A DNA stretch of 64,000 bases, taken from assembly GCF_007990755.1 (NCBI RefSeq), contig NZ_BJXA01000001.1, forward strand, positions 1 to 64,000. The letters run 5' to 3'. The DNA is from Nocardia ninae NBRC 108245 (GTDB lineage Bacteria; Actinomycetota; Actinomycetes; Mycobacteriales; Mycobacteriaceae). The number at the start of each line of letters is the position of its first letter. The stretch's first letter is position 1. Under the pieces are notes generated by a model. It saw only the letters and a list, made by a program, of their open reading frames with translations, was not told the origin of the DNA and ran no database searches. Both the position numbers and the translations under genes were made by a program. This document shows, piece by piece, positions 1-64,000 of the stretch.

Positions 1-640
1 CGTTGTCGCCGATGCTGAGGCCGCCGATCGAGTCGCTCATCGCGGTGGCGGTGGCCTTGGCGCGGACGGCGTGCGAGGTCCGGTCCAGCGTGCGCCCGAC
101 CCGCACCAGCACCACGCACGCGGCACAGGGCAGCGCCGAATAGGCCACGGCGAACAGCATTTCCGGCACGATCGGGTTGCCCGCGCCCGGTCCTCGGGCG
201 TACGCCGCGGCGATCTGAGCGAGCATCGCCGCAACGGTGAGATAGCCGAAGGGCATGAGCCGCCAGAAGATACAGAGTGCCAGCGCGGGCAGCCCCGGAA
301 TCCAGGTGATCCACAATGACTTCTCGGCGGGCACGAGGGCATCGGCGCGCACCAGCAGCCAACTCAGCGCGGCGAGCAGGTAGCCGAGCGCGAAAGCCAG
401 GACCGCGTAACGGAGCAGATCGAAGCGCCAGCGCGCCGCGGCGACCACAATGCCCACGGTGGGCAGATAGATCGCGGTGAGCGCGAACGGTGTCCACCAC
501 GGCGCCGCGAGCGCGGACTGAGCCAGCGCGGTGGGCGTGGTCAGGGCGGCGTAGAAGATGCCCCCAAAACCGACGAACAGGCTTGCGCCACGGACGAGTC
601 GGGATTCGGCGCTGCGCCGTAGCGCGGCCGTTTCTATCAT
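1..640 (-). CDS. Membrane sensor protein, probable histidine kinase N-terminus (partial)
   Basis: The frame is open without a stop from an ATG at 640 to the left edge, giving 213 codons with the C-terminus outside the window. It shows about six hydrophobic segments (near residues 20-38, 50-69, 78-97, 112-128, 130-147 and 160-180), followed by a soluble stretch with basic residues. No kinase motif lies inside the window. The ATG overlaps the stop of the upstream response regulator gene (ATGA at 637-640), so the two are translationally coupled. This is the usual arrangement of a NarL-type regulator with its sensor kinase. The kinase call is inferred from that pairing; it could be another membrane sensor. 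Confidence 0.6.
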   Translation of the reverse strand, partial: MIETAALRRSAESRLVRGASLFVGFGGIFYAALTTPTALAQSALAAPWWTPFALTAIYLPTVGIVVAAARWRFDLLRYAVLAFALGYLLAALSWLLVRADALVPAEKSLWITWIPGLPALALCIFWRLMPFGYLTVAAMLAQIAAAYARGPGAGNPIVPEMLFAVAYSALPCAACVVLVRVGRTLDRTSHAVRAKATATAMSDSIGGLSIGDN

Positions 641-1332
641 CGGGGCCGGGGATCGCCGCCGAGGAAGCCGTCCCGCTCGGCCTCGCGGTACAGGTCCACG
701 CGCGAGCGGACCGGCCTGCCTGCCTCGGCATACCGCCGGCGGATCCGGCTCAGGTAGTCGTTGACCGTGTGTTCGGAGAGGCCGAGCTTGTGCGCCACCG
801 CGGCGGCGGTCTCACCGTTCGCGTAGTGCTCCAGCACGTCTCGCTGCCGCGGCGGCAGATCGATGTTGGTCAGCGCCGGGTCGCTGTCGATGGCCGAGGC
901 CCAGGCCATCGTCGCGACCTGCCTGCCGGAGGCGGCCGCCCGGATCATCGCGGTGGTGCGCTCGGCCGGATCGCTTTTCAGCGCGACACCGAGCACGCCG
1001 GCGCGGGCGGCCGAGCGGATCAGGTCCCGCCAGTCGCCGGTGGTGTAGACCAGGCAGGGAATGTCGAGACTATGTAGCAGTTCGACATTCGCGCGCGGGC
1101 TGGAGCCGTCGGGCAGCCGCAGGTCCAGCACGGCCAGGTCGAGATCGGTGGTCCGCTCCAAGAGTGCGGGCACCGTCTGCGCGATCGCCACGACGGTGAG
1201 ATCGGGTTGGTCGGACAGGATCGCGGCCAGGCCGACTGCGACCGCCTGGTGGTCTTCGACGATGCCGATTCGGCGTACGGTTCCCGGTGTCGCGTAGGGG
1301 CCCGGCAGATCGGTGACGGCGACGCCCGCCAT
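637..1332 (-). CDS. LuxR/NarL-family response regulator
   Basis: A receiver domain begins at RRIGIVEDHQ, with the probable phosphoacceptor Asp in AVLDLRLPDG. A C-terminal LuxR-type helix-turn-helix follows (LPPRQRDVLEHYANGETAAA, then LGLSEHTVNDYLSRIRRRY). It should bind DNA as a phosphorylated dimer. The gene precedes and overlaps the membrane sensor gene by ATGA, so the pair is a two-component system of unknown stimulus. The start is uncertain: ATG codons at 1332, 1356 and 1365 are in frame, none with a strong ribosome site. I chose 1332 because it leaves a short leader before the receiver domain. Confidence 0.85.
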   Translation of the reverse strand: MAGVAVTDLPGPYATPGTVRRIGIVEDHQAVAVGLAAILSDQPDLTVVAIAQTVPALLERTTDLDLAVLDLRLPDGSSPRANVELLHSLDIPCLVYTTGDWRDLIRSAARAGVLGVALKSDPAERTTAMIRAAASGRQVATMAWASAIDSDPALTNIDLPPRQRDVLEHYANGETAAAVAHKLGLSEHTVNDYLSRIRRRYAEAGRPVRSRVDLYREAERDGFLGGDPRPR

Positions 1333-1850
1333 TGTGAGGAGTCGACGGAGCACCATGAATGGCATTAAATCACTCGGTCCCGAAAGTTCCAAGTGAATCC
1401 GTTCGGCTATTCGGATTTCGCCCTCGGTGGCGGGGGGTCGATTGGCGGGAGCGAATGCTGGTCCGGCATTGCAAGTCGTACAACGTAATCTGATATCGAC
1501 CGGTCGGTTCGTGTGAAACCAGGTGAAACAGGTTGTGGCAGTGGCGATCAGCGACCGTACCGCCGATGATGCGTCGCTGTTTTCGGCGCCCCGGCTTATG
1601 CTGGTTCGAATTCCGCATTTTCACATGCGGATCGGACATCAGTCGACGTGCGCGAGGCGCGCACATTAATTCCAGAATTTGCTCCGAATTACCTATTTTG
1701 ACTTCGCCGAGGCGCGAATGACGGCCGCGTGGTCCCGGATCATGGACCTAGGTGTCGAGTGTTCAGTGGACAGACAGTGGGCACCGGTGCCACGAGACTC
1801 ACTGGATGAGGCCACGGGAGTGCCCGTCGGCATGAACAGGGGAGAAGGAC
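1333..1850. other. Intergenic region, 518 bp, no gene seen
   Basis: This divergent region separates the response regulator from the radical-SAM-like gene. It is less GC-rich than its surroundings, especially around 1600-1700. No reading frame here looks coding. Its right part holds a 12-bp palindrome (1780-1791), listed separately. It probably contains the promoters of both flanking genes. Confidence 0.6.
1780..1791. promoter_or_regulatory. Perfect 12-bp palindrome upstream of the radical-SAM-like gene
   Basis: GGCACCGGTGCC is perfectly self-complementary and lies 60 bases before the GTG start at 1851. It is preceded by two CAGTG copies (1764-1768 and 1774-1778). It may be an operator, but GC-rich palindromes of this length also arise by chance in such genomes. 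Confidence 0.25.
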
Positions 1851-2462
1851 GTGCACTCGAGTCGGCACCCGGACAGCGCCGCGATGCTGGTGTCGCGGCT
1901 GCGATTTCCGGTGGTGGACATCGGTTATGGAGTTCGCGCGGAGGTATGGCTGCCCGGCTGCCGGATCTTCTGCCGCGACTGTCTCGCCGGACACACGTGG
2001 GTGTTCGACGAATCGACCCGCTGCGGCGTCGAAGCGGTACTCGACTGGCTGCGCGAGTTGCCCGCCGACCGGATCGACGGCGTCACGATCTGCGGCGGCG
2101 AGCCGACCGACCGGCCTGTGGCGCTATGTGCCCTCATCGACGGAATCAACACGTGGCGAGCAGGGTTGACCCGCCCGGTCGATCTGCTGCTGTACTCCGG
2201 TCGTTCGACCGCCGTGCTGGATGAGCGGCTGCCATGGCTGAGCGCGTCGGTGGACGCGCTGGTCGCCGAGCGGTTCGAGGGGCGCGATGCCGGATCGTCC
2301 GGTCCGGCGAGCCGGCGCGTCGTCGTCGGCTCCGCGCTCGGCATGACACGTTATGCCGCAGCGCCTTTCGCGGCCGATGTTACGTCGTGCGATAGCTGCG
2401 GGCGACCAACGCCGAGCGCAGATACCACAGGCCGGACGGTTGGGACGGGTCGAAGCCGGTGA
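1851..2462 (+). CDS. Small radical-SAM-like 4Fe-4S protein
   Basis: This 203-residue protein carries CRIFCRDC, a CX3CX2C radical-SAM cluster motif (first Cys near residue 37), and ICGGEPTD, resembling the GGE motif that binds the SAM amino group. Its architecture resembles the 4Fe-4S single-cluster family of NrdG-like activases, which are short radical-SAM proteins rather than full TIM-barrel enzymes. A GTG at 1851 follows GGAGAAGG at a good distance. The C-terminal stretch after about residue 175 looks non-conserved and overlaps the 3' end of the facing regulator by 83 bases. No obvious glycyl-radical partner lies nearby, so the substrate is unknown. Confidence 0.7.
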   Translation: MHSSRHPDSAAMLVSRLRFPVVDIGYGVRAEVWLPGCRIFCRDCLAGHTWVFDESTRCGVEAVLDWLRELPADRIDGVTICGGEPTDRPVALCALIDGINTWRAGLTRPVDLLLYSGRSTAVLDERLPWLSASVDALVAERFEGRDAGSSGPASRRVVVGSALGMTRYAAAPFAADVTSCDSCGRPTPSADTTGRTVGTGRSR

Positions 2463-3600
2463 GCTGACCGATCCGCTTGAGGCGATAGTCCACGGTGTTG
2501 GTGTGCACGTGCAGAACTCGCGCGGTGCGCTGCCGGTTGAGGTTGTTGGCGATATGGCGCTGCAGGGTTTCCAGTAGCTCGGGGTGTTCGTCGAGCGGGT
2601 CCAGCAGCTGCCCGAGGTACTCGCGGCCCGGACCCGGGCGGGTGAGCTGGTATTCGAGCGCGAGCTCGTCGAACCGGTACAGCCCGGCCACCGCTTCGAG
2701 CCGCTGCACCATGTCGAGCAGTTCGTGCGCCTGGTCGGCGGCGTTGGGGATCTGCTCGGGCGTGGCCTCGACCATGGTCGCGGTGATGCCGACCTGGGCG
2801 GCGTGCGACAGCTGGGTCACCAGGGCGTCATAGCCGGCGTTGTCGAAGGTGGGCGACGGAATGAGTATCGTGCCGCCGTCGACGCTGAGCAGCGACAGCG
2901 CGCTGTCCCCGCAGCGGGTGGCCAGTTCGGCCTGCACCCGTCTGAGTTTGCGGCGCGCGACCACCTGGCTGTCCAGCATCGGATTGTGTTCGTCGCGATG
3001 CGGCGGAATCGCCACGGCCAGTACGGAGTACGAGGCCGCGATGGCGATCCCGCATTCGCGCGCCATGGTGGAGGTGCTGTGCCCGCCGAGCAGCGCGGAG
3101 GTGAGCGTGTGCACGGCGGTGTGGTGCTCGCTGACCACCGAGCGCAGTTCCTTGATGTAGGCCACCGAGATCGCCGAGCTGATCATGTCCAGCATCTCCA
3201 GCACCATCTTGGCGCCGTCGACCAGGCTGTCGAAATCCTTGATGGACGCGTCGGACACCACCAGGTCCAGCCCCATCTTGAAGCCCTCGTGGATGGAGTG
3301 GTGGATGGTGTCGATGGGCACGCCCTCGCGCGCCCAGCCTGCTGCGGCGTCCTGTAAGCGCTGCAACTTACCCGGGATGTCCTGGCCGTCGAGCATGCTC
3401 ACCGCGAACTCGAGGCAGACCCGGGTGATGGTGGTGACGTCGCCGGAGATCGCGTCCGCGGGCAGGGTCCCGCAGGGGATGACGTTTTCGACGAAGTGCC
3501 CGACCATCTGGCGCGACAACGCGCGAACGTCCTTGAGCGGGGACGACATCGGCTTGCCGGCGAGCGTCAGGCTCTGCCGGGCCGAGTTGCCGATCGACAT
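2380..3600 (-). CDS. PucR/CdaR-type transcriptional regulator
   Basis: The 406-residue protein ends with the PucR-family helix-turn-helix (TARVLHVHTNTVDYRLKRIG, then a stretch ending in LRSALVARS). The central part is compatible with the GGDEF-like or dimerisation region of these regulators. Such proteins usually control purine, sugar-acid or aromatic catabolism. I chose ATG 3600 because GGAAGGAG lies seven bases upstream; an upstream in-frame start at 3642 has no comparable site. It shares 83 bases at its 3' end with the facing radical-SAM-like gene. No clear target gene is adjacent. Confidence 0.8.
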   Translation of the reverse strand: MSIGNSARQSLTLAGKPMSSPLKDVRALSRQMVGHFVENVIPCGTLPADAISGDVTTITRVCLEFAVSMLDGQDIPGKLQRLQDAAAGWAREGVPIDTIHHSIHEGFKMGLDLVVSDASIKDFDSLVDGAKMVLEMLDMISSAISVAYIKELRSVVSEHHTAVHTLTSALLGGHSTSTMARECGIAIAASYSVLAVAIPPHRDEHNPMLDSQVVARRKLRRVQAELATRCGDSALSLLSVDGGTILIPSPTFDNAGYDALVTQLSHAAQVGITATMVEATPEQIPNAADQAHELLDMVQRLEAVAGLYRFDELALEYQLTRPGPGREYLGQLLDPLDEHPELLETLQRHIANNLNRQRTARVLHVHTNTVDYRLKRIGQLTGFDPSQPSGLWYLRSALVARSYRTT

Positions 3601-3793
3601 TGACGACTCCTTCCGCCCCCGAAATATAACTGTGCGGCGCATTCACACTAAACGTTCTATTCCGGCGATGGACCGATTCGCAAGGTTCTGTGTGCGGCTT
3701 GCAGACTGGTCGGTCGGTCCTTGTGCGCCGTCACAGCGTGTTGGGGCTATTGAACTGGTCGTTTGATTTATTGAAACCTCTTCGGACGGTTTT

Positions 3794-4669
3794 TTACACC
3801 AGTACTGCGATATCGAGTTCGCGCAGGCGAGCCGGATCGGCGATCACCTCGTACCCCGCGACCCGACCGTCGCGCACCGTAACCGCGAGGGCGAGTAGCA
3901 ACTTGCCGCGCGGGGCGACCAGGATGCCGACCGCGCCGTTCACCAGCGCCAGCGCCGCCACCTGCGAACGACGTTGCAGCAGTACGGTTTCCTTCGCCAC
4001 CGCCGCAGCGCCGCGCACCACGGCCGACAGGCCTGCGGGCAGCGCGGCCGGATCGGCGACGCGGACCACATCGGGGGCGAGCACCGCGAGGAGCGCGTCG
4101 AGATCGCCACCGCGGGCGGCGGTCAGGAAAGCCTCGACCACATGACGTTGCTCAGCGAGTTCGGCTGCGGTGGCGGTGGTTTCGCCCTGAGCCCGCTGAC
4201 GCGCGCGGCTGGCGAGTTTCTTCGTGGTCGCGGTGCTCCGCCCGACGATCGGCGCGATCTGATCGAACGGCACGGCGAACAGATCGTGCAGCACGAACGC
4301 CACCCGCTCGTCGGGGCCCAGCGTGTCCAGCACCACGAGCAGCGCCCGGCCGACCGAATCGATCAGCACCGCTTCGTGTTCCGGGTCGCTGTCGTAGGCG
4401 GCGTCGCCGAGTTCGGCGAGCAGGTCGACGGGTTCCTCGCGCCGTGCGGCCCGTGACCGCAGCATGTCCAGGCAGATCCGCGACACCACCGTGGTGAGCC
4501 AGCCTGCCAGGTTCGCCACCTCGTCGCTGTCCTGGCGGGCCAGCCGCAGCCATGCCTCCTGCACGGCGTCGTCGGCCTCGCTGAGCGACCCGAGCATCCG
4601 ATACGCGACGGCGCGGAGATGGTCGCGATGGGTCTCGAATTGCCGCGCCAGCATGTCCTGCGCCCGCAT
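3794..4669 (-). CDS. sigJ: SigJ-like ECF sigma factor with C-terminal SnoaL-like domain
   Basis: Region 2 is at the N-terminus (RAVAYRMLGSLSEADDAVQE), region 4 follows (VAFVLHDLFAVPFDQIAPIV, then GRSTATTKKLASRARQRAQG), and an NTF2/SnoaL-like domain fills roughly residues 180-285. This three-part layout at 291 residues is that of the SigJ (ECF41-like) group, where the C-terminal domain tunes activity instead of a separate anti-sigma factor. AAAGGTG precedes ATG 4669. The divergent DoxX gene is a common partner and probable target of this group. Confidence 0.85.
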   Translation of the reverse strand: MRAQDMLARQFETHRDHLRAVAYRMLGSLSEADDAVQEAWLRLARQDSDEVANLAGWLTTVVSRICLDMLRSRAARREEPVDLLAELGDAAYDSDPEHEAVLIDSVGRALLVVLDTLGPDERVAFVLHDLFAVPFDQIAPIVGRSTATTKKLASRARQRAQGETTATAAELAEQRHVVEAFLTAARGGDLDALLAVLAPDVVRVADPAALPAGLSAVVRGAAAVAKETVLLQRRSQVAALALVNGAVGILVAPRGKLLLALAVTVRDGRVAGYEVIADPARLRELDIAVLV

Positions 4670-4804
4670 CGGTCACCTTTCCGTTCCGCCCTCCGTCAGA
4701 TGGTTGACGGATCCCACCGCGCCCGGTGGTTCCGGTGCGGCGCCGTCGAGGCGCCACACCACGATCGCAGACCGGTCGCAGCACACACCAGGAGGGTGTT
4801 ACCC

Positions 4805-5152
4805 ATGTCCACCGCTTATGTCATCGTCACCATCGTCGCCGCGGCCGCCGTGCTGATCGCGTCCGGCGTCGATGTCTTCCGTGCTCAATGGGTGCGCGAC
4901 AACATGCGTAGCTACGGCATCCCGGAGTGGACGCTGATGCCGTTGGCCGTGATCAAGGTGGCAGGCGCCGTCGGCCTGCTCGTCGGTCTGGCCATTCCGT
5001 CGCTGGGGCTGGCCGCCGCGATCTGCCTGGTCCTCTACTTCATCGGCGCGATCATCACCATCCTCCGCGCCCGCGGGTACGGCGACCTCGCCTACCCCAT
5101 GCCGTATCTGGCACTGGCGGCCGCGTCGGCGGTTCTGTTCGTGCTCGCCTGA
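4805..5152 (+). CDS. DoxX-family membrane protein
   Basis: This is a 115-residue protein with four predicted membrane helices (about residues 4-22, 44-62, 66-88 and 96-114). A charged RAQWVRDNMRSYGIPEW loop follows the first helix, as in DoxX-like proteins. AGGAGGGT lies before ATG 4805, which fixes the start. It is divergent from the SigJ-like sigma factor 135 bases away; that pairing suggests control by the sigma factor. Its role in the membrane is unknown, with redox or stress functions proposed for the family. Confidence 0.8.
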   Translation: MSTAYVIVTIVAAAAVLIASGVDVFRAQWVRDNMRSYGIPEWTLMPLAVIKVAGAVGLLVGLAIPSLGLAAAICLVLYFIGAIITILRARGYGDLAYPMPYLALAAASAVLFVLA

Positions 5153-5159
5153 CCGGCGC

Positions 5160-6746
5160 CTAGCCCTGCTGGATGAACTTCGCCGCCTGCTCGCCGATGA
5201 ACACCGCGGGGGCGTGCGTGTGGCCGCGGATGAGCAGCGGCATGACGGAGGCATCGGCGACGCGAAGGCCTTGTACGCCACGCACTTCCAGGCGCGGGGT
5301 GACGACGCTGGCCGGGTCGGTGCCCATCCGGCAGGTGCCGACCGGGTGATAGAGGGTGTGCGAGTAGCCGTTGAGCGCGAGTTCGAGGGTGGCTTCGAGC
5401 TCGGCGGGGGCCTGCGGCGGGTAGATGATCGGGCCCAGTACGGCTTTCATGGCCGGGGTGGCGGCGATCTCGGCGCAGGTGCGCAGGCCGGACATGAGGG
5501 CGGCCCGGTCGGCACCCGCGCTGTCGGACAGGTAGCGCGGGTCGATCACCGGCTTGGCGGCCGGATCCGGGGCGGCGAGGGTGATTCGGCCGCGGCTGTG
5601 CGGGCGCAGCAGCACGGTCGCCAGGATGACGCCGTGTTCGGTCGGGTCCACCAGGCCCTCGTAGTAGAACGGCGCAGGCGCGAAGATCAGCTCCAGGTCG
5701 GGCAGGTCCAGTTCGGGATTGCTGCGGATGAATCCGTAGGCCTCACCGACGTTGGAGGTGAGCATGCCGCGATGGCGCAGCAGGTAGTCGAGCAGTTGGC
5801 GCGGCTTCTCGGCGCCGAACAGCGAGTCGGCGGCGACGCCGTAGCCGATCCCGGTGACGAGGTGATCCTGTAGGTTGGCGCCGACCTCGGGCACGTGCCG
5901 CAGCGCGCGAATACCCTGGCGCGCCAGCTCGTCTCGGTCGCCGATGCCCGAGAGCATCAGCAGCTGCGGGCTGTTGATCGCGCCACCGCAGAGCACCACC
6001 TCGCGGCGGGCGGTGACCGTGTGCGGGCCGCCGCCCTGGTGGTATTCGACGCCGACCGCGCGGGTCCCCTCGAACAGCACCCGGGTGGCGGGCGCCTCGG
6101 TGCGGACGGTCAGGTTCGGCCGCCGCATCGCGGGCCGCAGGTAGCCGTCCGCGGTGCTCCACCGCCTGCCGCCGTGCTGGGTGACCATGGTCTCGCTGAA
6201 GCCTTCCGGCTCCGGCCGATTGGGCGGCTCGACCTCGAAACCCGCCTCCCGCACCGCGGTCAGATAGGCGGCGGTCAAGGCGCGCGGACTGCGTTGCCGG
6301 GAGATGTGCAGCGGACCGTTGGCGCCCTCGTCCGGATACTGTGCGTCCTGGACGTTTTCGATCCGGCGGAACTGCTCGACCGCGGCCGCGAAGCCCCACT
6401 CCTCGCCCGCCAGCAAGCCCCACTCGTCGTAGTCGGCGCGGAAGCCACGCACCCACATCATCGCGTTCATCGACGAGGAACCGCCGAGCATCTTGCCGCG
6501 CGGCCAATAGATCTGCCGATTCTTCAGCTCGGGCTGCGGCTCGGTGAGATAGTCCCAATCCACCTCGGTGCGAAACAGTTTCGCGAACCCGGCGGGAATA
6601 TGGGCGAACTTGTTCTTGTCCGGTGGGCCCGCCTCCAGCAGCACCACCGACGTATTCGGATCGGCACTGAGCCGGTTCGCCAGCACGGCGCCCGCGGATC
6701 CGGCGCCGACGATCACGTAGTCCGCGGTAAGCCCACCTGGTTGCAC
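5160..6746 (-). CDS. GMC-family FAD-dependent alcohol dehydrogenase/oxidase
   Basis: The 528-residue protein is of typical choline-dehydrogenase-like length. It has an FAD dinucleotide fold at residues 9-20 ([18 protein letters not shown]), the GMC signature [16 protein letters not shown], and a C-terminal active-site region with [10 protein letters not shown] and GHTHAPAV, giving a His-His pair where choline dehydrogenases have His-Asn. It should oxidise a primary alcohol to an aldehyde; the substrate is unknown. GTG 6746 is preceded by GGAG. It is divergent from an SDR gene 112 bases away. Confidence 0.85.
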
Positions 6747-6858
6747 TGTCCCACTCCGATCTGCGCTGCCTACGGCAAAGATACGAGGATCAGGTGTGCC
6801 GATGGTTCGCTTTCGGCACAACCGGACACAAGTCACCGAGTATGGAGGTAGCGCGACA

Positions 6859-7608
6859 GTGGACGCGGGAACAGTGATCGTCACCGGTGGTAGCCGCGGT
6901 ATCGGCGCGGCAACGGCCCGGCTGCTCGCGGGCGCGGGCCACCGCGTCTGCCTGACCTATCGGGCGGACACTGCCGCGGCGGAGGCGGTGGTCGCCGACA
7001 TCGCCGCGGAAGGCGGCAGCGCGCTCGTGGTGCGTGCCGACATGAGCGACCCCGCCGACATCGAGGCGTTGTTCCGTACTGTCGATGCCGAGCTCGGTAC
7101 GCTCACCGGCTTGGTCAACAACGCGGCGACGCTCGAAACGCAGTGCCGGGTAGTCGAACTCGACGCCGAACGGCTGCATCGCGTAATGACCGTCAATGTC
7201 GTCGCCCCGATACTGTGCGCTAGATACGCCGTCCAGCGCATGTCCACCGCGCACGGCGGCCTGGGCGGCGCGATCGTCAATGTGTCCTCGGCCGCGGCCC
7301 GGCTGGGTTCGGCGGGGGAGTACGTCGACTACGCCGCGAGCAAGGGCGCCCTGGATACGTTCACCCGCGGACTCTCCGTCGAGGTCGCGGCGGAGGGTAT
7401 TCGAGTGAACGCGGTGCGCCCCGGCTTCATCCACACGGACATGCACGCCCAAGGTGGCGAACCGGGCCGCGTCGACCGCGTCGCGCCGAGCCTGCCGATG
7501 CGTCGAGGCGGCCGACCGGAGGAGGTCGCTGAAGCTATTGTCTGGCTGTTGTCCGAGCGGGCGTCGTATGTCACCGGCTCGTTCATCGATGTGGCCGGCG
7601 GGCGGTGA
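6859..7608 (+). CDS. SDR-family NAD(P)-dependent oxidoreductase
   Basis: This 249-residue classical SDR has the cofactor motif TGGSRGIG near residue 10, NNAA, a catalytic Ser in NVSSAAA and YAASK (Y-x3-K). The C-terminal [12 protein letters not shown] is typical of FabG-like enzymes. It interconverts a secondary alcohol and a ketone. GGAGGT at 6844-6849 selects the GTG at 6859. It is followed by the NTF2-like gene on the same strand after 83 bases, which include a candidate operator. Confidence 0.88.
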
Positions 7609-7623
7609 GACCGGTCACAAAAC

Positions 7624-7635
7624 GAACGATCGGTC
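7624..7635. promoter_or_regulatory. Candidate operator before the NTF2-like gene
   Basis: GAACGATCGGTC is a near-palindrome (10 of 12 positions symmetric around CGATCG). It lies between the SDR stop and the start of the NTF2-like gene, in a locally AT-richer spacer. The form resembles common TetR-family operators. No regulator is assigned. Confidence 0.3.
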
Positions 7636-7691
7636 GTGCATATTGTTAGCCTCGGTACATACCATTCGGTTCCACTCTCTTGGAAGGCGTG

Positions 7692-8141
7692 ATGGATATG
7701 GTGGACGAGGACCGCGCGCGTAAAGTCGCGATGATCGAGGAGTTCTTCCGGCTCAGCTCGGCCAAGGATTTCGAAGGTTTCCTGGCGTTGTGCACCGACG
7801 ACATCCACATGTCGATTCCGTACCAGCTGCCGGGCTTCCCGGACCACGCCGACGGTAAGGACGAGATCCGGGCCACCCGGACGGCGGTCGACCGGTACGA
7901 GCCCTACGCGATGTGGGCGAGCAAGATCGAGCCGATGCTGGACCCGGACCAGTTCCTGGTCGAGTCGAAGGGCGACATGGTCGTTCGCGCGACCGGCAGG
8001 CCCTACCGCAACGACTACGTGAACGTCTTCCGGTTCCGCGACGGCAAGATCGCCGAGTGGGTCAGCTACCACGATCCCTTGCGTCAGATGGTCGCGTTCG
8101 GACTGACGGAACTGCCGGTCGCCTCGGTTACTTCAGGATGA
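7692..8141 (+). CDS. NTF2/SnoaL-like protein
   Basis: A 149-residue single-domain protein with the SnoaL/PhzB-like pattern: an N-terminal helix (MIEEFFRLSSAKDFEGFLAL), CTDDIHMSIPYQLPG, then a C-terminal FRDGKIAEWVSYHDPL strand pair. Such cone-shaped folds act as isomerases, hydrolases or binding proteins, and the sequence does not say which. GGAAGG lies just upstream; ATG 7692 and ATG 7698 are both possible. It is convergent with the TetR gene and overlaps it by 14 bases. Neighbouring oxidoreductases suggest a catabolic role. Confidence 0.75.
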   Translation: MDMVDEDRARKVAMIEEFFRLSSAKDFEGFLALCTDDIHMSIPYQLPGFPDHADGKDEIRATRTAVDRYEPYAMWASKIEPMLDPDQFLVESKGDMVVRATGRPYRNDYVNVFRFRDGKIAEWVSYHDPLRQMVAFGLTELPVASVTSG

Positions 8142-8706
8142 GCAACGCGGACTTCTCGATTCGATCGGCGATCTCCGAATAGGACGCGTAACCCATGCCC
8201 GCGCGCACCAGCGCGCCCGCGTAGAGCAACTCCAGTGATTCGACGACATCCGGGTCCGCGTCGGGGCCGAGCGCCCGCATGATCCGTTTGCGGATCTCGG
8301 TCCCGATGCGACCGCGCAGATGCACCACGTCGGGGTCGCGGCCCAGCAGCGCGCTGGTGACCGCGCCGGAGAGCTCCTGCTCGTCGGCGACCAGCATCGC
8401 GATATCGCGCAGCTCGGCGACGACCCGGACCGTCGGGTCGGGGTCCTGGCTGGCCGGTGACGGCGCGGAAACCAAACGCCGCCAGAAGATCTCGGCGACC
8501 AGGTGTTCCTTCGAGGAGAAGTAGGTGTAGGCGGTGGCGGTGCCGACGCCCGCCGCCGCGGCGACCAACCGGATCGTCATCCCCGCGAACCCTTCGCGGG
8601 CAAGCACTTCCACCGCCGACCTGGTGAGCTTGTCGACGGTGTCGGCCTGCTTGCCGGAGAGCCTGCGGCGGGTCGCCTCGACGATGACGGGATCGGATTC
8701 GGACAT
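8128..8706 (-). CDS. TetR-family regulator, probable repressor of the P450 region
   Basis: The 192-residue protein has an N-terminal TetR helix-turn-helix (MTIRLVAAAAGVGTATAYTY, then FSSKEHLVAEIF) and a helical ligand domain. The start at 8706 sits inside a copy of the 17-bp element also found at the aldA/CYP123 and CYP51/MCE promoters, so autoregulation is likely. M. tuberculosis has a TetR gene (Rv0767c) between cyp123 and aldA. By position and gene neighbourhood this may be its counterpart, displaced next to the FAD dehydrogenase. The ligand is unknown, perhaps a sterol-like molecule. Confidence 0.85.
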   Translation of the reverse strand: MSESDPVIVEATRRRLSGKQADTVDKLTRSAVEVLAREGFAGMTIRLVAAAAGVGTATAYTYFSSKEHLVAEIFWRRLVSAPSPASQDPDPTVRVVAELRDIAMLVADEQELSGAVTSALLGRDPDVVHLRGRIGTEIRKRIMRALGPDADPDVVESLELLYAGALVRAGMGYASYSEIADRIEKSALLILK

Positions 8707-8717
8707 GTGTCTGGATA
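8701..8717 (-). promoter_or_regulatory. 17-bp shared operator, copy A (TetR start)
   Basis: On the minus strand the sequence is TATCCAGACACATGTCC, differing from copy C by one base. It covers the start codon of the TetR gene and lies in the 25-base gap after the FAD dehydrogenase stop. A repressor bound here would block initiation of its own gene, a common autoregulatory layout. Confidence 0.6.
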
Positions 8718-8731
8718 CTACTACGGGCAGG

Positions 8732-10201
8732 TCAGTTCTTCGCCGCGGCGATGCCCGCCCTGCGGCCGTAGAAACTGCCGTCACCCAGCGAAGCCCCGCT
8801 CACGTACCCGCCCGCGCACAGCCCGGAGGTGCAGCGCCCCGCGGCGAACAGGCCCGGGATCGGCTCGCCGGAGACGTGCAGCACCCGGGAGTCCAGGTCG
8901 GTGCGCAGGCCGCCCAGGGTGAAACCCGCCGTGTACCCGCGCATGTCGAACGCGGCCAGCGAACCTTGCAGCGGCCGCACCCATTCCGGCTTCTTGCCCA
9001 GCAGCGGGTCCTTGCCGTCGGCGGCGTGCAGGTTGTAGCAGTCGACGGTGGCCTGCAAGGCCAGCGTCGGCAGGCCCATGTCGGACTCCAGTTCCGCGAC
9101 CGTCTCGGCGGCCCAGGTGGGTGGCTGCCGGAAGAACGGGGTGGCGGTCTCGGTGGCCAGCCCGGCCTCGTAGGACGCCTCATCGATGACCAGGAAGGCC
9201 TGGTTCTCCTGCTGGATCAGCGCCGCCTGGCCGATCCGGCCCGGGTAGGTGTCCTCGGCGATGAACCGCTGGCCGCGCCCGTTCACCAGGATGCCGCGCG
9301 CCATCAGCTGCGGGTCGCCGAAGAAGGCGACCTCGGTCGCGTCCATGTGCGCCAGCTCCGCCCCGAGGGCCTGCGCGAGCCGGATGCCGATGCCGTCGTG
9401 CTCCTCGATCGCGGCGGCGGGCCTGCCGATCAGGCGTGGCGCGTAGCCCTCGATCATCTGCTGGTGGTAAGCGAAACTGCCGGTGGCCAAGACGATTCCG
9501 CGGTCGGCGCGGATGGCGACGTCTTTGCCGTAGCGTTTGGCGAGCACGCCGACCACGCGATCGTCGTCGTCCACCACCAGCCGGCCGATCCGCAGGTCGT
9601 ATTCGACGGCGACACCGAGTGCTTCGGCGGTCTCGGCCAGCGGCTTCATCAGCATGTAGCCGCCGCTCTTACGTCCGATCTTCTTGTCGGCGAACTGCGG
9701 AACATGGCCGCGCGGAGCCGGTTTCGCGATCGCGTTGAACGGGGCCGCGTTCTCGCCGCCGGAGTACATCAGGCCCTCGTCGTGCGGCGGCTCCCAGCCC
9801 GGCTCACCCCAGAAGGCCTCGCGGAACGGCACACCGCACGAGACGAGCCAGTTGTAGTGCTCGACGCTGCCGCGCGAGTAGTCGGCGATCTTGGCCTTGT
9901 CCACCCCGGGGCCGAGCGCCGCGAGTAGGAAGGTCTCCATGTTCTCCGGGGTGTCCTCGAAGCCGAGGGCCTGTTGCAGCGGGGTGCCGCCGCCGAGGTA
10001 GATGAAGCCGCCCGCCATCGCGGCCGCGCCGCCCCAGCCGCCGGTGCGTTCCAGGATCAGCACCTCGGCGCCCGCGCGGGCGGCTTCGATTGCGGCGCAT
10101 ACCCCGGCGATGCCGTAACCGGCCACGACTACATCGGCGTGCAGGTCCCACTCGGTGACGCTGCTCGCGCGTAGCGGCCGAAGGGTGTTGGCATCAGACA
10201 T
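8732..10201 (-). CDS. FAD-dependent dehydrogenase, KstD/fumarate-reductase flavoprotein family
   Basis: A 489-residue flavoprotein with an N-terminal FAD fold (DVVVAGYGIAGVCAA near residues 23-37), AGGFIYLGGG, and a C-terminal FAD-binding GLFAAGRCTSGLCAGGYVSG segment followed by GASLGDGSFYGR. This is the two-domain fold of 3-ketosteroid delta-1-dehydrogenases and soluble fumarate reductases. A steroid-type dehydrogenation fits the neighbours, but the reaction is inferred. It lies 12 bases downstream of the CMD gene on the same strand and directly upstream of the TetR gene, so it probably ends the aldA operon. Confidence 0.8.
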   Translation of the reverse strand: MSDANTLRPLRASSVTEWDLHADVVVAGYGIAGVCAAIEAARAGAEVLILERTGGWGGAAAMAGGFIYLGGGTPLQQALGFEDTPENMETFLLAALGPGVDKAKIADYSRGSVEHYNWLVSCGVPFREAFWGEPGWEPPHDEGLMYSGGENAAPFNAIAKPAPRGHVPQFADKKIGRKSGGYMLMKPLAETAEALGVAVEYDLRIGRLVVDDDDRVVGVLAKRYGKDVAIRADRGIVLATGSFAYHQQMIEGYAPRLIGRPAAAIEEHDGIGIRLAQALGAELAHMDATEVAFFGDPQLMARGILVNGRGQRFIAEDTYPGRIGQAALIQQENQAFLVIDEASYEAGLATETATPFFRQPPTWAAETVAELESDMGLPTLALQATVDCYNLHAADGKDPLLGKKPEWVRPLQGSLAAFDMRGYTAGFTLGGLRTDLDSRVLHVSGEPIPGLFAAGRCTSGLCAGGYVSGASLGDGSFYGRRAGIAAAKN

Positions 10202-10213
10202 GTTTCGGGTCCT

Positions 10214-10618
10214 TCACTCGGTGCGGTCGGCTTCCTGCTTGCGGGCGGCCTTCTTTTGTTGCGCCACTATGGTGCCCACCAACAGGTCCAGTTTGGTGCC
10301 GTTCGGCCAACCGACGTAGTGGCAGAGGAAGACCGCGATCTCGTGCAGTTGCTCCTCGGTGAGCTCCTCGTTGCGCAGCGCGGCGCCGATCTGGATGCCG
10401 GCGGTGTCTATGGCGCCTTGCGCGGTGAGCGCGCCGAGCAGCAACAGCCGCCGGTCCCGGATGGACAGCGCGGGACGCGACCAGATGTCGGCGAAAAGGT
10501 GGTCGGCGGTGACCGCGAAGTGGCTGCCGGGGTAGTCCTGGAACTCGGTGCCGTACACCTCGGCCATCTTGGCCAGGCCGCGCTGGCGCACGGAGTCGGC
10601 GGAACCGTTGTCGCTCAT
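10214..10618 (-). CDS. Carboxymuconolactone decarboxylase-family protein
   Basis: A 134-residue alpha-helical protein of the CMD/AhpD-like superfamily, with DRRLLLLGALTAQGA and the conserved FLCHYVGWPNG segment. No CxxC peroxidase pair is visible, so a peroxidase role is unlikely. Its ATG overlaps the stop of the upstream dehydrogenase gene by ATGA (10615-10618). In M. tuberculosis a CMD-family gene (Rv0771) occupies the same place in the aldA operon. Confidence 0.82.
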   Translation of the reverse strand: MSDNGSADSVRQRGLAKMAEVYGTEFQDYPGSHFAVTADHLFADIWSRPALSIRDRRLLLLGALTAQGAIDTAGIQIGAALRNEELTEEQLHEIAVFLCHYVGWPNGTKLDLLVGTIVAQQKKAARKQEADRTE

Positions 10619-11484
10619 GAGGATTGCCTTTCGGATGTGCCGACGCCGAGCCCGAGCCCGAGCCGGTCGAGCGCGAGTTCGGCCAGGGGGAGTGGGATGT
10701 CGAGCCGGGCAGCGAGTTCGAGCGCGAGACCGAGGTCCTTCTCGCCGAGATCGCGCACGTGCCGCAGGATCGGCAGCCAGAAGTCGCCCTCCTCGATGGG
10801 CGCGGTGCGGTCGCGCAGCATGATGGCGCCGGGGCCGCCGGTGACGGCGTCGGAGTGCCGCACCACCTTGCCGAGGACCGTGAGGTCGAGTCCGGCGGCC
10901 TCGGCCAGCCGCTGTGCCTCGGTGGTGGCGGTGAACGCGACGAAGTGGACCAGGTTGCGGGCCAGCTTCATTCGCGTGCCCGCGCCGACCGGGCCTGCGT
11001 GCACGATCAGATCGGCGAAACACTCGAAGGGTGCGCGGATTCGTTCGTAGGCCGCGTCGCTGCCGCCGACCATGACCGCGAGCCTGCCCTTCTTCGCGCC
11101 CGGTGCGCCGCCGCTGACCGGTGCGTCGACGAATTCGGCACCGTGCATGGCGCATTCGGTCGCGAGCTGTTCGGCGGTGCGGTCGCTGATCGTCGAGTGC
11201 ACCGCCACCACGGTGCCGGGAGCGGCGCTGCGCAGTAGTCCTTCGGGGCCGGTGATAACGTCGCGCACTTGTACGTCGTCGACCACGGCGATGGAGATGA
11301 CCGAGGCCCGCTCGGCGAGCTCGGCCGGTGAGGTAGCGGCTCCGGCTCCGGCCTCGGTGTACGGCAGCACCGCGTCGGCGCGCACATCGCAGACCGTCAG
11401 CCCGCCCGGCCAATTCAGCAGTCGCTTGGCCATCGGCGCACCCATGGCACCGAGTCCGATGAAGCCCAGCCGAGTGTCGGTCAT
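10615..11484 (-). CDS. Beta-hydroxyacid (3-hydroxyisobutyrate-type) dehydrogenase
   Basis: A 289-residue protein with an N-terminal NAD(P)-binding motif (GFIGLGAMGAPMAKRL), the substrate signature DAPVSGG, and GAGTRMKLARN with the catalytic Lys of this superfamily. It oxidises a hydroxyacid or reduces a semialdehyde; the substrate is unknown. Start and stop both overlap neighbouring genes by ATGA. It corresponds in kind and place to Rv0770 of M. tuberculosis. Confidence 0.85.
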   Translation of the reverse strand: MTDTRLGFIGLGAMGAPMAKRLLNWPGGLTVCDVRADAVLPYTEAGAGAATSPAELAERASVISIAVVDDVQVRDVITGPEGLLRSAAPGTVVAVHSTISDRTAEQLATECAMHGAEFVDAPVSGGAPGAKKGRLAVMVGGSDAAYERIRAPFECFADLIVHAGPVGAGTRMKLARNLVHFVAFTATTEAQRLAEAAGLDLTVLGKVVRHSDAVTGGPGAIMLRDRTAPIEEGDFWLPILRHVRDLGEKDLGLALELAARLDIPLPLAELALDRLGLGLGVGTSERQSS

Positions 11485-12230
11485 GAACGGAAAACCTGTC
11501 CGCCGTCGACATTGAAGATCTGCCCGGTGACCCAGCCTGCTTCGTCGGACAGCAGATACAGGCACGCGCCGACCAGGTCGGCCGGCGTGCCCATTCGCTT
11601 GAGCGGCAACCGGTTCACCATGTCCGCCACGATGGCCGCGGGTGTCACCGTCTTGGTCGCGTCGGTGTCGATGGGACCCGGTGCGATGGCGTTGATCCGG
11701 ATGTTCGAGCCGCCGAGCTCGAAGGCGAGCTGCTGGGTCAGGCCGTTGACGCCGACCTTGGCCAAGCCGTAGAAGCTGGAGTATGTCCAAGCGGCGGTGG
11801 AGGATTGGTTGACGATCGATCCACCGGTCTTGCGCATGTGCGGCCAGACGGCGCGGGTCATGTTCAGCGCGCCGTCCATGTTCACGCTCATGAACTTCTT
11901 GTAGTAGTCCCACGGCACGGTGAGCAGCAGGTTGAGCTTCATCTCGCCGTAGATGGCGGCGTTGTTGACGAGGTGGTCGATGCCGCCGAACTCGGCGACC
12001 GTCAGTTCGGCCAGGGCAGTAGCGGATTCGGGATCGGACACGTCGACCATGCCGAACAGCGCGGTGCCGCCGTCGGCGGTGATCTTCTCCACCGTCGCCT
12101 GCCCGCCCTCGTCATTCTTGTCGGCGACAACAACTTTCGCGCCCTCGGCGGCCAGCGCGGCGGCATAGGCGGCGCCGATGCCCTGCGCGGCGCCGGTGAC
12201 GATGACGGATCTTCCCGTGAAACGGGCCAT
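11481..12230 (-). CDS. SDR-family oxidoreductase
   Basis: A 249-residue classical SDR: TGAAQGIG cofactor loop near residue 12, NNAA, NQSSTAA with the catalytic Ser, YGLAK (Y-x3-K), and a C-terminal WVTGQIFNVDGGQ. It lies 15 bases after the aldehyde dehydrogenase and overlaps the beta-hydroxyacid dehydrogenase. The position matches Rv0769. It probably acts on an alcohol or ketone generated by the P450 pathway. Confidence 0.88.
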   Translation of the reverse strand: MARFTGRSVIVTGAAQGIGAAYAAALAAEGAKVVVADKNDEGGQATVEKITADGGTALFGMVDVSDPESATALAELTVAEFGGIDHLVNNAAIYGEMKLNLLLTVPWDYYKKFMSVNMDGALNMTRAVWPHMRKTGGSIVNQSSTAAWTYSSFYGLAKVGVNGLTQQLAFELGGSNIRINAIAPGPIDTDATKTVTPAAIVADMVNRLPLKRMGTPADLVGACLYLLSDEAGWVTGQIFNVDGGQVFRS

Positions 12231-12245
12231 GACGGTGTGCTCCTC

Positions 12246-13715
12246 TTATCCAGCGGTCGCGATCAGCTTGGTTTCCAGGTATTCCTCGAACCCGGCGATG
12301 CCCATCTCCCGGCCGATGCCGGACTGCTTGTAGCCGCCGAAGGGTGCGTCGGCGGAGTACCAGACGCCGCCGTTCACGCTCAACGTCCCGGTGCGTACGC
12401 CGTTGGTGACGTGGCGGATCCGTTCCGGGTCGGTGCCCCATACCGAGCCGGACAGCCCGTAGGGGGAGTCGTTGGCCAGCCGGATGGCGTCGTCGTCGCC
12501 GTCGTAGGGGATGACGACCAGCACCGGGCCGAAGATCTCCTCCTGCGCGACGGTCGCGCTGTTCGGCACGTCCGCGATCAGGGTCGGCTCGATGAAAAAG
12601 CCGCGTTCGCGATCGGCGGGCCGGCCGCCGCCGACCACGATGCGGCCGCCCTCGGACCGTGCGATGTCGAGGTAGCGCTCCACCCGGTCGCGCTGGCGCG
12701 CCGAGATGAGCGGTCCGCACACCGTCCGCGAATCGGCCGGATCACCAGGTTTGATACCCGACAGCGTCGCGGCGGCGGCCTGCACCGCCTCGTCGTAGGA
12801 CGCACGCGGGACGAGTAGCCGAGTAGTGATCGCGCAGCCTTGACCCGCATGCACGCACACCGAAAACGCCGCCACCGCACAGGCTCCGGCGATATTCGCG
12901 TCGTCGAGCACGATGAACGCCGACTTGCCGCCCAGTTCCAGGAACGCCTTCTTGAGTGTCGTTGCGGCGCCGCGCATCACGGCGCGCCCGGTCTGCGTCG
13001 AACCGGTGAAGCTGATCAGGTCGACCCGCGGGTCCTCGGTGAGGCGGGCGCCGAGCCCGTGGTCGGCGCCGGTCACGATGTTCACCACTCCGGCTGGAAT
13101 GTCGGTCTCCTCGGCCAGGATCGCGCCGACCGCCGCCGCGCACCACGGTGTGTCCGGGGCGGGCTTGAGCACCACGGTGTTTCCGGCAGCGAGGGCCGGT
13201 CCGAGCTTGGCGAAGGTGATCTGGTGCGGGAAGTTCCACGGGGTGATCGCGCCGACCACCCCGACCGGCTCGCGGCGCAGCACCCGGCGGGTCTTGATGC
13301 CCATCGGCTCTGCTGCGCCGAGATCGGTTTCCCAGCTGTAGGTTTCGGCCAGCGAGGCCGAGTAGGCGAGGTCGGCGATCGGGCCCTCCAGCTGCGGGCC
13401 GCGGGTGAACATGGCCGGCGCGCCCGCCTCGGCGATGGTGAGCTCGCGTAGTTCTTCGACGTGCGATTGCAAGGCTGTGCGTAGCTGTTCGAGGCAGTGC
13501 GAACGGAAGGCCGGGTCGCGGGACCAGTCGGTCTCGTCGAACGCGGTGCGGGCGGCGGCCACCGCCGCGTCGAGGTCGGCCGCGTCGGCGTTCGCGGCGT
13601 GCCCGAGCACCTCCTCGGTCGCCGGGTCGACGGTGGCGAAGACTCCGCCGCCACCCTCGACCAGCTTGCCGTCGATCAACAGACGCGCGCCGTCGGCGGG
13701 CAGCAGGCTACTCAT
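12246..13715 (-). CDS. aldA: NAD(P)-dependent aldehyde dehydrogenase, AldA-like
   Basis: A 489-residue aldehyde dehydrogenase. It has GAITPWNFPHQ for cofactor binding, FTGSTQTGR, the general base Glu in FLELGGKS and the catalytic Cys294 in AGQGC. It oxidises an aldehyde to an acid, a natural step after P450 or GMC oxidation. It leads a minus-strand operon (aldA, SDR, dehydrogenase, CMD, FAD dehydrogenase) and is divergent from the CYP123-like operon, with one copy of the 17-bp element 16 bases before its start. This matches aldA (Rv0768) facing the cyp123 side in M. tuberculosis. Confidence 0.88.
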   Translation of the reverse strand: MSSLLPADGARLLIDGKLVEGGGGVFATVDPATEEVLGHAANADAADLDAAVAAARTAFDETDWSRDPAFRSHCLEQLRTALQSHVEELRELTIAEAGAPAMFTRGPQLEGPIADLAYSASLAETYSWETDLGAAEPMGIKTRRVLRREPVGVVGAITPWNFPHQITFAKLGPALAAGNTVVLKPAPDTPWCAAAVGAILAEETDIPAGVVNIVTGADHGLGARLTEDPRVDLISFTGSTQTGRAVMRGAATTLKKAFLELGGKSAFIVLDDANIAGACAVAAFSVCVHAGQGCAITTRLLVPRASYDEAVQAAAATLSGIKPGDPADSRTVCGPLISARQRDRVERYLDIARSEGGRIVVGGGRPADRERGFFIEPTLIADVPNSATVAQEEIFGPVLVVIPYDGDDDAIRLANDSPYGLSGSVWGTDPERIRHVTNGVRTGTLSVNGGVWYSADAPFGGYKQSGIGREMGIAGFEEYLETKLIATAG

Positions 13716-13730
13716 GCGTTGCTCCGATGC

Positions 13731-13747
13731 TGTCTGGACACATGTAC
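13731..13747 (+). promoter_or_regulatory. 17-bp shared operator, copy B (aldA promoter)
   Basis: TGTCTGGACACATGTAC matches copy C at 14 of 17 positions. It lies 16 bases upstream of the aldA start and would overlap its 5' untranslated region or promoter. Confidence 0.5.
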
Positions 13748-13777
13748 GGAATGTAGTCTCAAGCGGCGATTGCTGGC

Positions 13778-13791
13778 AAGAACACGTTCTA
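13778..13791. promoter_or_regulatory. KstR-like site in the aldA/CYP123 control region
   Basis: AAGAACACGTTCTA fits the published KstR pattern TnnAACnnGTTnnA except for A at the first base. KstR represses cholesterol catabolic genes in mycobacteria and rhodococci. The site lies 62 bases before the aldA start and about 225 before the CYP123-like gene. Confidence 0.5.
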
Positions 13792-13924
13792 ACTCAGCCA
13801 TTCTGGTGCATTCGTCGCGCGGTCGTCGTGGAATCTCCGCGGATCCCGGGCGAGTCGACCGAATTCTGCGCAATGGTGTTGGTAAACCAGCGGAACCGTT
13901 GTCGGAGGTGTGTGCCGGTGGTAC

Positions 13925-13941
13925 TGTCCAGACACATGTCC
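13925..13941 (+). promoter_or_regulatory. 17-bp shared operator, copy C (CYP123-like promoter)
   Basis: TGTCCAGACACATGTCC, with a further A, reads as two TGTCCA direct repeats around GACACA; the core GACACATGTC is also nearly palindromic. It lies about 75 bases upstream of the P450 start. I used this copy as the reference for the other three. Confidence 0.6.
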
Positions 13942-13983
13942 AGTTATCTGCCTCCGCTATCCGGACGGCCCGATATCGCTCGG

Positions 13984-13997
13984 GAGAACTTGTTCTC
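13984..13997. promoter_or_regulatory. Weak KstR-like site just before the CYP123-like gene
   Basis: GAGAACTTGTTCTC keeps the AACnnGTT core but lacks the outer T and A of the KstR pattern. It lies 19 bases before the GTG start. A repressor here would block the promoter or initiation, but the match is weaker than at 13778 and 19678. Confidence 0.3.
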
Positions 13998-14015
13998 GAA
14001 GCCGGAGTGGTTGAA

Positions 14016-16226
<2,211 letters not shown>

Positions 16227-16227
<1 letters not shown>

Positions 16228-16775
16228 TGGCGAGTTTCGCACGCGACGAGCTGGACGAGATGGTCCGGCGGTGGCAGCTGGAGAACCAGCGCTGCGAGGA
16301 GAAGGGCGACTGGAAACCGCTGGCCGAGATGTACACCGAGGACGCCACCTACGGCTGGAACTACGGTCCCACCCAAGAATTCATGGCGGTCGGCCGCGAG
16401 GAGATCCGCGACCTCGCCCTCGGGCAGGAGATGCAGGGGCTCGACGGCTGGACCTACCCGTACCAGGAGTTCGTCATCGACGACCGCAGCGGCACCGTCA
16501 TCGGCTTCTGGAAACAGATCTCCGAGGTGAAACGCCCCGACGGGCGCCACTATTCCCCCGAGGGCATCGGCGGCAGCTGGTTCCGCTACGGCGGCGACTT
16601 CCAATGGTCTTGGCAGCGCGACTTTTTCGACTTCGGCAATGTCTCGCACATGTTCATGGAGATGATCACCGGGAAGGTGCTGCCCGCGGGTATGCAGCAG
16701 CGCATCGAACGGTCGGTGGCCGGCCCGCTGCCCGGCTGGTATCCCATCGGTCAGGCCCCGGCCTCGCTGTGGTGA
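16227..16775 (+). CDS. NTF2/SnoaL-like protein of the P450 operon
   Basis: A 182-residue protein with a NTF2-like pattern: an N-terminal helix, LAEMYTEDATYGWNYGPTQE, then VIGFWKQISEV and SWFRYGGDFQWSWQRDFFD strands. Its ATG shares the A of the ferredoxin stop (TAATG). A hypothetical gene next to the ferredoxin in M. tuberculosis (Rv0762c, similar length) may be its counterpart, though I compare only by position and size. It could bind or isomerise the pathway substrate. Confidence 0.72.
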
Positions 16776-18022
16776 CACCGATGTCGAGTAACTTCGAGCA
16801 GCTGTCGCGGGCCCGGCTCGCGACGCTGCTGCCCGAACTGCTGTTGTCCGGGCACCTGATCGACCGGTCCGGCATGGCGCACACCATCGCGGCCTTCGGC
16901 CGGGCCGAGATGACCGCCGTCGCGATCGAGGAGTGGCAGCTCGCCAGCCCGGTCTACACGCGGCGCATGCAGCGGGCGTTCGGCTTCACCGGCGACGACG
17001 TGGTGACCATCTTCAAGGGCTTGCAGCTCGACATCGGCGCACCGCCGCAGTTCATGGATTTCCGGTTCCGCGTCGATGACCGGGACCACGGCGAGTTCTG
17101 GCTCGACCACTGCGGTGCGCTGCTGGATGTGGAGCCGATGGGGGACGACTTCGTGGTCGGCATGTGCCACGACATCGAGGACCCGACCTTCGACGCCACC
17201 GCGCTGGCCACCAACCCACACGCCCAGGTCCGGCCGATCCATCGACCGCCGCGCCGCCCGGCCGACCGGAAACCCATGTGCGCGTGGACGGTCACCATCG
17301 ACGCCGCGCACGTCCCACCGCCGGTGCCTGTCAACGCGGACCTGGTGGCGGACTCCGTCGCCGCGCGACTGGAGCTGGCCGACATCGATCCCGGCGACGA
17401 GGGCCAGGCCGACTACGCGGGCCCGTTGTTGAGCGATCTGCGCTTCGGGGACTTCTCGAAGTCGGCGCTGGTCCGCATGGCGGACGAGGTGTGCCTGCAA
17501 CATCATCTGCTCGCCCTGGGTTTTCTGATCGCGGTGCGATCCCGGCTCGAGCCGGACGCGGCGATCGAGATCGTCCGCAAGCAGTTCGCGGGCATCGCCG
17601 GGCTCACCGCCGAAAGGTTGCGCAAGGCCTTGCATCTCGGCGACGACATGACTTCGCTCGCCACCGTGCTGCGCTTGCATCCGGCGTGGAACCCGCTGTC
17701 CTATACGGGTGTTCGCGTGGTGGAGACCGAGGACAACGTCCAGCTGACGATTCCGCGGGACAGTGGCGCTGCCGCGGACGGTGTCTGGCCCGCGCTGATC
17801 GATGCCGAGCACCTCGCGCCCGTCGACGCGATGGCCCGCGGCGTGAACCCCCGGTTCGCCGCGCGCACCACCGATTCGAGCGAGCGTGCGCTGACCATCG
17901 AGATCACCCGCACGGAGAAGTCGTTCCGCGAGTCGTCGGAGGTCGCGCTGACCCGATTCAGTGGCGGCGCCGCCTTTACCTTCACCGATCGCGGTATCCC
18001 TTTGCCGCTGACGGTGGTGTGA
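16772..18022 (+). CDS. Protein of unknown function in the P450 operon
   Basis: A 416-residue soluble protein that I do not assign to a family. Visible features are a His/Cys-containing segment (FWLDHCGALLDVEPMGDDFV, then GMCHDIEDPTFDA at about residues 110-140), PRRPADRKPMCAW, and a helical middle with CLQHHLLALGF. The first segment faintly recalls families that bind metal or thiazoline through C...C/H pairs, but this is not enough to assign a function. Start GTG 16772 overlaps the previous stop by GTGA; ATG 16781 is the alternative. Its place between P450 auxiliaries and an acyl-CoA ligase suggests a catabolic role. Confidence 0.75.
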   Translation: MTPMSSNFEQLSRARLATLLPELLLSGHLIDRSGMAHTIAAFGRAEMTAVAIEEWQLASPVYTRRMQRAFGFTGDDVVTIFKGLQLDIGAPPQFMDFRFRVDDRDHGEFWLDHCGALLDVEPMGDDFVVGMCHDIEDPTFDATALATNPHAQVRPIHRPPRRPADRKPMCAWTVTIDAAHVPPPVPVNADLVADSVAARLELADIDPGDEGQADYAGPLLSDLRFGDFSKSALVRMADEVCLQHHLLALGFLIAVRSRLEPDAAIEIVRKQFAGIAGLTAERLRKALHLGDDMTSLATVLRLHPAWNPLSYTGVRVVETEDNVQLTIPRDSGAAADGVWPALIDAEHLAPVDAMARGVNPRFAARTTDSSERALTIEITRTEKSFRESSEVALTRFSGGAAFTFTDRGIPLPLTVV

Positions 18023-18046
18023 CGAGTATCGAGAAAGTGATTCGCC

Positions 18047-19642
18047 GTGGCCCGTAACTTCGCCGACCTGTTCGAACATTCCGTCGACGCGATGCCCGAC
18101 CGGGTCGCACTGCGCGAAGGCGACCGCAGCCTGACCTTCGCGGAGCTCGACGCGCGCGCCAATCGGCTTGCCGCGCATCTGTCTTCGGCCGGCCTCCGCG
18201 CGGGCACCCACATCGGGTTCCAGATGCACAACGGCATCGAGACGATGGAAACGCTGCTCGCCTGCTTCAAGATCCGAGCCGCCCCCATCAATATCAACTA
18301 TCGCTACGGCGTCGAGGAACTGCGGTATGTCTACGACAACGCGGACCTCGAGGCGCTGGTCTATCACGCCTGCTATGCCGAGGCGGTGCACGCCGCCGCG
18401 GCCGGGGTGCCATCGCTGCGGCACCGAATCGTGGTGCAGGACGGCACCGTCGCCCCGGTCGACGCCGTGCACTACGAAGACGCCCTCGCCGCGGGGTCGG
18501 CCGAGCGGGCTTTCCCGGAGCGCAGCGGCGACGACCTGTTCATGATGTACACCGGCGGCACCACGGGGCTGCCGAAGGGCGTGATGTGGCGGCAGGAAGA
18601 CATGTGGCGGGTGCTCGGCGGCGGCATCGATTTCTACACCGGTGTTCCGGTGGCCGACGAGTACGAGCAGTCCCGGGTCGGCGCGCAGGGCCAGCAGAGC
18701 ACCTGGTTCGTGCTGCCGCCGCTGATCCACGCGGCCGCCATGATGCCGACCTTCACCGCGCTGTGGTCCGGCAACGCGGTGCTGTTCGAGCCACGATTCG
18801 ACGCGAATCGGGTGTGGCAGGCGGTCGCTCGGCACCGCCCGCAGGTCATGGTCATCACCGGTGACGCCATGGCACGGCCACTGATCGACGCCTACCGGGC
18901 CGCGCCCGTCGACGCGACGGGGTTGATCGCCATCGGCTCGGGTGCCGCGTTGCTGTCGCAGCCGGTGAAGAACGCACTGCTGGAACTGTTTCCGTCGCTG
19001 GTCGTCACCGACTCGATCGGCTCGTCGGAAACCGGCTTCGGCGGAATAGGTTTCGCACAGAAGGACGACAACCCCGGACGCGGGCCACGCGTGCAGACGG
19101 GACGCGGTTCGATGGTCGTGGACGACGACGGACGTCCGGTGCAGCCCGGCGAGGAAGGGTGGCTGGCGAAGACGGGGTCGGTGCCGCTCGGCTACTACAA
19201 GGATCCGGTGAAGACCGACAAGCTGTTCAAGACCGTCGACGGTGCGCGCATCGTGGTCACCGACGATCGGGCGCGGATCGAGACGGACGGGTCGGTCACG
19301 CTGCTCGGCCGCGGCAACATGGTGATCAATACCGGCGGCGAGAAGGTCTTCGTCGAAGAGGTCGAGGCGGTGGTGAAGGCGCACGACGGGGTCTACGACG
19401 CGGTGGTGGTCGGTGTCCCGCACGAGCGATGGGGGTGGCAGGTCGCCGCCGTGGTCTCTGTCGCCGAACTGGTCGACTTCGCGGCGCTGAGCGAGCATGT
19501 GCGCCAACATCTCGCCGGATACAAGGTGCCCAAGAAGATCTGGGTGGTCGAGAGCGTGGTCCGAGCCCCCAGCGGCAAACCGGACTATCGGTGGGCCAAG
19601 GACGCCACGGCGCAGCGCGCCCCGGACTACAGCGCGGACTGA
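18047..19642 (+). CDS. Acyl-CoA synthetase, FadD19-like
   Basis: A 531-residue ANL-superfamily ligase with the AMP-binding P-loop MYTGGTTGLPKGVMWRQED near residue 167, IGSSETG, and the C-terminal hinge and Lys region (LLGRGNMVINTGGEKVF, then PSGKPDYRWAK). The VMWRQ extension and the long loop after it resemble FadD19-type ligases that activate sterol side-chain acids in the KstR regulon. The sequence cannot fix the substrate. It lies 24 bases after the unknown gene on the same strand; GTG 18047 has only a weak ribosome site. Confidence 0.85.
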   Translation: MARNFADLFEHSVDAMPDRVALREGDRSLTFAELDARANRLAAHLSSAGLRAGTHIGFQMHNGIETMETLLACFKIRAAPININYRYGVEELRYVYDNADLEALVYHACYAEAVHAAAAGVPSLRHRIVVQDGTVAPVDAVHYEDALAAGSAERAFPERSGDDLFMMYTGGTTGLPKGVMWRQEDMWRVLGGGIDFYTGVPVADEYEQSRVGAQGQQSTWFVLPPLIHAAAMMPTFTALWSGNAVLFEPRFDANRVWQAVARHRPQVMVITGDAMARPLIDAYRAAPVDATGLIAIGSGAALLSQPVKNALLELFPSLVVTDSIGSSETGFGGIGFAQKDDNPGRGPRVQTGRGSMVVDDDGRPVQPGEEGWLAKTGSVPLGYYKDPVKTDKLFKTVDGARIVVTDDRARIETDGSVTLLGRGNMVINTGGEKVFVEEVEAVVKAHDGVYDAVVVGVPHERWGWQVAAVVSVAELVDFAALSEHVRQHLAGYKVPKKIWVVESVVRAPSGKPDYRWAKDATAQRAPDYSAD

Positions 19643-19677
19643 ATCATGACCCTGCGCGAACACCCACCCCACACAAC

Positions 19678-19691
19678 AGGAACGTGTTCTA
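19678..19691. promoter_or_regulatory. KstR-like site before the second aldehyde dehydrogenase
   Basis: AGGAACGTGTTCTA matches TnnAACnnGTTnnA at all fixed positions but the first. It lies 62 bases before the ATG at 19753, the same distance as the other good site lies from aldA. Confidence 0.5.
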
Positions 19692-19752
19692 ATTCGGTGG
19701 CAAGGTCCGGCCCGATACCTGCGGCGATGCCGCATGTCATGGAGAAGTCCCG

Positions 19753-21345
19753 ATGAGTACTGAGACGAAGAAGAGTCCCACCGCGGCGCTGCCCGCACGG
19801 ATCACCGGTGCGCTGATCGACCGGTTGACCGAGCTGGTCGTCGCCGACGGTACCGCCGCACCGTACTCGATGACGGAGGTCTATACCGGCGCTTCGGTCG
19901 GTGACCTCCCGCAATCCACCCCGGCGGACGTGCGCGCCGCCGCCACGACGGCCCGTGCGGCACAACAGGAATGGGCTGCACTGCCGGTGCGCAGCAGGCT
20001 GCGGGTCTTCGAGCAGATGCACGAACTGATCCTCGGTGAGGTCGAGACGATCGCCGATCTCATCCAGATCGGCTGCGGCAAGACCCGGCGGATGGCCGTC
20101 GAGGAGTCGTGCGACGTGCCGATGGTCATCAGCCACTACCTGAAAACCGCGCGCCGCGTGCTGCGTTCGAAGCGCCGCGGTGGCCCGATGCCGATCGTGA
20201 CCACCTCGACCGAGGAGCACCGGCCCAAGGGGCTGGTCGCGGTCATCGCGCCGTGGAACTTCCCGTTCGCGATCGCGTTGTCCGACGCGATGCCCGCGCT
20301 GATGGCGGGTAACGGCGTAATCCTCAAGCCGGACAACAAGACCGCGCTGTGTGTCCTCTACGGCGTCGAGCTGCTGCACCGGGCCGGTCTGCCGCGCGGA
20401 CTCGTGCAGGTCGTCTGCGGTGAAGGCCCGGACATCGGACCCACGCTGATCGACAGCGTCGACTTCGTCATGTTCACCGGCTCGACGGCCACCGGCCGGG
20501 TGGTCGGCGAACAGGCCGGGCGCAATCTGATCGGGTGCAGCCTGGAGCTCGGTGGCAAGAACCCGATGCTGGTGCTCGACGACGCGAACCTCGACGAGGT
20601 GGTCCCGGGTGCGGCGTTCTCGGTGTTCGCCAACTCCGGCCAGGCATGCATGCACATCGAGCGGATCTACGTGCACCGCAGTCTCTACGACGAGTTCGTG
20701 CGCCGATTGGTCGCTGCCGCCGACGAACTCAACAGCAAGATCGGTGCCGCGTACGACTACACGCCGGAGTTCGGTTCGCTGGTCTCGGTGCAGCACCGGG
20801 ATCGGGTCGCCGCGCACGTCGAGGACGCCCGTGCCAAAGGCGCCACCGTGCTGACCGGTGGTAAGGCGCGGCCGGACGTCGGTCCCGCGTTCTATGAGGC
20901 GACCGTGCTCACCGGCGTCACACCGGAGATGACGCACGCGACGCTGGAGACCTTCGGCCCGGTGGTGAGCGTGTATCCATACGACGACGAGCAGGAGGCC
21001 ATCCGGCTCGCCAACGACACCGAGTACGGCTTGAACGCGAGCGTGTGGAGCCGGGACCTGAACCGCGCCAACCGCATTGCCGCACAGCTGCAAGCCGGGA
21101 ACATCAATATCAACGACGGCTTCGTGGCGACCTACGCCGCCAAGGGCACGCCGTCGGGTGGGGTGAAGCAGTCCGGCGTCGGCACCCGGCACGGCGATCA
21201 GGGCCTGCTCAAGTACACCGACACGGTCAACGTCGGCGTGCTCAAACGTCAGGTGCTGTCCGCCCGCTCGGGCCAGCCCTACGAGAAGCAATTGAAGATG
21301 ACGCTGATGTCCTTGCGGCTGATGCGCCGAACCAGGCTGCGCTGA
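19753..21345 (+). CDS. Aldehyde dehydrogenase, succinate-semialdehyde type (GabD2-like)
   Basis: A 530-residue aldehyde dehydrogenase with APWNFPFAIA, FTGSTATGR, LELGGKNPM (general base Glu) and catalytic Cys299 in SGQACMH. Length and sequence resemble the actinobacterial succinic-semialdehyde dehydrogenase GabD2 group, but many members act on other aldehydes. A KstR-like site lies in its 110-base leader, and the CYP125-like gene follows 43 bases later. This suggests oxidation of an aldehyde formed from a P450-hydroxylated side chain. GGAGAAG precedes the ATG. Confidence 0.85.
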   Translation: MSTETKKSPTAALPARITGALIDRLTELVVADGTAAPYSMTEVYTGASVGDLPQSTPADVRAAATTARAAQQEWAALPVRSRLRVFEQMHELILGEVETIADLIQIGCGKTRRMAVEESCDVPMVISHYLKTARRVLRSKRRGGPMPIVTTSTEEHRPKGLVAVIAPWNFPFAIALSDAMPALMAGNGVILKPDNKTALCVLYGVELLHRAGLPRGLVQVVCGEGPDIGPTLIDSVDFVMFTGSTATGRVVGEQAGRNLIGCSLELGGKNPMLVLDDANLDEVVPGAAFSVFANSGQACMHIERIYVHRSLYDEFVRRLVAAADELNSKIGAAYDYTPEFGSLVSVQHRDRVAAHVEDARAKGATVLTGGKARPDVGPAFYEATVLTGVTPEMTHATLETFGPVVSVYPYDDEQEAIRLANDTEYGLNASVWSRDLNRANRIAAQLQAGNININDGFVATYAAKGTPSGGVKQSGVGTRHGDQGLLKYTDTVNVGVLKRQVLSARSGQPYEKQLKMTLMSLRLMRRTRLR

Positions 21346-21388
21346 ACCCGATTCGGCGCGGTTCGCAGTACCACCTGAGGAGGTAGCC

Positions 21389-22615
21389 GTGGCGACACCG
21401 TCGTTGCCGGCCGGATTCGACTTCACCGATCCGGCCCTGTGGGAGACGCGAAGGCCCGTCGAGGAGTTCGCGCTGCTGCGCGGGACCGCGCCGGTCTGGT
21501 GGAATCCGCAACCCGACGACCACTCCGGCGGTTTCCGGGACGGCGGCTACTGGGTGGTGAGCAAACTCGACGACGTCAAGGAGGTCTCGCGGAATTCGGA
21601 GCTGTTCTCCTCCGAGCGGAAGGGCTCGATCATCCGGTTGTCCGACGACATCACACCGGAGCAGCGGGCCGCGTCGAACGTGCTGCTGGTGAACATGGAT
21701 CCGCCGAAGCACTCCAAATTCCGCAAGATCATCACCAAGGGTTTCACCCCGCGCGCGGTGGAGGGATTACGTGCGGCATTGACCGAACGAGCGCATGCCA
21801 TTGTGCACGAGGCGAAAAAAACGGGCGGCGGGAACTTCGTCGAACAGGTCGCCTGCGAGCTGCCGTTGCAAGCGATCGCCGAGCTGATCGGCGTGCCGCA
21901 GGCGGACCGGCGCAAGCTGTTCGACTGGTCGAATCAGATGCTCAGCTACGACGACCCGGATTACGGTGATCCCGCGCTCGCCTCGGCCGAAATCCTCGGT
22001 TACGCCTGGAATCTGGCCGAGGAGCGGCGCAGTAGCCCGGCCGGGGATATCGTGTCCGAACTCGTGCACGCCGATGTCGACGGTGAGTCGCTCGGCTCCG
22101 ACGAATTCGGGTTCTTCGTCATTCTGCTTTCGGTGGCGGGCAACGAAACAACACGCAATGCCATCACGCACGGCATGAAAGCGTTCGTGGACCATCCGGA
22201 GCAGTGGGAGCTCTACAAAGATCAGCGCCCGCGCACCGCGCCCGACGAGATCGTCCGGTGGGCCACGCCGGTCACCGCGTTCCAGCGCACCGCCACCGCG
22301 GACACCGAGATCGGCGGCACCCGGATCCGGGAAGGCGACCGAGTCGGACTGTTCTACGGCTCCGCCAACTTCGACGAGGACGCCTTCGCCGATCCGTTCA
22401 CCTTCGACGTGCTGCGCGACCCCAATCCGCATGTCGGTTTCGGCGGCACCGGCGCGCATTACTGCGTCGGCGCGAACCTGGCCAGGCTGGAAATCGACCT
22501 GATGTTCAACGCCATCGCCGAGGCCATGCCCAAGATCACCGAGGTGGCAGATCCGGTACGGTTGCGGTCGGGGTGGATCAACGGAATCAAGAATTGGCAG
22601 GTCCGATACGAATGA
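21389..22615 (+). CDS. Cytochrome P450, CYP125-like (steroid side-chain hydroxylase family)
   Basis: A 408-residue P450 with AGNETTRN near residue 250, the haem loop GFGGTGAHYCVGANLAR with Cys359, and LRSGWINGIKNWQV at the end. From memory these, together with GFDFTDP at the start, VEEFALLR, FVEQVACELPLQAIAELIGV and WATPVTAFQRTA, match M. tuberculosis CYP125, which oxidises the terminal side-chain carbon of cholesterol. The KstR-like site upstream and the ligase nearby fit the same theme. It may be a paralogue with another sterol or terpenoid substrate. GGAGGT precedes GTG 21389. Confidence 0.88.
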   Translation: MATPSLPAGFDFTDPALWETRRPVEEFALLRGTAPVWWNPQPDDHSGGFRDGGYWVVSKLDDVKEVSRNSELFSSERKGSIIRLSDDITPEQRAASNVLLVNMDPPKHSKFRKIITKGFTPRAVEGLRAALTERAHAIVHEAKKTGGGNFVEQVACELPLQAIAELIGVPQADRRKLFDWSNQMLSYDDPDYGDPALASAEILGYAWNLAEERRSSPAGDIVSELVHADVDGESLGSDEFGFFVILLSVAGNETTRNAITHGMKAFVDHPEQWELYKDQRPRTAPDEIVRWATPVTAFQRTATADTEIGGTRIREGDRVGLFYGSANFDEDAFADPFTFDVLRDPNPHVGFGGTGAHYCVGANLARLEIDLMFNAIAEAMPKITEVADPVRLRSGWINGIKNWQVRYE

Positions 22616-23097
22616 GTCTTCGAGACGTACCGCTGCAGACGCTGAGCGGGGAATCCACGACGCTGTCCGAGCTGGTCGGCGACAAGGTGGTGTTGCTGGT
22701 GAACGTGGCCTCCAAGTGTGGGCTGACGCCGCAGTACTCCGGTTTGGTCGAATTGCAGAAGTCCTACGGCCCGCGCGGTTTCAGTGTGGTCGGGGTGCCC
22801 TGCAACCAATTCATGGGCCAGGAGCCCGGCTCGGCCGAGGAGATCCAGCAATTCTGCTCAACCACCTACGGCGTCGATTTCCCGCTGCTGGACAAGGCCG
22901 ACGTCAACGGCGAGAACCAGCACCCGCTGTACCGGACGCTGGTCGAAACCCCCGACGCCGACGGCGCGGCCGGTGACGTGCAGTGGAACTTCGAGAAGTT
23001 CCTGATCGACCGCGACGGCAAGGTGGCGGGGCGGTTCCGGCCCACCGTCGGCCCCGACGCGTCGGCGCTCGTCGCATCGATCGAATCTTTGCTCTGA
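22612..23097 (+). CDS. Glutathione peroxidase-family thiol peroxidase
   Basis: A 161-residue thioredoxin-fold peroxidase with catalytic Cys36 in SKCGLTPQY, VPCNQFMGQEP, and WNFEKFLIDRDG with the tetrad Trp125-Asn. Cys in place of selenocysteine and the C-terminal length are usual for bacterial enzymes, which mostly use thioredoxin. The ATG overlaps the CYP125-like stop by ATGA. Coupling to a P450 suggests removal of hydroperoxides made by uncoupled turnover or from oxidised lipid substrates. A strong terminator follows. Confidence 0.9.
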   Translation: MSLRDVPLQTLSGESTTLSELVGDKVVLLVNVASKCGLTPQYSGLVELQKSYGPRGFSVVGVPCNQFMGQEPGSAEEIQQFCSTTYGVDFPLLDKADVNGENQHPLYRTLVETPDADGAAGDVQWNFEKFLIDRDGKVAGRFRPTVGPDASALVASIESLL

Positions 23098-23104
23098 GTG
23101 CACC

Positions 23105-23137
23105 ATTCGAGGCCCGTCCATAGGACGGGCCTCGAAT
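23105..23137. terminator. Bidirectional terminator hairpin
   Basis: A perfect 15-bp stem (ATTCGAGGCCCGTCC paired with GGACGGGCCTCGAAT) closes on a three-base ATA loop. It lies between the stop of the glutathione peroxidase gene and the stop of the convergent CYP51 gene, so it can end transcripts from both sides. Confidence 0.9.
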
Positions 23138-23150
23138 CATGTTCGGCCGC

Positions 23151-24503
23151 TCAGCGTTGTCGTCTGCGGTAGCGGACCGTGCACGGTTGCATCAACTGCA
23201 CCACCATCTTGCTGTGGTCGTTGCGGTAGCTCTCCGACGGCTGCGCCATCTCGAACTCCCAGTCCCGCAGCAGGATCGAGAAGATGGCCTTCAGCTGCAT
23301 CAGGGCGAACGGCGCGCCGACGCAGCGGTGTCGGCCGGCGCCGAACGGGATCCAGGTCCATCGGTTGACGATGTCCTCTTGCCTCGGGTCGGCGTAGCGG
23401 CCGGGGTCGAACAGCTCCGGATCCGGGAAGTCCTCGGCGATCCGGTTGGAGATCGCGGGGGTGGCGGCGACCAGGTCGCCCGGGGCGATGTGGTGCCCGC
23501 ACACGTCGAAATCGCCGCGGGCCACGCGCATCAGCACGATCAGCGGCGGGTGCAGGCGCAGGGTCTCCTTGAGCACCGCCTCCAGGTTCGGGATCTGGCG
23601 TAGCGCGCCGAAGCTGATGTCGGAGCCGTCGGCGTACAGGTCGTCGAGTTCGGCGACCACCCGGCGCAGTTGGCCGGGGTGGCGGAGGAGTTCGATCACC
23701 GTCCAGGCCGCGGTGCCCGAGGTGGTGTGGTGCCCGGCGAACATCATCGAGATGAACATGCCGGTGATCTCGCTGGCGCTGAATCGCGGGGTGCCGTGCT
23801 CGTCTTTGATGGAGACCAGGACGTCGAGCATGTCCCGATCGTCCTTGCCTGCCGGGGGACTGGCGGCGCGGGTGTCCATGATGCCCTGGACCAGTTCGAC
23901 GAGTTCGACGCGGGCGGCGTCGCGGCGGCGGAAGCTCTCGATGGGGGCGTAGGGGTCCACGTACGCCAGGGCGTCGGTGCCGCGCTCCAGATCGTGGTAG
24001 AGCCGGGCGAACCGTTCGTCCAGCTCGTCGCGGAACTTGACGCCGATCAGGCAGGCGGAGGAGGTGTAGATGGTCAGCTCGGCGAAGAAGTCGAGCAGGT
24101 CGATCTCGCCCGCGTCGCCCCAGCGCGCCAGCATCCGGTCCACCTCGCGGGCGATCGTCGCGGCGTGGCCGCGCATCTGCTCGGCGCGCAGGGCCTGGTT
24201 GTGCAGCATCTCCTTGCGGCGTTCGGGCGGTGCGTCGAAGACGACGCCCTCGCCGAAGATCGGCTTCATGAACGGATACGCGGCGGCCTGATCGAGATCC
24301 TCGTCGCCGGAGCGGAAGAAGAACTCGTTGGCCTCCGCGCCCGACAGGAGGATCACCTGTCGCCCCGCCAGATCGAAGGACCCGACGTCGCCGCATTCCG
24401 TGCGTACCCTGCGCATCAAGCCGATCGGGTCGGTCCGGAATTCCGGCAGGTGACCGAGTTCCTGCTGTGCACCCGAAACTCGTTGCGGCGTAACCAGAGT
24501 CAT
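23151..24503 (-). CDS. cyp51: Sterol 14-alpha-demethylase CYP51
   Basis: A 450-residue P450 that matches M. tuberculosis CYP51 (Rv0764c) almost continuously as remembered: EEFRTDPIGLM-like start, FFFRSGDEDLDQ, CYP51-type FAGHHTTSGTA in helix I, KETLRLHPP, and FGAGRHRCVGAPFA with Cys394 at the same number. It removes the 14-alpha-methyl group of lanosterol-type sterols by three oxidations. Bacteria seldom make sterols, so its natural role is unclear. GGGAGGG precedes ATG 24503. It is divergent from the MCE gene with only 44 bases between starts, containing copy D of the 17-bp element. Confidence 0.95.
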   Translation of the reverse strand: MTLVTPQRVSGAQQELGHLPEFRTDPIGLMRRVRTECGDVGSFDLAGRQVILLSGAEANEFFFRSGDEDLDQAAAYPFMKPIFGEGVVFDAPPERRKEMLHNQALRAEQMRGHAATIAREVDRMLARWGDAGEIDLLDFFAELTIYTSSACLIGVKFRDELDERFARLYHDLERGTDALAYVDPYAPIESFRRRDAARVELVELVQGIMDTRAASPPAGKDDRDMLDVLVSIKDEHGTPRFSASEITGMFISMMFAGHHTTSGTAAWTVIELLRHPGQLRRVVAELDDLYADGSDISFGALRQIPNLEAVLKETLRLHPPLIVLMRVARGDFDVCGHHIAPGDLVAATPAISNRIAEDFPDPELFDPGRYADPRQEDIVNRWTWIPFGAGRHRCVGAPFALMQLKAIFSILLRDWEFEMAQPSESYRNDHSKMVVQLMQPCTVRYRRRQR

Positions 24504-24541
24504 CGGAAACCCTCCCGGGGATCGCGGTCCGAACCTATCAT

Positions 24542-24558
24542 GGACACGTGTCTGGACA
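24542..24558 (-). promoter_or_regulatory. 17-bp shared operator, copy D (CYP51/MCE promoter)
   Basis: On the minus strand the sequence is TGTCCAGACACGTGTCC, one base different from copy C; its core GACACGTGTC is a perfect palindrome. It lies 38 bases upstream of the CYP51 start and overlaps the proposed MCE start codon, so one bound repressor could silence both genes. Confidence 0.6.
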
Positions 24559-25765
24559 TTACTACGACACAGGTGACCGGGCAAGATGGTCGCTGTGGTC
24601 GGCCATCCGGTTGAAGCTGGCCGGTGCCGCCATGGTCGTTGTGCTGGTCGCCATAGTCGGTGTGGCACTTTCGATGTTCACCGGCCGGTATGTCGCGACG
24701 GCCACCGTGACCGTGGACGCGCCGCGTAGCGGGCTGGTGCTCGATCCCGCGGCGAAGGTGAAACTGCGCGGAGTGGAGATCGGGCGGGTGGAGTCGGTGG
24801 GGCGGGCGGGCGGCCGAGTGCGGTTGGTGCTCGCGCTCGATCCCGAGTCGCTGCCACTGGTTCCGGCGAATGTGCGGGTGGACATCCGCTCTACCACGAT
24901 CTTCGGTGGGAAGTACGTGAACTTCGTTGTCCCGCCGCATCCTTCGGCCCACCGGCTGCGCGACGGTGCCACCGTGCCCGCGGACGCGGTGACCGTCGAA
25001 TTCAACACGCTGTTCGAACAGCTCACCCGGATCCTGGCGCAGATCGCGCCGGAGCGGCTCAACGCCACCCTCACCGCCCTGTCCACCGCACTGCAGGGCC
25101 GCGGCGAGATACTCGGGGACCTGCTGGCGCGGGCCGCCGCCTATCTCCGCGACATCAATCCCAGTCTGCCTGCCCTGCACCGCGATACGATCGCCGCGGC
25201 CGAGGTCACCGCCCTCTACGCCGACACCATCGACGACCTGTTGCGCACCACGGCCAGCGCGACCACCACGAGCGTCACCCTCACCGAACAGGAAGCCGAC
25301 CTGGACGCGGTGCTACTGAACGTCATCGGGCTGGCCGACACCACCGATGCCGTCCTCACCGAAAACGAACACCATCTCGCCACCACCCTGGACCTGCTCC
25401 GGCCGACCACCGGCCTGCTGAACACCTACAAGCCGGTACTGAACTGCCTCGTCCTGGGCCTGGCCGAAACGCTCCCTGACGCCGAATCTTTCGTCGGCGG
25501 CATCCAACCGGGTGCCGTCTTCAACGCCGGCTTCATGTACGGCGGCGAGCCCTACACCTACCCCGACGACCTCCCCAAGGTCAACGCCACCGGCGGCCCC
25601 CACTGCGCCGGCATCCTCGACCGCATCCCCGGCTCCCACGCCCCCTACCTCGTCACCGACACCGCCGAAAACACCCCCTACGCCCCCTCCACCACCCTGA
25701 AGGTGAATGCCCCCAAGGTCTTCCAAATCCTGTTCGCCGGTCTACCGGGAGTCTCATCGCCGTGA
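24548..25765 (+). CDS. Orphan MCE-family lipid-binding protein
   Basis: A 405-residue protein with one N-terminal membrane anchor (about residues 22-48), an MCE/MlaD beta-barrel domain (VRSGLVLDP-like strand, VKLRGVEIGRVESV, then IFGGKYVNF) and a long helical C-terminal part, as in Mce proteins. MCE proteins form periplasmic or cell-wall tubes for lipid import, usually encoded as six with two YrbE permeases; none of those are here. GTG 24548 lacks a ribosome site and lies within copy D of the shared operator, so the start may be leaderless or further in (ATG 24632). Its pairing with CYP51 suggests sterol-like lipid handling. Confidence 0.82.
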   Translation: MSGHYYDTGDRARWSLWSAIRLKLAGAAMVVVLVAIVGVALSMFTGRYVATATVTVDAPRSGLVLDPAAKVKLRGVEIGRVESVGRAGGRVRLVLALDPESLPLVPANVRVDIRSTTIFGGKYVNFVVPPHPSAHRLRDGATVPADAVTVEFNTLFEQLTRILAQIAPERLNATLTALSTALQGRGEILGDLLARAAAYLRDINPSLPALHRDTIAAAEVTALYADTIDDLLRTTASATTTSVTLTEQEADLDAVLLNVIGLADTTDAVLTENEHHLATTLDLLRPTTGLLNTYKPVLNCLVLGLAETLPDAESFVGGIQPGAVFNAGFMYGGEPYTYPDDLPKVNATGGPHCAGILDRIPGSHAPYLVTDTAENTPYAPSTTLKVNAPKVFQILFAGLPGVSSP

Positions 25766-25792
25766 CCCGTTGTGAGCGTGCAGGATCAGTGC

Positions 25793-26299
25793 ATGGGGCA
25801 AACCACATTGGAGACCGAGCGACTGACGCTGGTGCCGCTACGCGCCGAGCACACCGACGCCGTCGTCGAGGTCTTCGCGGACAAAAGCATGAGCACCTAC
25901 CTCGACCTCGACATCAGTGCTCCGGACACGGCGCGGGAGATGATGCGGCAGCGGCTCGCCTTCGACGGGCCGCCGGGGATGGGCCACTGGGCCTTCCTGC
26001 AAGGCGGCATTGTCGTCGGCATCGGCCACCTCCGCCCGTCATGGGAACTACCCGGCGACCTGCCTGAAATCGGCTGGTACCTCAGCCCGACCTACGGTGG
26101 GCGCGGACTCGCCACCGAGGCCGCCGCCGCCCTCCTCCGCCACGGCCTCACCGACCTTGCCCTGAACTCGGTCTGGGCCCTCGTCCATGTCGACAACAAG
26201 CCCAGCCTCCAACTCGCCGCCCGCTTGGGCTTCCTGGCCGTAGGCACCGGCGTCCACTACGGCGCCGAGCATCGAGTGCATGTCGCCCTGCCCCGCTGA
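25793..26299 (+). CDS. GNAT-family N-acetyltransferase (RimJ/RimL type)
   Basis: A 168-residue GNAT protein: the N-terminal LETERLTLVPLR start typical of RimJ/RimL-like enzymes, IGWYLSPTYGGRGLATEAA with the acetyl-CoA loop (Q/RxxGxG/A form GGRGLA), and NKPSLQLAARLGF. The acceptor is unknown: a ribosomal protein, an antibiotic or a small amine. ATG 25793 is preceded by CAGGAT. It starts 27 bases after the MCE stop but looks unrelated. Confidence 0.8.
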   Translation: MGQTTLETERLTLVPLRAEHTDAVVEVFADKSMSTYLDLDISAPDTAREMMRQRLAFDGPPGMGHWAFLQGGIVVGIGHLRPSWELPGDLPEIGWYLSPTYGGRGLATEAAAALLRHGLTDLALNSVWALVHVDNKPSLQLAARLGFLAVGTGVHYGAEHRVHVALPR

Positions 26300-26454
26300 G
26301 GGGCAACAGCCGCAACGGTTCTCGGATTCTGCACTGCCTCTAGGGGGCCGTAGTGGGTGCGGATCCCGAGAGTCGGTGTGGGATTCCGCGAGTGCGGGGG
26401 GCCAGGCGACAGCACAAATCCCCGGTCGAGCGACCTGGGATCCGTGTGTCGTCG

Positions 26455-27906
26455 TTACCGTGCCGCGCGGACCGAGAGGGCAGCTGCGAGTAGCACCGTC
26501 ACCCCTTCCGCGATCGCCGTGCCACCGAGCGCGTGCGACGCCGACAGTGTCGTAGTGCCCGCCAGCCCGAGGAACAGGGAGCCGAACGAGGCGATGCCGA
26601 CCACGATTCCGAGCTGCACATTGGTCACCAGGATTCCGCTGGCGTCCGCAGCGAGACTCATCGGCACCTTGGCCAGCGTCCGCGTCATCAGCGGGCTGAA
26701 GGCGAGACCGTTGCCGACCCCGCACACGCCGAGCAGCGTCAGCACGAGCGGTCCTACGTCGGCACCGTTGCGCAGCAGCGCACCCACGGCCACCATGCTC
26801 GCCGCGGCCAGTACCAGGCCGAACGGAATCATCTTGGCGTGGTAGCGATCTGGGATGCGTTCCCAGTTCAACCCGGTGACGGCGAACGTGACGCCCATCG
26901 GAATGAACAGCAGCCCGGCGTGCAGCGCGCTGTACCCGAGCGTGCTCTGCAAATGGATGGCCATCACGAACATCCAGCCGCCGAACGTCGCCATGATCAC
27001 GAACAGCGTGGCCGCGGCGAGCAGCAGTCCTGGCGCGGCGAGCACGCGGTGCGAGAACAACGGCTCACCACCGCGCGCCGCTACGGCCCGCTCGATCCCG
27101 ACGAACGCCGCGAAGGCAACCACGCAGGCGCCCAACGAGATCCAGGCCCACATCGGCCAGCCGAGTTCGCGGCCAAGCACCAGCGGCAGCACGAGCGCGA
27201 GCACGGCGGCAGTGAGTACGGTGAGCCCGGCGAGGTCGAGCTTGCGGTCGAACCGCTCGGTCACGGAGGGCAGAATCCGCGGCGCCAACACCAGTAGCAC
27301 CACCCCGATGGGCACATTGACCAGGAACACCCCGCGCCAGCTGCTACCCCACAGATCGGCGCTGACGATCAAACCGCCCAGCACCTGCCCGGCGACCATG
27401 CCGCCGGAGATGATCGCGGCGTACACGCTGAGCGCCTTGGCTCGCGCATTGCCGGTGAAGGTGCGCTGAATGATCGTCATGATCTGCGGCACCATCGCCG
27501 CCGCCCCGACACCCTGCGCGAAGCGGAACACGATGAGCGACGACTCGTTCCAGGCCAGCCCGCAGACCAGCGAGGCGAGCGTGAACAGGGCCAGCCCGGC
27601 GATGAACATCCGCCGCTGGCCGAACCGATCGCCGAGGCGGGCGCCGGTCACCAGCAGTACGGCGTAGGCGATCACGTAACCGGCGACGATCAGCTGCAAT
27701 GCCGCGCCGGAGGTGTGCAGGGAACTGCGAATCGATGGGATCGCGACATTGACGATGGCGGCGTCGAGCACGGCCATGAATTGACCGGTGAGGATCACGA
27801 TGAGGATGGCCAGGGTGCGCCGCGCACCGTGCGCGGCGGGTGGAGCGGCCGGGGGAGCGGCAGCCGGCTGTGCGGCTGCCGAATCCGGCGACAAGATCTG
27901 CGTCAT
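26455..27906 (-). CDS. MFS drug exporter, DHA2 (14-helix) family
   Basis: A 483-residue integral membrane protein with about 14 hydrophobic helices. Motif A is present (GARLGDRFGQRRMF) and the first helix carries LTGQFMAVLDAAIVNVAIPS, the DHA2 signature. It should export cationic or lipophilic compounds with proton exchange. The N-terminal tail is Ala/Pro-rich. It is divergent from the carboxylic acid reductase gene with 244 bases between, and no dedicated regulator is next to it. The start at 27906 has no clear ribosome site. Confidence 0.88.
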   Translation of the reverse strand: MTQILSPDSAAAQPAAAPPAAPPAAHGARRTLAILIVILTGQFMAVLDAAIVNVAIPSIRSSLHTSGAALQLIVAGYVIAYAVLLVTGARLGDRFGQRRMFIAGLALFTLASLVCGLAWNESSLIVFRFAQGVGAAAMVPQIMTIIQRTFTGNARAKALSVYAAIISGGMVAGQVLGGLIVSADLWGSSWRGVFLVNVPIGVVLLVLAPRILPSVTERFDRKLDLAGLTVLTAAVLALVLPLVLGRELGWPMWAWISLGACVVAFAAFVGIERAVAARGGEPLFSHRVLAAPGLLLAAATLFVIMATFGGWMFVMAIHLQSTLGYSALHAGLLFIPMGVTFAVTGLNWERIPDRYHAKMIPFGLVLAAASMVAVGALLRNGADVGPLVLTLLGVCGVGNGLAFSPLMTRTLAKVPMSLAADASGILVTNVQLGIVVGIASFGSLFLGLAGTTTLSASHALGGTAIAEGVTVLLAAALSVRAAR

Positions 27907-28150
27907 GCAATGAGCTTGCGGGCTCGGCAGCACCAGTAACAGGAGCCCATTAAAACTGGTATCGGCAACACCCGGATAAACCGATTCGGGCATTCGGGAG
28001 TTTTCACTCGTGCAAAACGGGGCTACGGTCAACTGTGGCGCACGCCACTTGTTCAGTGCCCGGAGCAGCGTCTTCCCGGAAATACTTAGACAAGCTAACC
28101 TGTTTTAGAGATGCAGGGCGTTTCTACTTTGTCAACGAGGGAGATTTGCC

Positions 28151-31100
28151 ATGGCGGTTGATACACGGGACGAACGGCTACAACGCCGGATCGCGGAGTT
28201 GTTTGCCGAAGACGAACAGGTCAAGGCCGCGCGGCCGGACGAGGCGGTGTCCGAGGCGATCCGAGAACCCGGCTTACGCCTGGGGCCGATCATCGCCACC
28301 GTGATGGACAGTTATGCCGACCGCCCCGCCGTCGGACAGCGCGCGTTCGAACCGGCCACCGATCCCGCGACCGGGCGCACCTCCTTGCGGTTGCTGCCGA
28401 GGTTCGACACGATCACCTATCGCGAGCTGTGGCAGCGCGTCGGTGCGGTCGCCGCAGCATGGCAGCATGACCCCGAGAAGCCCTTGCACGCAGGCGATTT
28501 CATCGCCACCATCGGCTTCACCAGCATCGATTACGCGACGCTCGACCTCGCGACCACCTACCTGGGCGCGGCCAGCGTCCCCTTGCAAGCCGGCGCGGCC
28601 GTGCCGCAGCTGACCGCGATCCTCACCGAGACGGCGCCTCGGGTGCTCGCGTCGACTCCGGAACACCTCGGCGCGGCCGTGGATTGCCTCCTCGCTGGCA
28701 CCTCGCCGGAGCGCCTGGTGGTGTTCGACTACCACCCCGAAGACGATGACCAGCGCGCCGCCTTCGACACCGCCCGCCAACGCCTGGCCGGCGCGGAGAG
28801 TTCGGTGATCGTCGAAACACTCGACGCGGTGCGCGAACGGGGTGCCGCGCTGCCGCCCGCGACGTTGTTCGTTCCCGCCGCCGACGAGGACCCGCTGTCG
28901 CTGCTGATCTACACCTCCGGTAGCACCGGCACGCCGAAGGGCGCGATGTACACCGAGCGGTTGCTGAGCTCGACCTGGCATCCGGCGGCCAACGGGGTGG
29001 CGATCAACCTCAACTACATGCCGATGAGTCACATCGCCGGCCGTCTGTCGCTGACCGGCGTGCTCGCGCGCGGTGGCACCGCGTACTTCGCGGCCAAGAG
29101 CGACATGTCGACGCTGTTCGAGGATCTGGCCCTGGTCCGCCCCATCGAGGTGTTCTTCGTGCCGCGCGTGTGCGAGATGATCTTTCAGCGCTACCGCAGC
29201 GAGATGGATCGGCTCGCCGGCGCCGACGTCGACCCGGTGGAGCTCGATCGAGCGGTGAAAGCCGATCTGCGGCAGAACTTCCTGGGCGGCCGCATGCTGG
29301 GCGTGGTCGTCGGCAGCGCCCCGATCAGCGCGGAGATGCGCACCTTCATGGAGTCCGTGCTCGACCTGCGGTTGCACGACGGGTACGGCTCGACCGAGGC
29401 GGGCGTGAACGTCCTGATGGACAATCGGGTGCAGCGGCCGCCGGTGCTCGACTACAAACTCGTCGACGTGCCCGAGCTGGGCTATTTCCGCACCGATCAG
29501 CCGCATCCGCGGGGTGAATTGCTGGTCAAGACGTCGAACCAGATTCCCGGGTACTACAAGCGGCCCGAGGTAACCGCGGAGGTCTTCGACGCGGACGGCT
29601 TCTACAAGACCGGTGACATCGTGGCCGAACTCGGGCCGGATGAGCTGATGTACGTGGACCGGCGCAACAATGTGCTGAAGCTGTCCCAGGGCGAGTTCGT
29701 CACGGTCGCTCATCTCGAGGCGGTGTACGCGAGCAGCCCGCTGATCCGCCAGATCTTCATCTACGGCAACAGCGAACGGGCCTACCTGCTCGCGGTGATC
29801 GTGCCCACCGACGACGCGCTGCGCGACCGCGACCCGGAAGCCTTGAAAACCGCGCTGGCCGCCTCCATTCAGCAGCTGGCGAAGGAATTGGACCTGCAGT
29901 CCTATGAGATTCCCCGCGATTTCCTGATCGAGACCGAGCCCTTCACCACGGACAACGGCCTGCTCTCCGGGATCGGGAAGTTGTTGCGCCCCAAGCTGAA
30001 GGAGCGCTACGGCGCACGCCTCGAACGGATCTACTCCGAGCAGGCGGAGCGGCAGACCGAAGAGATGCTCGCGCTGCGCCGCGAAGCCGCCGAACGTCCG
30101 GTGCTCGACACGGTGACTCATGCGGCACGGGCGATGCTCAACATCTCCGCCGCCGACTTGCGGCCCGACGCACACTTCACCGACCTGGGTGGCGATTCCC
30201 TGTCGGCGCTGTCGTTCTCGAACGTGCTCAACGACACCTTCGGTATCGAGGTGCCGGTCGGGGTCATCATCAGCCCGGCGAACGACCTCGCGGAGATCGC
30301 GAAATACATCGAGGCGCAACGTGGTTCAGGAGCGAAGCGGCCGTCGGTCGTCTCGGTACACGGCAGCGGGACGCAGATCAACGCGGCCGACCTGACCCTC
30401 GACAAGTTCATCGATGCCCGAACTCTGACTGCTGCCAACAGCATTCCGGCGGCGCCCGTTCCGGCGCAGACGGTTCTGCTGACCGGCGCCAACGGTTACC
30501 TCGGCCGCTTCCTCGCGCTGGAATGGCTGGAGCGGCTGGAAAAGACTGGCGGCACGCTGATCTGCATCGTGCGCGGCAGCGACGCAGCCGCGGCCAGAGA
30601 CCGGCTCAACGCGGCGTTCGACAGTGGCGATCCGGCATTGCTCGAGCACTATCGTCGACTAGCGGCCGGACATCTCGAGGTACTGCCCGGCGATATCGGT
30701 GACCCGAATCTCGGTCTGGACGAACAGACTTGGCAACGGCTGGCCGACACCGTCGACCTGATCGTGCACGCCGCCGCACTGGTCAATCACGTGCTGCCGT
30801 ACAGCCAGTTGTTCGGGCCCAATGTCGTCGGCACCGCGGAGATCATCCGGCTGGCGATCACGGGGCGGCGCAAGCCGGTCACCTACTTGTCCACCGTGGG
30901 AGTGGCCGATCAGGTCGACCCGGCCGCGTTCCAGGAGGACAGCGATGTCCGTGAGATGAGCGCTGTGCGCGCCGTCAACGACGGATATGCCAATGGCTAC
31001 GGCAACAGCAAGTGGGCGGGCGAGGTCCTGCTGCGCGAGGCGCACGATCTGTGCGGGCTGCCGGTCGCGGTGTTCCGTTCGGACATGATCCTGGCGCACA

Positions 31101-31657
31101 GCCGGTATGCGGGTCAGCTCAACGTCCAGGACATGTTCACCCGGTTGGTCCTCAGTCTGGTCGCCACCGGTGTCGCGCCGCACTCGTTCTATGTCACCGA
31201 TGCCGCGGGAAACCGGCAGCGGGCCCACTACGAGGGTCTGCCAGCCGATTTCACCGCGGCGTCGATCACCGCGCTGGGTGTCCAAGCCGTCGACGGCTAC
31301 CAGACCTACGACGTGCTGAACCCGTACGACGACGGTATCTCCCTGGACTCCTTCGTCGACTGGCTCATCGAGTCGGGCCTGCCGATCCAGCGGATCACCG
31401 ACTACGACGAGTGGTTCAGTCGGTTCGAGACCGCCATTCGTGGTCTGCCGGAGAAGCAGCGCAACGCTTCCGTGCTGCCGTTGCTGCGCGCCTACAGTCA
31501 TCAGCGCCCGCCGGTCCGGGGTTCCCTGCTGCCTGCCAAGAAGTTCCAGGCGGCCGTGCAGACCTCCAATATCACGCCCGAGCACGACATTCCGCATCTG
31601 TCCTCGGCGCTGATCGACAAGTACGTGCGCGATCTGCGGTTGCTGCAGCTGCTCTGA
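28151..31657 (+). CDS. car: Carboxylic acid reductase
   Basis: A 1168-residue three-domain enzyme that reduces carboxylic acids to aldehydes with ATP and NADPH. The adenylation domain (about 1-640) has [16 protein letters not shown] near residue 252 and YGSTEAG near 412. The carrier domain has [12 protein letters not shown] with Ser683 as phosphopantetheine site. The reductase domain (about 760-1168) has [12 protein letters not shown] near 775 and YGNSK with Tyr950 and Lys954. Most segments match Nocardia iowensis CAR as remembered, with a small deletion after GAMYTERL. It needs a phosphopantetheinyl transferase, which is not in the window. GAGGGAG precedes the ATG. Confidence 0.96.
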
Positions 31658-31661
31658 ATCC

Positions 31662-32411
31662 TCAGTAGGACAGTAAGACTCGCAGTCCGTCGGAGACCAG
31701 GCCGTGTACCGAGGTTGCCCGGCGTAACCGGGACAGCGGCGAGATCGGCACCGGGTGCCCTTCTCGCCGCTGTCGTATCTGTTCGATCAGCTCGGCGGGG
31801 ACATGAAACCGGTCCAGCCGGGACAAGGCCTCTCGCTTGGTGATCAACTCGTTGGTCGCCAAGGTGACCTCGGCCCGAGCGAGGGTGAACAGGCTCAGGT
31901 CGATGTAGCTGTCGCGCAACCAGATCCACGGACGGCGCAGTGCGGGCACCCAGTAACCACTGAGGTCGCGGCGGACCGCTTCTGCGAGTTCGGCCGCGGT
32001 GACCTGCGGGATCAAGGCTTCCGGAGATGCCCCGAACACTGCAAATCCGAAGCGCAACAACTCCGCTCGGGCAATCCCGGTGAGCGGTCGCTCGAAGAGC
32101 ATCTGCGCAGCCCACGTCACATGTGGAGTCTCGACCGCATCGAGCTCGTCTACCGGTACGTAGACACAGTGCAGCTTCGCGGCGGCGGGACGGCGAGCGA
32201 TGAACCCGCGATGGAACTGCGCGAGCCGGCGCCGCTGATCGTCGCGCAACGGCCGTTCCAGCAACGCCACCAGGTCGTAATCGCTGACCCCGTGCCGATA
32301 ATCACCGCTGGCGAGCGAGCCGCCCACCTGAAGAGCGACGACGTCGGCGACGGACCTGATCTCCGTGGCGAATTCGTCGAGTACGGCTTCGGCCTCCGGC
32401 GGCACACTCAT
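31662..32411 (-). CDS. Nucleotidyltransferase-domain protein
   Basis: A 249-residue protein with GGSLASGDYRHGVSDYDLV (residues 30-48), the polymerase-beta-type nucleotidyltransferase signature with the metal-binding Asp pair. A helical C-terminal domain follows, as in aminoglycoside adenylyltransferase-like proteins. Members transfer AMP to drugs or proteins; the substrate here is unknown. It is convergent with the reductase gene, the two stops being four bases apart. It lies eight bases before the end of the GT87 gene on its strand, suggesting co-transcription with it. Confidence 0.75.
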   Translation of the reverse strand: MSVPPEAEAVLDEFATEIRSVADVVALQVGGSLASGDYRHGVSDYDLVALLERPLRDDQRRRLAQFHRGFIARRPAAAKLHCVYVPVDELDAVETPHVTWAAQMLFERPLTGIARAELLRFGFAVFGASPEALIPQVTAAELAEAVRRDLSGYWVPALRRPWIWLRDSYIDLSLFTLARAEVTLATNELITKREALSRLDRFHVPAELIEQIRQRREGHPVPISPLSRLRRATSVHGLVSDGLRVLLSY

Positions 32412-32418
32412 ACCTGTC

Positions 32419-33663
32419 TCATCTCACTGTTCGCGCCTCATCGGCGACCTCGACGCCTTCGCGGCGGAGCCTGAACAACAGCACTCCGGCGCAGACCAGC
32501 ACCACGGCATACACGATGACAAAGCTGTTGATCAGAATCTGGGCGCCCGGCCACCACGGCGGAAACAGGAACAGCCCCACCACCACGTAATTGGGGTCGT
32601 ACTCCCACGTCCACGCGCCGATCGATACGAAGAGAGCCGCGATCACGATCCACCAGCGCCACTGCGACTGCGCCTTGTGCACCAGGTAGACGAACAGGGG
32701 AACGAACCACACCCAATGGTGGTCCCAGGAGAACGGGGACACCGCGCAGGCCGTGAGACCGGCGAGCGTGACCGCGAGCAGCCGTTCGCCGCGCTGGTGC
32801 AGACCCGCCGTGATCGCCAAACTCACCAGTGCGACGGCCCCGGCGAGCAGCACCCAGAGCCAGATCGGCGCCGGATGGTGCGTCAGGTGTGCGATGGCGC
32901 CACGCAGGGATTGATTGGACGGGTGCATGTCGTCCGCAATCCGATTGGACTGGAAGAAGGTCGACGTCCAGTACTGCCGGGAATCGGTGGGCAGCACGAT
33001 CCAGGCGAGAACGATCGAGGCGACGAACACCGCCACCGCGGTCGCCGCCGAACGCCACTGGCGCAGCGCGAGGAACTGGACGACGAAGTAGCTGGGGACG
33101 AGTTTGATACCGGCGGCCAGTCCGACGCCGATGCCGCGCAGCTTGCTGCCGTCGGCGCGGGAGAAGTCCCACAGCACCAGCAGCATCAGCATCAGGTTGA
33201 TCTGCCCGTAGAACAAGGTAGTTCGGACGGGCTCGATGAACACGCACGTGATCGCCAGTAGCGCACTGACAGCCACGAGCCGGGCGCTGATCCGGTAGCC
33301 GAGGATGCGCCAGCTGATCAAGACACAACCGAAGAGCGCCAGCAGATTCAACACCAGCCAGGTGTCGGCGACGTACAACCACGGGATCGCGACAATAGGG
33401 ATGAAGGCGATGGTCGAGAAGGGCGTGTAGGTGTACAGGAGCCCAGCGATGGTCGGCTCGGTATAGAGCGGCAGTCCGTGCAGGATGCGCCAGGCGCCGT
33501 CCCGATACACGTGCACGTCCAGCCCGCCGTCCAGGATGCCTGCCTTCTCCAGCCACGGGTCGACCGTGGTGAACAGCAGGATCACCGCGAGAGCAGCGCT
33601 TGCGGCCAGTATGAAAAGTGTTGGGCCCGTGCGTGGAAATTCCAGCATGCGGGACTTGGGCAC
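32419..33663 (-). CDS. GT87-family polyprenol-phosphate-mannose-dependent mannosyltransferase
   Basis: A 414-residue protein with about ten hydrophobic helices and the GT87 pattern: a first luminal loop with DVHVYRDGAWRILHGLPLYT, YTYTPFSTIAF, and FYGQINLMLMLLVLWD. GT87 enzymes of mycolic-acid actinomycetes add alpha-1,2-mannose to lipomannan, lipoarabinomannan or phosphatidylinositol mannosides on the outer membrane face. GTG 33663 or ATG 33648 may be the start; neither has a good ribosome site. Confidence 0.85.
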   Translation of the reverse strand: MPKSRMLEFPRTGPTLFILAASAALAVILLFTTVDPWLEKAGILDGGLDVHVYRDGAWRILHGLPLYTEPTIAGLLYTYTPFSTIAFIPIVAIPWLYVADTWLVLNLLALFGCVLISWRILGYRISARLVAVSALLAITCVFIEPVRTTLFYGQINLMLMLLVLWDFSRADGSKLRGIGVGLAAGIKLVPSYFVVQFLALRQWRSAATAVAVFVASIVLAWIVLPTDSRQYWTSTFFQSNRIADDMHPSNQSLRGAIAHLTHHPAPIWLWVLLAGAVALVSLAITAGLHQRGERLLAVTLAGLTACAVSPFSWDHHWVWFVPLFVYLVHKAQSQWRWWIVIAALFVSIGAWTWEYDPNYVVVGLFLFPPWWPGAQILINSFVIVYAVVLVCAGVLLFRLRREGVEVADEARTVR

Positions 33664-33743
33664 AAGTGATCAACTTACCGAATAACTCGAGCTCGGGCAC
33701 GCCCCCGGGTCTCGGGTGTCGGCGCGTCGTTGAATCGTTACCG

Positions 33744-34514
33744 CTACCGGGCGGTATCCGCCTGTGTCCGCGCCGGTCCGGGGAAGAACATGTTGGTGCG
33801 CGCTTGGTAGTCGCGGTAGTCCGGTCGCTTCTGGACGCTGTAGCACTCGGCGGGGATGGCGCCGGTGTAGGAGACCAGGCACCAGTACATCGATACGGAG
33901 CAGCCGACCAGCCCGAATGTGAACAATGCCGCGCTGAACAGGTTCGTCCGGCCGAAGTGGTCGACGAGTTCGGGCAGGCACATGACCACAACAGCGGTCC
34001 ACTGCATCCACTGGAAGAAGTAGTTGGGGTGGCGGCTGTACTTCCACAAGCCGACATCGCAGCTGCGCTTGACGCCCGCTGTGGCCACCGCCGCGAACCG
34101 CAGCTTCTGCATGTCCGGAGTGGATTCCAGCGCCCATGAGCAGGCCCAGAGCGCGAATCCGGCCACGGTGATTGCGGAGAAAGCTGGATTGTCGGCGGAA
34201 ACAGCCAGCGCGGCGGGCGCCGCGAGCACCGTGCAGTTCGCCGAGCCCTGCACGAGTACCTCCGCGACCAGGTCGACGCGTTCGCTGCCGAGTGACGTGC
34301 GCCGCCAGCGCAGCCGCTGGAAGCGGTACCGAGGCAGCTCCTTGTCGAATTCGCCTGCGCGCCAGAGGGCCAGGGCGGCCAGCCCCATGCGACCCCCGAC
34401 CACCAGAGAGAAGCACGCGATCACACCGGTGAACAGCGAGAGCTCGCCGAGCGCCAGTACCTGCACGCCGAGCACGGTCAAACCCCACGGCCAGGCGATA
34501 TCGACGTAGCTCAT
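33744..34514 (-). CDS. DUF1295-family membrane protein, possibly N-terminally shortened
   Basis: A 256-residue membrane protein. The DUF1295 core GLWKYSRHPNYFFQWMQW and the N-terminal SYVDIAWPWG identify the family, which is related to steroid 5-alpha-reductases and isoprenylcysteine methyltransferases. It begins directly at the VDxxW motif, without the preceding helix seen in many members. The frame continues upstream (AWRTLR before the Met) without a start codon I can recognise, so the 5' end may be damaged or misread. The substrate is unknown; a lipid or steroid ring is possible. Confidence 0.72.
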   Translation of the reverse strand: MSYVDIAWPWGLTVLGVQVLALGELSLFTGVIACFSLVVGGRMGLAALALWRAGEFDKELPRYRFQRLRWRRTSLGSERVDLVAEVLVQGSANCTVLAAPAALAVSADNPAFSAITVAGFALWACSWALESTPDMQKLRFAAVATAGVKRSCDVGLWKYSRHPNYFFQWMQWTAVVVMCLPELVDHFGRTNLFSAALFTFGLVGCSVSMYWCLVSYTGAIPAECYSVQKRPDYRDYQARTNMFFPGPARTQADTAR

Positions 34515-34813
34515 CCGGAGCGTGCGCCAGGCAGGCAGGCAGCGAACGTGAGATCGCCGCGGCCATGTTGGACGGACTCCGGCACCTGCATCGCCTGCCC
34601 ATCACGCCCCCGGTCTTCGAGCTGTTCAACGTGGCCCGCACCGACAGCGAGATCGCGCGCAGCGCAGTCGAACTGACGACCGTCGGGATGGACACCTTCC
34701 GCCGGAAGGCCAAGGAGTTGCTGCCCACCTATGCCGCGTCGGCGGGCTTCGACGCTGAAACGGGTACCAGCAGCACCTGGATACCGTTAGCAGAATCCGG
34801 CACGATCATCTGA
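34502..34813 (+). pseudogene. Remnant reading frame, C-terminal part of an unknown gene
   Basis: The frame looks coding from about 34541 (GSEREIAAAMLDGLRHLHRL) to a stop at 34811-34813, ending in STWIPLAESGTII. An ATG at 34565 gives only 82 residues and has no ribosome site. The coding character continues upstream of that ATG, so I read it as the end of a larger protein that lost its N-terminus. Its stop overlaps the start of the XRE regulator (TGATG), so its transcript may still carry that gene. The family is not recognised. Confidence 0.45.
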
Positions 34814-35721
34814 TGACCGAAGTGCTGGACGTACGGGCGGTGCGCAAAGCGCGCCGCGCGGAACTGGGAACCTTCCTGAAGTCGCGGCGGGCCAAGATCT
34901 CCCCGGACGACGTCGGGTTGCCGCCCGGTCCGCGCCGCCGCACACCCGGCCTGCGCCGCGAGGAGGTCGCACAACTGTCCGGCATCGGCGTCACCTGGTA
35001 CACCTGGCTCGAACAGGGACGTCAGATCAATGTCAGCGTGCAGGTGCTGGACGCGGTAGCCAGGACGCTAGCCCTCGACGACGCCGAGCGCGGCCATCTC
35101 TACCGGCTCGCCGACGTGCCGACCGTACCGAGTCCGCACGCCAACACCGCACTGCCCGCCGAGATGCAAACCATCCTCGACCATCTGACGCCCCTGCCCG
35201 CCGCGGTACTCAGCGCGAAATACGACCTGCTGGCGTTCAACGAGTCCTACGCGGCACTGTGCCCCGGCTTCCTGCTCGGCGAGCGCAATGTCGCCCGCCG
35301 CGTCTTCCTCACCCCGCAGTGCTGCAACACCTACAAGCACAGCTGGGACGACCTGCGCCGCATGGTCGCCTACCTGCGCGGCGCCTACGCGAAGAACCTC
35401 GACGACCCCACCTGGCAAGAGTTCATCGAGGAAATGTGCACCGCCAGCACCGACTTCGCCGCCCTCTGGGCCCGCAACGATGTCGCCGTCCCAGCCAACC
35501 GCATCAAACAAATCCGCAACCTCGCCATCGGCGAACTGGAAATGTTCATCACCAGCATGTCCCTCCCCGCCGTCTCCGGCGCCTGGGTCCAGATCTACAC
35601 CCCCACCGACGAAACCCAATGGTCCCAGCTGCGAAAGCTGCTCGCGATGACGCCCGAACAGCAGCACGCACCCTGGGAAGAACACCGCCGGAAGTATCAC
35701 TCCGCCGCCGCAACAGGCTGA
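34813..35721 (+). CDS. XRE-family regulator with MmyB-like ligand domain
   Basis: A 302-residue protein with an N-terminal HTH_31-type region (LGTFLKSRRAKISPDDVGLP, then RRTPGLRREEVAQLSGIG and VTWYTWLEQGR), and a C-terminal PAS-like MmyB ligand-binding domain starting near ILDHLTPLPAAVLSAKYDLL. Such regulators are abundant in actinomycetes, bind fatty acid-like ligands and often control a neighbouring oxidoreductase. Here the adjacent upstream frame is a remnant, so the regulator may have lost its partner. Confidence 0.88.
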   Translation: MTEVLDVRAVRKARRAELGTFLKSRRAKISPDDVGLPPGPRRRTPGLRREEVAQLSGIGVTWYTWLEQGRQINVSVQVLDAVARTLALDDAERGHLYRLADVPTVPSPHANTALPAEMQTILDHLTPLPAAVLSAKYDLLAFNESYAALCPGFLLGERNVARRVFLTPQCCNTYKHSWDDLRRMVAYLRGAYAKNLDDPTWQEFIEEMCTASTDFAALWARNDVAVPANRIKQIRNLAIGELEMFITSMSLPAVSGAWVQIYTPTDETQWSQLRKLLAMTPEQQHAPWEEHRRKYHSAAATG

Positions 35722-35929
35722 ACCCGACCACCGACTTTCCGCCCCACGGCGCGAAACGGATGCGCCGCGTCGCGCGCATCGATCACCGCATGCAGGCGCT
35801 CGTGCCGCAGGTCCGGGACGTTTCAGGGAAGGTCCATGATGAGTCGGTCGAACGCCGTCTGGACCTCCAGTCGGTGACGACGGACGCCGGAGCATCGAAA
35901 CCCCCAACCGAGAACGGACCACCGAATCG

Positions 35930-36661
35930 ATGGCTGACATTCGCCTCACGCCGGTAACCGACGCCTCAGCGGCAGCAGCGTGGCTCTGCACCGCGCTCAG
36001 GTTCGGAGGGCGAGTGGCCAACGGGTTTGCGGCATACGCGCGGATCCTGCATCCCGCCACCGACATCGCTACCGGCACTCAGGTGTCCCGGCCGCCGGTG
36101 GCGCAGCCGCTCGGCTCGAGCCACCGCGACCGGCTGGACTGGATCGGTGACCTTGTCGGTTCTGACAACTGGGACGCCCCCGAGCAAGGCAGCCTCGAAC
36201 AACCCCAACTCGATGCCTTGATCGACGTCCTCGCCCGACACACCACCACACCGGATCAGTGCTACGTCGGCGTGTGGGAAGGCTGGCAGTGGCACAACCA
36301 GAGCAATCGGGTGTCGGGAGCAATCGAAGCGCTGAATCCCGGAACCTTGTCCCGAGAAGTCCGAAAACAAGCCAGCTTCGAGCTGCTCGACCGCTGGTAT
36401 CTACTACTGCGCGGGCCCGTCCACGATGCTGGCCGCATCGGCGGACATGTCACCCCTCGGACCCTGATCATGCGCTCACCGAATTTGCTGTGGCCAGCTG
36501 ACCGGGCATGGTTCGTATGCACCGAGATCGACGACTACGAAACCTACGTCAGTGGCCCCAGACAGCTCATCGACGAACTCGACGCATGCACACCACTCGA
36601 CGTCGAGATGCTCAACACCGATCACCCCGGCGGCGGTGAATCGGAAGTGGTCGTGGGATGA
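35930..36661 (+). CDS. Conserved protein of unknown function
   Basis: A 243-residue soluble protein not recognised as a named family. Distinctive segments are CYVGVWEGWQWHNQ near residue 110 and SPNLLWPADRAWFVCTEIDD near 183, of a kind recurring in hypothetical actinobacterial proteins. There are no membrane helices or signal peptide. It starts at ATG 35930, 208 bases after the XRE stop, with no strong ribosome site. No function is proposed. Confidence 0.65.
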   Translation: MADIRLTPVTDASAAAAWLCTALRFGGRVANGFAAYARILHPATDIATGTQVSRPPVAQPLGSSHRDRLDWIGDLVGSDNWDAPEQGSLEQPQLDALIDVLARHTTTPDQCYVGVWEGWQWHNQSNRVSGAIEALNPGTLSREVRKQASFELLDRWYLLLRGPVHDAGRIGGHVTPRTLIMRSPNLLWPADRAWFVCTEIDDYETYVSGPRQLIDELDACTPLDVEMLNTDHPGGGESEVVVG

Positions 36662-36695
36662 GACGCGGTCGATCCCGGATCAGTAGGAGCCGAGA

Positions 36696-38417
36696 TCAGC
36701 CTGCCGCTGGCGTCTCCCGGATCTGCACGATCGGAAGAACAAGGGCGGCTGGGGCGTTGGCGGGGACCATTGGCTTGGCGGGGGCGATCGGGGCGATGCG
36801 CTGGTAGGTCGCCCCGAGTGGGGGACGGGTGTCCACCTCGCCCTTGTTCGGCCAGTAGGCGGCGGCGCGTTCGGCTTGGGCGGTGATGGTGAGGGAGGGG
36901 TTGACGCCGAGGTTGGCGGAGACGGCGGCGCCGTCGACGACGCTGAGGGTCGGGTAGCCGAAAACCCGGTGGTAGCCGTCGATTACGCCGTGTTCGGGGT
37001 CGGCGCCGATGACCGCGCCGCCGAGGAAGTGGGCGGTGAGGGGGATGTTGAAGATCTCGCCCCAGCTGCCGCCTGCGATGCCGCCGATCTTGGCGGCCAC
37101 CCGGCGGGTGACGTCGTTGCCCATCGGGATCCAGGTCGGGTTCGGTTCGCCGTGGCCTTGTTTGCTGGTGAGCTTGCGGCCGAAGAGTCCGCGCTTGGTG
37201 TAGGTGGTGATCGAATTGTCCAGGTGCTGCATGACCAGCGAGATGATGGTGCGCTCGCTCCAGTCCTTGGTGCTGAGGAAGCCGAGCAGGTCCATCGGGT
37301 GGCGCAGCACGACGCCGAGGAAGCGCAACCAGCGGGGGATGCGGCCGCCGCCGTCCACCATCAAAGTTTGCAGCAGGCCCATGGCATTGGAGCCCTTGCC
37401 GTAGCGGACCGGCTCGATATGCGTGTCGGGGGTGGGGTGGATGGACGAGGTGATCGCGACACCCTTGGTGAAATCGACTCCGGGCGTGACCTTCTTGGTC
37501 GCCGCGCCCACGATCGATTCGGAGTTGGTGCGGGTGAGCTGGCCGAGTCGATCCGACAACTCCGGCAGTGCACCCTTGTCCCGCATGGCGAACAGCAGTT
37601 TCTGGGTGCCGCGGGTACCGGCCGCGAGCACGACGTTCGCGGCGGTGTAGGTCTTAGGGTGTTTGCGCACCCATGCGCCGGTGCGCGCGGTGGACACGTC
37701 CCAGGTGCCGTCCGGATGCGGCCGCAGATCGGTCACCGTGGTCATCGGAATGACCTGCGCCCCGGCCTTTTCCGCGAGGTAGAGGTAGTTCTTCACGAGC
37801 GTGTTCTTGGCGCCGTACTTGCAGCCGACCATGCAGTCACCGCATTCGATGCAGCCGGTGCGTTCGGGGCCGACGCCACCGAAGTACGGGTCGGCCACGG
37901 TCTTTCCGGGTTCGCCGAAGAACACACCGACGGGGGTCTGCACGAAGGTGTCACCGACCCCGAGATCGTCGGCGACCTGCTTGAACACTTCGTCGGCCGG
38001 CGTCATGTGCGGGTTGCGCACCACGCCGAGCATCTTCTGCGCGCGCTCGTAATACGGGGCGAGCTCGTCGCGCCAGTCGGTGATGTCACGCCACTGCGCG
38101 TCCCGGAAGAACGGCTCCGGCGGCACGTACAGGGTGTTGGCGTAGTTCAGCGATCCGCCGCCGACCCCGGCGCCGCCGAGGATGAGGACATCGCGCAGCA
38201 GATGTATGCGCTGGATGCCGTAGCAGCCGAGCTTCGGCGCCCAGAGAAACTTCTTCAGCTCCCAGCTGGTCTTCGGTAGTTCGTCGTCGGCGAACCGCTG
38301 GCCGGCCTCGATGACGCCGACCTTGTAGCCCTTCTCGACCAACCGCAGCGCCGTGACGCTGCCACCGAACCCAGAACCGACAATGAGAACGTCGAAATCT
38401 GTTGCTCGCTGGTCCAT
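36696..38417 (-). CDS. choD: ChoD-type GMC oxidoreductase (putative cholesterol oxidase)
   Basis: A 573-residue flavoprotein: FAD motif DVLIVGSGFGGSVTALRL at residues 9-26, GGAGVGGGSLNYANTLYVPP, and a Cys-rich CIECGDCMVGCKYGAKNTL segment. The C-terminal VIDGYHRVFGYPTLSVVDGA and NPSLTITAQAERAA complete it. Length and these segments match ChoD (Rv3409c) of M. tuberculosis, annotated as cholesterol oxidase although its physiological role is disputed. GAGGAGC precedes ATG 38417. It adds to the steroid-related genes in this window but shows no KstR-like site upstream. Confidence 0.88.
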   Translation of the reverse strand: MDQRATDFDVLIVGSGFGGSVTALRLVEKGYKVGVIEAGQRFADDELPKTSWELKKFLWAPKLGCYGIQRIHLLRDVLILGGAGVGGGSLNYANTLYVPPEPFFRDAQWRDITDWRDELAPYYERAQKMLGVVRNPHMTPADEVFKQVADDLGVGDTFVQTPVGVFFGEPGKTVADPYFGGVGPERTGCIECGDCMVGCKYGAKNTLVKNYLYLAEKAGAQVIPMTTVTDLRPHPDGTWDVSTARTGAWVRKHPKTYTAANVVLAAGTRGTQKLLFAMRDKGALPELSDRLGQLTRTNSESIVGAATKKVTPGVDFTKGVAITSSIHPTPDTHIEPVRYGKGSNAMGLLQTLMVDGGGRIPRWLRFLGVVLRHPMDLLGFLSTKDWSERTIISLVMQHLDNSITTYTKRGLFGRKLTSKQGHGEPNPTWIPMGNDVTRRVAAKIGGIAGGSWGEIFNIPLTAHFLGGAVIGADPEHGVIDGYHRVFGYPTLSVVDGAAVSANLGVNPSLTITAQAERAAAYWPNKGEVDTRPPLGATYQRIAPIAPAKPMVPANAPAALVLPIVQIRETPAAG

Positions 38418-38533
38418 AGGAAGCTCCTCGATCGGGTCGCCAGTGACTCGGGTAACACTACTACCGGGTAGGTTGTGCGCAGCACCAGGGCGGGTGACGT
38501 GACTTCGGTCCGCTGCCACCCGCCTGCCGGGCG

Positions 38534-39463
38534 TCACGCCTGCGATTTCCACCAGGCGACGGTAGTGGCCACGGCCTCGTCGAGGGGCGTGGGGCGCAGG
38601 CCGAGCTTGTGCTCGCTGTCGCTGGAGTCGAGGACGAACGGGCGCTCCAGTTGGTGGCCGAGTTCGGCGAGTTCGCGCATCAGCGGGCTGGCCACGCCCA
38701 GCACTTTCATCATCCACACCGGGATGACGGAGATCTTCGGCCGCGGTACGCCAGCGGCGTCGGCGATGGCGTCGATGAGCTGACGCTGGGTGATCGCCGG
38801 TGCGGTGGGTGCGTGCACGACGGTGTCGTGCACCGACTTGTCGGCTGCCGCGCGGATCATGGCGGCGGCCAGGTCGGGGATGTAGGTGAACGAGTGGGGG
38901 AGGTCGATCTTGCCGAAGGCGCTGACCCGCTTGCCCGCCAGAATCGGCGCGACCATTTGATCACCGGCCATCGAGGCGTGGACATAAGGGCCGAGGAAGT
39001 CCGCGGAGACGACACTGACCGTCGCGGTGGGGTGTGCGGCGCGGGCGCGCAGCAGTTCCTCACGCACCGCACCCTTACCGGAACGTACTGTGCGGGGCGA
39101 TGTTTCGGTGATCGGCCCCTCGGTCGGCTGGTACGAGTACAAGCTCTCCGGGAAAACCACCACCGCGCCGGACTTTCCGGCCTCGTCCATGACCACCTGC
39201 TCGGCGCCGGGCAGTTCGGCGCGCCAGACCTTCGCGGAGTACTTCGAGCCGTGGATGCAGTGATAGACCGCGACGGCGCCGTCGAACTGGCCCGAAAGGT
39301 ATTCCGGCGCAGCGACATCCACGCGCCGCAGTTCGATCGACGGATGCCGGGGACCGCGGCCGGAGCGGGTGAGTACCCGCACCTGGTGGCCTGCGGCGGC
39401 GAGCTGCTCGGCGATGGTGGTGCCGACCGGTCCGGCGCCGGTGACGATGTGCAGGTCAGACAT
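38534..39463 (-). CDS. NAD(P)-dependent epimerase/dehydratase-like protein (extended SDR)
   Basis: A 309-residue extended SDR with IVTGAGPVGTTIAEQLAAAG at residues 6-25 (GxxGxxG type) and SLYSYQP where the catalytic YxxxK would lie. No clear YxxxK is seen, so it may be an atypical, NmrA-like member. GAAGGGA precedes ATG 39463. The gene is divergent from a TetR regulator; the intergenic region holds repeated AGAGCA/TGCTCT elements, so the TetR probably represses it. Confidence 0.78.
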   Translation of the reverse strand: MSDLHIVTGAGPVGTTIAEQLAAAGHQVRVLTRSGRGPRHPSIELRRVDVAAPEYLSGQFDGAVAVYHCIHGSKYSAKVWRAELPGAEQVVMDEAGKSGAVVVFPESLYSYQPTEGPITETSPRTVRSGKGAVREELLRARAAHPTATVSVVSADFLGPYVHASMAGDQMVAPILAGKRVSAFGKIDLPHSFTYIPDLAAAMIRAAADKSVHDTVVHAPTAPAITQRQLIDAIADAAGVPRPKISVIPVWMMKVLGVASPLMRELAELGHQLERPFVLDSSDSEHKLGLRPTPLDEAVATTVAWWKSQA

Positions 39464-39507
39464 TGGTGAATCCCTTCCGCGGGGCACGAGTGGCCCGGTT
39501 GCTCATC

Positions 39508-39522
39508 GAGAGCAGTGCTCTC
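39508..39522. promoter_or_regulatory. Operator 1 between epimerase and TetR genes
   Basis: GAGAGCAGTGCTCTC has perfect 7-base arms around one central base. It lies 45 bases upstream of the epimerase start. The same arms recur at 39561-39574 and as half-sites at 39542-39550 and 39588-39594. Confidence 0.65.
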
Positions 39523-39560
39523 TGATGAGAACGAGCATGCGGCAGTGCTCGCCAACTGTC

Positions 39561-39574
39561 AAGAGCACTGCTCA
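39561..39574. promoter_or_regulatory. Operator 2 with overlapping minus-strand -35 element
   Basis: AAGAGCACTGCTCA is a second copy of the AGAGCA-n-TGCTC dyad. On the minus strand TTGACA (39555-39560 reversed) lies next to it and could be the -35 box of the epimerase promoter; another TTGACA at 39580-39585 faces the TetR gene. Both would be covered by a repressor. Confidence 0.5.
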
Positions 39575-39615
39575 CTGTTGTTGACAATGCTCTCTGGATA
39601 TTGCACCGTGGAGAC

Positions 39616-40320
39616 ATGCCAACGACCCCGCGGGCCCGCGCCAGGGCGCAAACCATGAACGACATAGTCCGCATCGGCCGCGAACACCTGGCCACGGACG
39701 GGGCCGCCGCCCTCTCGCTGCGCGCGGTAGCTCGCGATCTCGGGGTCGTCTCCTCCGCCGTCTACCGCTACGTCAGCAGCCGCGACGAGCTACTCACCCT
39801 GCTCGTGGTGGACGGCTACAACGCCCTCGGGGACACCGTCGACGCCGCCCTCGCCGCCGCGCCCGACGACCCGATCGAGCAGCTACGCGTGCTCGCCCGC
39901 ACCGTCCGTGGTTGGGCGCACGCCGAATCCGCCCGCTACGGCCTGCTTTTCGGCACCCCGGTGCCCGGCTATCAGGCCCCGGCCGACCAAACCATGGCCC
40001 CCGGGACCCGGGTGATCACCACCCTGCAAACTCTATTCGCCCGCGCCTATCAGGCGGACCTACTCCACTCGCCCGCCGCCGAGCCGCGCGTATCTGCACC
40101 TCTCGCAGCGAATTTCGCCCAGATCCGCGACGAATTCCGCCTCGACCTCCCCGATTGGCTGCTTGCCCGCGGCATCACCTTCTGGGCGAGCCTCTTCGGG
40201 ACCATCAGCGCCGACGTGTTCGACATGTACGGCACCGACACCTTCGATGATCGCGACGAACTCTTCGAACATCAACTCGACGGGCTACTCGACATGCTCG
40301 GGTACCGGGCGACCGCATAA
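39616..40320 (+). CDS. TetR-family regulator
   Basis: A 234-residue regulator with LSLRAVARDLGVVSSAVYRY, then VSSRDELLTLLV, as the helix-turn-helix, and a C-terminal WHG-type ligand domain (ARTVRGWAHAESARYGLLFG). It is divergent from the epimerase gene with shared operators between, so it likely controls that gene and itself. ATG 39616 is preceded closely by GGAG; the ATG at 39652 is another possibility. Confidence 0.87.
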   Translation: MPTTPRARARAQTMNDIVRIGREHLATDGAAALSLRAVARDLGVVSSAVYRYVSSRDELLTLLVVDGYNALGDTVDAALAAAPDDPIEQLRVLARTVRGWAHAESARYGLLFGTPVPGYQAPADQTMAPGTRVITTLQTLFARAYQADLLHSPAAEPRVSAPLAANFAQIRDEFRLDLPDWLLARGITFWASLFGTISADVFDMYGTDTFDDRDELFEHQLDGLLDMLGYRATA

Positions 40321-40344
40321 CGACCTCGAGGCGGCCCGGTCGAA

Positions 40345-41817
<1,473 letters not shown>

Positions 41818-41869
41818 TTATGAGCGGATTACCGGCCGAGGCACCCTCTGGTCGCGCGGGCGCCGACGG

Positions 41870-42520
41870 TCAGCGCTGCCTCGCCCGAGCGGGCGACGTG
41901 ACCGCATCCTCGGCGGTTTCTTCGACGGGTGGATAGGCGTTGCGCAGTCGGTGCATGGTCGCCGCCGCGACGGCACGGACGTCCGTCTCGTGCAGTGGGG
42001 CTGAGAACAACGCCGCACTGCACGAGAAGCCTTCAACCAGAGTGAGCAGCAGTAGCGCTTCGCGGCGCAGCGCCTCCTCATCGATCATGCGGTCGGCCAG
42101 CGCGTCGCGCAGCAGCGAGTGGATCACTCCTGCGCCCTCGAGAGCTATCGCGGCGATGTCGGCCGCAAGCTCCGGGTCTGTGCGCGCCATGACGCGGTAC
42201 TCGATGAGGGCGATGTTCTCGCGGCGCTCCGGATGGCTGGTCGGCGCGGCAAAGACGATGACGTCGACGATCCGCGCCACCGGGTCGTCGGACATCGTCG
42301 TCGCGCGCCGCGCGGCGCGCTGCATGAGCACGCTCAGCGTGAAGCGCATGACCTCGCCGATCGTGTCGCCGAAGTAGTGGCGGATGCTCCCGATGGTCAA
42401 GCCGGTGCGAGCGGCGATCCGGGCGAGGGTCACCGAACGCAGCCCATGCTCGACGATTTCATCGATCACGGCGTCGGCGATCTGCTCCCGGCGGATATCC
42501 GGGTCGACTCGTTTGGGCAT
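41870..42520 (-). CDS. TetR-family regulator
   Basis: A 216-residue TetR protein with RSVTLARIAARTGLTIGSIR followed by HYFGDTIGEVMRF as the helix-turn-helix, and a C-terminal domain like the BetI group (ENIALIEYRVMARTDPELAA). It is divergent from a small gene and the TAP-type hydrolase. Two near-identical perfect operators in the 112-base gap are its likely binding sites. Confidence 0.87.
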   Translation of the reverse strand: MPKRVDPDIRREQIADAVIDEIVEHGLRSVTLARIAARTGLTIGSIRHYFGDTIGEVMRFTLSVLMQRAARRATTMSDDPVARIVDVIVFAAPTSHPERRENIALIEYRVMARTDPELAADIAAIALEGAGVIHSLLRDALADRMIDEEALRREALLLLTLVEGFSCSAALFSAPLHETDVRAVAAATMHRLRNAYPPVEETAEDAVTSPARARQR

Positions 42521-42540
42521 GAACTCATGATAGCGGTCTC

Positions 42541-42556
42541 TAGCATCAGCATGCTA
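42541..42556. promoter_or_regulatory. Operator 1 of the TetR/hydrolase control region
   Basis: TAGCAT-cagc-ATGCTA is an inverted repeat with perfect 6-base arms, 21 bases upstream of the TetR start. Its AT content stands out in this genome. A second copy follows 23 bases later, about two helix turns on the same face. Confidence 0.75.
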
Positions 42557-42563
42557 AATTCTC

Positions 42564-42579
42564 TAGCATGAACATGCTA
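42564..42579. promoter_or_regulatory. Operator 2 of the TetR/hydrolase control region
   Basis: TAGCAT-gaac-ATGCTA repeats the arms of operator 1 with a different spacer and one more matching base each side (C and G). Two copies in a divergent promoter fit cooperative binding of a TetR dimer pair. Confidence 0.75.
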
Positions 42580-42632
42580 GAAACGCTTGGCGACGGTCCT
42601 CCCTCCCGTTACTGCTCTGCACAGGGCGAGAC

Positions 42633-43064
42633 ATGAAGGGCTGGTATCACCCCTGGCTCGGCTCGGGCGAGGACCTTCACGGCCTCGAAGACCTCGACGG
42701 CGAGACGGGTGCGTGGTCGCCCGCTCCAGAACCTGGTTCACCGTTGCCACCGTTCCGCCCACCCCTGTCGCTCGAGCGCACACGATTTGCAGTCGACCTT
42801 CCGGATGCGTCGACGGCGACGGTCGATGTCGATCACCTGGCGGGCCGGGCGTCGCTCTATCGGGGCGACCGCCACGTGCAGACCGCCGACATGCCGGTCC
42901 GGTTCCCGCTCGGATCAGACAGCATCGAGGTCGCCGCGAGCCGGTACGGCATGCAGCGGATTCACCTGATCAGCGCGAACGGCAGCCAACGACGTCTCGA
43001 TCCCGCGCCAGGGACGCCCGAGCACCGCCTCCTGGATGCCGAGACGGATGGGATCGAGAGCTGA
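42633..43064 (+). CDS. Small protein of unknown function, TetR-controlled
   Basis: A 143-residue protein, not recognised. It is acidic, starts WYHPWLGSGEDLHGLEDLD, has a Pro-rich stretch (residues 30-45) and then a beta-rich part with TVDVDHLAGRASLYRGDR and YGMQRIHLIS. GGGCGAG precedes ATG 42633. It lies between the two TetR operators and the lipoprotein hydrolase on the same strand, so it probably shares their control. Codon choice looks coding, but I have no family support. Confidence 0.5.
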   Translation: MKGWYHPWLGSGEDLHGLEDLDGETGAWSPAPEPGSPLPPFRPPLSLERTRFAVDLPDASTATVDVDHLAGRASLYRGDRHVQTADMPVRFPLGSDSIEVAASRYGMQRIHLISANGSQRRLDPAPGTPEHRLLDAETDGIES

Positions 43065-43188
43065 CGCCACCGCTTCCAGCCGGACAACCTTCCTCGGTCA
43101 TCGAGCGTCTCAGCGCACTCAGCCACCAACGCCCCGTCACACCCCGCCGCGTCGCGTACACAACTGCGGCTCAACCAAGGAAGTGCGC

Positions 43189-44751
43189 ATGCGATCACAT
43201 CCCTTGAATCGATCTCGACGGTCCAAGACCGTGCTCGCCGCCACGTCGGCACTGCTCTTACTCACCGGCTGCACATCCGCATCCTCCCCACCGGACTCCA
43301 GGGCGGATGCAGGCCTCGGCTCCTACCTCGCCCAAGAACTCGACTGGGGCGCGTGCGAGGACACCGCGACGAACACAGCGGACGCCGAGCTGTTCGCGAA
43401 CCCGGCGCTCGAGTGCGCGTCGGTGCAGGTGCCGCTCGACTACGACGAACTGGAGGGCGAGAGGGCGCACGTCGCGCTCCTGCGCTTGCCCGCCACGGGT
43501 GCGGCCGAGGGCTCGCTGCTGGTCGACCCGGGCGGTCCCGGAGGCTCCGGCACCAGCTTCGTCGCGTTGACCGTGGCTCAGTGGCAGGCCGGCCCCGTCG
43601 CCGAGCGCTTCGACATCGTCGGCTTCGATCCTCGGGGGATCGGGTCGTCCACCCCGGCCCTCGACTGCTACACCGACGATGAGTACGACGTGGGCGCGGC
43701 GCCACGCTTCGGCGTCGTGTACGACATCACCAGCGCCGAACAGGCGTCCGAGCTCGCAGATCGTTGCGCCGAGGGCTCCGGCGGGGTCGCAAACCTGGTG
43801 AATGCCGGGTCGTCGAACGTCGTGCGGGACATGGACATCATGCGAGCGGTGCTCGGCGACGACCAGCTGACCTACCTCGGTTACAGCTACGGCTCCCAGA
43901 TAGGCGCCATGTATGCCGCGAACTACCCCGAGAAGGTCCGCGCGATCGTGCTCGACGGGGCCATCGCGCCCGACCTGACGGCACCGGAGTTCCGCCTCTC
44001 TCAGTTCGCCGGCCTGCAGGCGCGGTTCGACGACCTCGCCGCGTTCTGCGCCGAAACCCCCGACTGCATACTCGGCACCGATCCCGCAGCAGCGAACGAT
44101 CGCCTCCACGAGATCGTCCAACCGCTCGTAGAGACGCCACCGACCGTCGACGGCAGAGAGGTGAGCGTCTGGGACGTCTACCTCGGTATCTCCGGCGGGC
44201 TGTACTCGCAGGCGAGCTGGCCCGACGTCATCGCAGCGCTCACTGCCCTTGCGACGGGCCGGGTCGACGAGATGCTCGCCCTGCGGGACGCGTTCTACGG
44301 CCGCACCGCGGACGGCGACTACGCACTCGACCTCGACACGAACATCGCCGTGCGCTGCATGGACTGGCCCCGCCCGACGTCCGAGCAAACCACCGCGCTG
44401 GCCCGCAAAACAGGCGAAGTAGCACCGATGTTCGACCTCGACGTATTCACCGCAGGCGACTACCACAGCGAGTGCGAGGCGTGGCCCGCGCCGCCCACAG
44501 GCGACGAGCCGTGGCTCGCGCATGTCGAAGACCTTCCCGAGACTCTCGTGGTGTCGGTCACCGGCGATCCTGCGACGCCACACGAGGGCGGCGTCGCGAT
44601 GGCTGACGCTCTGGGCGCAAGCCTGCTGACCGTCGACGGCAAGCAGCACGGCGCCTACCTCCTGGGCGGCAGCGAGTGCGTCGACCGCGTGATCGACGCG
44701 TACCTTCTCGACCTCCGAGCACCGCCCAGCGGCGCGCGCTGCAGCCTGTGA
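43189..44751 (+). CDS. TAP-type secreted alpha/beta-hydrolase lipoprotein
   Basis: A 520-residue lipoprotein precursor: a basic N-terminus, hydrophobic TVLAATSALLLLTGC with the lipobox Cys, then an alpha/beta hydrolase with VDPGGPGGSG (oxyanion loop), GYSYGSQIG with nucleophile Ser233, and a TAP-like C-terminus with VTGDPATPHEGG and GKQHGAYL carrying the probable Asp and His. Tripeptidyl-aminopeptidase-like enzymes (SlpD/E group) trim secreted peptides. AAGGAAG precedes ATG 43189. It follows the small TetR-controlled gene by 124 bases. Confidence 0.9.
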   Translation: MRSHPLNRSRRSKTVLAATSALLLLTGCTSASSPPDSRADAGLGSYLAQELDWGACEDTATNTADAELFANPALECASVQVPLDYDELEGERAHVALLRLPATGAAEGSLLVDPGGPGGSGTSFVALTVAQWQAGPVAERFDIVGFDPRGIGSSTPALDCYTDDEYDVGAAPRFGVVYDITSAEQASELADRCAEGSGGVANLVNAGSSNVVRDMDIMRAVLGDDQLTYLGYSYGSQIGAMYAANYPEKVRAIVLDGAIAPDLTAPEFRLSQFAGLQARFDDLAAFCAETPDCILGTDPAAANDRLHEIVQPLVETPPTVDGREVSVWDVYLGISGGLYSQASWPDVIAALTALATGRVDEMLALRDAFYGRTADGDYALDLDTNIAVRCMDWPRPTSEQTTALARKTGEVAPMFDLDVFTAGDYHSECEAWPAPPTGDEPWLAHVEDLPETLVVSVTGDPATPHEGGVAMADALGASLLTVDGKQHGAYLLGGSECVDRVIDAYLLDLRAPPSGARCSL

Positions 44752-44779
44752 CACATCCGGCCGAGCAGTCAGACCATTT

Positions 44780-46156
44780 TCAGCGACCGTACATCTCCAT
44801 CGACCGTTCCGGCAGCGGCAGGCCGCGCTCCGCCGCGAGCCGCCGGTATCTCGACATGAGGGCGGCCGTATCCATCGCGGCTTCCTGGGAGAAATAGGAC
44901 AGATGGCTGGCCACGAATCCCGGGTAGATGCAGTTCGGTCGCTTCAGGTAGGACGGGATATCGACCGAGAGTATGCGCTCGTCGTCCCCATCTCCGGATA
45001 TCGCGGACATGTACGACAGATCCCGGCCCAGCCATGCGACGAAATTGATGCTCAGCCGTTCGCTCCAGAAAATGGGGGCGGTGCTGTTCTGCTCGAACGC
45101 ATCCGGGTTGTCGAGGAAGTGGTTGTGCAGCCGCGTGGCGAGCTCAGGGCTTTCCCACAGGCTGCCGCGGAACCCGCCGGGCGGGAGCTCCAGCGTCATC
45201 AGACTCGCCGGGATCGCGCCTGATTGCTGCTGGTAGTAGGCGCACACGTTGTTGTTGACGACGTTCGCGGTCACCAGGAAATAGCGCTGCTGATCGATCC
45301 GGAACCGGAGGAAGTCGGCGAGTTTGTCGAGCTGAAGATAGACGATGTCGTCATCGCATTTCAGGAAGACGGAGTCGGCGTAATACTGGGCGTGGGCGGA
45401 ATACAGATCGTAGACCTGCCCCCACCCCGGACCATCGGTGTTGTACAGATACTCCGTGACGCCCGGAAACCGCCATTCGCCATCGGAACCGTACCCGGTC
45501 TTCACCTGGACGTCGTACATTCCGGCCGGGACCGGCGTGCGGCTGCGGATGATCTCCGCGCCGTCGACCGAGAGGCCGACCCCGGTCGGGTCGATCGACA
45601 GCTCGATGTCCCGAAACGCGTTGCCGGACATGATCCCTGGCGTCGCGGCCACTGCAATGGGTGGCCGCTGGATCGCGCGGTCGTCGTGGTCCTGGATAAG
45701 GAGATCTCGATTGTCGATGTGGCGCAACACAGTCCGCTGGTTGGACCAGCCGCCGATCACGAATTCGTAGGCCGGGGCGTCGCCGTCCCCGCGATGCGGT
45801 CCGAAGGCGATGTGGACATCGTGTCCCGCCCGCACCCGGCAACGCCAGCGGGCATTGCCCGCAACAGTCACCCGGCCCGCGGGGAAATACACCTGATTGT
45901 CCGGTGACCGCCCGATCGCCGGGAACTGTTCGCGCAGCCAGCGATCGTCGGCTTCGTTGCGGGAGAAGTTCCAGACATGCCACTCGTCGATCAGCTTGCG
46001 CCGCATCGCCTCCGTCACGTAGCGGGTCAGCAATTCCATCCGATCGCGACGGCCGGCGAAGGTGACCAGGACGACGCGGTGTCCCGTGACCGTAGTAGCG
46101 GTCCGGTCGGCGAGCGGAGACAGGCCGGACAGAACACGGGGGCTGGTGGTGGTCAT
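44780..46156 (-). CDS. Glycosyltransferase-like protein with inserted Methyltransf_FA-like domain
   Basis: A 458-residue protein in three parts. Residues 20-85 (VVLVTFAGRRDRMELLTRYV, WHVWNFSRNEADDRWLRE) resemble the start of bacterial glycosyltransferases acting on surface glycans. A beta-rich insert at about 90-225, with RWRCRVRAGHDVHIAFGP and YEFVIGGWSNQRTVLR, resembles the farnesoic-acid-methyltransferase-like carbohydrate-binding fold. The last part has VFLKCDDDIVYLQLDKLADF (possible DxD metal site) and YFLVTANVVNNNVCAYY. Acceptor and donor are unknown. The start at 46156 is preferred over 46258, but neither has a clear ribosome site. Confidence 0.65.
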   Translation of the reverse strand: MTTTSPRVLSGLSPLADRTATTVTGHRVVLVTFAGRRDRMELLTRYVTEAMRRKLIDEWHVWNFSRNEADDRWLREQFPAIGRSPDNQVYFPAGRVTVAGNARWRCRVRAGHDVHIAFGPHRGDGDAPAYEFVIGGWSNQRTVLRHIDNRDLLIQDHDDRAIQRPPIAVAATPGIMSGNAFRDIELSIDPTGVGLSVDGAEIIRSRTPVPAGMYDVQVKTGYGSDGEWRFPGVTEYLYNTDGPGWGQVYDLYSAHAQYYADSVFLKCDDDIVYLQLDKLADFLRFRIDQQRYFLVTANVVNNNVCAYYQQQSGAIPASLMTLELPPGGFRGSLWESPELATRLHNHFLDNPDAFEQNSTAPIFWSERLSINFVAWLGRDLSYMSAISGDGDDERILSVDIPSYLKRPNCIYPGFVASHLSYFSQEAAMDTAALMSRYRRLAAERGLPLPERSMEMYGR

Positions 46157-46299
46157 GCGAGTCGCGGTCCGTCCTCTTCCTGTCGAGCGCTGCCGGATGG
46201 GGAGTCCACCGGTCCTCAGCTGAAGGAGAGTATGCGATGTGATGTCCGGCTCGGACATTCGACGATCGGGCTGTTCATTTCCCGTTCACCGCACACGGA

Positions 46300-46515
46300 T
46301 CAGTCGAGGTCCTCGCTGCTCGATCGGTCGCCGAGGAACCGCAGCAGCGCCGGATCCGTCGAGGTGAAGCGGTCGACTTCTTGACCGCCCGTGCATTCAT
46401 ACAGACCGATGGTCACCTGACCGACGCCGCGCCGGAGAACCCGCCACACGGCACCTGCCTCAGCCCAGCGGCGCAATACCGCTGTGGCGTCGGATGTTTC
46501 GTGCGCATCGGTCAT
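46300..46515 (-). CDS. Small conserved actinobacterial protein
   Basis: A 71-residue soluble protein with RRWAEAGAVWRVLRRGVGQV, IGLYECTGGQEVDRFTSTDP and ALLRFL. This pattern recurs in short hypothetical proteins of Nocardia and relatives. Its ATG overlaps the stop of the GH1 gene by ATGA (46512-46515), so it is translated with it. The function is unknown. Confidence 0.75.
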   Translation of the reverse strand: MTDAHETSDATAVLRRWAEAGAVWRVLRRGVGQVTIGLYECTGGQEVDRFTSTDPALLRFLGDRSSSEDLD

Positions 46516-47840
46516 CTCGGGACGGTGACCGGGTCGAGACAGCTGGCCGCGGCGTCGACGAGGGAACAGTTCTGCGGTGCCCGGGTGGGTCGGTAGTCGG
46601 GAGCGACGCCGCCCGCTCGGGTGATGGCAGCGTAGGCGGGGACCGCATCGGTGGGCTTACGGGTCAACGTCGGATCGGTCAGCACGTCGACCGTGTAGAG
46701 ACCGAAACGTGGAGTGTAGGAACCCCATTCGTAGTTGTCGGTGAGGCTCCAGTAGTTGTAACCGATCAGGTTCATTCCGTCGGCCTTGGCGCGTTGCAAC
46801 CAGTAGACGGTGTCCCGCAGATTGTCGGCGCGGGTGTAGCCGTCGGCACGCGGTGCGCCGTTCTCGGTCGGCATGCCGTTCTCCACGATGTAGAGCGGTT
46901 TGCCGGGGAACTGGCGGGCGTAATGCTGCAATGCGTAGTAGATGCCTTCGGGCTGTAGTGGCTGGGTCCAGAGCTTTTCGAAGTCGGGCGGGCCGGCCAG
47001 CAGGCTCTCGGGGGAGAGGCCGTAGTAGTAATCGATGCCGACGTAGTCGAGGCGCGCGCCGATCTTGTCGATGAGCGGCTTGTTGATCACGGCCTCGCCG
47101 GTCGGGATGTAGGCGACATTGCTGGTGACCATCGCGCCCGGCTGCACGCCGTGGATGTAGTCGTAGATGCCGTTGTGGGCCTGCGCGATTCGGTCGTGCA
47201 TGGCCGGCACGTCGGTGGGGGACAGGCCGCCTTTGCGTAACTCGTTGACGATGTAGACCATCGGCTCGTTGAAGGTGACCCACAGCGGGTCGTTCGCGGC
47301 GTAGCGGTCGACGAGCAACCGCGCGTTGGCGAGCCAGTCCGCCACGATCCCCGGGTTGCGCCAGCCGCCGCGGTCGACCTCCCAGCCCGGGTATACCCAG
47401 TGGTCGATGGTGAGCATCGGCCGCATGCCCGCCTCGATGATCGCGCCGATCACGTTGTCGTAGAAGCGGAGTCCAGCCTCGTCCCATTCGCCGGGCCGCG
47501 GTTGTACTCGCGCCCACTCCAGGCCGATTCGATAGACCTGTACGCCGAGCTGGGCGGCCAGCGCGATGTCCGAGCGGTACCGGTTGGCGAAGTCGATCGA
47601 ATCACGGTACGGGTCAGTGGTTTTCCCGGCAGCGACGTACCGGGACCAGTTGCTGTCGGGCGCATTCCCTTCCGCCTGGTATCCCGATGCCGCGACACCC
47701 CACAGGAAGTCGGCGCCGAGCGGTGCGACCTGGGCCGGTGGATCCGGGCGCGCGGCGGCGACCGCCGTGCTGGCGACGAGGAGCGCGGCGGTGGCGACCG
47801 CGAGGGTGGCGAAGACGCGGCGAGGACGCTGTGATCGCAT
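46512..47840 (-). CDS. Secreted GH1-family glycoside hydrolase (beta-glucosidase-like)
   Basis: A 442-residue protein with a signal peptide (RRVFATLAVATAALLVASTA) and an Ala-rich mature start. The GH1 barrel has FLWGVAASGYQAEGN, VTFNEPMVY with acid/base Glu192 and IVENGMPTENG with nucleophile Glu320; NYWSLTDNYEWGSYTPRFGL near the end is the aglycone-site signature. It should hydrolyse beta-glycosides outside the membrane; most bacterial GH1 enzymes are cytoplasmic, so secretion is notable. AGGAG precedes ATG 47840. A small coupled gene follows. Confidence 0.92.
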   Translation of the reverse strand: MRSQRPRRVFATLAVATAALLVASTAVAAARPDPPAQVAPLGADFLWGVAASGYQAEGNAPDSNWSRYVAAGKTTDPYRDSIDFANRYRSDIALAAQLGVQVYRIGLEWARVQPRPGEWDEAGLRFYDNVIGAIIEAGMRPMLTIDHWVYPGWEVDRGGWRNPGIVADWLANARLLVDRYAANDPLWVTFNEPMVYIVNELRKGGLSPTDVPAMHDRIAQAHNGIYDYIHGVQPGAMVTSNVAYIPTGEAVINKPLIDKIGARLDYVGIDYYYGLSPESLLAGPPDFEKLWTQPLQPEGIYYALQHYARQFPGKPLYIVENGMPTENGAPRADGYTRADNLRDTVYWLQRAKADGMNLIGYNYWSLTDNYEWGSYTPRFGLYTVDVLTDPTLTRKPTDAVPAYAAITRAGGVAPDYRPTRAPQNCSLVDAAASCLDPVTVPR

Positions 47841-48097
47841 CGAGCTCCTGTTCAACGAAATGACCGGGGCCATGGACCTGGGGGACAGCGTAACTGGTCG
47901 TATGTCCGTTTCGGGGAGATCTGTGGGGGTGGTCGAGCTGACGTACCGCGGGGTAGGGGAGGAGTTAGGCGGCTCAGCCCTTCGTTCGGGGGTAGGGGAG
48001 GGTGTAGTCAACGCAACGACTTCGGTTCGGGCAGTGCGTATTTCGGCAGCGTCGTGCCCGGACGAGCCCAAGAAGGAAGGCTGAAGGTCCATAAAAA

Positions 48098-48149
48098 CCA
48101 TATGGTTACTTAGATATGCGCATCTATCTATGTAACCTACCCATATAGG
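48098..48149. promoter_or_regulatory. AT-rich imperfect dyad upstream of the GH1 gene
   Basis: GGTTACTTAGATATGCGC (48104-48121) is mirrored by GCGCATCTATCTATGTAACC (48118-48137) with a two-base offset, and CCATAT flanks both sides. The block is much richer in A and T than the rest of the window. It lies about 260-310 bases upstream of the GH1 start and may be an operator, a promoter element or a remnant of foreign DNA. Confidence 0.45.
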
Positions 48150-48186
48150 AACCAACCACGAATCACCAACGCCAAACCACCCGACA

Positions 48187-48221
48187 CAGCCCGCTCGCCA
48201 GCTAAGAAGGGGAGCGGGCTG
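48187..48221 (-). terminator. Hairpin terminator of the LLM oxidoreductase gene
   Basis: CAGCCCGCTC (48187-48196) pairs perfectly with GAGCGGGCTG (48212-48221) across a 15-base loop, 15 bases after the stop of the LLM gene on the minus strand. There is no U tract, as is usual in high-GC actinomycetes. Confidence 0.7.
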
Positions 48222-48235
48222 TTCCAGGCGGATTG

Positions 48236-49174
48236 CTACGACTCCGACGCGGAGAGTGCGGCAAGGAGCTGAGCACCGGCCGCACGGGCGGCGGCCCGCA
48301 TGACGAATCGTTCGAACCCCCAGCGCTGCTGATGCGCACGCAACTCGGCCACCAACTCGTCCACGGTGCCGATCAGCACGAACGGCGCGCTGAGCAACTC
48401 CGCGACGCTGGTGGTCGGCACATCCTCGGCGAACCGCGCACAGGCCGCCTCGGCGTCGTCGGTGATCTCCACGTGCTGCACCAGCGCCTCGAACGCGGGT
48501 GTCCGGCCCGCCGCGGCGGCGGTGTTCCGGACGAGGTCGACCTGCGCGTCGATCTGATCGAGCCCCCAGCGGGTCTCGTGGTTACGGCCGTCGGCGAGGG
48601 TCCGCCCAAGCCCGGAGAAGCCCACGATATCGGCGGTTTCGGCGGCATACCGGAGCACGCGGGTCCCGTTGCCGCCGACGAGGACCGGCACCTGCTCCTG
48701 CACCGGACGTGGCCGAGTCAGCACGGCATCCCGGAGCTGAACGTGCTCGCCCGTGAAGGTCACCGTCTCTCCGGCGAGCAGCCGCCGCGTGGTGTCGGTG
48801 ACCTCGACCATCCTGGCCACGCGGGCCGCCGCCGACGGATGCTCGCGGCCCTGCATGGTCCATTCGGCGGGGGTGTGTCCCGCGCCGATCCCGAACAGCG
48901 CCCGCCCATTCGACACGAGATCGAGCGTGGCGACCTCGCCGGCGAGCAGAAACGGTTCCCACATCCCGGCATTGACCACGTTGGTCCCGAGCCGGATCGT
49001 CTCGGTGGCCGTCGCGGCGGCGGCGAGGGCCACGAATGGGGACGCGAACGAGCCGGGGTGGTCGGGCACCATCAGCGCGTCGAAGCCCTCCTGCTCGCAG
49101 CCGCTGGCGAAGTCCGGCCAGGACCCTACGTCGATCATGTTGGCGGTCATGGAGAACTTGATCGGAGCGTTCAT
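48236..49174 (-). CDS. LLM-class F420-dependent oxidoreductase
   Basis: A 312-residue luciferase-like monooxygenase-fold protein: IKFSMTANM start, FDALMVPDHP, TIRLGTNVVNAGMWEPFLLA, and GRALFGIGAGHTPAEW. These are typical of the actinobacterial F420-dependent TIM-barrel group. It should transfer hydride between F420 and an unknown substrate. AAAGGAGGT precedes ATG 49174, a strong ribosome site. It lies 80 bases after the MmpL gene start region on the other side and has its own terminator. Confidence 0.85.
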   Translation of the reverse strand: MNAPIKFSMTANMIDVGSWPDFASGCEQEGFDALMVPDHPGSFASPFVALAAAATATETIRLGTNVVNAGMWEPFLLAGEVATLDLVSNGRALFGIGAGHTPAEWTMQGREHPSAAARVARMVEVTDTTRRLLAGETVTFTGEHVQLRDAVLTRPRPVQEQVPVLVGGNGTRVLRYAAETADIVGFSGLGRTLADGRNHETRWGLDQIDAQVDLVRNTAAAAGRTPAFEALVQHVEITDDAEAACARFAEDVPTTSVAELLSAPFVLIGTVDELVAELRAHQQRWGFERFVMRAAARAAGAQLLAALSASES

Positions 49175-49254
49175 GCTCGACCTCCTTTCGAGCTGCCCAC
49201 GCTAATTCGGCCGATCGGGTGCCGTAAGTGATTCCGCTGAGGGCGAATTCGGGT

Positions 49255-51540
49255 TCAGCGGCGCGACTGATCCGTGGTGACGACGGGGAGCCGCACGGTG
49301 ACCGGGTCGGTGATGGGTGTGGTTTCGACGAGGTCGGTCATGTCGCGGTTGGCGGGGTGTTCGTCGTCGAGGACCGGTTCGCCGAGCCCGACGCGCTGTT
49401 GGAGGCGTTTCATCCAGGCGGGTGCCCACCAGCAGTCGTCGCCGAGGAGTTTCATCACGGCGGGCACCAGGAGCATGCGCAGAATGGTGGCGTCGATGAT
49501 GAGCGCGGCGATCATGCCGTAGGCGATGTACTGCATCATCACCAATTTGGAGAACGCGAACGCGCCGGTGACGACGAGCAGGATGAGCGCGGCCGCGGTG
49601 ATGATGCGGCCGGTGTGCGCGGTGCCGATGCGAATGGCCTCGGTGGTGGTCGCGCCTTTGGAGCGGGCTTCGACCATGCGGGACAGCAGGAATACCTCGT
49701 AGTCGGTGGACAGTCCGTAGATGATGGCGATGATCAGCACCAGGACCGGCGAGCTGATGGGCTGCGCGGTGAAGTTGAGCAGCTCTGCGCCGTGCCCGTC
49801 GACGAATATCCAGGTGAGAATGCCGAGCGTGGTGCCGAGGCCGAGCGCGCTCATCAGCGCGGCCTTGATCGGCAGGATCAGCGAGCCGAAGGTGAGGAAC
49901 ATCAGCATTGTCGTGAGGAACAGTACGACGGCGATCATGAACGGGATGCGGCCCAAAAGGCCGTCGATGGAGTCCTTTTGGATGGCGGGCTGGCCGCCGA
50001 CGAGCATGGTGACGTTGTCGGGTACGTCGAGCGAGCGCAGATAATCGATGGTCTTGTTGGCGTTCTCGACCGACAGCGTCGCCTCTGTTTTATAGACGCC
50101 GGGGCGGATGGTCGAGGGGGAGGGCGTGCCGAAGGGGCCGTCCGCGGCGGGGGGTGTGACGAGGCCCGGTGCCAGATTCGCCTGCTTCACGACGTCGCTG
50201 ATGCCGCGGGTGTTCTTTTCCTCGGAGATGAATACGAGTTGCACGGGATCGGCTTTGCGGAGCGGGAAGGTGTCGTCGAATGCTTCTTGCGCGAGCCGCG
50301 TCGGATTGTCCGGTGGTAGATAGGTTTCGCTGAAGCCGCCGAAGGCGATGTTCTTCACGGGGATGATCAGCAGCAGCAGGCCGAGGACGATCGGGACGGC
50401 GATTCGTTTGGGGTGCTTCATCACCCATCGGGTGGATCGGCCCCAGAAGCTGTTCTCGACCTCGTCGGCGGTCTTGGTTCTGCCGAAACGTTTGAGACCG
50501 AACATGTCCACGCGTGGTCCGAGGATGCTCAGCATCGCGGGCAGGACGGTGAGCGCGGTCAATGCGGCGAGCGACACCGTGGCGATGGAGCCGTACGCCA
50601 TCGATTTCAGGAATCCCTGCGGAAACAACAACAGGCCGCCGAGGCTGACGATGATCATGGTCGCCGAGAACACCACGGTGCGGCCCGCGGTCATCACGGC
50701 ACGGCGTACCGCGGTCCGGGTGTCGTAGCCCTCGGCTAGTTCTTCGCGGAATCGGCTCACGATGAACAGGCCGTAGTCGATGGCCAGGCCGACGCCGATC
50801 ATCGAGACGACGCCGGAGACGAAGGAATTGACGTCGGTGAATTCGGTGATGAACCGGACGATGCCGTTCGCGCCGAGCACGGTGAGCCCGCCGGCGATCA
50901 GCGGCAGTGCGGCGGCGACCAATCCGCCGAAGATGAAGAACAGCAGCACCGCCACCACGGGGAAGGCGACGACTTCCATCAGATGGATGTCTTCGTCGAG
51001 TGAGTCGGTGAGGGTGCCCGCGACCGGTTGCAGGCCGGCGACCTGTACGTCGACGCCCGGAATGTAGAAGACGTCCTTCACTTTCCGGAAGTTGTTCACC
51101 ATCTCGGTGTCGGTGTCGCCTTTGATGGCGATGGAGGCGAAGGCGCGGCCGAGTTCGGGTTTGCCGAAGGCGCTGCGTTGCTGCTGGCCGGTCTCGGTGC
51201 GCCAGTACGAGCCGTTGATCGCGAGGATTTCGTCGGGGTGCTCGCGGCCCAGGCTGTTGAGGTTGTCGATGATCTTGCCGCTGAACGCGGGATCGTCGAG
51301 CGATACGCCCGGCGGTGCGGTGTAGAGCACGAGGACGTCGGCGCGGTGGTCGCGCAGGTACGCGTCGTCGGATACTCGTGCGGCCTCGGCCGATTCGGAG
51401 GTGGGGTCGTCCAAGCCGCTGGAGCTGAGATGTCCGGACAGGTCCGACCCGTACGCGCCGAGCGCGAGCAGTGCGGCGCCGATGAGGCCGATGACGACGA
51501 ATCGGAACCGGTGGACGAAGTTTCCCCAGTGCGCGAACAT
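49255..51540 (-). CDS. MMPL-family RND lipid transporter, MmpL3-like
   Basis: A 761-residue transporter with two repeated halves, each with an N-terminal helix, a periplasmic domain and a five- to six-helix bundle. GLAIDYGLFIVSRFREEL and GLSTDYEVFLLSRMVEAR carry the Asp-Tyr pairs of the proton relay. The start FAHWGNFVHRFRFVVIG resembles MmpL3, exporter of trehalose monomycolate, but the C-terminal tail is shorter, so it is probably a paralogue for another lipid. ATG 51540 is chosen by that resemblance; upstream in-frame ATGs exist at 51618 and 51696. Confidence 0.88.
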   Translation of the reverse strand: MFAHWGNFVHRFRFVVIGLIGAALLALGAYGSDLSGHLSSSGLDDPTSESAEAARVSDDAYLRDHRADVLVLYTAPPGVSLDDPAFSGKIIDNLNSLGREHPDEILAINGSYWRTETGQQQRSAFGKPELGRAFASIAIKGDTDTEMVNNFRKVKDVFYIPGVDVQVAGLQPVAGTLTDSLDEDIHLMEVVAFPVVAVLLFFIFGGLVAAALPLIAGGLTVLGANGIVRFITEFTDVNSFVSGVVSMIGVGLAIDYGLFIVSRFREELAEGYDTRTAVRRAVMTAGRTVVFSATMIIVSLGGLLLFPQGFLKSMAYGSIATVSLAALTALTVLPAMLSILGPRVDMFGLKRFGRTKTADEVENSFWGRSTRWVMKHPKRIAVPIVLGLLLLIIPVKNIAFGGFSETYLPPDNPTRLAQEAFDDTFPLRKADPVQLVFISEEKNTRGISDVVKQANLAPGLVTPPAADGPFGTPSPSTIRPGVYKTEATLSVENANKTIDYLRSLDVPDNVTMLVGGQPAIQKDSIDGLLGRIPFMIAVVLFLTTMLMFLTFGSLILPIKAALMSALGLGTTLGILTWIFVDGHGAELLNFTAQPISSPVLVLIIAIIYGLSTDYEVFLLSRMVEARSKGATTTEAIRIGTAHTGRIITAAALILLVVTGAFAFSKLVMMQYIAYGMIAALIIDATILRMLLVPAVMKLLGDDCWWAPAWMKRLQQRVGLGEPVLDDEHPANRDMTDLVETTPITDPVTVRLPVVTTDQSRR

Positions 51541-51847
51541 CAGGCGGCTCTTCGTAAGTGCGGACAGGTCGACGGTGTGCGGAGCGGCCTGAGGGCACCG
51601 ATCATCAAGAGATTGCATCCTTCCGGTGGTCGCGCCCGAGGTGCGCGTTCTCCAAAGTACCGGCGGTGCGGAGCGATCTTCCTGAGAGTTCTGCATGGAA
51701 ATCGCGCGGCCGACGCGCGGCGTCGATATCGGTTTGTCTTTCGTGCCACGTTGCCCGAGAACGGCTTTGCGCCGTGCCCGATGTGATCTGCCCCTCGGTC
51801 CGGCCTGCCGATGCGGCGCTGGGACGGCGACGTGTCACCATTCGAGG
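51541..51847. other. Divergent intergenic region, 307 bp
   Basis: The region lies between the MmpL start and the Ddn-like gene. Both reading frames extend into it, but the extensions look non-coding compared with the families. No clear dyad or promoter was recognised. Confidence 0.4.
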
Positions 51848-52324
51848 ATGGTGTCGAATCCGCTGCCTCCGATCGCTCGACGGCTGGCGCAACAGCGCTG
51901 GGTCATGCGCACCGCGCCGGTCGTCATACCGGTGGAGCGCGCCGTTCGGCGCTGGACCGACGGGCGGATGGGTGTGCTGGATGTGGTCGGCCTGCCCTCG
52001 ATCGAGGTGACGGTGCCGGGTCGCAAGACCGGGATACCGCGGACCACGTCGCTGCTGTATGTGCCGCGCGGCGAGAACTTTCTCGTGCTCGGCTCCAATT
52101 GGGGCAGCCCCAAGCATCCGGTGTGGTCGGCGAATCTCCGGGCCGCCGATACCGCCACGGTGCGGCACAAGGGCGCGCAGTTCACCGTCGGCGTCACCGA
52201 GCTCACCGGTGTCGATCGCAAACCCGCCTGGGATCTGGCCGTCGAGTTCTGGCCGGGTTACGAGATGGAGTACGAGCTCTCCGGCGGTCGTCAGTTCCGG
52301 ATGTTCGAGCTGCGCCGCGTCTGA
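51848..52324 (+). CDS. Deazaflavin-dependent nitroreductase/quinone reductase-family protein (Ddn-like)
   Basis: A 158-residue split-barrel protein with VPGRKTGIPRTTSLLYVPRG, NFLVLGSNWGSPKHPVWSAN and a C-terminal FRMFELRR. This is the F420H2-dependent Ddn/AclR pattern of actinomycetes. It reduces quinones or nitro compounds using F420, near the membrane. The start is ATG 51848 or GTG 51851, with GAGGAT overlapping. Together with the LLM protein it indicates an F420-producing host. Confidence 0.82.
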   Translation: MVSNPLPPIARRLAQQRWVMRTAPVVIPVERAVRRWTDGRMGVLDVVGLPSIEVTVPGRKTGIPRTTSLLYVPRGENFLVLGSNWGSPKHPVWSANLRAADTATVRHKGAQFTVGVTELTGVDRKPAWDLAVEFWPGYEMEYELSGGRQFRMFELRRV

Positions 52325-52436
52325 CTCGACTCGACCGTGGTTGTTCGAAAAGTGTTCGCAGCGCCGGTAAGTCGCGTGTTTTCGGTGCGGTAGACGTGGC
52401 CGCCACTTTGTCGGACGGTCGGGTTACGGTGTCTTG

Positions 52437-54710
52437 GTGACCACGCATCTGACGCACTGGGGCGCTTTCGAGGCGGACAGCGACGGTGAACGGCTGACGG
52501 GTGTTCGACCGTGGCGCGAGGATCCGGAGCCGATGCGGCTGATCGAGAATGTGGCCTCCGCGCAGCACCATCCGACCAGGATCGATCAACCGTATGTGCG
52601 TCAGGGCTGGCTGGAGCACGGGCCCGGCGCTCCAGGACGTGGTGACGAGTCGTTCGTGCCGGTGTCGTGGGAGCGGGCGCTGGATCTGCTCGCCGGTGAG
52701 CTGGGGCGGGTGTATCGCGAGCACGGTGCGGAGTCGGTGTTCGGCGGGTCGTACGGGTGGGCGAGTGCGGGACGGTTCCATCACGCGCAGAGCCAGGTGC
52801 ATCGGTTCCTGAACTGCCTCGGCGGGTATGTGCGGCACGTCAACAGTTACAGCCTCGGGGTGTCGCAGGTCTTGCTGCCGCATGTGATCGGCGACCTCGG
52901 TTTCGTGCTGGAGCGGGCGACGTCGAAGGTGGTGCTCGCCGAGCACGCGGAGCTGGTGGTGGCGTTCGGCGGGTTGTCGCCGAAGAACTCGGCGGTGTCG
53001 CCGGGCGGTGTGTCGCGGCACAACACCCGTGGGTGGATCGGGGCAGCGCGGGCGCGGGGTTGCCGGTTCGTGTCGATCTCGCCGTTGCGCGACGATATCC
53101 CGGCGGAGGCCGAAGCGGAGTGGCTGGCGCCGCGGCCGGGCACCGATACGGCGTTGATGCTCGCGCTGGCGCAGGTATTGGACGCGGAAGGCTTGGCGGA
53201 CAAGGAGTTCCTGGACAAGTACACCGTCGGCTACGAGCGGTTCATCGGTTATGTGCGGGGCGAGGCGGACGGGATCGTCAAGACGCCGGAGTGGGCCGAG
53301 TCGCTCACCGGGTTGAGCGCTGAACGTATCCGGGCGCTCGCGCGCGAGATGGCGGGTGCGCGGACCTTCGTGACGGTCAGCTGGTCGTTGCAGCGTGCGC
53401 AGTACGGCGAGCAGCCGTTGTGGATGGGGGTGGTGCTCGCGGCGATGCTCGGCCAGATCGGGCTGCTCGGTGGCGGGTTCGGGCACGGGTATGGCTCGGC
53501 GGCCAGCATGGGCGAGCCTGCCCAGGAGTTCGCGCCGCCGCGGCTGTCGCAGGGGCCGAACGGGGTCGACACGTTCATTCCGGTCGCGCGAATCGCCGAC
53601 ATGCTGCTCAACCCCGGGCAGTCCTATGAGTACGACGGGCAGCATCTGGTGTATCCCGATATCCGGCTGGTCTACTGGGCGGGCGGGAACCCCTTCCATC
53701 ACCATCAGAATCTGGCCAGGCTGCGCGCGGCGTTCGCCCGGCCCGAGACCGTGGTGGTGCACGATCCGTTCTGGTCGGCGACCGCGCGGCACGCGGACAT
53801 CGTGCTGCCGGCCACCATGACCATCGAACGCGACGATTACGGCGCGGGGGATCGGGTGTTCTTCGCGATGAAGGCGCTCACCGAGCCGCACGGCACCGCG
53901 CGCGACGACTACGCCATCTTCGGCGAGCTAGCCGACCGCCTCGGCGTCGGCAAGGAATTCACCGAGGGCCGTACCGTCGGCGAATGGCTGCGGCATCTGT
54001 ACGAGGAATGGCGGCTGCGCCACGCTGGGCATGATCTACCGGACTTCGACACGTTCTGGGCCAGCGAGCACCTCGAATTGCCGGTGCCCGACCCGAATCA
54101 GGTGTTGGGCGCGGACTTCCGGGCCGACCCGGAGCAGTTCCCGCTGAGCACGCCGAGCGGCAAGATCGAGATCTGCTCGGAGACGATCGAGGGCTTCGGG
54201 TACGCGGACTGCCCCGGCCATCCGGTGTGGCTGGAACCCGAGGAATGGCTGGGCGGTGCGGCGGCGACCGAGTTCCCGTTGCAGTTGGTGGCCAACCAGC
54301 CGCGCGCCAAGCTGCACAGTCAGCTCGATGTCGGTGCGTACAGCCAATCGAGCAAGGTCACCGGTCGTGAACCGGTGCGGTTGCATCCCGAGGATGCCGC
54401 CGCCCGTGACCTGCACGACGGTGATGTGGTCCGCATCGTCAGCAAGCGGGGCAGTTGCCTGGCCGGGTTGATCGTCGATGACGCGGTCCGGCCGGGGGTG
54501 GCGCAGTTGTCCACCGGCGCCTGGTACGACCCGGACCCGGCCGATCCGGCGTTCTGCCGTCACGGCAATCCGAATGTTTTGATCGCGGACCGTCCTTCCT
54601 CGAAGCTCAGCCAAGGTTGCACCGGTCAGCTGTCGCTGGTCGAGATCGAGCGGTACACCGGCGCGGTGCCGGAGCTGGCGGTCGATCGCCCGCCGCGCAT
54701 GATTCGGTAA
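52437..54710 (+). CDS. Molybdopterin-dependent oxidoreductase, BisC/DMSO-reductase family
   Basis: A 757-residue bis-MGD enzyme. FVPVSWERALDLLAGELGRV opens the molybdopterin region, VNSYSLGVSQVLLPHVIGD carries the presumed Ser ligand of molybdenum, and YWAGGNPFHHHQNLARLRAA and VHDPFWSATARHADIVLPAT are family signatures. The C-terminal molybdopterin-binding domain (RAKLHSQLD, then STGAWYDP) is complete. There is no N-terminal 4Fe-4S Cys cluster and no twin-arginine signal, so it is cytoplasmic and like BisC, which reduces biotin or methionine sulfoxide. GTG 52437 is in frame with a TTG just before. No redox partner is adjacent. Confidence 0.88.
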   Translation: MTTHLTHWGAFEADSDGERLTGVRPWREDPEPMRLIENVASAQHHPTRIDQPYVRQGWLEHGPGAPGRGDESFVPVSWERALDLLAGELGRVYREHGAESVFGGSYGWASAGRFHHAQSQVHRFLNCLGGYVRHVNSYSLGVSQVLLPHVIGDLGFVLERATSKVVLAEHAELVVAFGGLSPKNSAVSPGGVSRHNTRGWIGAARARGCRFVSISPLRDDIPAEAEAEWLAPRPGTDTALMLALAQVLDAEGLADKEFLDKYTVGYERFIGYVRGEADGIVKTPEWAESLTGLSAERIRALAREMAGARTFVTVSWSLQRAQYGEQPLWMGVVLAAMLGQIGLLGGGFGHGYGSAASMGEPAQEFAPPRLSQGPNGVDTFIPVARIADMLLNPGQSYEYDGQHLVYPDIRLVYWAGGNPFHHHQNLARLRAAFARPETVVVHDPFWSATARHADIVLPATMTIERDDYGAGDRVFFAMKALTEPHGTARDDYAIFGELADRLGVGKEFTEGRTVGEWLRHLYEEWRLRHAGHDLPDFDTFWASEHLELPVPDPNQVLGADFRADPEQFPLSTPSGKIEICSETIEGFGYADCPGHPVWLEPEEWLGGAAATEFPLQLVANQPRAKLHSQLDVGAYSQSSKVTGREPVRLHPEDAAARDLHDGDVVRIVSKRGSCLAGLIVDDAVRPGVAQLSTGAWYDPDPADPAFCRHGNPNVLIADRPSSKLSQGCTGQLSLVEIERYTGAVPELAVDRPPRMIR

Positions 54711-54754
54711 GTGGCGCAACACATTCGGTGAGATTCGGCTGGACCTCGATCGGC

Positions 54755-57319
54755 CTACCCGGCCGTGCTTTTCAGGTGCTCAGCAAGATAGCGGCCGGTG
54801 CTGCTGTGGGAGTTCTCGGCGATCTCGCCCGGGGTTCCGGTGGCGACGATGCGCCCGCCTGCGGCGCCGCCGCCGGGTCCCATGTCGATGATGTAGTCGG
54901 CGTTGGCGATCATGTCGAGGTCGTGTTCGATGACGAGGACGGTGGCGCCGTTGTCGTTGAGGCGTCCGATGACCGCGAGCAGGGTGCGGATGTCGAGCGG
55001 GTGCAGGCCGACGCTGGGTTCGTCGAAGATGAACAGGGTGTCGCTCTGGTTGCGGCCGAGTTCGGTGGCGAGTTTGAGCCGTTGGGCTTCGCCGCCGGAC
55101 AGTGCCGGGGTGGCTTCGCCGAGGGTGAGGTAGCCCAGTCCGAGGTCGATGAGGGTGTGCAGCCGCGCGTGGACCCGGCGGATGTCGGCGGTGAGGTCGA
55201 CGGCCTCGGTGACGGTGCGGGTGAGCAACTCGGGCAGGGAAATTCCGGCATCGCCAGGGATGGGGCGCAAGATCTCGCGTGCGGTCGGCGCGTACCGGGT
55301 GCCCGCGCAGGCGGGACAGTCGATGTCGACATCGGGCAGGAACTGCACATCGAGTGACACTTGGCCGGTGCCTTCGCAGCGGGGGCAGCGCAGTGAGCCG
55401 GTGTTGTAGGAGAAGTCCGCGGCGGTGAGCCCACGTTCGACGGCGGTGGGCGTGGCGGCATAGGCGCGGCGCAGATCATCGAGGACGCCGCTGTAGGTGG
55501 CGACGGTGGAGCGGACATTGATGCCGATGGGAGTGGCGTCGACCATGTCGACGCGGGTGATGCCCGGTGCGTCGACGGTGCTGACGTGGGTGGGCAGCGG
55601 GTCGCCCGCGATGCGCGCCGCGAGTGCGGGGACCAGGCTTTCCAGGATCAGGGTGGTTTTGCCGGAACCGGAGACGCCGGTGACCGCGGTTATCCGCCCT
55701 TGCGGGATGTCCGCATCCAGAGCGTGGACGGTGTGCAGGGGATGGGTCGCCAGGTGGATGCGACCGCGATCGAACATTTCGTCGCCGCTTGTGCGCGACC
55801 GCACGACCACCGGTTCCCGGCCGTTCAGGAATCCGCCGAGCAACGAGGCAGGGTCGGTGCCGAGGTCGGCGGGGCTGCCGATGGCGAGCACGCAGCCGCC
55901 TTCGCTGCCGGCGCCCGGGCCCATCTCGATGAGCCAGTCGGCTTCGCGCAGGACTTGGACGTCGTGGTCGACGCAGATCACCGAGTTGCCGTCGCGCAGT
56001 AGGTCGCGCATCACCCCGAGCAGGCCATCCACGTTCGAGGGGTGCAGGCCGATGGAAGGCTCGTCGAGGACATAAAGCACCCCGGTGGTCTGGTTGCGTA
56101 CCGCGCGGGCCAGTTGCACGCGTTGGCGCTCGCCGGTCGACAGGGTCGAGCTCGCCCGATCCAGGCTGAGATATCCCAATCCCAGGTCTAGCAGTCGGCG
56201 TGCCATCTCGAGGAGCTTGTCGATGAGATTGCGTGCCATCTGGCGCATTTCCGCGGGCAGGGCCGACCCGAGGGTGGGTGCCCACGCGGTGAGTTCATCG
56301 AGGGTCTTGGCGGTGGCCTGGGCGAGATCGATGCCGTCCACCTGTGATTCGCGGGCCTTGTCGCTGAGCCGGGTGCCGTGGCAGGTGGGGCAGACCTGGG
56401 CGCTGATGAACTTGTCGACCCGGGTGAGCCCGCGCTCGTTGGTGGCCTTGTTCAGCGCTTCCTCCACCGATCGCACCGCGTTGCGGTAGGTGAAGTTCAT
56501 CTCGAACAGCTTGCCGTTCTTCGTGCCGACCTTGATGTTGCGTTTCTCGGCCGGTCCGTGCATGACGATGTCGCGTTCGGCGGCGGTCAGATCCGCGTAC
56601 GGGACGTCGGTGCGCACGCCCATCTCGGCGACCACCTGCGGCATCACCGTCGATCCGAACATCGACCACGGGGCCACCGCGCCGTGGTCGATACTGCGCG
56701 ACGGATCGGGCACCAGCGTGTTCTCGTCCACCTCGCGCACCACCCCGGTCCCCGAGCATCGTGGACACGCACCGTCGGAGTTGAAGGCCAGCGACTCCGC
56801 GCCCGGCGGATAGAACGTTGCTCCGCACACCGGGCAGGTCAGATCGAGGTTGAGCGCCACGTCGATGGTGGGCCCGAGGCGGTGACCATTCGGGCAGCAG
56901 TGGGAACCGAGCCGCGAAAACATCAGCCGCAGCACGTTGAGCAGCTCGGTCGAGGTGCCGAAGGTGCTGCGCACCCCGGGCACACCCGGCCGCTGGCGCA
57001 ACGCCAGCGCCGCTGGCACGTGCTCGACACTGTCGACGGCCGCGCGCGGCGCCTGCGCCATGCGTCGGCGGGTATAAGTCGACAACGCCTCGAGGTAGCG
57101 GCGCGATCCCTCCGCGTACAACACCCCCATCGCCAGCGACGACTTGCCCGACCCCGACACTCCCGCCACCGCAACCAGCGTGCGCAACGGCACCGACACG
57201 TCGATGTCTTTCAGGTTGTGGACTTTCGCGCCGTGCACCTCGATTGCCAGCGGCTGGGCGTCGATTCGTGCCCGGTCCGGTGCGCCCGTCTGCACCGGGT
57301 GGCCGTCGTCGCTGGTCAT
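54755..57319 (-). CDS. Short UvrA paralogue (ABC-type excinuclease subunit A-like)
   Basis: An 854-residue tandem ABC ATPase with two Walker A motifs (GVSGSGKSS and GVSGSGKTT), two signatures (LSTGERQRV and LSGGEAQRL) and Zn fingers with CPVC/CPRC and CPRC/CPAC pairs. It is about a hundred residues shorter than housekeeping UvrA, as in UvrA2-type proteins linked to drug tolerance (DrrC-like) instead of general repair. AAGGAGG precedes ATG 57319. A MarR regulator is divergent from it with a perfect dyad between, so it is probably inducible by a small molecule. Confidence 0.88.
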   Translation of the reverse strand: MTSDDGHPVQTGAPDRARIDAQPLAIEVHGAKVHNLKDIDVSVPLRTLVAVAGVSGSGKSSLAMGVLYAEGSRRYLEALSTYTRRRMAQAPRAAVDSVEHVPAALALRQRPGVPGVRSTFGTSTELLNVLRLMFSRLGSHCCPNGHRLGPTIDVALNLDLTCPVCGATFYPPGAESLAFNSDGACPRCSGTGVVREVDENTLVPDPSRSIDHGAVAPWSMFGSTVMPQVVAEMGVRTDVPYADLTAAERDIVMHGPAEKRNIKVGTKNGKLFEMNFTYRNAVRSVEEALNKATNERGLTRVDKFISAQVCPTCHGTRLSDKARESQVDGIDLAQATAKTLDELTAWAPTLGSALPAEMRQMARNLIDKLLEMARRLLDLGLGYLSLDRASSTLSTGERQRVQLARAVRNQTTGVLYVLDEPSIGLHPSNVDGLLGVMRDLLRDGNSVICVDHDVQVLREADWLIEMGPGAGSEGGCVLAIGSPADLGTDPASLLGGFLNGREPVVVRSRTSGDEMFDRGRIHLATHPLHTVHALDADIPQGRITAVTGVSGSGKTTLILESLVPALAARIAGDPLPTHVSTVDAPGITRVDMVDATPIGINVRSTVATYSGVLDDLRRAYAATPTAVERGLTAADFSYNTGSLRCPRCEGTGQVSLDVQFLPDVDIDCPACAGTRYAPTAREILRPIPGDAGISLPELLTRTVTEAVDLTADIRRVHARLHTLIDLGLGYLTLGEATPALSGGEAQRLKLATELGRNQSDTLFIFDEPSVGLHPLDIRTLLAVIGRLNDNGATVLVIEHDLDMIANADYIIDMGPGGGAAGGRIVATGTPGEIAENSHSSTGRYLAEHLKSTAG

Positions 57320-57415
57320 CACGCCTCCTTGGTGGAACAGGGAATCGGGTCCGGCATCGGCCGCTGCGGGTGTTCGCCGTGCAAGGGCGTCCACGTGGTC
57401 GAGCAAATACACGAA

Positions 57416-57434
57416 CATGGAAGTTGCTTCCATG
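57416..57434. promoter_or_regulatory. MarR-type operator between UvrA-like and MarR genes
   Basis: CATGGAAGTTGCTTCCATG has perfect 8-base arms around TTG. It lies 97 bases before the UvrA-like start and 76 bases before the MarR gene, next to an AT-rich GGAATATAG stretch that could hold a -10 box for the MarR promoter. Confidence 0.7.
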
Positions 57435-57509
57435 GAATATAGTTTGCTAACGTTGTGCTCGCAACCCGCTGGTGGCCGTCCACCACGACCACGAATCAAC
57501 GGAATAGTG

Positions 57510-57965
57510 ATGACAACGAACCTGAAGTCGCTGTACGACAACCTGATTCGCTACGAGATCGAACTGTGGAACGCCATCGACGCGGCCCTGCGCGCCGAGT
57601 GCGATATCCAGCTGACCTGGTTCGAAATCCTGCGATTCCTGGCCGGACACAGCGGTAGCCGCGTGCAGGACATCGCCGCGGAGTTCGTCATCACTGTCGG
57701 CGGCACCAGCAAGGTGGTCGACCGCATCGAGGCCGTCGGCTACTGCGCGCGCCGTGCGAACCCCGGCGACCGCCGATCCTCCCTCGTCGTGCTGACCGCT
57801 ACCGGGCAGCAGGTCCTCGACCAGGCCACGACCGTCTTCGACCGCGAACTCGAACGGCGCATCGGCGCGGTACTCGACAACGAGACGATTCGCGCAGTCA
57901 CCACGGCCCTCAGCGCGCTCCGCACCGCCGGGCAGGCATGCGACAGCGGGCCCGAATCCGCCTAG
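57510..57965 (+). CDS. MarR-family regulator
   Basis: A 151-residue winged-helix regulator: WFEILRFLAGHSGSRVQDIA, then VGGTSKVVDRIEAVGYCARR and NPGDRRSSLVVLTATGQQVL as helix-turn-helix and wing. It is divergent from the UvrA-like gene, with one perfect dyad between, and probably represses both until a ligand binds. ATG 57510 or GTG 57507 may serve as start; the ribosome site is weak. Confidence 0.85.
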   Translation: MTTNLKSLYDNLIRYEIELWNAIDAALRAECDIQLTWFEILRFLAGHSGSRVQDIAAEFVITVGGTSKVVDRIEAVGYCARRANPGDRRSSLVVLTATGQQVLDQATTVFDRELERRIGAVLDNETIRAVTTALSALRTAGQACDSGPESA

Positions 57966-58091
57966 CGCCTCGGCATCGAACTCCTCGGGATGCCCGCCAG
58001 GTCCTCGATGCGATGCCGGACCGAATCCCCTCGGTCAGCGATGGGCCTTATGAGTGCCGTGAATTAGCTGCGCTCGGTCGGTGCCGGGCGG

Positions 58092-58871
58092 TCAGTCGGG
58101 GAGAGGCACGAGGCGCTGGGCGTCATCGAACAACGCGCGTTCGGCAACCCTCGCGGCGGCTAGCGCAGCCAGCGCGGTGGCCGCGAGCAGCATGTACATG
58201 ACCACGATCTGATAGCGGATCGCGGTGAGCGGGTCGACCCCGGCCAGGATGAGTCCGGTCATCGCGCCGGGCAGGCTGATCAAGCCGACCACCTTGGTGG
58301 AGTCGATCGCAGGCACGAGTGCGGTGCGCAGCGCGGACTGCCGATGCGGCAGAAACGCTTGCCGCGCAGGCAATCCCAGGCACAGCCGGGCTTCGATGGC
58401 GGGTCGGGCCTGCCTGGCGTCCTCCCGGATACGGCGCAACGCGATACCCGTGGCCTGCATCGCGCCGGAGACGACCATTCCGCCGACGGGCACCACCACG
58501 CGGGGTTCGGTGGAGATCACGCCGAGCACTACGAGCGCGCCCAGGGTGATCGTGGCACCGACCGCAACGCCGATCGTCGCGGAGCGCCGCGCCTGCGGCA
58601 AGCCCGCACCACGACGTCCCGCGACCTGCCCGGCGATGATCACCATCAGGATCACCCACGCGAACGCACCGGGTAATGCGGTGTGCCGGAACACGATCAG
58701 CAGGATCGCACCCACCGCGACCAGCTGAACTCCGGCCCGGATCGCGGCGATCACCAGCTCGCGGGTCAGGTTCAGGTGCTGGCGATAGGCGATGAACGCG
58801 GCGAGCGCGACCAGCAGCAGCGAGGCCGCGACACCGGTCCAGTCGGGGACCGAAAGACCCTCCGCCATCAC
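58092..58871 (-). CDS. fetB: ABC transporter permease, FetB/UPF0014 family
   Basis: A 259-residue membrane protein with about seven helices and the FetB signature SLPGAMTGLILAGVDPLTAI followed by RYQIVVMYML; TGIALRRIREDARQ is the usual coupling-loop region. E. coli FetAB exports iron and aids peroxide tolerance. The GTG start at 58871 overlaps the stop of the ATPase gene by GTGA; ATG 58868 follows immediately. Gene order (ATPase then permease) is that of fetAB. Confidence 0.85.
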   Translation of the reverse strand: MMAEGLSVPDWTGVAASLLLVALAAFIAYRQHLNLTRELVIAAIRAGVQLVAVGAILLIVFRHTALPGAFAWVILMVIIAGQVAGRRGAGLPQARRSATIGVAVGATITLGALVVLGVISTEPRVVVPVGGMVVSGAMQATGIALRRIREDARQARPAIEARLCLGLPARQAFLPHRQSALRTALVPAIDSTKVVGLISLPGAMTGLILAGVDPLTAIRYQIVVMYMLLAATALAALAAARVAERALFDDAQRLVPLPD

Positions 58872-59521
58872 GGTTTCCGATCGCTCTGATCGTCCTGGAC
58901 CAGATGCTTGTCGTCGAGTATCAGAATGTCGTCGGCGGCGGTCCGGACGAAACTGTGATCGTGGCTGACGAGGACCACGGTGCCGCCCGCGTCGACGTGC
59001 GCGCGGATCAGCTCGGCCACGGCGGTCGCGGCGACCGCGTCCAACGCCGAGGTGGGCTCATCCAACAGCAACACATCCGGTTCGACGGCCAACGCGCGGG
59101 CCAGGCACACCCGTTGCGCCTCACCGCCGGACAACTCCGCGCACCGGCGTTCGGCGAACGACTCCGGCAACCCGACGCGTGCCAACAGGGCGGTGACCTG
59201 CGCGGTCGACAAGTCCGGACGCCCCACCCGCAGCTCGTCGGCCACCACATCGGCCAGCAGCACCGGGCGCTGCGGCACCAACCCGACCCGACGGCGCAGC
59301 GCCAGTACATCGAGTTCGGTGATCGGAATGTCGTCGAGCAAGATTTGTCCACTGCTCGGTTCGGCGAGACGGTTGAGCAACCGCAACAGGGTGGTCTTGC
59401 CGGCACCGCTCGGCCCGACCACCGCGGTGCACCGGCCACCGGGCATGGTGACGTCGAGGTCGACGAGCAGCGGCGTCGAGTTGGCGACCACGCCGACCCG
59501 GTCCAGGACGAAGGTGTGCAC
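58868..59521 (-). CDS. fetA: ABC transporter ATPase, FetA-like
   Basis: A 217-residue ABC ATPase: Walker A GPSGAGKTT near residue 37, Q-loop in VGLVPQRPVL, signature LSGGEAQRVCLARAL, Walker B VLLLDEPTSALDA, and VSHDHSF with the switch His. It pairs with the overlapping FetB-like permease, probably exporting iron or another metal. It starts at GTG 59521 with AGGA upstream. Confidence 0.85.
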   Translation of the reverse strand: MHTFVLDRVGVVANSTPLLVDLDVTMPGGRCTAVVGPSGAGKTTLLRLLNRLAEPSSGQILLDDIPITELDVLALRRRVGLVPQRPVLLADVVADELRVGRPDLSTAQVTALLARVGLPESFAERRCAELSGGEAQRVCLARALAVEPDVLLLDEPTSALDAVAATAVAELIRAHVDAGGTVVLVSHDHSFVRTAADDILILDDKHLVQDDQSDRKP

Positions 59522-59625
59522 GCGGCAATCCTGCTACGCCCCGCGCACTCCGACGCGCATCGGCCAGTACAGCGGCGATTTTATTGTGCTGCATCGGCAC
59601 TCGGGCCACCGCTAGGCTCGCTGCC

Positions 59626-60003
59626 ATGCTGCTGCGCCACGTGACCATCGACTGCGCCGATCCGTACAAGCTCGCCTCGTTCTGGAGCGACATCACCGGC
59701 TGGCCGGTCTCCGACGAGGACGAAGCAGACGACGACGAGACTTTGCTGGTCGCACCCGAACCGGTGCCGGGGTTGTTGTTCATCCGGGTCCCAGAGGGCA
59801 AAACGGTGAAGAACCGGATCCACTTCGATTGGGTGCCGACCGAACGCACCCGCGACGAGGAAGTCGAGCGGGTCATCGGGCTGGGCGCGACACTGTTCGA
59901 GGACCACCGCACCGCCGACGGTCTGGGCTGGGTCACTCTGCGCGATCCCGAGGGCAACGAATTCTGTGTCGAGCGAAGCACATCCGAACGCGGCCTCGGC
60001 TGA
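59626..60003 (+). CDS. VOC (glyoxalase/bleomycin-resistance-fold) protein
   Basis: A 125-residue VOC protein: LLRHVTIDCADPYKLASFWS, FIRVPEGKTVKNRIHFDWVP and WVTLRDPEGNEFCVER. Metal ligands of the fold may be His5, His near residue 65 and Glu near the end. This short type is common in actinomycetes and its substrate cannot be read from the sequence. The start ATG 59626 follows immediately after an AGGCTCGCTGCC stretch without a strong ribosome site. Confidence 0.82.
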   Translation: MLLRHVTIDCADPYKLASFWSDITGWPVSDEDEADDDETLLVAPEPVPGLLFIRVPEGKTVKNRIHFDWVPTERTRDEEVERVIGLGATLFEDHRTADGLGWVTLRDPEGNEFCVERSTSERGLG

Positions 60004-60070
60004 GGGCGCGACACTCCACCGGAATGGGCTGTGCGGCCGTGCGATCGGCGCCGACCTCTACGATGCCCCG

Positions 60071-60721
60071 GTGACCTACGACGACCTCGAGCATCTCGAC
60101 ACTTCCCGGCTGCCGGAGCGCCAGCAGCGGATCCTCGCCACCATCCGCGACTGGGTGGTGCGGCACGGTTACGCGCCGAACTCCCGGCAGCTCGGGGATG
60201 CGGTGGGGTTGCGTTCGTCGTCGTCGGTGTCAAAGCATCTGAACAGCCTGGAGGAGAAGGGTTTCCTGCGGCGCAGCGAGACGATGTCGCGCCCGATCGA
60301 CGTGCGGATGTTCCTGCAAGGGTCGGCGCCGCGGGAGACCAACGAGGACTCGGTGGCCGTGCCGGTGGTCGGCGACATCGCTGCGGGCACACCCATCCTC
60401 GCCGAGGAACACACCGACGACATGGTGACCATGTCGCGCCAGCTCGTCGGCCGCGGCACCGTGTTCGGGCTGCGGGTGCGCGGCGACTCGATGATCGACG
60501 CCGCGATCTGCGACGGCGACATCGTGGTGGTGCGCCAGCAGAACGAGGCGCACTCGGGGGAGATCGTGGCCGCCATGATCGACGGCGAGGCCACGGTCAA
60601 GGTGTACCGGCGGCGCAACGGGCATGTGTATCTGGAACCGCGCAACCCCGCCTACGAGGTCATCGACGGGGACAAGGCTGCGGTGCTGGGCAAGGTGGTC
60701 TCGGTCATGCGCCGCGTCTGA
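60071..60721 (+). CDS. LexA-family repressor (probable paralogue)
   Basis: A 216-residue self-cleaving repressor: an N-terminal winged helix (QRILATIRDWVVRHGYAPNS, RSSSSVSKHLNSLEEKGFLR), the cleavage site Ala105-Gly106 in GDIAAGTPI, catalytic Ser140 in VRGDSMIDAAICDGD and Lys177 in ATVKVY. All residues for RecA-stimulated autocleavage are present. The DNA-reading helix differs from housekeeping actinobacterial LexA (S/N in APNSRQLGDAVG, SKHLNSLEEK), so it may recognise another box. GTG 60071 is the start that aligns with the family. The sirtuin gene follows after 23 bases. Confidence 0.85.
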   Translation: MTYDDLEHLDTSRLPERQQRILATIRDWVVRHGYAPNSRQLGDAVGLRSSSSVSKHLNSLEEKGFLRRSETMSRPIDVRMFLQGSAPRETNEDSVAVPVVGDIAAGTPILAEEHTDDMVTMSRQLVGRGTVFGLRVRGDSMIDAAICDGDIVVVRQQNEAHSGEIVAAMIDGEATVKVYRRRNGHVYLEPRNPAYEVIDGDKAAVLGKVVSVMRRV

Positions 60722-60744
60722 ACAGGGCGTCGTACGCTGAACTG

Positions 60745-61605
60745 ATGTCGGACATGTCGGAACCAGGCGTCGAGCGGCTGGTCGAGGTACTCGCCGGGCG
60801 CCGGGTGGTAGTGCTCACCGGGGCCGGCCTGTCCACCGACAGCGGCATCCCCGACTATCGCGGGCCGGCCTCCCCGCCGCGCAACCCGATGACCTATCAG
60901 CAGTTCGTCGGCGATCCGGTGTTCCGGCAGCGGTATTGGGCGCGCAATCACATCGGCTGGCGGCGGATGGACGCGTCCCGGCCCAATTTGGGGCATCGCG
61001 CGCTGGCGCGGTTGGAGCGGATGGGTGCGGTCACCGGGCTGATCACCCAGAACGTCGATCTGCTGCACACCAAAGCCGGACACCGGCGGGTCATCGACCT
61101 GCACGGCACCTACGCGCGGGTGCGGTGCCTGCGGTGCGAGGCGTTGATTTCGCGGATGGCGTTGGCGGAGCGGCTCGAAACCGAGAATCCGGGGTTCGCC
61201 GAAGGAGCGACGACGAACGGGGTAGAAGTCGCCCCCGATGCCGACGCGGTCGTCGCGGACACCGACAGTTTCCGGATGGTCGACTGCGCGAGCTGCGGGG
61301 GAATGCTCAAGCCCGACATCGTGTACTTCGGGGAGAACGTGCCCAAAGAGCGCGTCGCGGCGGCGTTCGAACTCGTCGACGAGGCGGATGCGCTGCTGGT
61401 CGCGGGGTCGTCGCTGACCGTGATGTCGGGATTGCGGTTCGTGCGGCACGCGGCGAAAACCGGTCGGCCCGTGGTGATCGTCAACCGGGGGACCACCCGT
61501 GGGGACGAGCTGGCCACGTGCTTACTCGACGCCGGATGCTCGAGTGCGCTGGTCGCGCTCGCGGACGCGCTCGGCGACGTACGCGTTCTGTCCTCGGCGG
61601 GGTGA
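60745..61605 (+). CDS. SIR2-family NAD-dependent protein deacylase
   Basis: A 286-residue sirtuin: [27 protein letters not shown], catalytic His120 in [10 protein letters not shown], and a Zn module with CLRC and CASC pairs flanking a longer insert. [12 protein letters not shown] and [14 protein letters not shown] complete the NAD site. It removes acyl groups from lysines with NAD. It lies 23 bases after the LexA paralogue and may share its promoter, which would place it under damage control. Confidence 0.92.
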
Positions 61606-61817
61606 GTACGGCAGGTGGGTACGGTGTGTAGGCAGCATCCCGTGTACTCGGTGCCAACTTTGCGGGTACCCCGGTGTGGGTTTGCACGCGTGACTCGTCC
61701 CGCCGACCCCGGACCCGGGTTGCCGCGTCGGTCACGCCGCATGTGGCCAGTGTGCGCACCCGGCGGGTAGCGGGTCGGCGGCGACCGGGACTCGTCAGTG
61801 ACCGCGGCAGGACGGGC

Positions 61818-62303
61818 TCAGTGCGGGTGGAGGTGCGTGACCAGCAGTCCGTGTTCGGTATGCAGGCGCGCGGCCACGAGCGAACGATGGCAGGCCTCCG
61901 GATCCCGCTCGACACAGAAGAGCGCAGCCATCGAGTCGCTCGGTAGCTCCGCCACGAGCGTGCCGAGGTCGAACGGGTCGAGGATCTCCCGGGTGTAGCG
62001 CTCGGCGTACTCCGATGCCAGCGCGACGCGGTTGCGCTTGCCGACACCCTGGCGGTCGTCCTCGCGGTACTGGAGTTGGCGCATCACGGTGGTCGGTGCC
62101 AGCTCTCGTACATGCCGGTAGCCGATGCCCGCTGCGGCGAGCGCTTGCTGGAGCCGCGCCGAGTTCGCCCAGGAGTACTCAGGGCCCCGAACGCCGCGGC
62201 GCTGGCGCAGGTCGAGCAGCAATCCCACGCCCGCGTCGGTGAGCTGCTCGATGAAGGTCGCGGCCGTGAAGCCGTAGACCCCGATCGTCGCAATTCGTTT
62301 CAT
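61818..62303 (-). CDS. DUF488-family protein
   Basis: A 161-residue protein with the DUF488 pattern: IATIGVYGFTAATFIEQLTD, LLLDLRQRRGVRGPEYSWAN and the conserved FCVERDPEACHRSLVA. The Cys-His pair near the end is invariant in the family, whose function is unknown. It starts at ATG 62303, with AGGTACTGG upstream. Confidence 0.85.
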   Translation of the reverse strand: MKRIATIGVYGFTAATFIEQLTDAGVGLLLDLRQRRGVRGPEYSWANSARLQQALAAAGIGYRHVRELAPTTVMRQLQYREDDRQGVGKRNRVALASEYAERYTREILDPFDLGTLVAELPSDSMAALFCVERDPEACHRSLVAARLHTEHGLLVTHLHPH

Positions 62304-62551
62304 CCAGTACCTGCCCAATCGGTGGCGCGAAGCCGCGCGGGGAGAGCGAGACGCTCGTCGCGTGGATTGTGAACGGAGCGTGGGCAATTCGGCAGCTCAG
62401 CCCATATCTGACACTCGAAGCGGCGCCGCACTCTCGGATCGCGGCACCGAGCATGAGTTCGGTCAGCTCGGCGCTGCTCCGTTACCTGCCCGCACAGCGG
62501 TGACCTGCCCCGTACAGCGGTGGGCTCACCCGAGCCCACCGCCCGCCTCCG

Positions 62552-62911
62552 CTACGGCATGAGCACCGGCTGGTCGAGCGCCCACAACCACGACCCGTCC
62601 GGCTGACGACGGGCGATCTCGACCGCCACCTCGCCGGTGGTCAGCGTGGACGCCGTCAATGCCAGATCGTCGCTCATCAGCACCGGATGCTGCCGACCCG
62701 GCGTCAGCACGGGCGCGGCCGCGACGAACTGCTCGTACACCTTGCGGATCTCCGCGTGTCCGGTCGCGAGGTTGCCGGGCGGGAACGCCAGCACGGCGTT
62801 CGGCTCGTACAACGCCACCAGTCCGTCGACGTCGCCCGCGTTGGCGCGCTCGATGAAGTACTTGCCCAGGTCGTTGGGGTCGGTGGCCACATTCTTGTTT
62901 GTCATACTCAT
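62552..62911 (-). CDS. SnoaL-like (ketosteroid-isomerase fold) protein
   Basis: A 119-residue SnoaL-like protein: FIERANAGDVDGLVALYEPN, AVLAFPPGNLATGHAEIRKV and VEIARRQPDGSWLWALDQPV. Proteins of this YybH-like type are small and bind ligands or act as hydrolases. GGGAGG lies before both ATG 62911 and ATG 62905. It is divergent from the WYL regulator with a perfect dyad between, so it is probably its target. Confidence 0.82.
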   Translation of the reverse strand: MSMTNKNVATDPNDLGKYFIERANAGDVDGLVALYEPNAVLAFPPGNLATGHAEIRKVYEQFVAAAPVLTPGRQHPVLMSDDLALTASTLTTGEVAVEIARRQPDGSWLWALDQPVLMP

Positions 62912-62927
62912 AAGCCTCCCAACGAAT

Positions 62928-62946
62928 CACGACATCCTGTGTCGTG
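62928..62946. promoter_or_regulatory. Operator between SnoaL-like and WYL genes
   Basis: CACGACA and TGTCGTG form a perfect 7-base inverted repeat around TCCTG. It lies 16 bases from the SnoaL-like start and 22 bases from the WYL start, overlapping the likely -35 region of the WYL promoter. Confidence 0.65.
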
Positions 62947-62955
62947 TATTCCTGG

Positions 62956-62961
62956 CATAAT
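62956..62961 (+). promoter_or_regulatory. -10 box of a probable leaderless promoter
   Basis: CATAAT lies 7 bases before the ATG at 62969. A transcript starting at the usual distance would begin at or next to the start codon. No ribosome-binding site is visible before the ATG, which supports a leaderless message. Confidence 0.5.
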
Positions 62962-62968
62962 TCTGCGC

Positions 62969-63943
62969 ATGCGCGCCGACCGGTTGGTCTCGATGGTGCT
63001 GCTGCTGCGCCAGCACGGCCGGCTCTCGGCCACCGCGCTGGCCCGCGAGCTCGAGGTGTCCACGCGCACCGTGCTGCGCGACATCGAGGCGCTGTCCGCA
63101 GCCGGTGTCCCCGTCTACGCCGAACGCGGCAGGCACGGCGGATTCGCCCTGCTACCCGGTTTCCAGACCGAGCTCACCGGACTCAATCACGACGAGGCAC
63201 TCGCCCTGCTGGTCGCCGGATCACGGCGCGGTGCACAGGCCTTCGGCCTCGGCTCGGCGCTGGCTTCGGCCATGCGCAAGGTGGTCGACGCACTCCCCGA
63301 AAGCTATCGGGCCACCGCCAACGACGCGGCCCAGCGATTGCTCATCGAACCGGAAACCGATCTGCTCTCGCGCCGCTTAGTCGCCGAGGAGGTGCCCGAC
63401 ACCGTCGTGACCGAAGTCCGCCGAGCCGTCTTCGCCGGACATAAGCTGCGCATCCACTACGCAGCCGTGGACCAGGACCCGACCTGGCGCACGGTGGACC
63501 CGATCGGCCTGGTCACCGTGCGCGGCCAGGGCTACCTACTCGCCACCAAGTCCGGCGCGGACCGCACCTACCGCCTGTCCCGAATCCTCGCCGCCGAAGA
63601 ACTCCCCGAACCCGCCCAGCGACCGGACCGCGTCGACCTATCCCAGGCCTGGCAGGAACGCAGCACGCAATTCCGAACCGGCGGCGACCAAGTCACCGTG
63701 TCACTACGCATGAACCCGGCCCGCCGGGAAGAACTGGTAGACACCGCGCTGACCATCCGCGCCGAAGAAACCGAAGCCGACGGCTGGCTACGACTCGAAG
63801 CAACCTTCCAAGATCCCCGCCACGCCGAATGGGCACTCTGGCAACTCGCCACCAACGCCGAAGCCCTGTCCCCACAATGGTTGCGCACCGCCCTCCATAA
63901 CCGCGCCACCGCAATCGCCACTTGCTACGAACGGTCACCCTGA
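62969..63943 (+). CDS. WYL-domain transcriptional regulator (YafY/DeoR-like HTH)
   Basis: A 324-residue regulator: N-terminal HTH_11 (LLLRQHGRLSATALARELEV, STRTVLRDIEALSAAGVPVY), the GRHGGFALLPGF wing, a central WYL domain (LRIHYAAVDQDPTWRTVDPI, GQGYLLATKSGADRTYRLSR) and a WCX-like C-terminal part. It likely controls the divergent SnoaL-like gene. The start at 62969 fits the family N-terminus and appears leaderless. Confidence 0.88.
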   Translation: MRADRLVSMVLLLRQHGRLSATALARELEVSTRTVLRDIEALSAAGVPVYAERGRHGGFALLPGFQTELTGLNHDEALALLVAGSRRGAQAFGLGSALASAMRKVVDALPESYRATANDAAQRLLIEPETDLLSRRLVAEEVPDTVVTEVRRAVFAGHKLRIHYAAVDQDPTWRTVDPIGLVTVRGQGYLLATKSGADRTYRLSRILAAEELPEPAQRPDRVDLSQAWQERSTQFRTGGDQVTVSLRMNPARREELVDTALTIRAEETEADGWLRLEATFQDPRHAEWALWQLATNAEALSPQWLRTALHNRATAIATCYERSP

Positions 63944-64000
63944 GCGTCGCCGCCTGCTGCGGGCCAACCACTCTGCGTGCGTCGCCGAACTGGTCTTCGT

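Follow-up and report, generated by a model that had tools for sequence, protein, structure and literature searches.

The genes at 8128-25765 of the window (the whole 64-kb stretch analysed here, from contig NZ_BJXA01000001.1 of Nocardia ninae NBRC 108245, whose whole genome measures 9.7 Mb) on balance appear to form a catabolic module that would feed 14α-methyl, probably 4-methyl, 5α-sterols into the cholesterol pathway, a substrate class and chemistry that we infer here. Candidate substrates would be plant and fungal intermediates such as obtusifoliol, lanosterol and sterols of the cycloartenol type. The best reading of the putative binding sites is that the block is apparently under an Rv0767c-type TetR repressor plus KstR. 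All the gene kinds that the initial annotation claimed for the region were found there (Table 1). The region is not unusual for the genus: the block is widespread in Nocardia and has kin in Rhodococcus and mycobacteria.

Table 1. Genes and putative regulatory sites of the block, with positions in the window.
Feature	Position	Strand	Basis or location
TetR-family repressor, Rv0767c orthologue by position	8128..8706	-	Pfam TetR_N
Operator A, one mismatch to CAYGTGTCYRGACA	8704..8717	+	over TetR start
3-ketosteroid-Δ4-(5α)-dehydrogenase (FAD protein; Δ4-(5α)-KSTD)	8732..10201	-	4AT0 836 bits, residues 1-488 of 489
Carboxymuconolactone-decarboxylase-like (CMD), Rv0771 position	10214..10618	-	Pfam CMD, on longer frame 10214-11512; NCBIfam models below cut-offs
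β-Hydroxyacid dehydrogenase, Rv0770 position	10615..11484	-	NCBIfam 2-hydroxy-3-oxopropionate reductase / 3-hydroxyisobutyrate dehydrogenase models, below cut-offs
Short-chain dehydrogenase (SDR), Rv0769 position	11481..12230	-	NF005853 420.8 bits, cut-off 303
Aldehyde dehydrogenase (ALDH1), Rv0768 family	12246..13715	-	TIGR04284 aldehy_Rv0768 887.4 bits, cut-off 775
Operator B, exact CAYGTGTCYRGACA	13731..13744	-	before ALDH1
KstR-type site, 11 of 12 consensus positions	13778..13791		ALDH1/P450 intergenic
Operator C, exact CAYGTGTCYRGACA	13925..13938	-	before CYP123-position P450
27-codon leader ORF	13936..14019	+	begins inside operator C, overlaps P450 start
Cytochrome P450, CYP123 (Rv0766c) position	14016..15218	+	Pfam p450 on longer frame
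Short-chain dehydrogenase, Rv0765c position	15218..16024	+	NF005854 440.4 bits, cut-off 260
Ferredoxin, Rv0763c position	16021..16227	+	translation, tblastn, synteny (no family scan)
NTF2/SnoaL-like protein	16227..16775	+	SnoaL_2 below cut-off; alignment
413-aa protein without family match	16781..18022	+	no Pfam match at E 10
Acyl-CoA ligase (AMP ligase)	18047..19642	+	NF005863 716.4 bits, cut-off 543
KstR-type site, 10 of 12 consensus positions	19678..19691		before ALDH2
Second aldehyde dehydrogenase (ALDH2)	19753..21345	+	NF006916 727.2 bits, cut-off 521
CYP125, steroid C26-monooxygenase family	21389..22615	+	CYP125 structures 588 bits
Glutathione peroxidase	22612..23097	+	Pfam GSHPx on longer frame; NF007900 below cut-off
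CYP51, sterol 14α-demethylase family	23151..24503	-	1E9X (Rv0764c) 777 bits, residues 3-448 of 450
Operator D, exact CAYGTGTCYRGACA	24545..24558	+	between divergent CYP51 and MCE genes
Single MCE protein (MceA-like)	24548..25765	+	Pfam Mce4_CUP1 + MlaD

Two of the enzymes may bear on the substrate. CYP51 is a full-length homologue of the bacterial CYP51 Rv0764c, and the alignment retains the haem-Cys motif and the B'-helix Phe, a residue which we take to be linked to obtusifoliol-type preference. The flavoprotein first described as KstD-like is indeed a steroid dehydrogenase, but of the Δ4-(5α) type, since it matches 4AT0 far better than the Δ1-KSTD structures (76-82 bits). We take 4AT0/4AT2 to be the Δ4-(5α)-KSTD of Rhodococcus jostii RHA1, as a reference also states, and Tyr319, Tyr466 and Ser468, presumably its catalytic residues, are identical in the alignment when a 20-residue chain offset is assumed. 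Although the match to the RHA1 enzyme is full-length, the Nocardia gene differs in lying in an operon with Rv0768-Rv0771-type genes beside TetR. CYP51 products have no Δ5 bond, and this would explain the presence of such a dehydrogenase. In the 54 Nocardia loci with Δ4-(5α)-KSTD, which were picked around block genes and count some genomes twice, this gene always lies no more than 1.5 kb from CMD or the β-hydroxyacid dehydrogenase (54/54), and CYP51 is found in the same stretch in 24. Δ4-(5α)-KSTD and CYP51 lie on separate contigs or over 1.6 Mb apart in the 11 Mycobacterium-group genomes that have both. According to passages of one review, a Rhodococcus CYP51 demethylates lanosterol (PMC11279926). 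A bacterial CYP51 does so in vitro although its hosts have no full sterol pathway, and passages of another review call the relevance of the activity unclear (PMC6469627).

The putative operator ties CYP51 to the remainder of the block. Exact CAYGTGTCYRGACA has three matches in the entire genome, all of them in the block, and the reversed control has none; with one mismatch there are eight matches, four in the block, and because the control gives nine, the other four are regarded as background. Over 39 genomes of the genus, the exact operator occurs 62 times versus 7 for the control, with at least one match in 32 genomes. In Nocardia loci it is found upstream of TetR (34/35), ALDH1 (23/23), the P450 (26/26) and CYP51 (22/25), against shuffle rates of 0.2-0.9%. 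In the 14 mycobacterial-type loci (12 Mycobacterium-group genomes and 2 others), it precedes TetR and ALDH1 in 13 each, and the P450 and CYP51 in none. The start codons of TetR and of the MCE gene lie inside operators A and D, respectively, and among 61 distinct upstream stretches from relatives (at least 55% identity), 60 have an ATG/GTG within the operator. The peptide of the leader ORF displays no visible protein-level selection, the difference rates being 0.499, 0.465 and 0.421 at codon positions 1, 2 and 3. The common operator suggested by the initial annotation holds for TetR, ALDH1, the CYP123-position P450 and CYP51/MCE, but not for every promoter, since the ALDH2-CYP125-peroxidase run has no operator and carries a KstR-type site. 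In addition, operator cores of 9/10 are found upstream of CMD (5/29; shuffles 4/580) and the β-hydroxyacid dehydrogenase (7/27; shuffles 6/540) in Nocardia, the latter gene adjoining an operator in loci L094 and L095, and these matches speak against a clean promoter-only operator. Cores of 9/10 also precede SDR1 (2/25), SDR2 (2/27), ferredoxin (1/26), ALDH2 (1/11) and CYP125 (2/22). The genes at 5160-8141 (GMC oxidoreductase, SDR and NTF2-like) were considered and are not counted as block parts; no stretch there reaches 9/10 for the operator core except operator A, and four GMC loci of relatives score 8, 6, 6 and 8.

The second layer of control would be KstR. Against the consensus TAGAACNNGTTCTA (TnnAACnnGTTnnA-type sites; motif from PMC1995591), the tabulated sites score 11/12 and 10/12, the first T being absent in each. 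The 64 kb hold three KstR-type sites versus 0.3 expected, all within the block. KstR itself is encoded in the genome (335.8 bits, cut-off 280), and a perfect site is located 270 bases before the KstR match. In Nocardia loci, sites of at least 10/12 lie upstream of ALDH1 in 14/23 and of the P450 in 14/26, which is one shared intergenic site viewed from both sides, and upstream of ALDH2 in 9/11 (absent in 9, 12 and 2, respectively); others precede CYP125 (3/22), glutathione peroxidase (7/22), CMD (1/29) and ferredoxin (1/26). The mycobacterial-type loci have none (0/14). The block shares CYP125, the ligase and KstR-type sites with the KstR regulon and cholesterol side-chain cluster, and an additional repressor and CYP51 set it apart. 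None of the names Rv0764c, Rv0766c, Rv0767c, Rv0768 and Rv0769 occurs in the main text of the KstR paper (PMC1995591).

Parts of a study on Mycobacterium sp. VKM Ac-1817D tie an orthologous regulator and its motif to phytosterol induction (PMC6593523). As described there, the regulator of 'motif X', G155_05115, is an Rv0767c orthologue with a site near its own start codon, its regulon includes several P450s, SDRs, aldehyde dehydrogenases and a putative steroid isomerase, and a 'motif X' site occurs together with a KstR site in two cases (PMC6593523). The block likewise has TetR in the place of Rv0767c, with a palindrome at the TetR start and another in front of aldA. On the other hand, 14 operons are listed for VKM Ac-1817D in the portion concerned (PMC6593523), whereas matches outside our block equal the control with the pattern used, and a genome-wide regulon of this kind was set aside on that pattern; a looser motif could differ. 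According to the same source, M. smegmatis and R. jostii showed no rise for most of the regulon; neither cyp51 nor lanosterol occurs in the main text (PMC6593523).

The P450 initially called CYP125-like is CYP125 (CYP124 321 bits, CYP142 191 bits). The genome has three CYP125 genes at E 1e-60, another of which sits with side-chain genes (ChsH2-like, thiolase) on contig C17. The tree does not support one common ancient origin for the CYP125 of the cluster, as the copies of the three genera do not form one clade; the Rhodococcus copies cluster with the C17 copy (99/97) in a tree that holds one canonical reference. The acyl-CoA ligase, a candidate FadD19-like enzyme in the initial annotation, is 48% identical to its nearest paralogue in the genome, near the canonical C17 cyp125, and 26% identical to another ligase there. 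In three Rhodococcus loci, the first of the Mce genes that follow YrbE shares 45-46% identity with the MCE protein here. An Mce importer operon has a pair of YrbE permeases together with six Mce genes. The block resembles the Mce4-type sterol importers in its Mce4_CUP1/MlaD domains but differs from them in having one MCE gene, with no YrbE match in the window.

The gene-neighbourhood comparison proposed at the outset was run; the block is conserved across Nocardia, and Rhodococcus and mycobacteria have partial forms. Three Rhodococcus loci show the order CYP51-ferredoxin-NTF2-413-aa protein-ligase-CYP125-YrbE-YrbE-Mce, with the Pfam scan of the YrbE/Mce loci made in RD6.2 only. Among the four long Rhodococcus loci, one (L163) shows only a 42% P450 match in place of CYP125. 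In five Nocardia loci, the P450 and two YrbE-like genes face away from each other, with the operator between them. The NTF2-like gene adjoins ferredoxin in all three groups, and the alignment of the 413-aa protein (45 sequences) contains invariant His-Cys and Cys-His pairs. Linkage is nevertheless loose in much of the genus, and the block is often split in Nocardia: CYP51 lies within 10 kb in only 8 of the 36 long Nocardia loci found via the 413-aa-protein gene. CYP125 is near the block in all eight long mycobacterial loci with CYP51 found via that gene but in only 5 of the 12 chosen by CYP51 (L047-L058); a nearby Δ4-(5α)-KSTD, ligase or MCE gene accompanies the mycobacterial core in 0/8 and 0/12, respectively. 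We take the M. tuberculosis block Rv0763c-Rv0771 to comprise ferredoxin, cyp51, SDR, cyp123 and tetR, followed by aldA, SDR, β-hydroxyacid dehydrogenase and CMD. The Nocardia block equals it in core genes and their order around TetR (other mycobacterial loci being compared) and, in mycobacterial-type loci, in the operator core GGACA-N2-TGTCC before TetR and ALDH1; TetR shares 42-47% identity with the TetR at the equivalent place, and the CYP123-position P450, which has no close relative among solved structures, shares 58-64% with the P450 that stands between SDR and TetR there. In Nocardia, however, CYP51 is outside the TetR-led operon under its own operator, KstR-type sites are added, and Δ4-(5α)-KSTD, ligase, ALDH2, CYP125, glutathione peroxidase and MCE may be added.

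In the proposed mechanism, the Rv0767c-type TetR would cover the -10 region and start codon until a sterol-derived ligand releases it, with KstR as a second check. CYP51 with ferredoxin would then take off the 14α-methyl as formate. The CYP123-position P450, the Rv0768-type ALDH and the β-hydroxyacid dehydrogenase/SDR/CMD proteins would convert a C4 methyl to a carboxylate, which would leave as CO2 after oxidation of the 3-hydroxyl; a 4-carboxy-3-hydroxysterol is a β-hydroxyacid. Δ4-(5α)-KSTD would make the 4-en-3-one, because a 5α-sterol without a Δ5 bond cannot gain it by isomerisation. Finally, CYP125, the ligase and ALDH2 would begin side-chain removal, and KstR-controlled genes elsewhere would degrade the ring. 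The C4 step, drawn from family logic alone, and the fate of the 14-ene are least certain. Among the scanned block genes no 14-methyl-specific enzyme beyond CYP51 and no Δ14-reductase was recognised. Only tentatively can the block be read as complete oxidative 4,14-demethylation, in which CYP51 would serve C14, and a new C4 system (CYP123-type P450, Rv0768-type ALDH, and β-hydroxyacid dehydrogenase/CMD as a decarboxylating 4-carboxysterol dehydrogenase) would be unrelated to eukaryotic SMO/C4D and bacterial Sdm.

Among the other explanations, a module for the side chains of C24-branched phytosterols such as sitosterol and campesterol, with CYP51 hydroxylating a route intermediate and no 14-demethylation in vivo, is unlikely. 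CYP125, the ligase and the aldehyde dehydrogenases would fit it. However, sitosterol, which has a Δ5 bond, requires neither CYP51 nor Δ4-(5α)-KSTD, and the C24-branch enzymes (ltp3/ltp4 aldol lyases) are not among the scanned block genes. The authors of the VKM Ac-1817D study, in the part concerned, do favour plant-sterol side-chain oxidation as the regulon target, apparently not as its limit, and phytosterol was the inducer there (PMC6593523). It is quite improbable that the module serves other 5α-steroids or triterpenoids (stanols, plant saponin aglycones or tetracyclic triterpenoids) and that CYP51 acts on triterpenoids instead of sterol intermediates; Δ4-(5α)-KSTD asks only for a saturated 5α A ring, and a study of Sphingobium and steroidal glycoalkaloids in tomato roots (PMC10653915) may lend this some weight, but no glycosidase or sugar gene is among the scanned block genes, and CYP51 matches a sterol demethylase at 777 bits. 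General lipid or xenobiotic oxidation under a common repressor answering an unrelated signal (fatty acids, azoles) would suit the generic aldehyde dehydrogenases, SDRs, ligase and glutathione peroxidase, yet two steroid-specific enzymes, KstR-type sites, the Rhodococcus YrbE/Mce linkage and the phytosterol induction in the pertinent part of PMC6593523 make it very unlikely. The cell's own sterol or hopanoid biosynthesis, suggested by the fact that CYP51 is elsewhere a biosynthetic enzyme, is scarcely credible, as the genome has no match to squalene epoxidase PF08491, which the same search detected in 2 of 14 control genomes, and sterol synthesis is thus unlikely.

Within the uptake-and-degradation pathway originally proposed, sterol catabolism is supported by Δ4-(5α)-KSTD, CYP125, the KstR-type sites and the KstR gene, together with the lack of squalene epoxidase, the YrbE/Mce genes joined to three Rhodococcus loci and the phytosterol induction reported in part of PMC6593523; for uptake, the window offers a single MCE gene and no permease, which is not an Mce importer operon.

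The tie of CYP51, through the operator, to an operon with the dehydrogenase that a Δ5-less sterol would need would give it a concrete role, demethylation for food, and suggests that these bacteria keep CYP51 to consume methylated plant or fungal sterols. A food role would also point to methyl-sterol-degrading enzymes, and the 4,14-demethylation route, if true, would explain what the entire CYP51 block retained by mycobacteria is for.

The window is the beginning of contig C1 in a genome of 9.7 Mb and 204 contigs, and every gene kind that the initial annotation had claimed for the enlarged CYP51 region, an observation that was right, was found at positions 8128-25765. The gene described there as a KstD-like flavoprotein does encode a flavoprotein, and its sharper identity is a 3-ketosteroid-Δ4-(5α)-dehydrogenase (Δ4-(5α)-KSTD); Δ1-dehydrogenases reach only 76-82 bits against this protein. 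In the alignment to 4AT0, the putative catalytic tyrosines and serine are identical. Both the B'-helix Phe and the haem motif are conserved when CYP51 is aligned to 1E9X, and the CYP125-like P450 proved to be closest to CYP125. The first P450 has no close relative among solved structures; it occupies the cyp123 position, with an SDR on one side and TetR on the other, as in mycobacterial loci. Pfam offered no match for the 413-aa protein with the cut-off relaxed to E 10, and the family of this protein has the invariant pairs His110-Cys111 and Cys129-His130. Downstream of the block lies a 1168-aa protein that, judged from its translation, presumably resembles carboxylic acid reductase. The whole genome has 62 P450 family matches, some of which are pieces of one gene.

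Features in and around the CYP51 block (window coordinates)
Feature	Coordinates	Match
Palindrome-like stretch near ACGATCGGTCGT, before NTF2-like gene at 7692	~7610-7640	
Δ4-(5α)-KSTD	8732-10201	4AT0, 836 bits, residues 1-488 of 489
ALDH1, Rv0768-type	12246-13715(-)	Curated model named for Rv0768, 887 bits (cut-off 775)
Short ORF before ALDH1	13712-13741	
KstR-type site	13778	
Short ORF before CYP123-position P450	13936-14019	
KstR-type site	13984	
413-aa protein	16781-18022	
KstR-type site	19678	
ALDH2	19753-21345(+)	
CYP125-like P450	21389-22615	CYP125 structures, 588 bits; CYP124, 321; CYP142, 191
CYP51	23151-24503	Rv0764c (1E9X), 777 bits
Short ORF before CYP51	24500-24547	
1168-aa protein	28151-31657	

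The case for a 14α-methyl sterol as the proposed substrate leans most on the pairing of CYP51 with Δ4-(5α)-KSTD. CYP51 converts a 14α-methyl sterol to the 14-ene and formate, and 14α-methyl sterols are 5α compounds without a Δ5 bond, whose 3-oxidation yields a saturated 3-ketone, not a 4-en-3-one. Consequently, a Δ4-(5α)-dehydrogenase would be needed on the saturated 3-ketone ahead of the usual Δ1-dehydrogenation and 9α-hydroxylation. The P450, aldehyde dehydrogenase and β-hydroxyacid dehydrogenase could perform chemistry equivalent to C4-demethylation, for which the eukaryotic route, as outlined in PMC6385002, uses a methyl oxidase, a decarboxylating 3-hydroxy dehydrogenase and a ketoreductase; this likeness is one of chemistry and is offered as a proposal.

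The exact operator sequence CAYGTGTCYRGACA occurs three times in the whole genome, always inside the block (reversed control, 0), and in 39 genomes of the genus it gives 62 matches against 7 for the control; with one mismatch allowed, the whole genome has 8 matches (4 in the block) against 9 in the control. Among Nocardia stretches, which were picked for holding the genes and of which several come from one genome, the core (score of at least 9 of 10) lies upstream of TetR in 34/35, ALDH1 in 23/23, the CYP123-position P450 in 26/26 and CYP51 in 22/25. Operon-internal genes are mostly near background, except for CMD (5/29) and the β-hydroxyacid dehydrogenase (7/27). The common operator proposed in the initial annotation holds for TetR, ALDH1, the P450 and CYP51; none stands before the ALDH2-CYP125-peroxidase run (ALDH2, 1/11). 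Where CYP51 stands apart from the block in Nocardia, the operator is still there in most cases. The same core, GGACA-N2-TGTCC, is shared by mycobacterial loci, where it marks the start of TetR and also precedes aldA; in 14 mycobacterial-type loci, 12 from the Mycobacterium group (L047-L058) and two others (L059-L060), likewise picked for the genes, it precedes TetR and ALDH1 in 13/14 each and the P450 and CYP51 in 0/14 each, which fits both of the latter being downstream in a TetR-led operon there. The palindrome-like stretch near ACGATCGGTCGT is different and may serve some other regulator as its operator.

All distinct upstream stretches of relatives (identity of at least 55%) were surveyed for the placement of the operator. 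An ATG or GTG lies within it in 60/60 operator-bearing stretches for TetR (61 examined), where it is mostly the TetR start codon itself, in 57/57 for the P450 (85 examined), in 26/30 for CYP51 (62 examined) and in 26/66 for ALDH1 (67 examined). A TANNNT box precedes such codons by 12-14 bases in 60, 57, 26 and 19 cases, respectively. This fits leaderless transcripts, with the TetR repressor expected to shield the -10 box as well as the start codon on the DNA. In the window, short ORFs run from the operator ATG/GTG to the start codons of the P450, CYP51 and ALDH1; among relatives, the frame before the P450 stops between -2 and +4 relative to the start of the P450 gene in 42/57 and has 27 codons in 34 distinct sequences. 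A comparison of distinct relatives' sequences revealed no protein-level constraint on its peptide, so that what counts may be the act of translating it and not which peptide results.

KstR is likely to be a second regulator of the block. Its published motif is TnnAACnnGTTnnA (PMC1995591), and a scan for at least 10 of 12 positions of TAGAACNNGTTCTA gave three matches in 64 kb, all in the block, where 0.3 were expected. The site at 13778, in the gap from which ALDH1 and the P450 diverge, recurs in 14/23 and 14/26 Nocardia stretches (one site viewed from both sides), and that at 19678, before ALDH2, in 9/11. A gene for KstR itself is present in the genome (335.8 bits against a cut-off of 280), with a perfect KstR-type site 270 bases before the match. 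Upstream of the tested block genes, mycobacterial-type loci have none (0/14). Five mycobacterial loci (L168, L177, L179, L187 and L191) do have KstR-like matches in the interval that separates the NTF2-like gene from the ferredoxin gene.

Across 148 genomes of the genus, CYP51 (threshold 1e-100) was found in 140, Δ4-(5α)-KSTD (1e-150) in 143 and TetR (1e-20) in 145, and across 200 genomes of the order, CYP51 (1e-150) in 27 and Δ4-(5α)-KSTD (1e-180) in 16. Of the Mycobacterium-group genomes, 11 have the pair, and there the two genes are either on separate contigs or at a distance of more than 1.6 Mb. The neighbourhood comparison suggested initially for Nocardia, Rhodococcus and Mycobacterium showed that Nocardia genomes have the block either in one piece or divided among two or three loci, that some also carry a second copy of TetR, and that CYP125, YrbE and Mce genes are joined to it in three Rhodococcus loci. 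The nearest named relative of the block, in Nocardia suismassiliense S-137 (L113), has an identical gene order. All 54 Nocardia loci holding Δ4-(5α)-KSTD have it within 1.5 kb of CMD or the β-hydroxyacid dehydrogenase; the distance to TetR is at most 200 bp in 25 and at most 8 kb in 46, and 24 hold CYP51 on the same stretch.

Among the best 80 of 362 candidates found with the 413-aa protein, the 36 long Nocardia loci (at least 19 kb) have the ligase in 35, Δ4-(5α)-KSTD in 22 and CYP51 in 8 within 10 kb; the four long Rhodococcus loci have CYP51 in 4, the ligase in 3, an MCE gene in 3 and Δ4-(5α)-KSTD in 2, with CYP125 at 59-60% in three and a 42% P450 match in the fourth (L163); and of the 19 long mycobacterial loci, 11 lack CYP51 within 10 kb, while the 8 with CYP51 all have CYP125 near and none has Δ4-(5α)-KSTD, the ligase or MCE near. 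Twelve Mycobacterium-group loci picked by CYP51 hold CYP125 in 5 and the 413-aa gene in 6. Two MAG contigs labelled Bifidobacterium breve (L167 and L169), with 58-59% relatives of the 413-aa protein, are probably mislabelled or mixed bins.

The genome has two further CYP125 genes, 74% and 63% identical to the window copy, both preceded by KstR-type sites. The 63% copy, on contig C17, adjoins ChsH2-like, thiolase and ligase genes, which marks the window CYP125 as an additional copy; the 74% copy (G000 C31:29172-30392; L108, L110) has phytanoyl-CoA dioxygenase-like and epoxide hydrolase-like genes near. In a tree of 49 rows, no single clade unites the CYP125 copies from the three genera, and those of Rhodococcus join the C17 copy of this genome (support 99/97). 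The simplest reading, from a tree with one canonical reference on a long branch, is that CYP125 was recruited repeatedly.

Regarding uptake, an MCE gene is indeed present; however, it is a single MceA-like gene, so import by it alone is not claimed. In R. oryzae, R. sp. RD6.2 and R. maanshanensis, a co-directional TetR-P450-SDR-CYP51-ferredoxin-NTF2-like-unknown-ligase-CYP125 series is followed by two YrbE-like and Mce genes, and Pfam confirmed one MlaE permease and several Mce proteins in RD6.2. In five Nocardia loci, the operator separates the P450 from two divergent YrbE-like genes, and three of these loci show a weak MCE match farther along.

For Mycobacterium sp. VKM Ac-1817D, PMC6593523 ties an Rv0767c orthologue and the palindrome called 'motif X' to induction by phytosterol; of its 14 operons, 12 rose more than threefold, and in two cases the motif occurs together with KstR sites. 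The words cyp51 and lanosterol do not appear in its main text. Searches over open-licence papers turned up none that connects bacterial CYP51 with a Δ4-(5α)-KSTD or assigns it to sterol catabolism on the basis of its gene neighbourhood. The uptake-and-degradation reading is plausible and better supported than when first written. The system belongs to known steroid catabolism, as a genus-wide variant, and does not amount to a new kind; its value is that the role of bacterial CYP51 becomes directly testable in laboratory strains.
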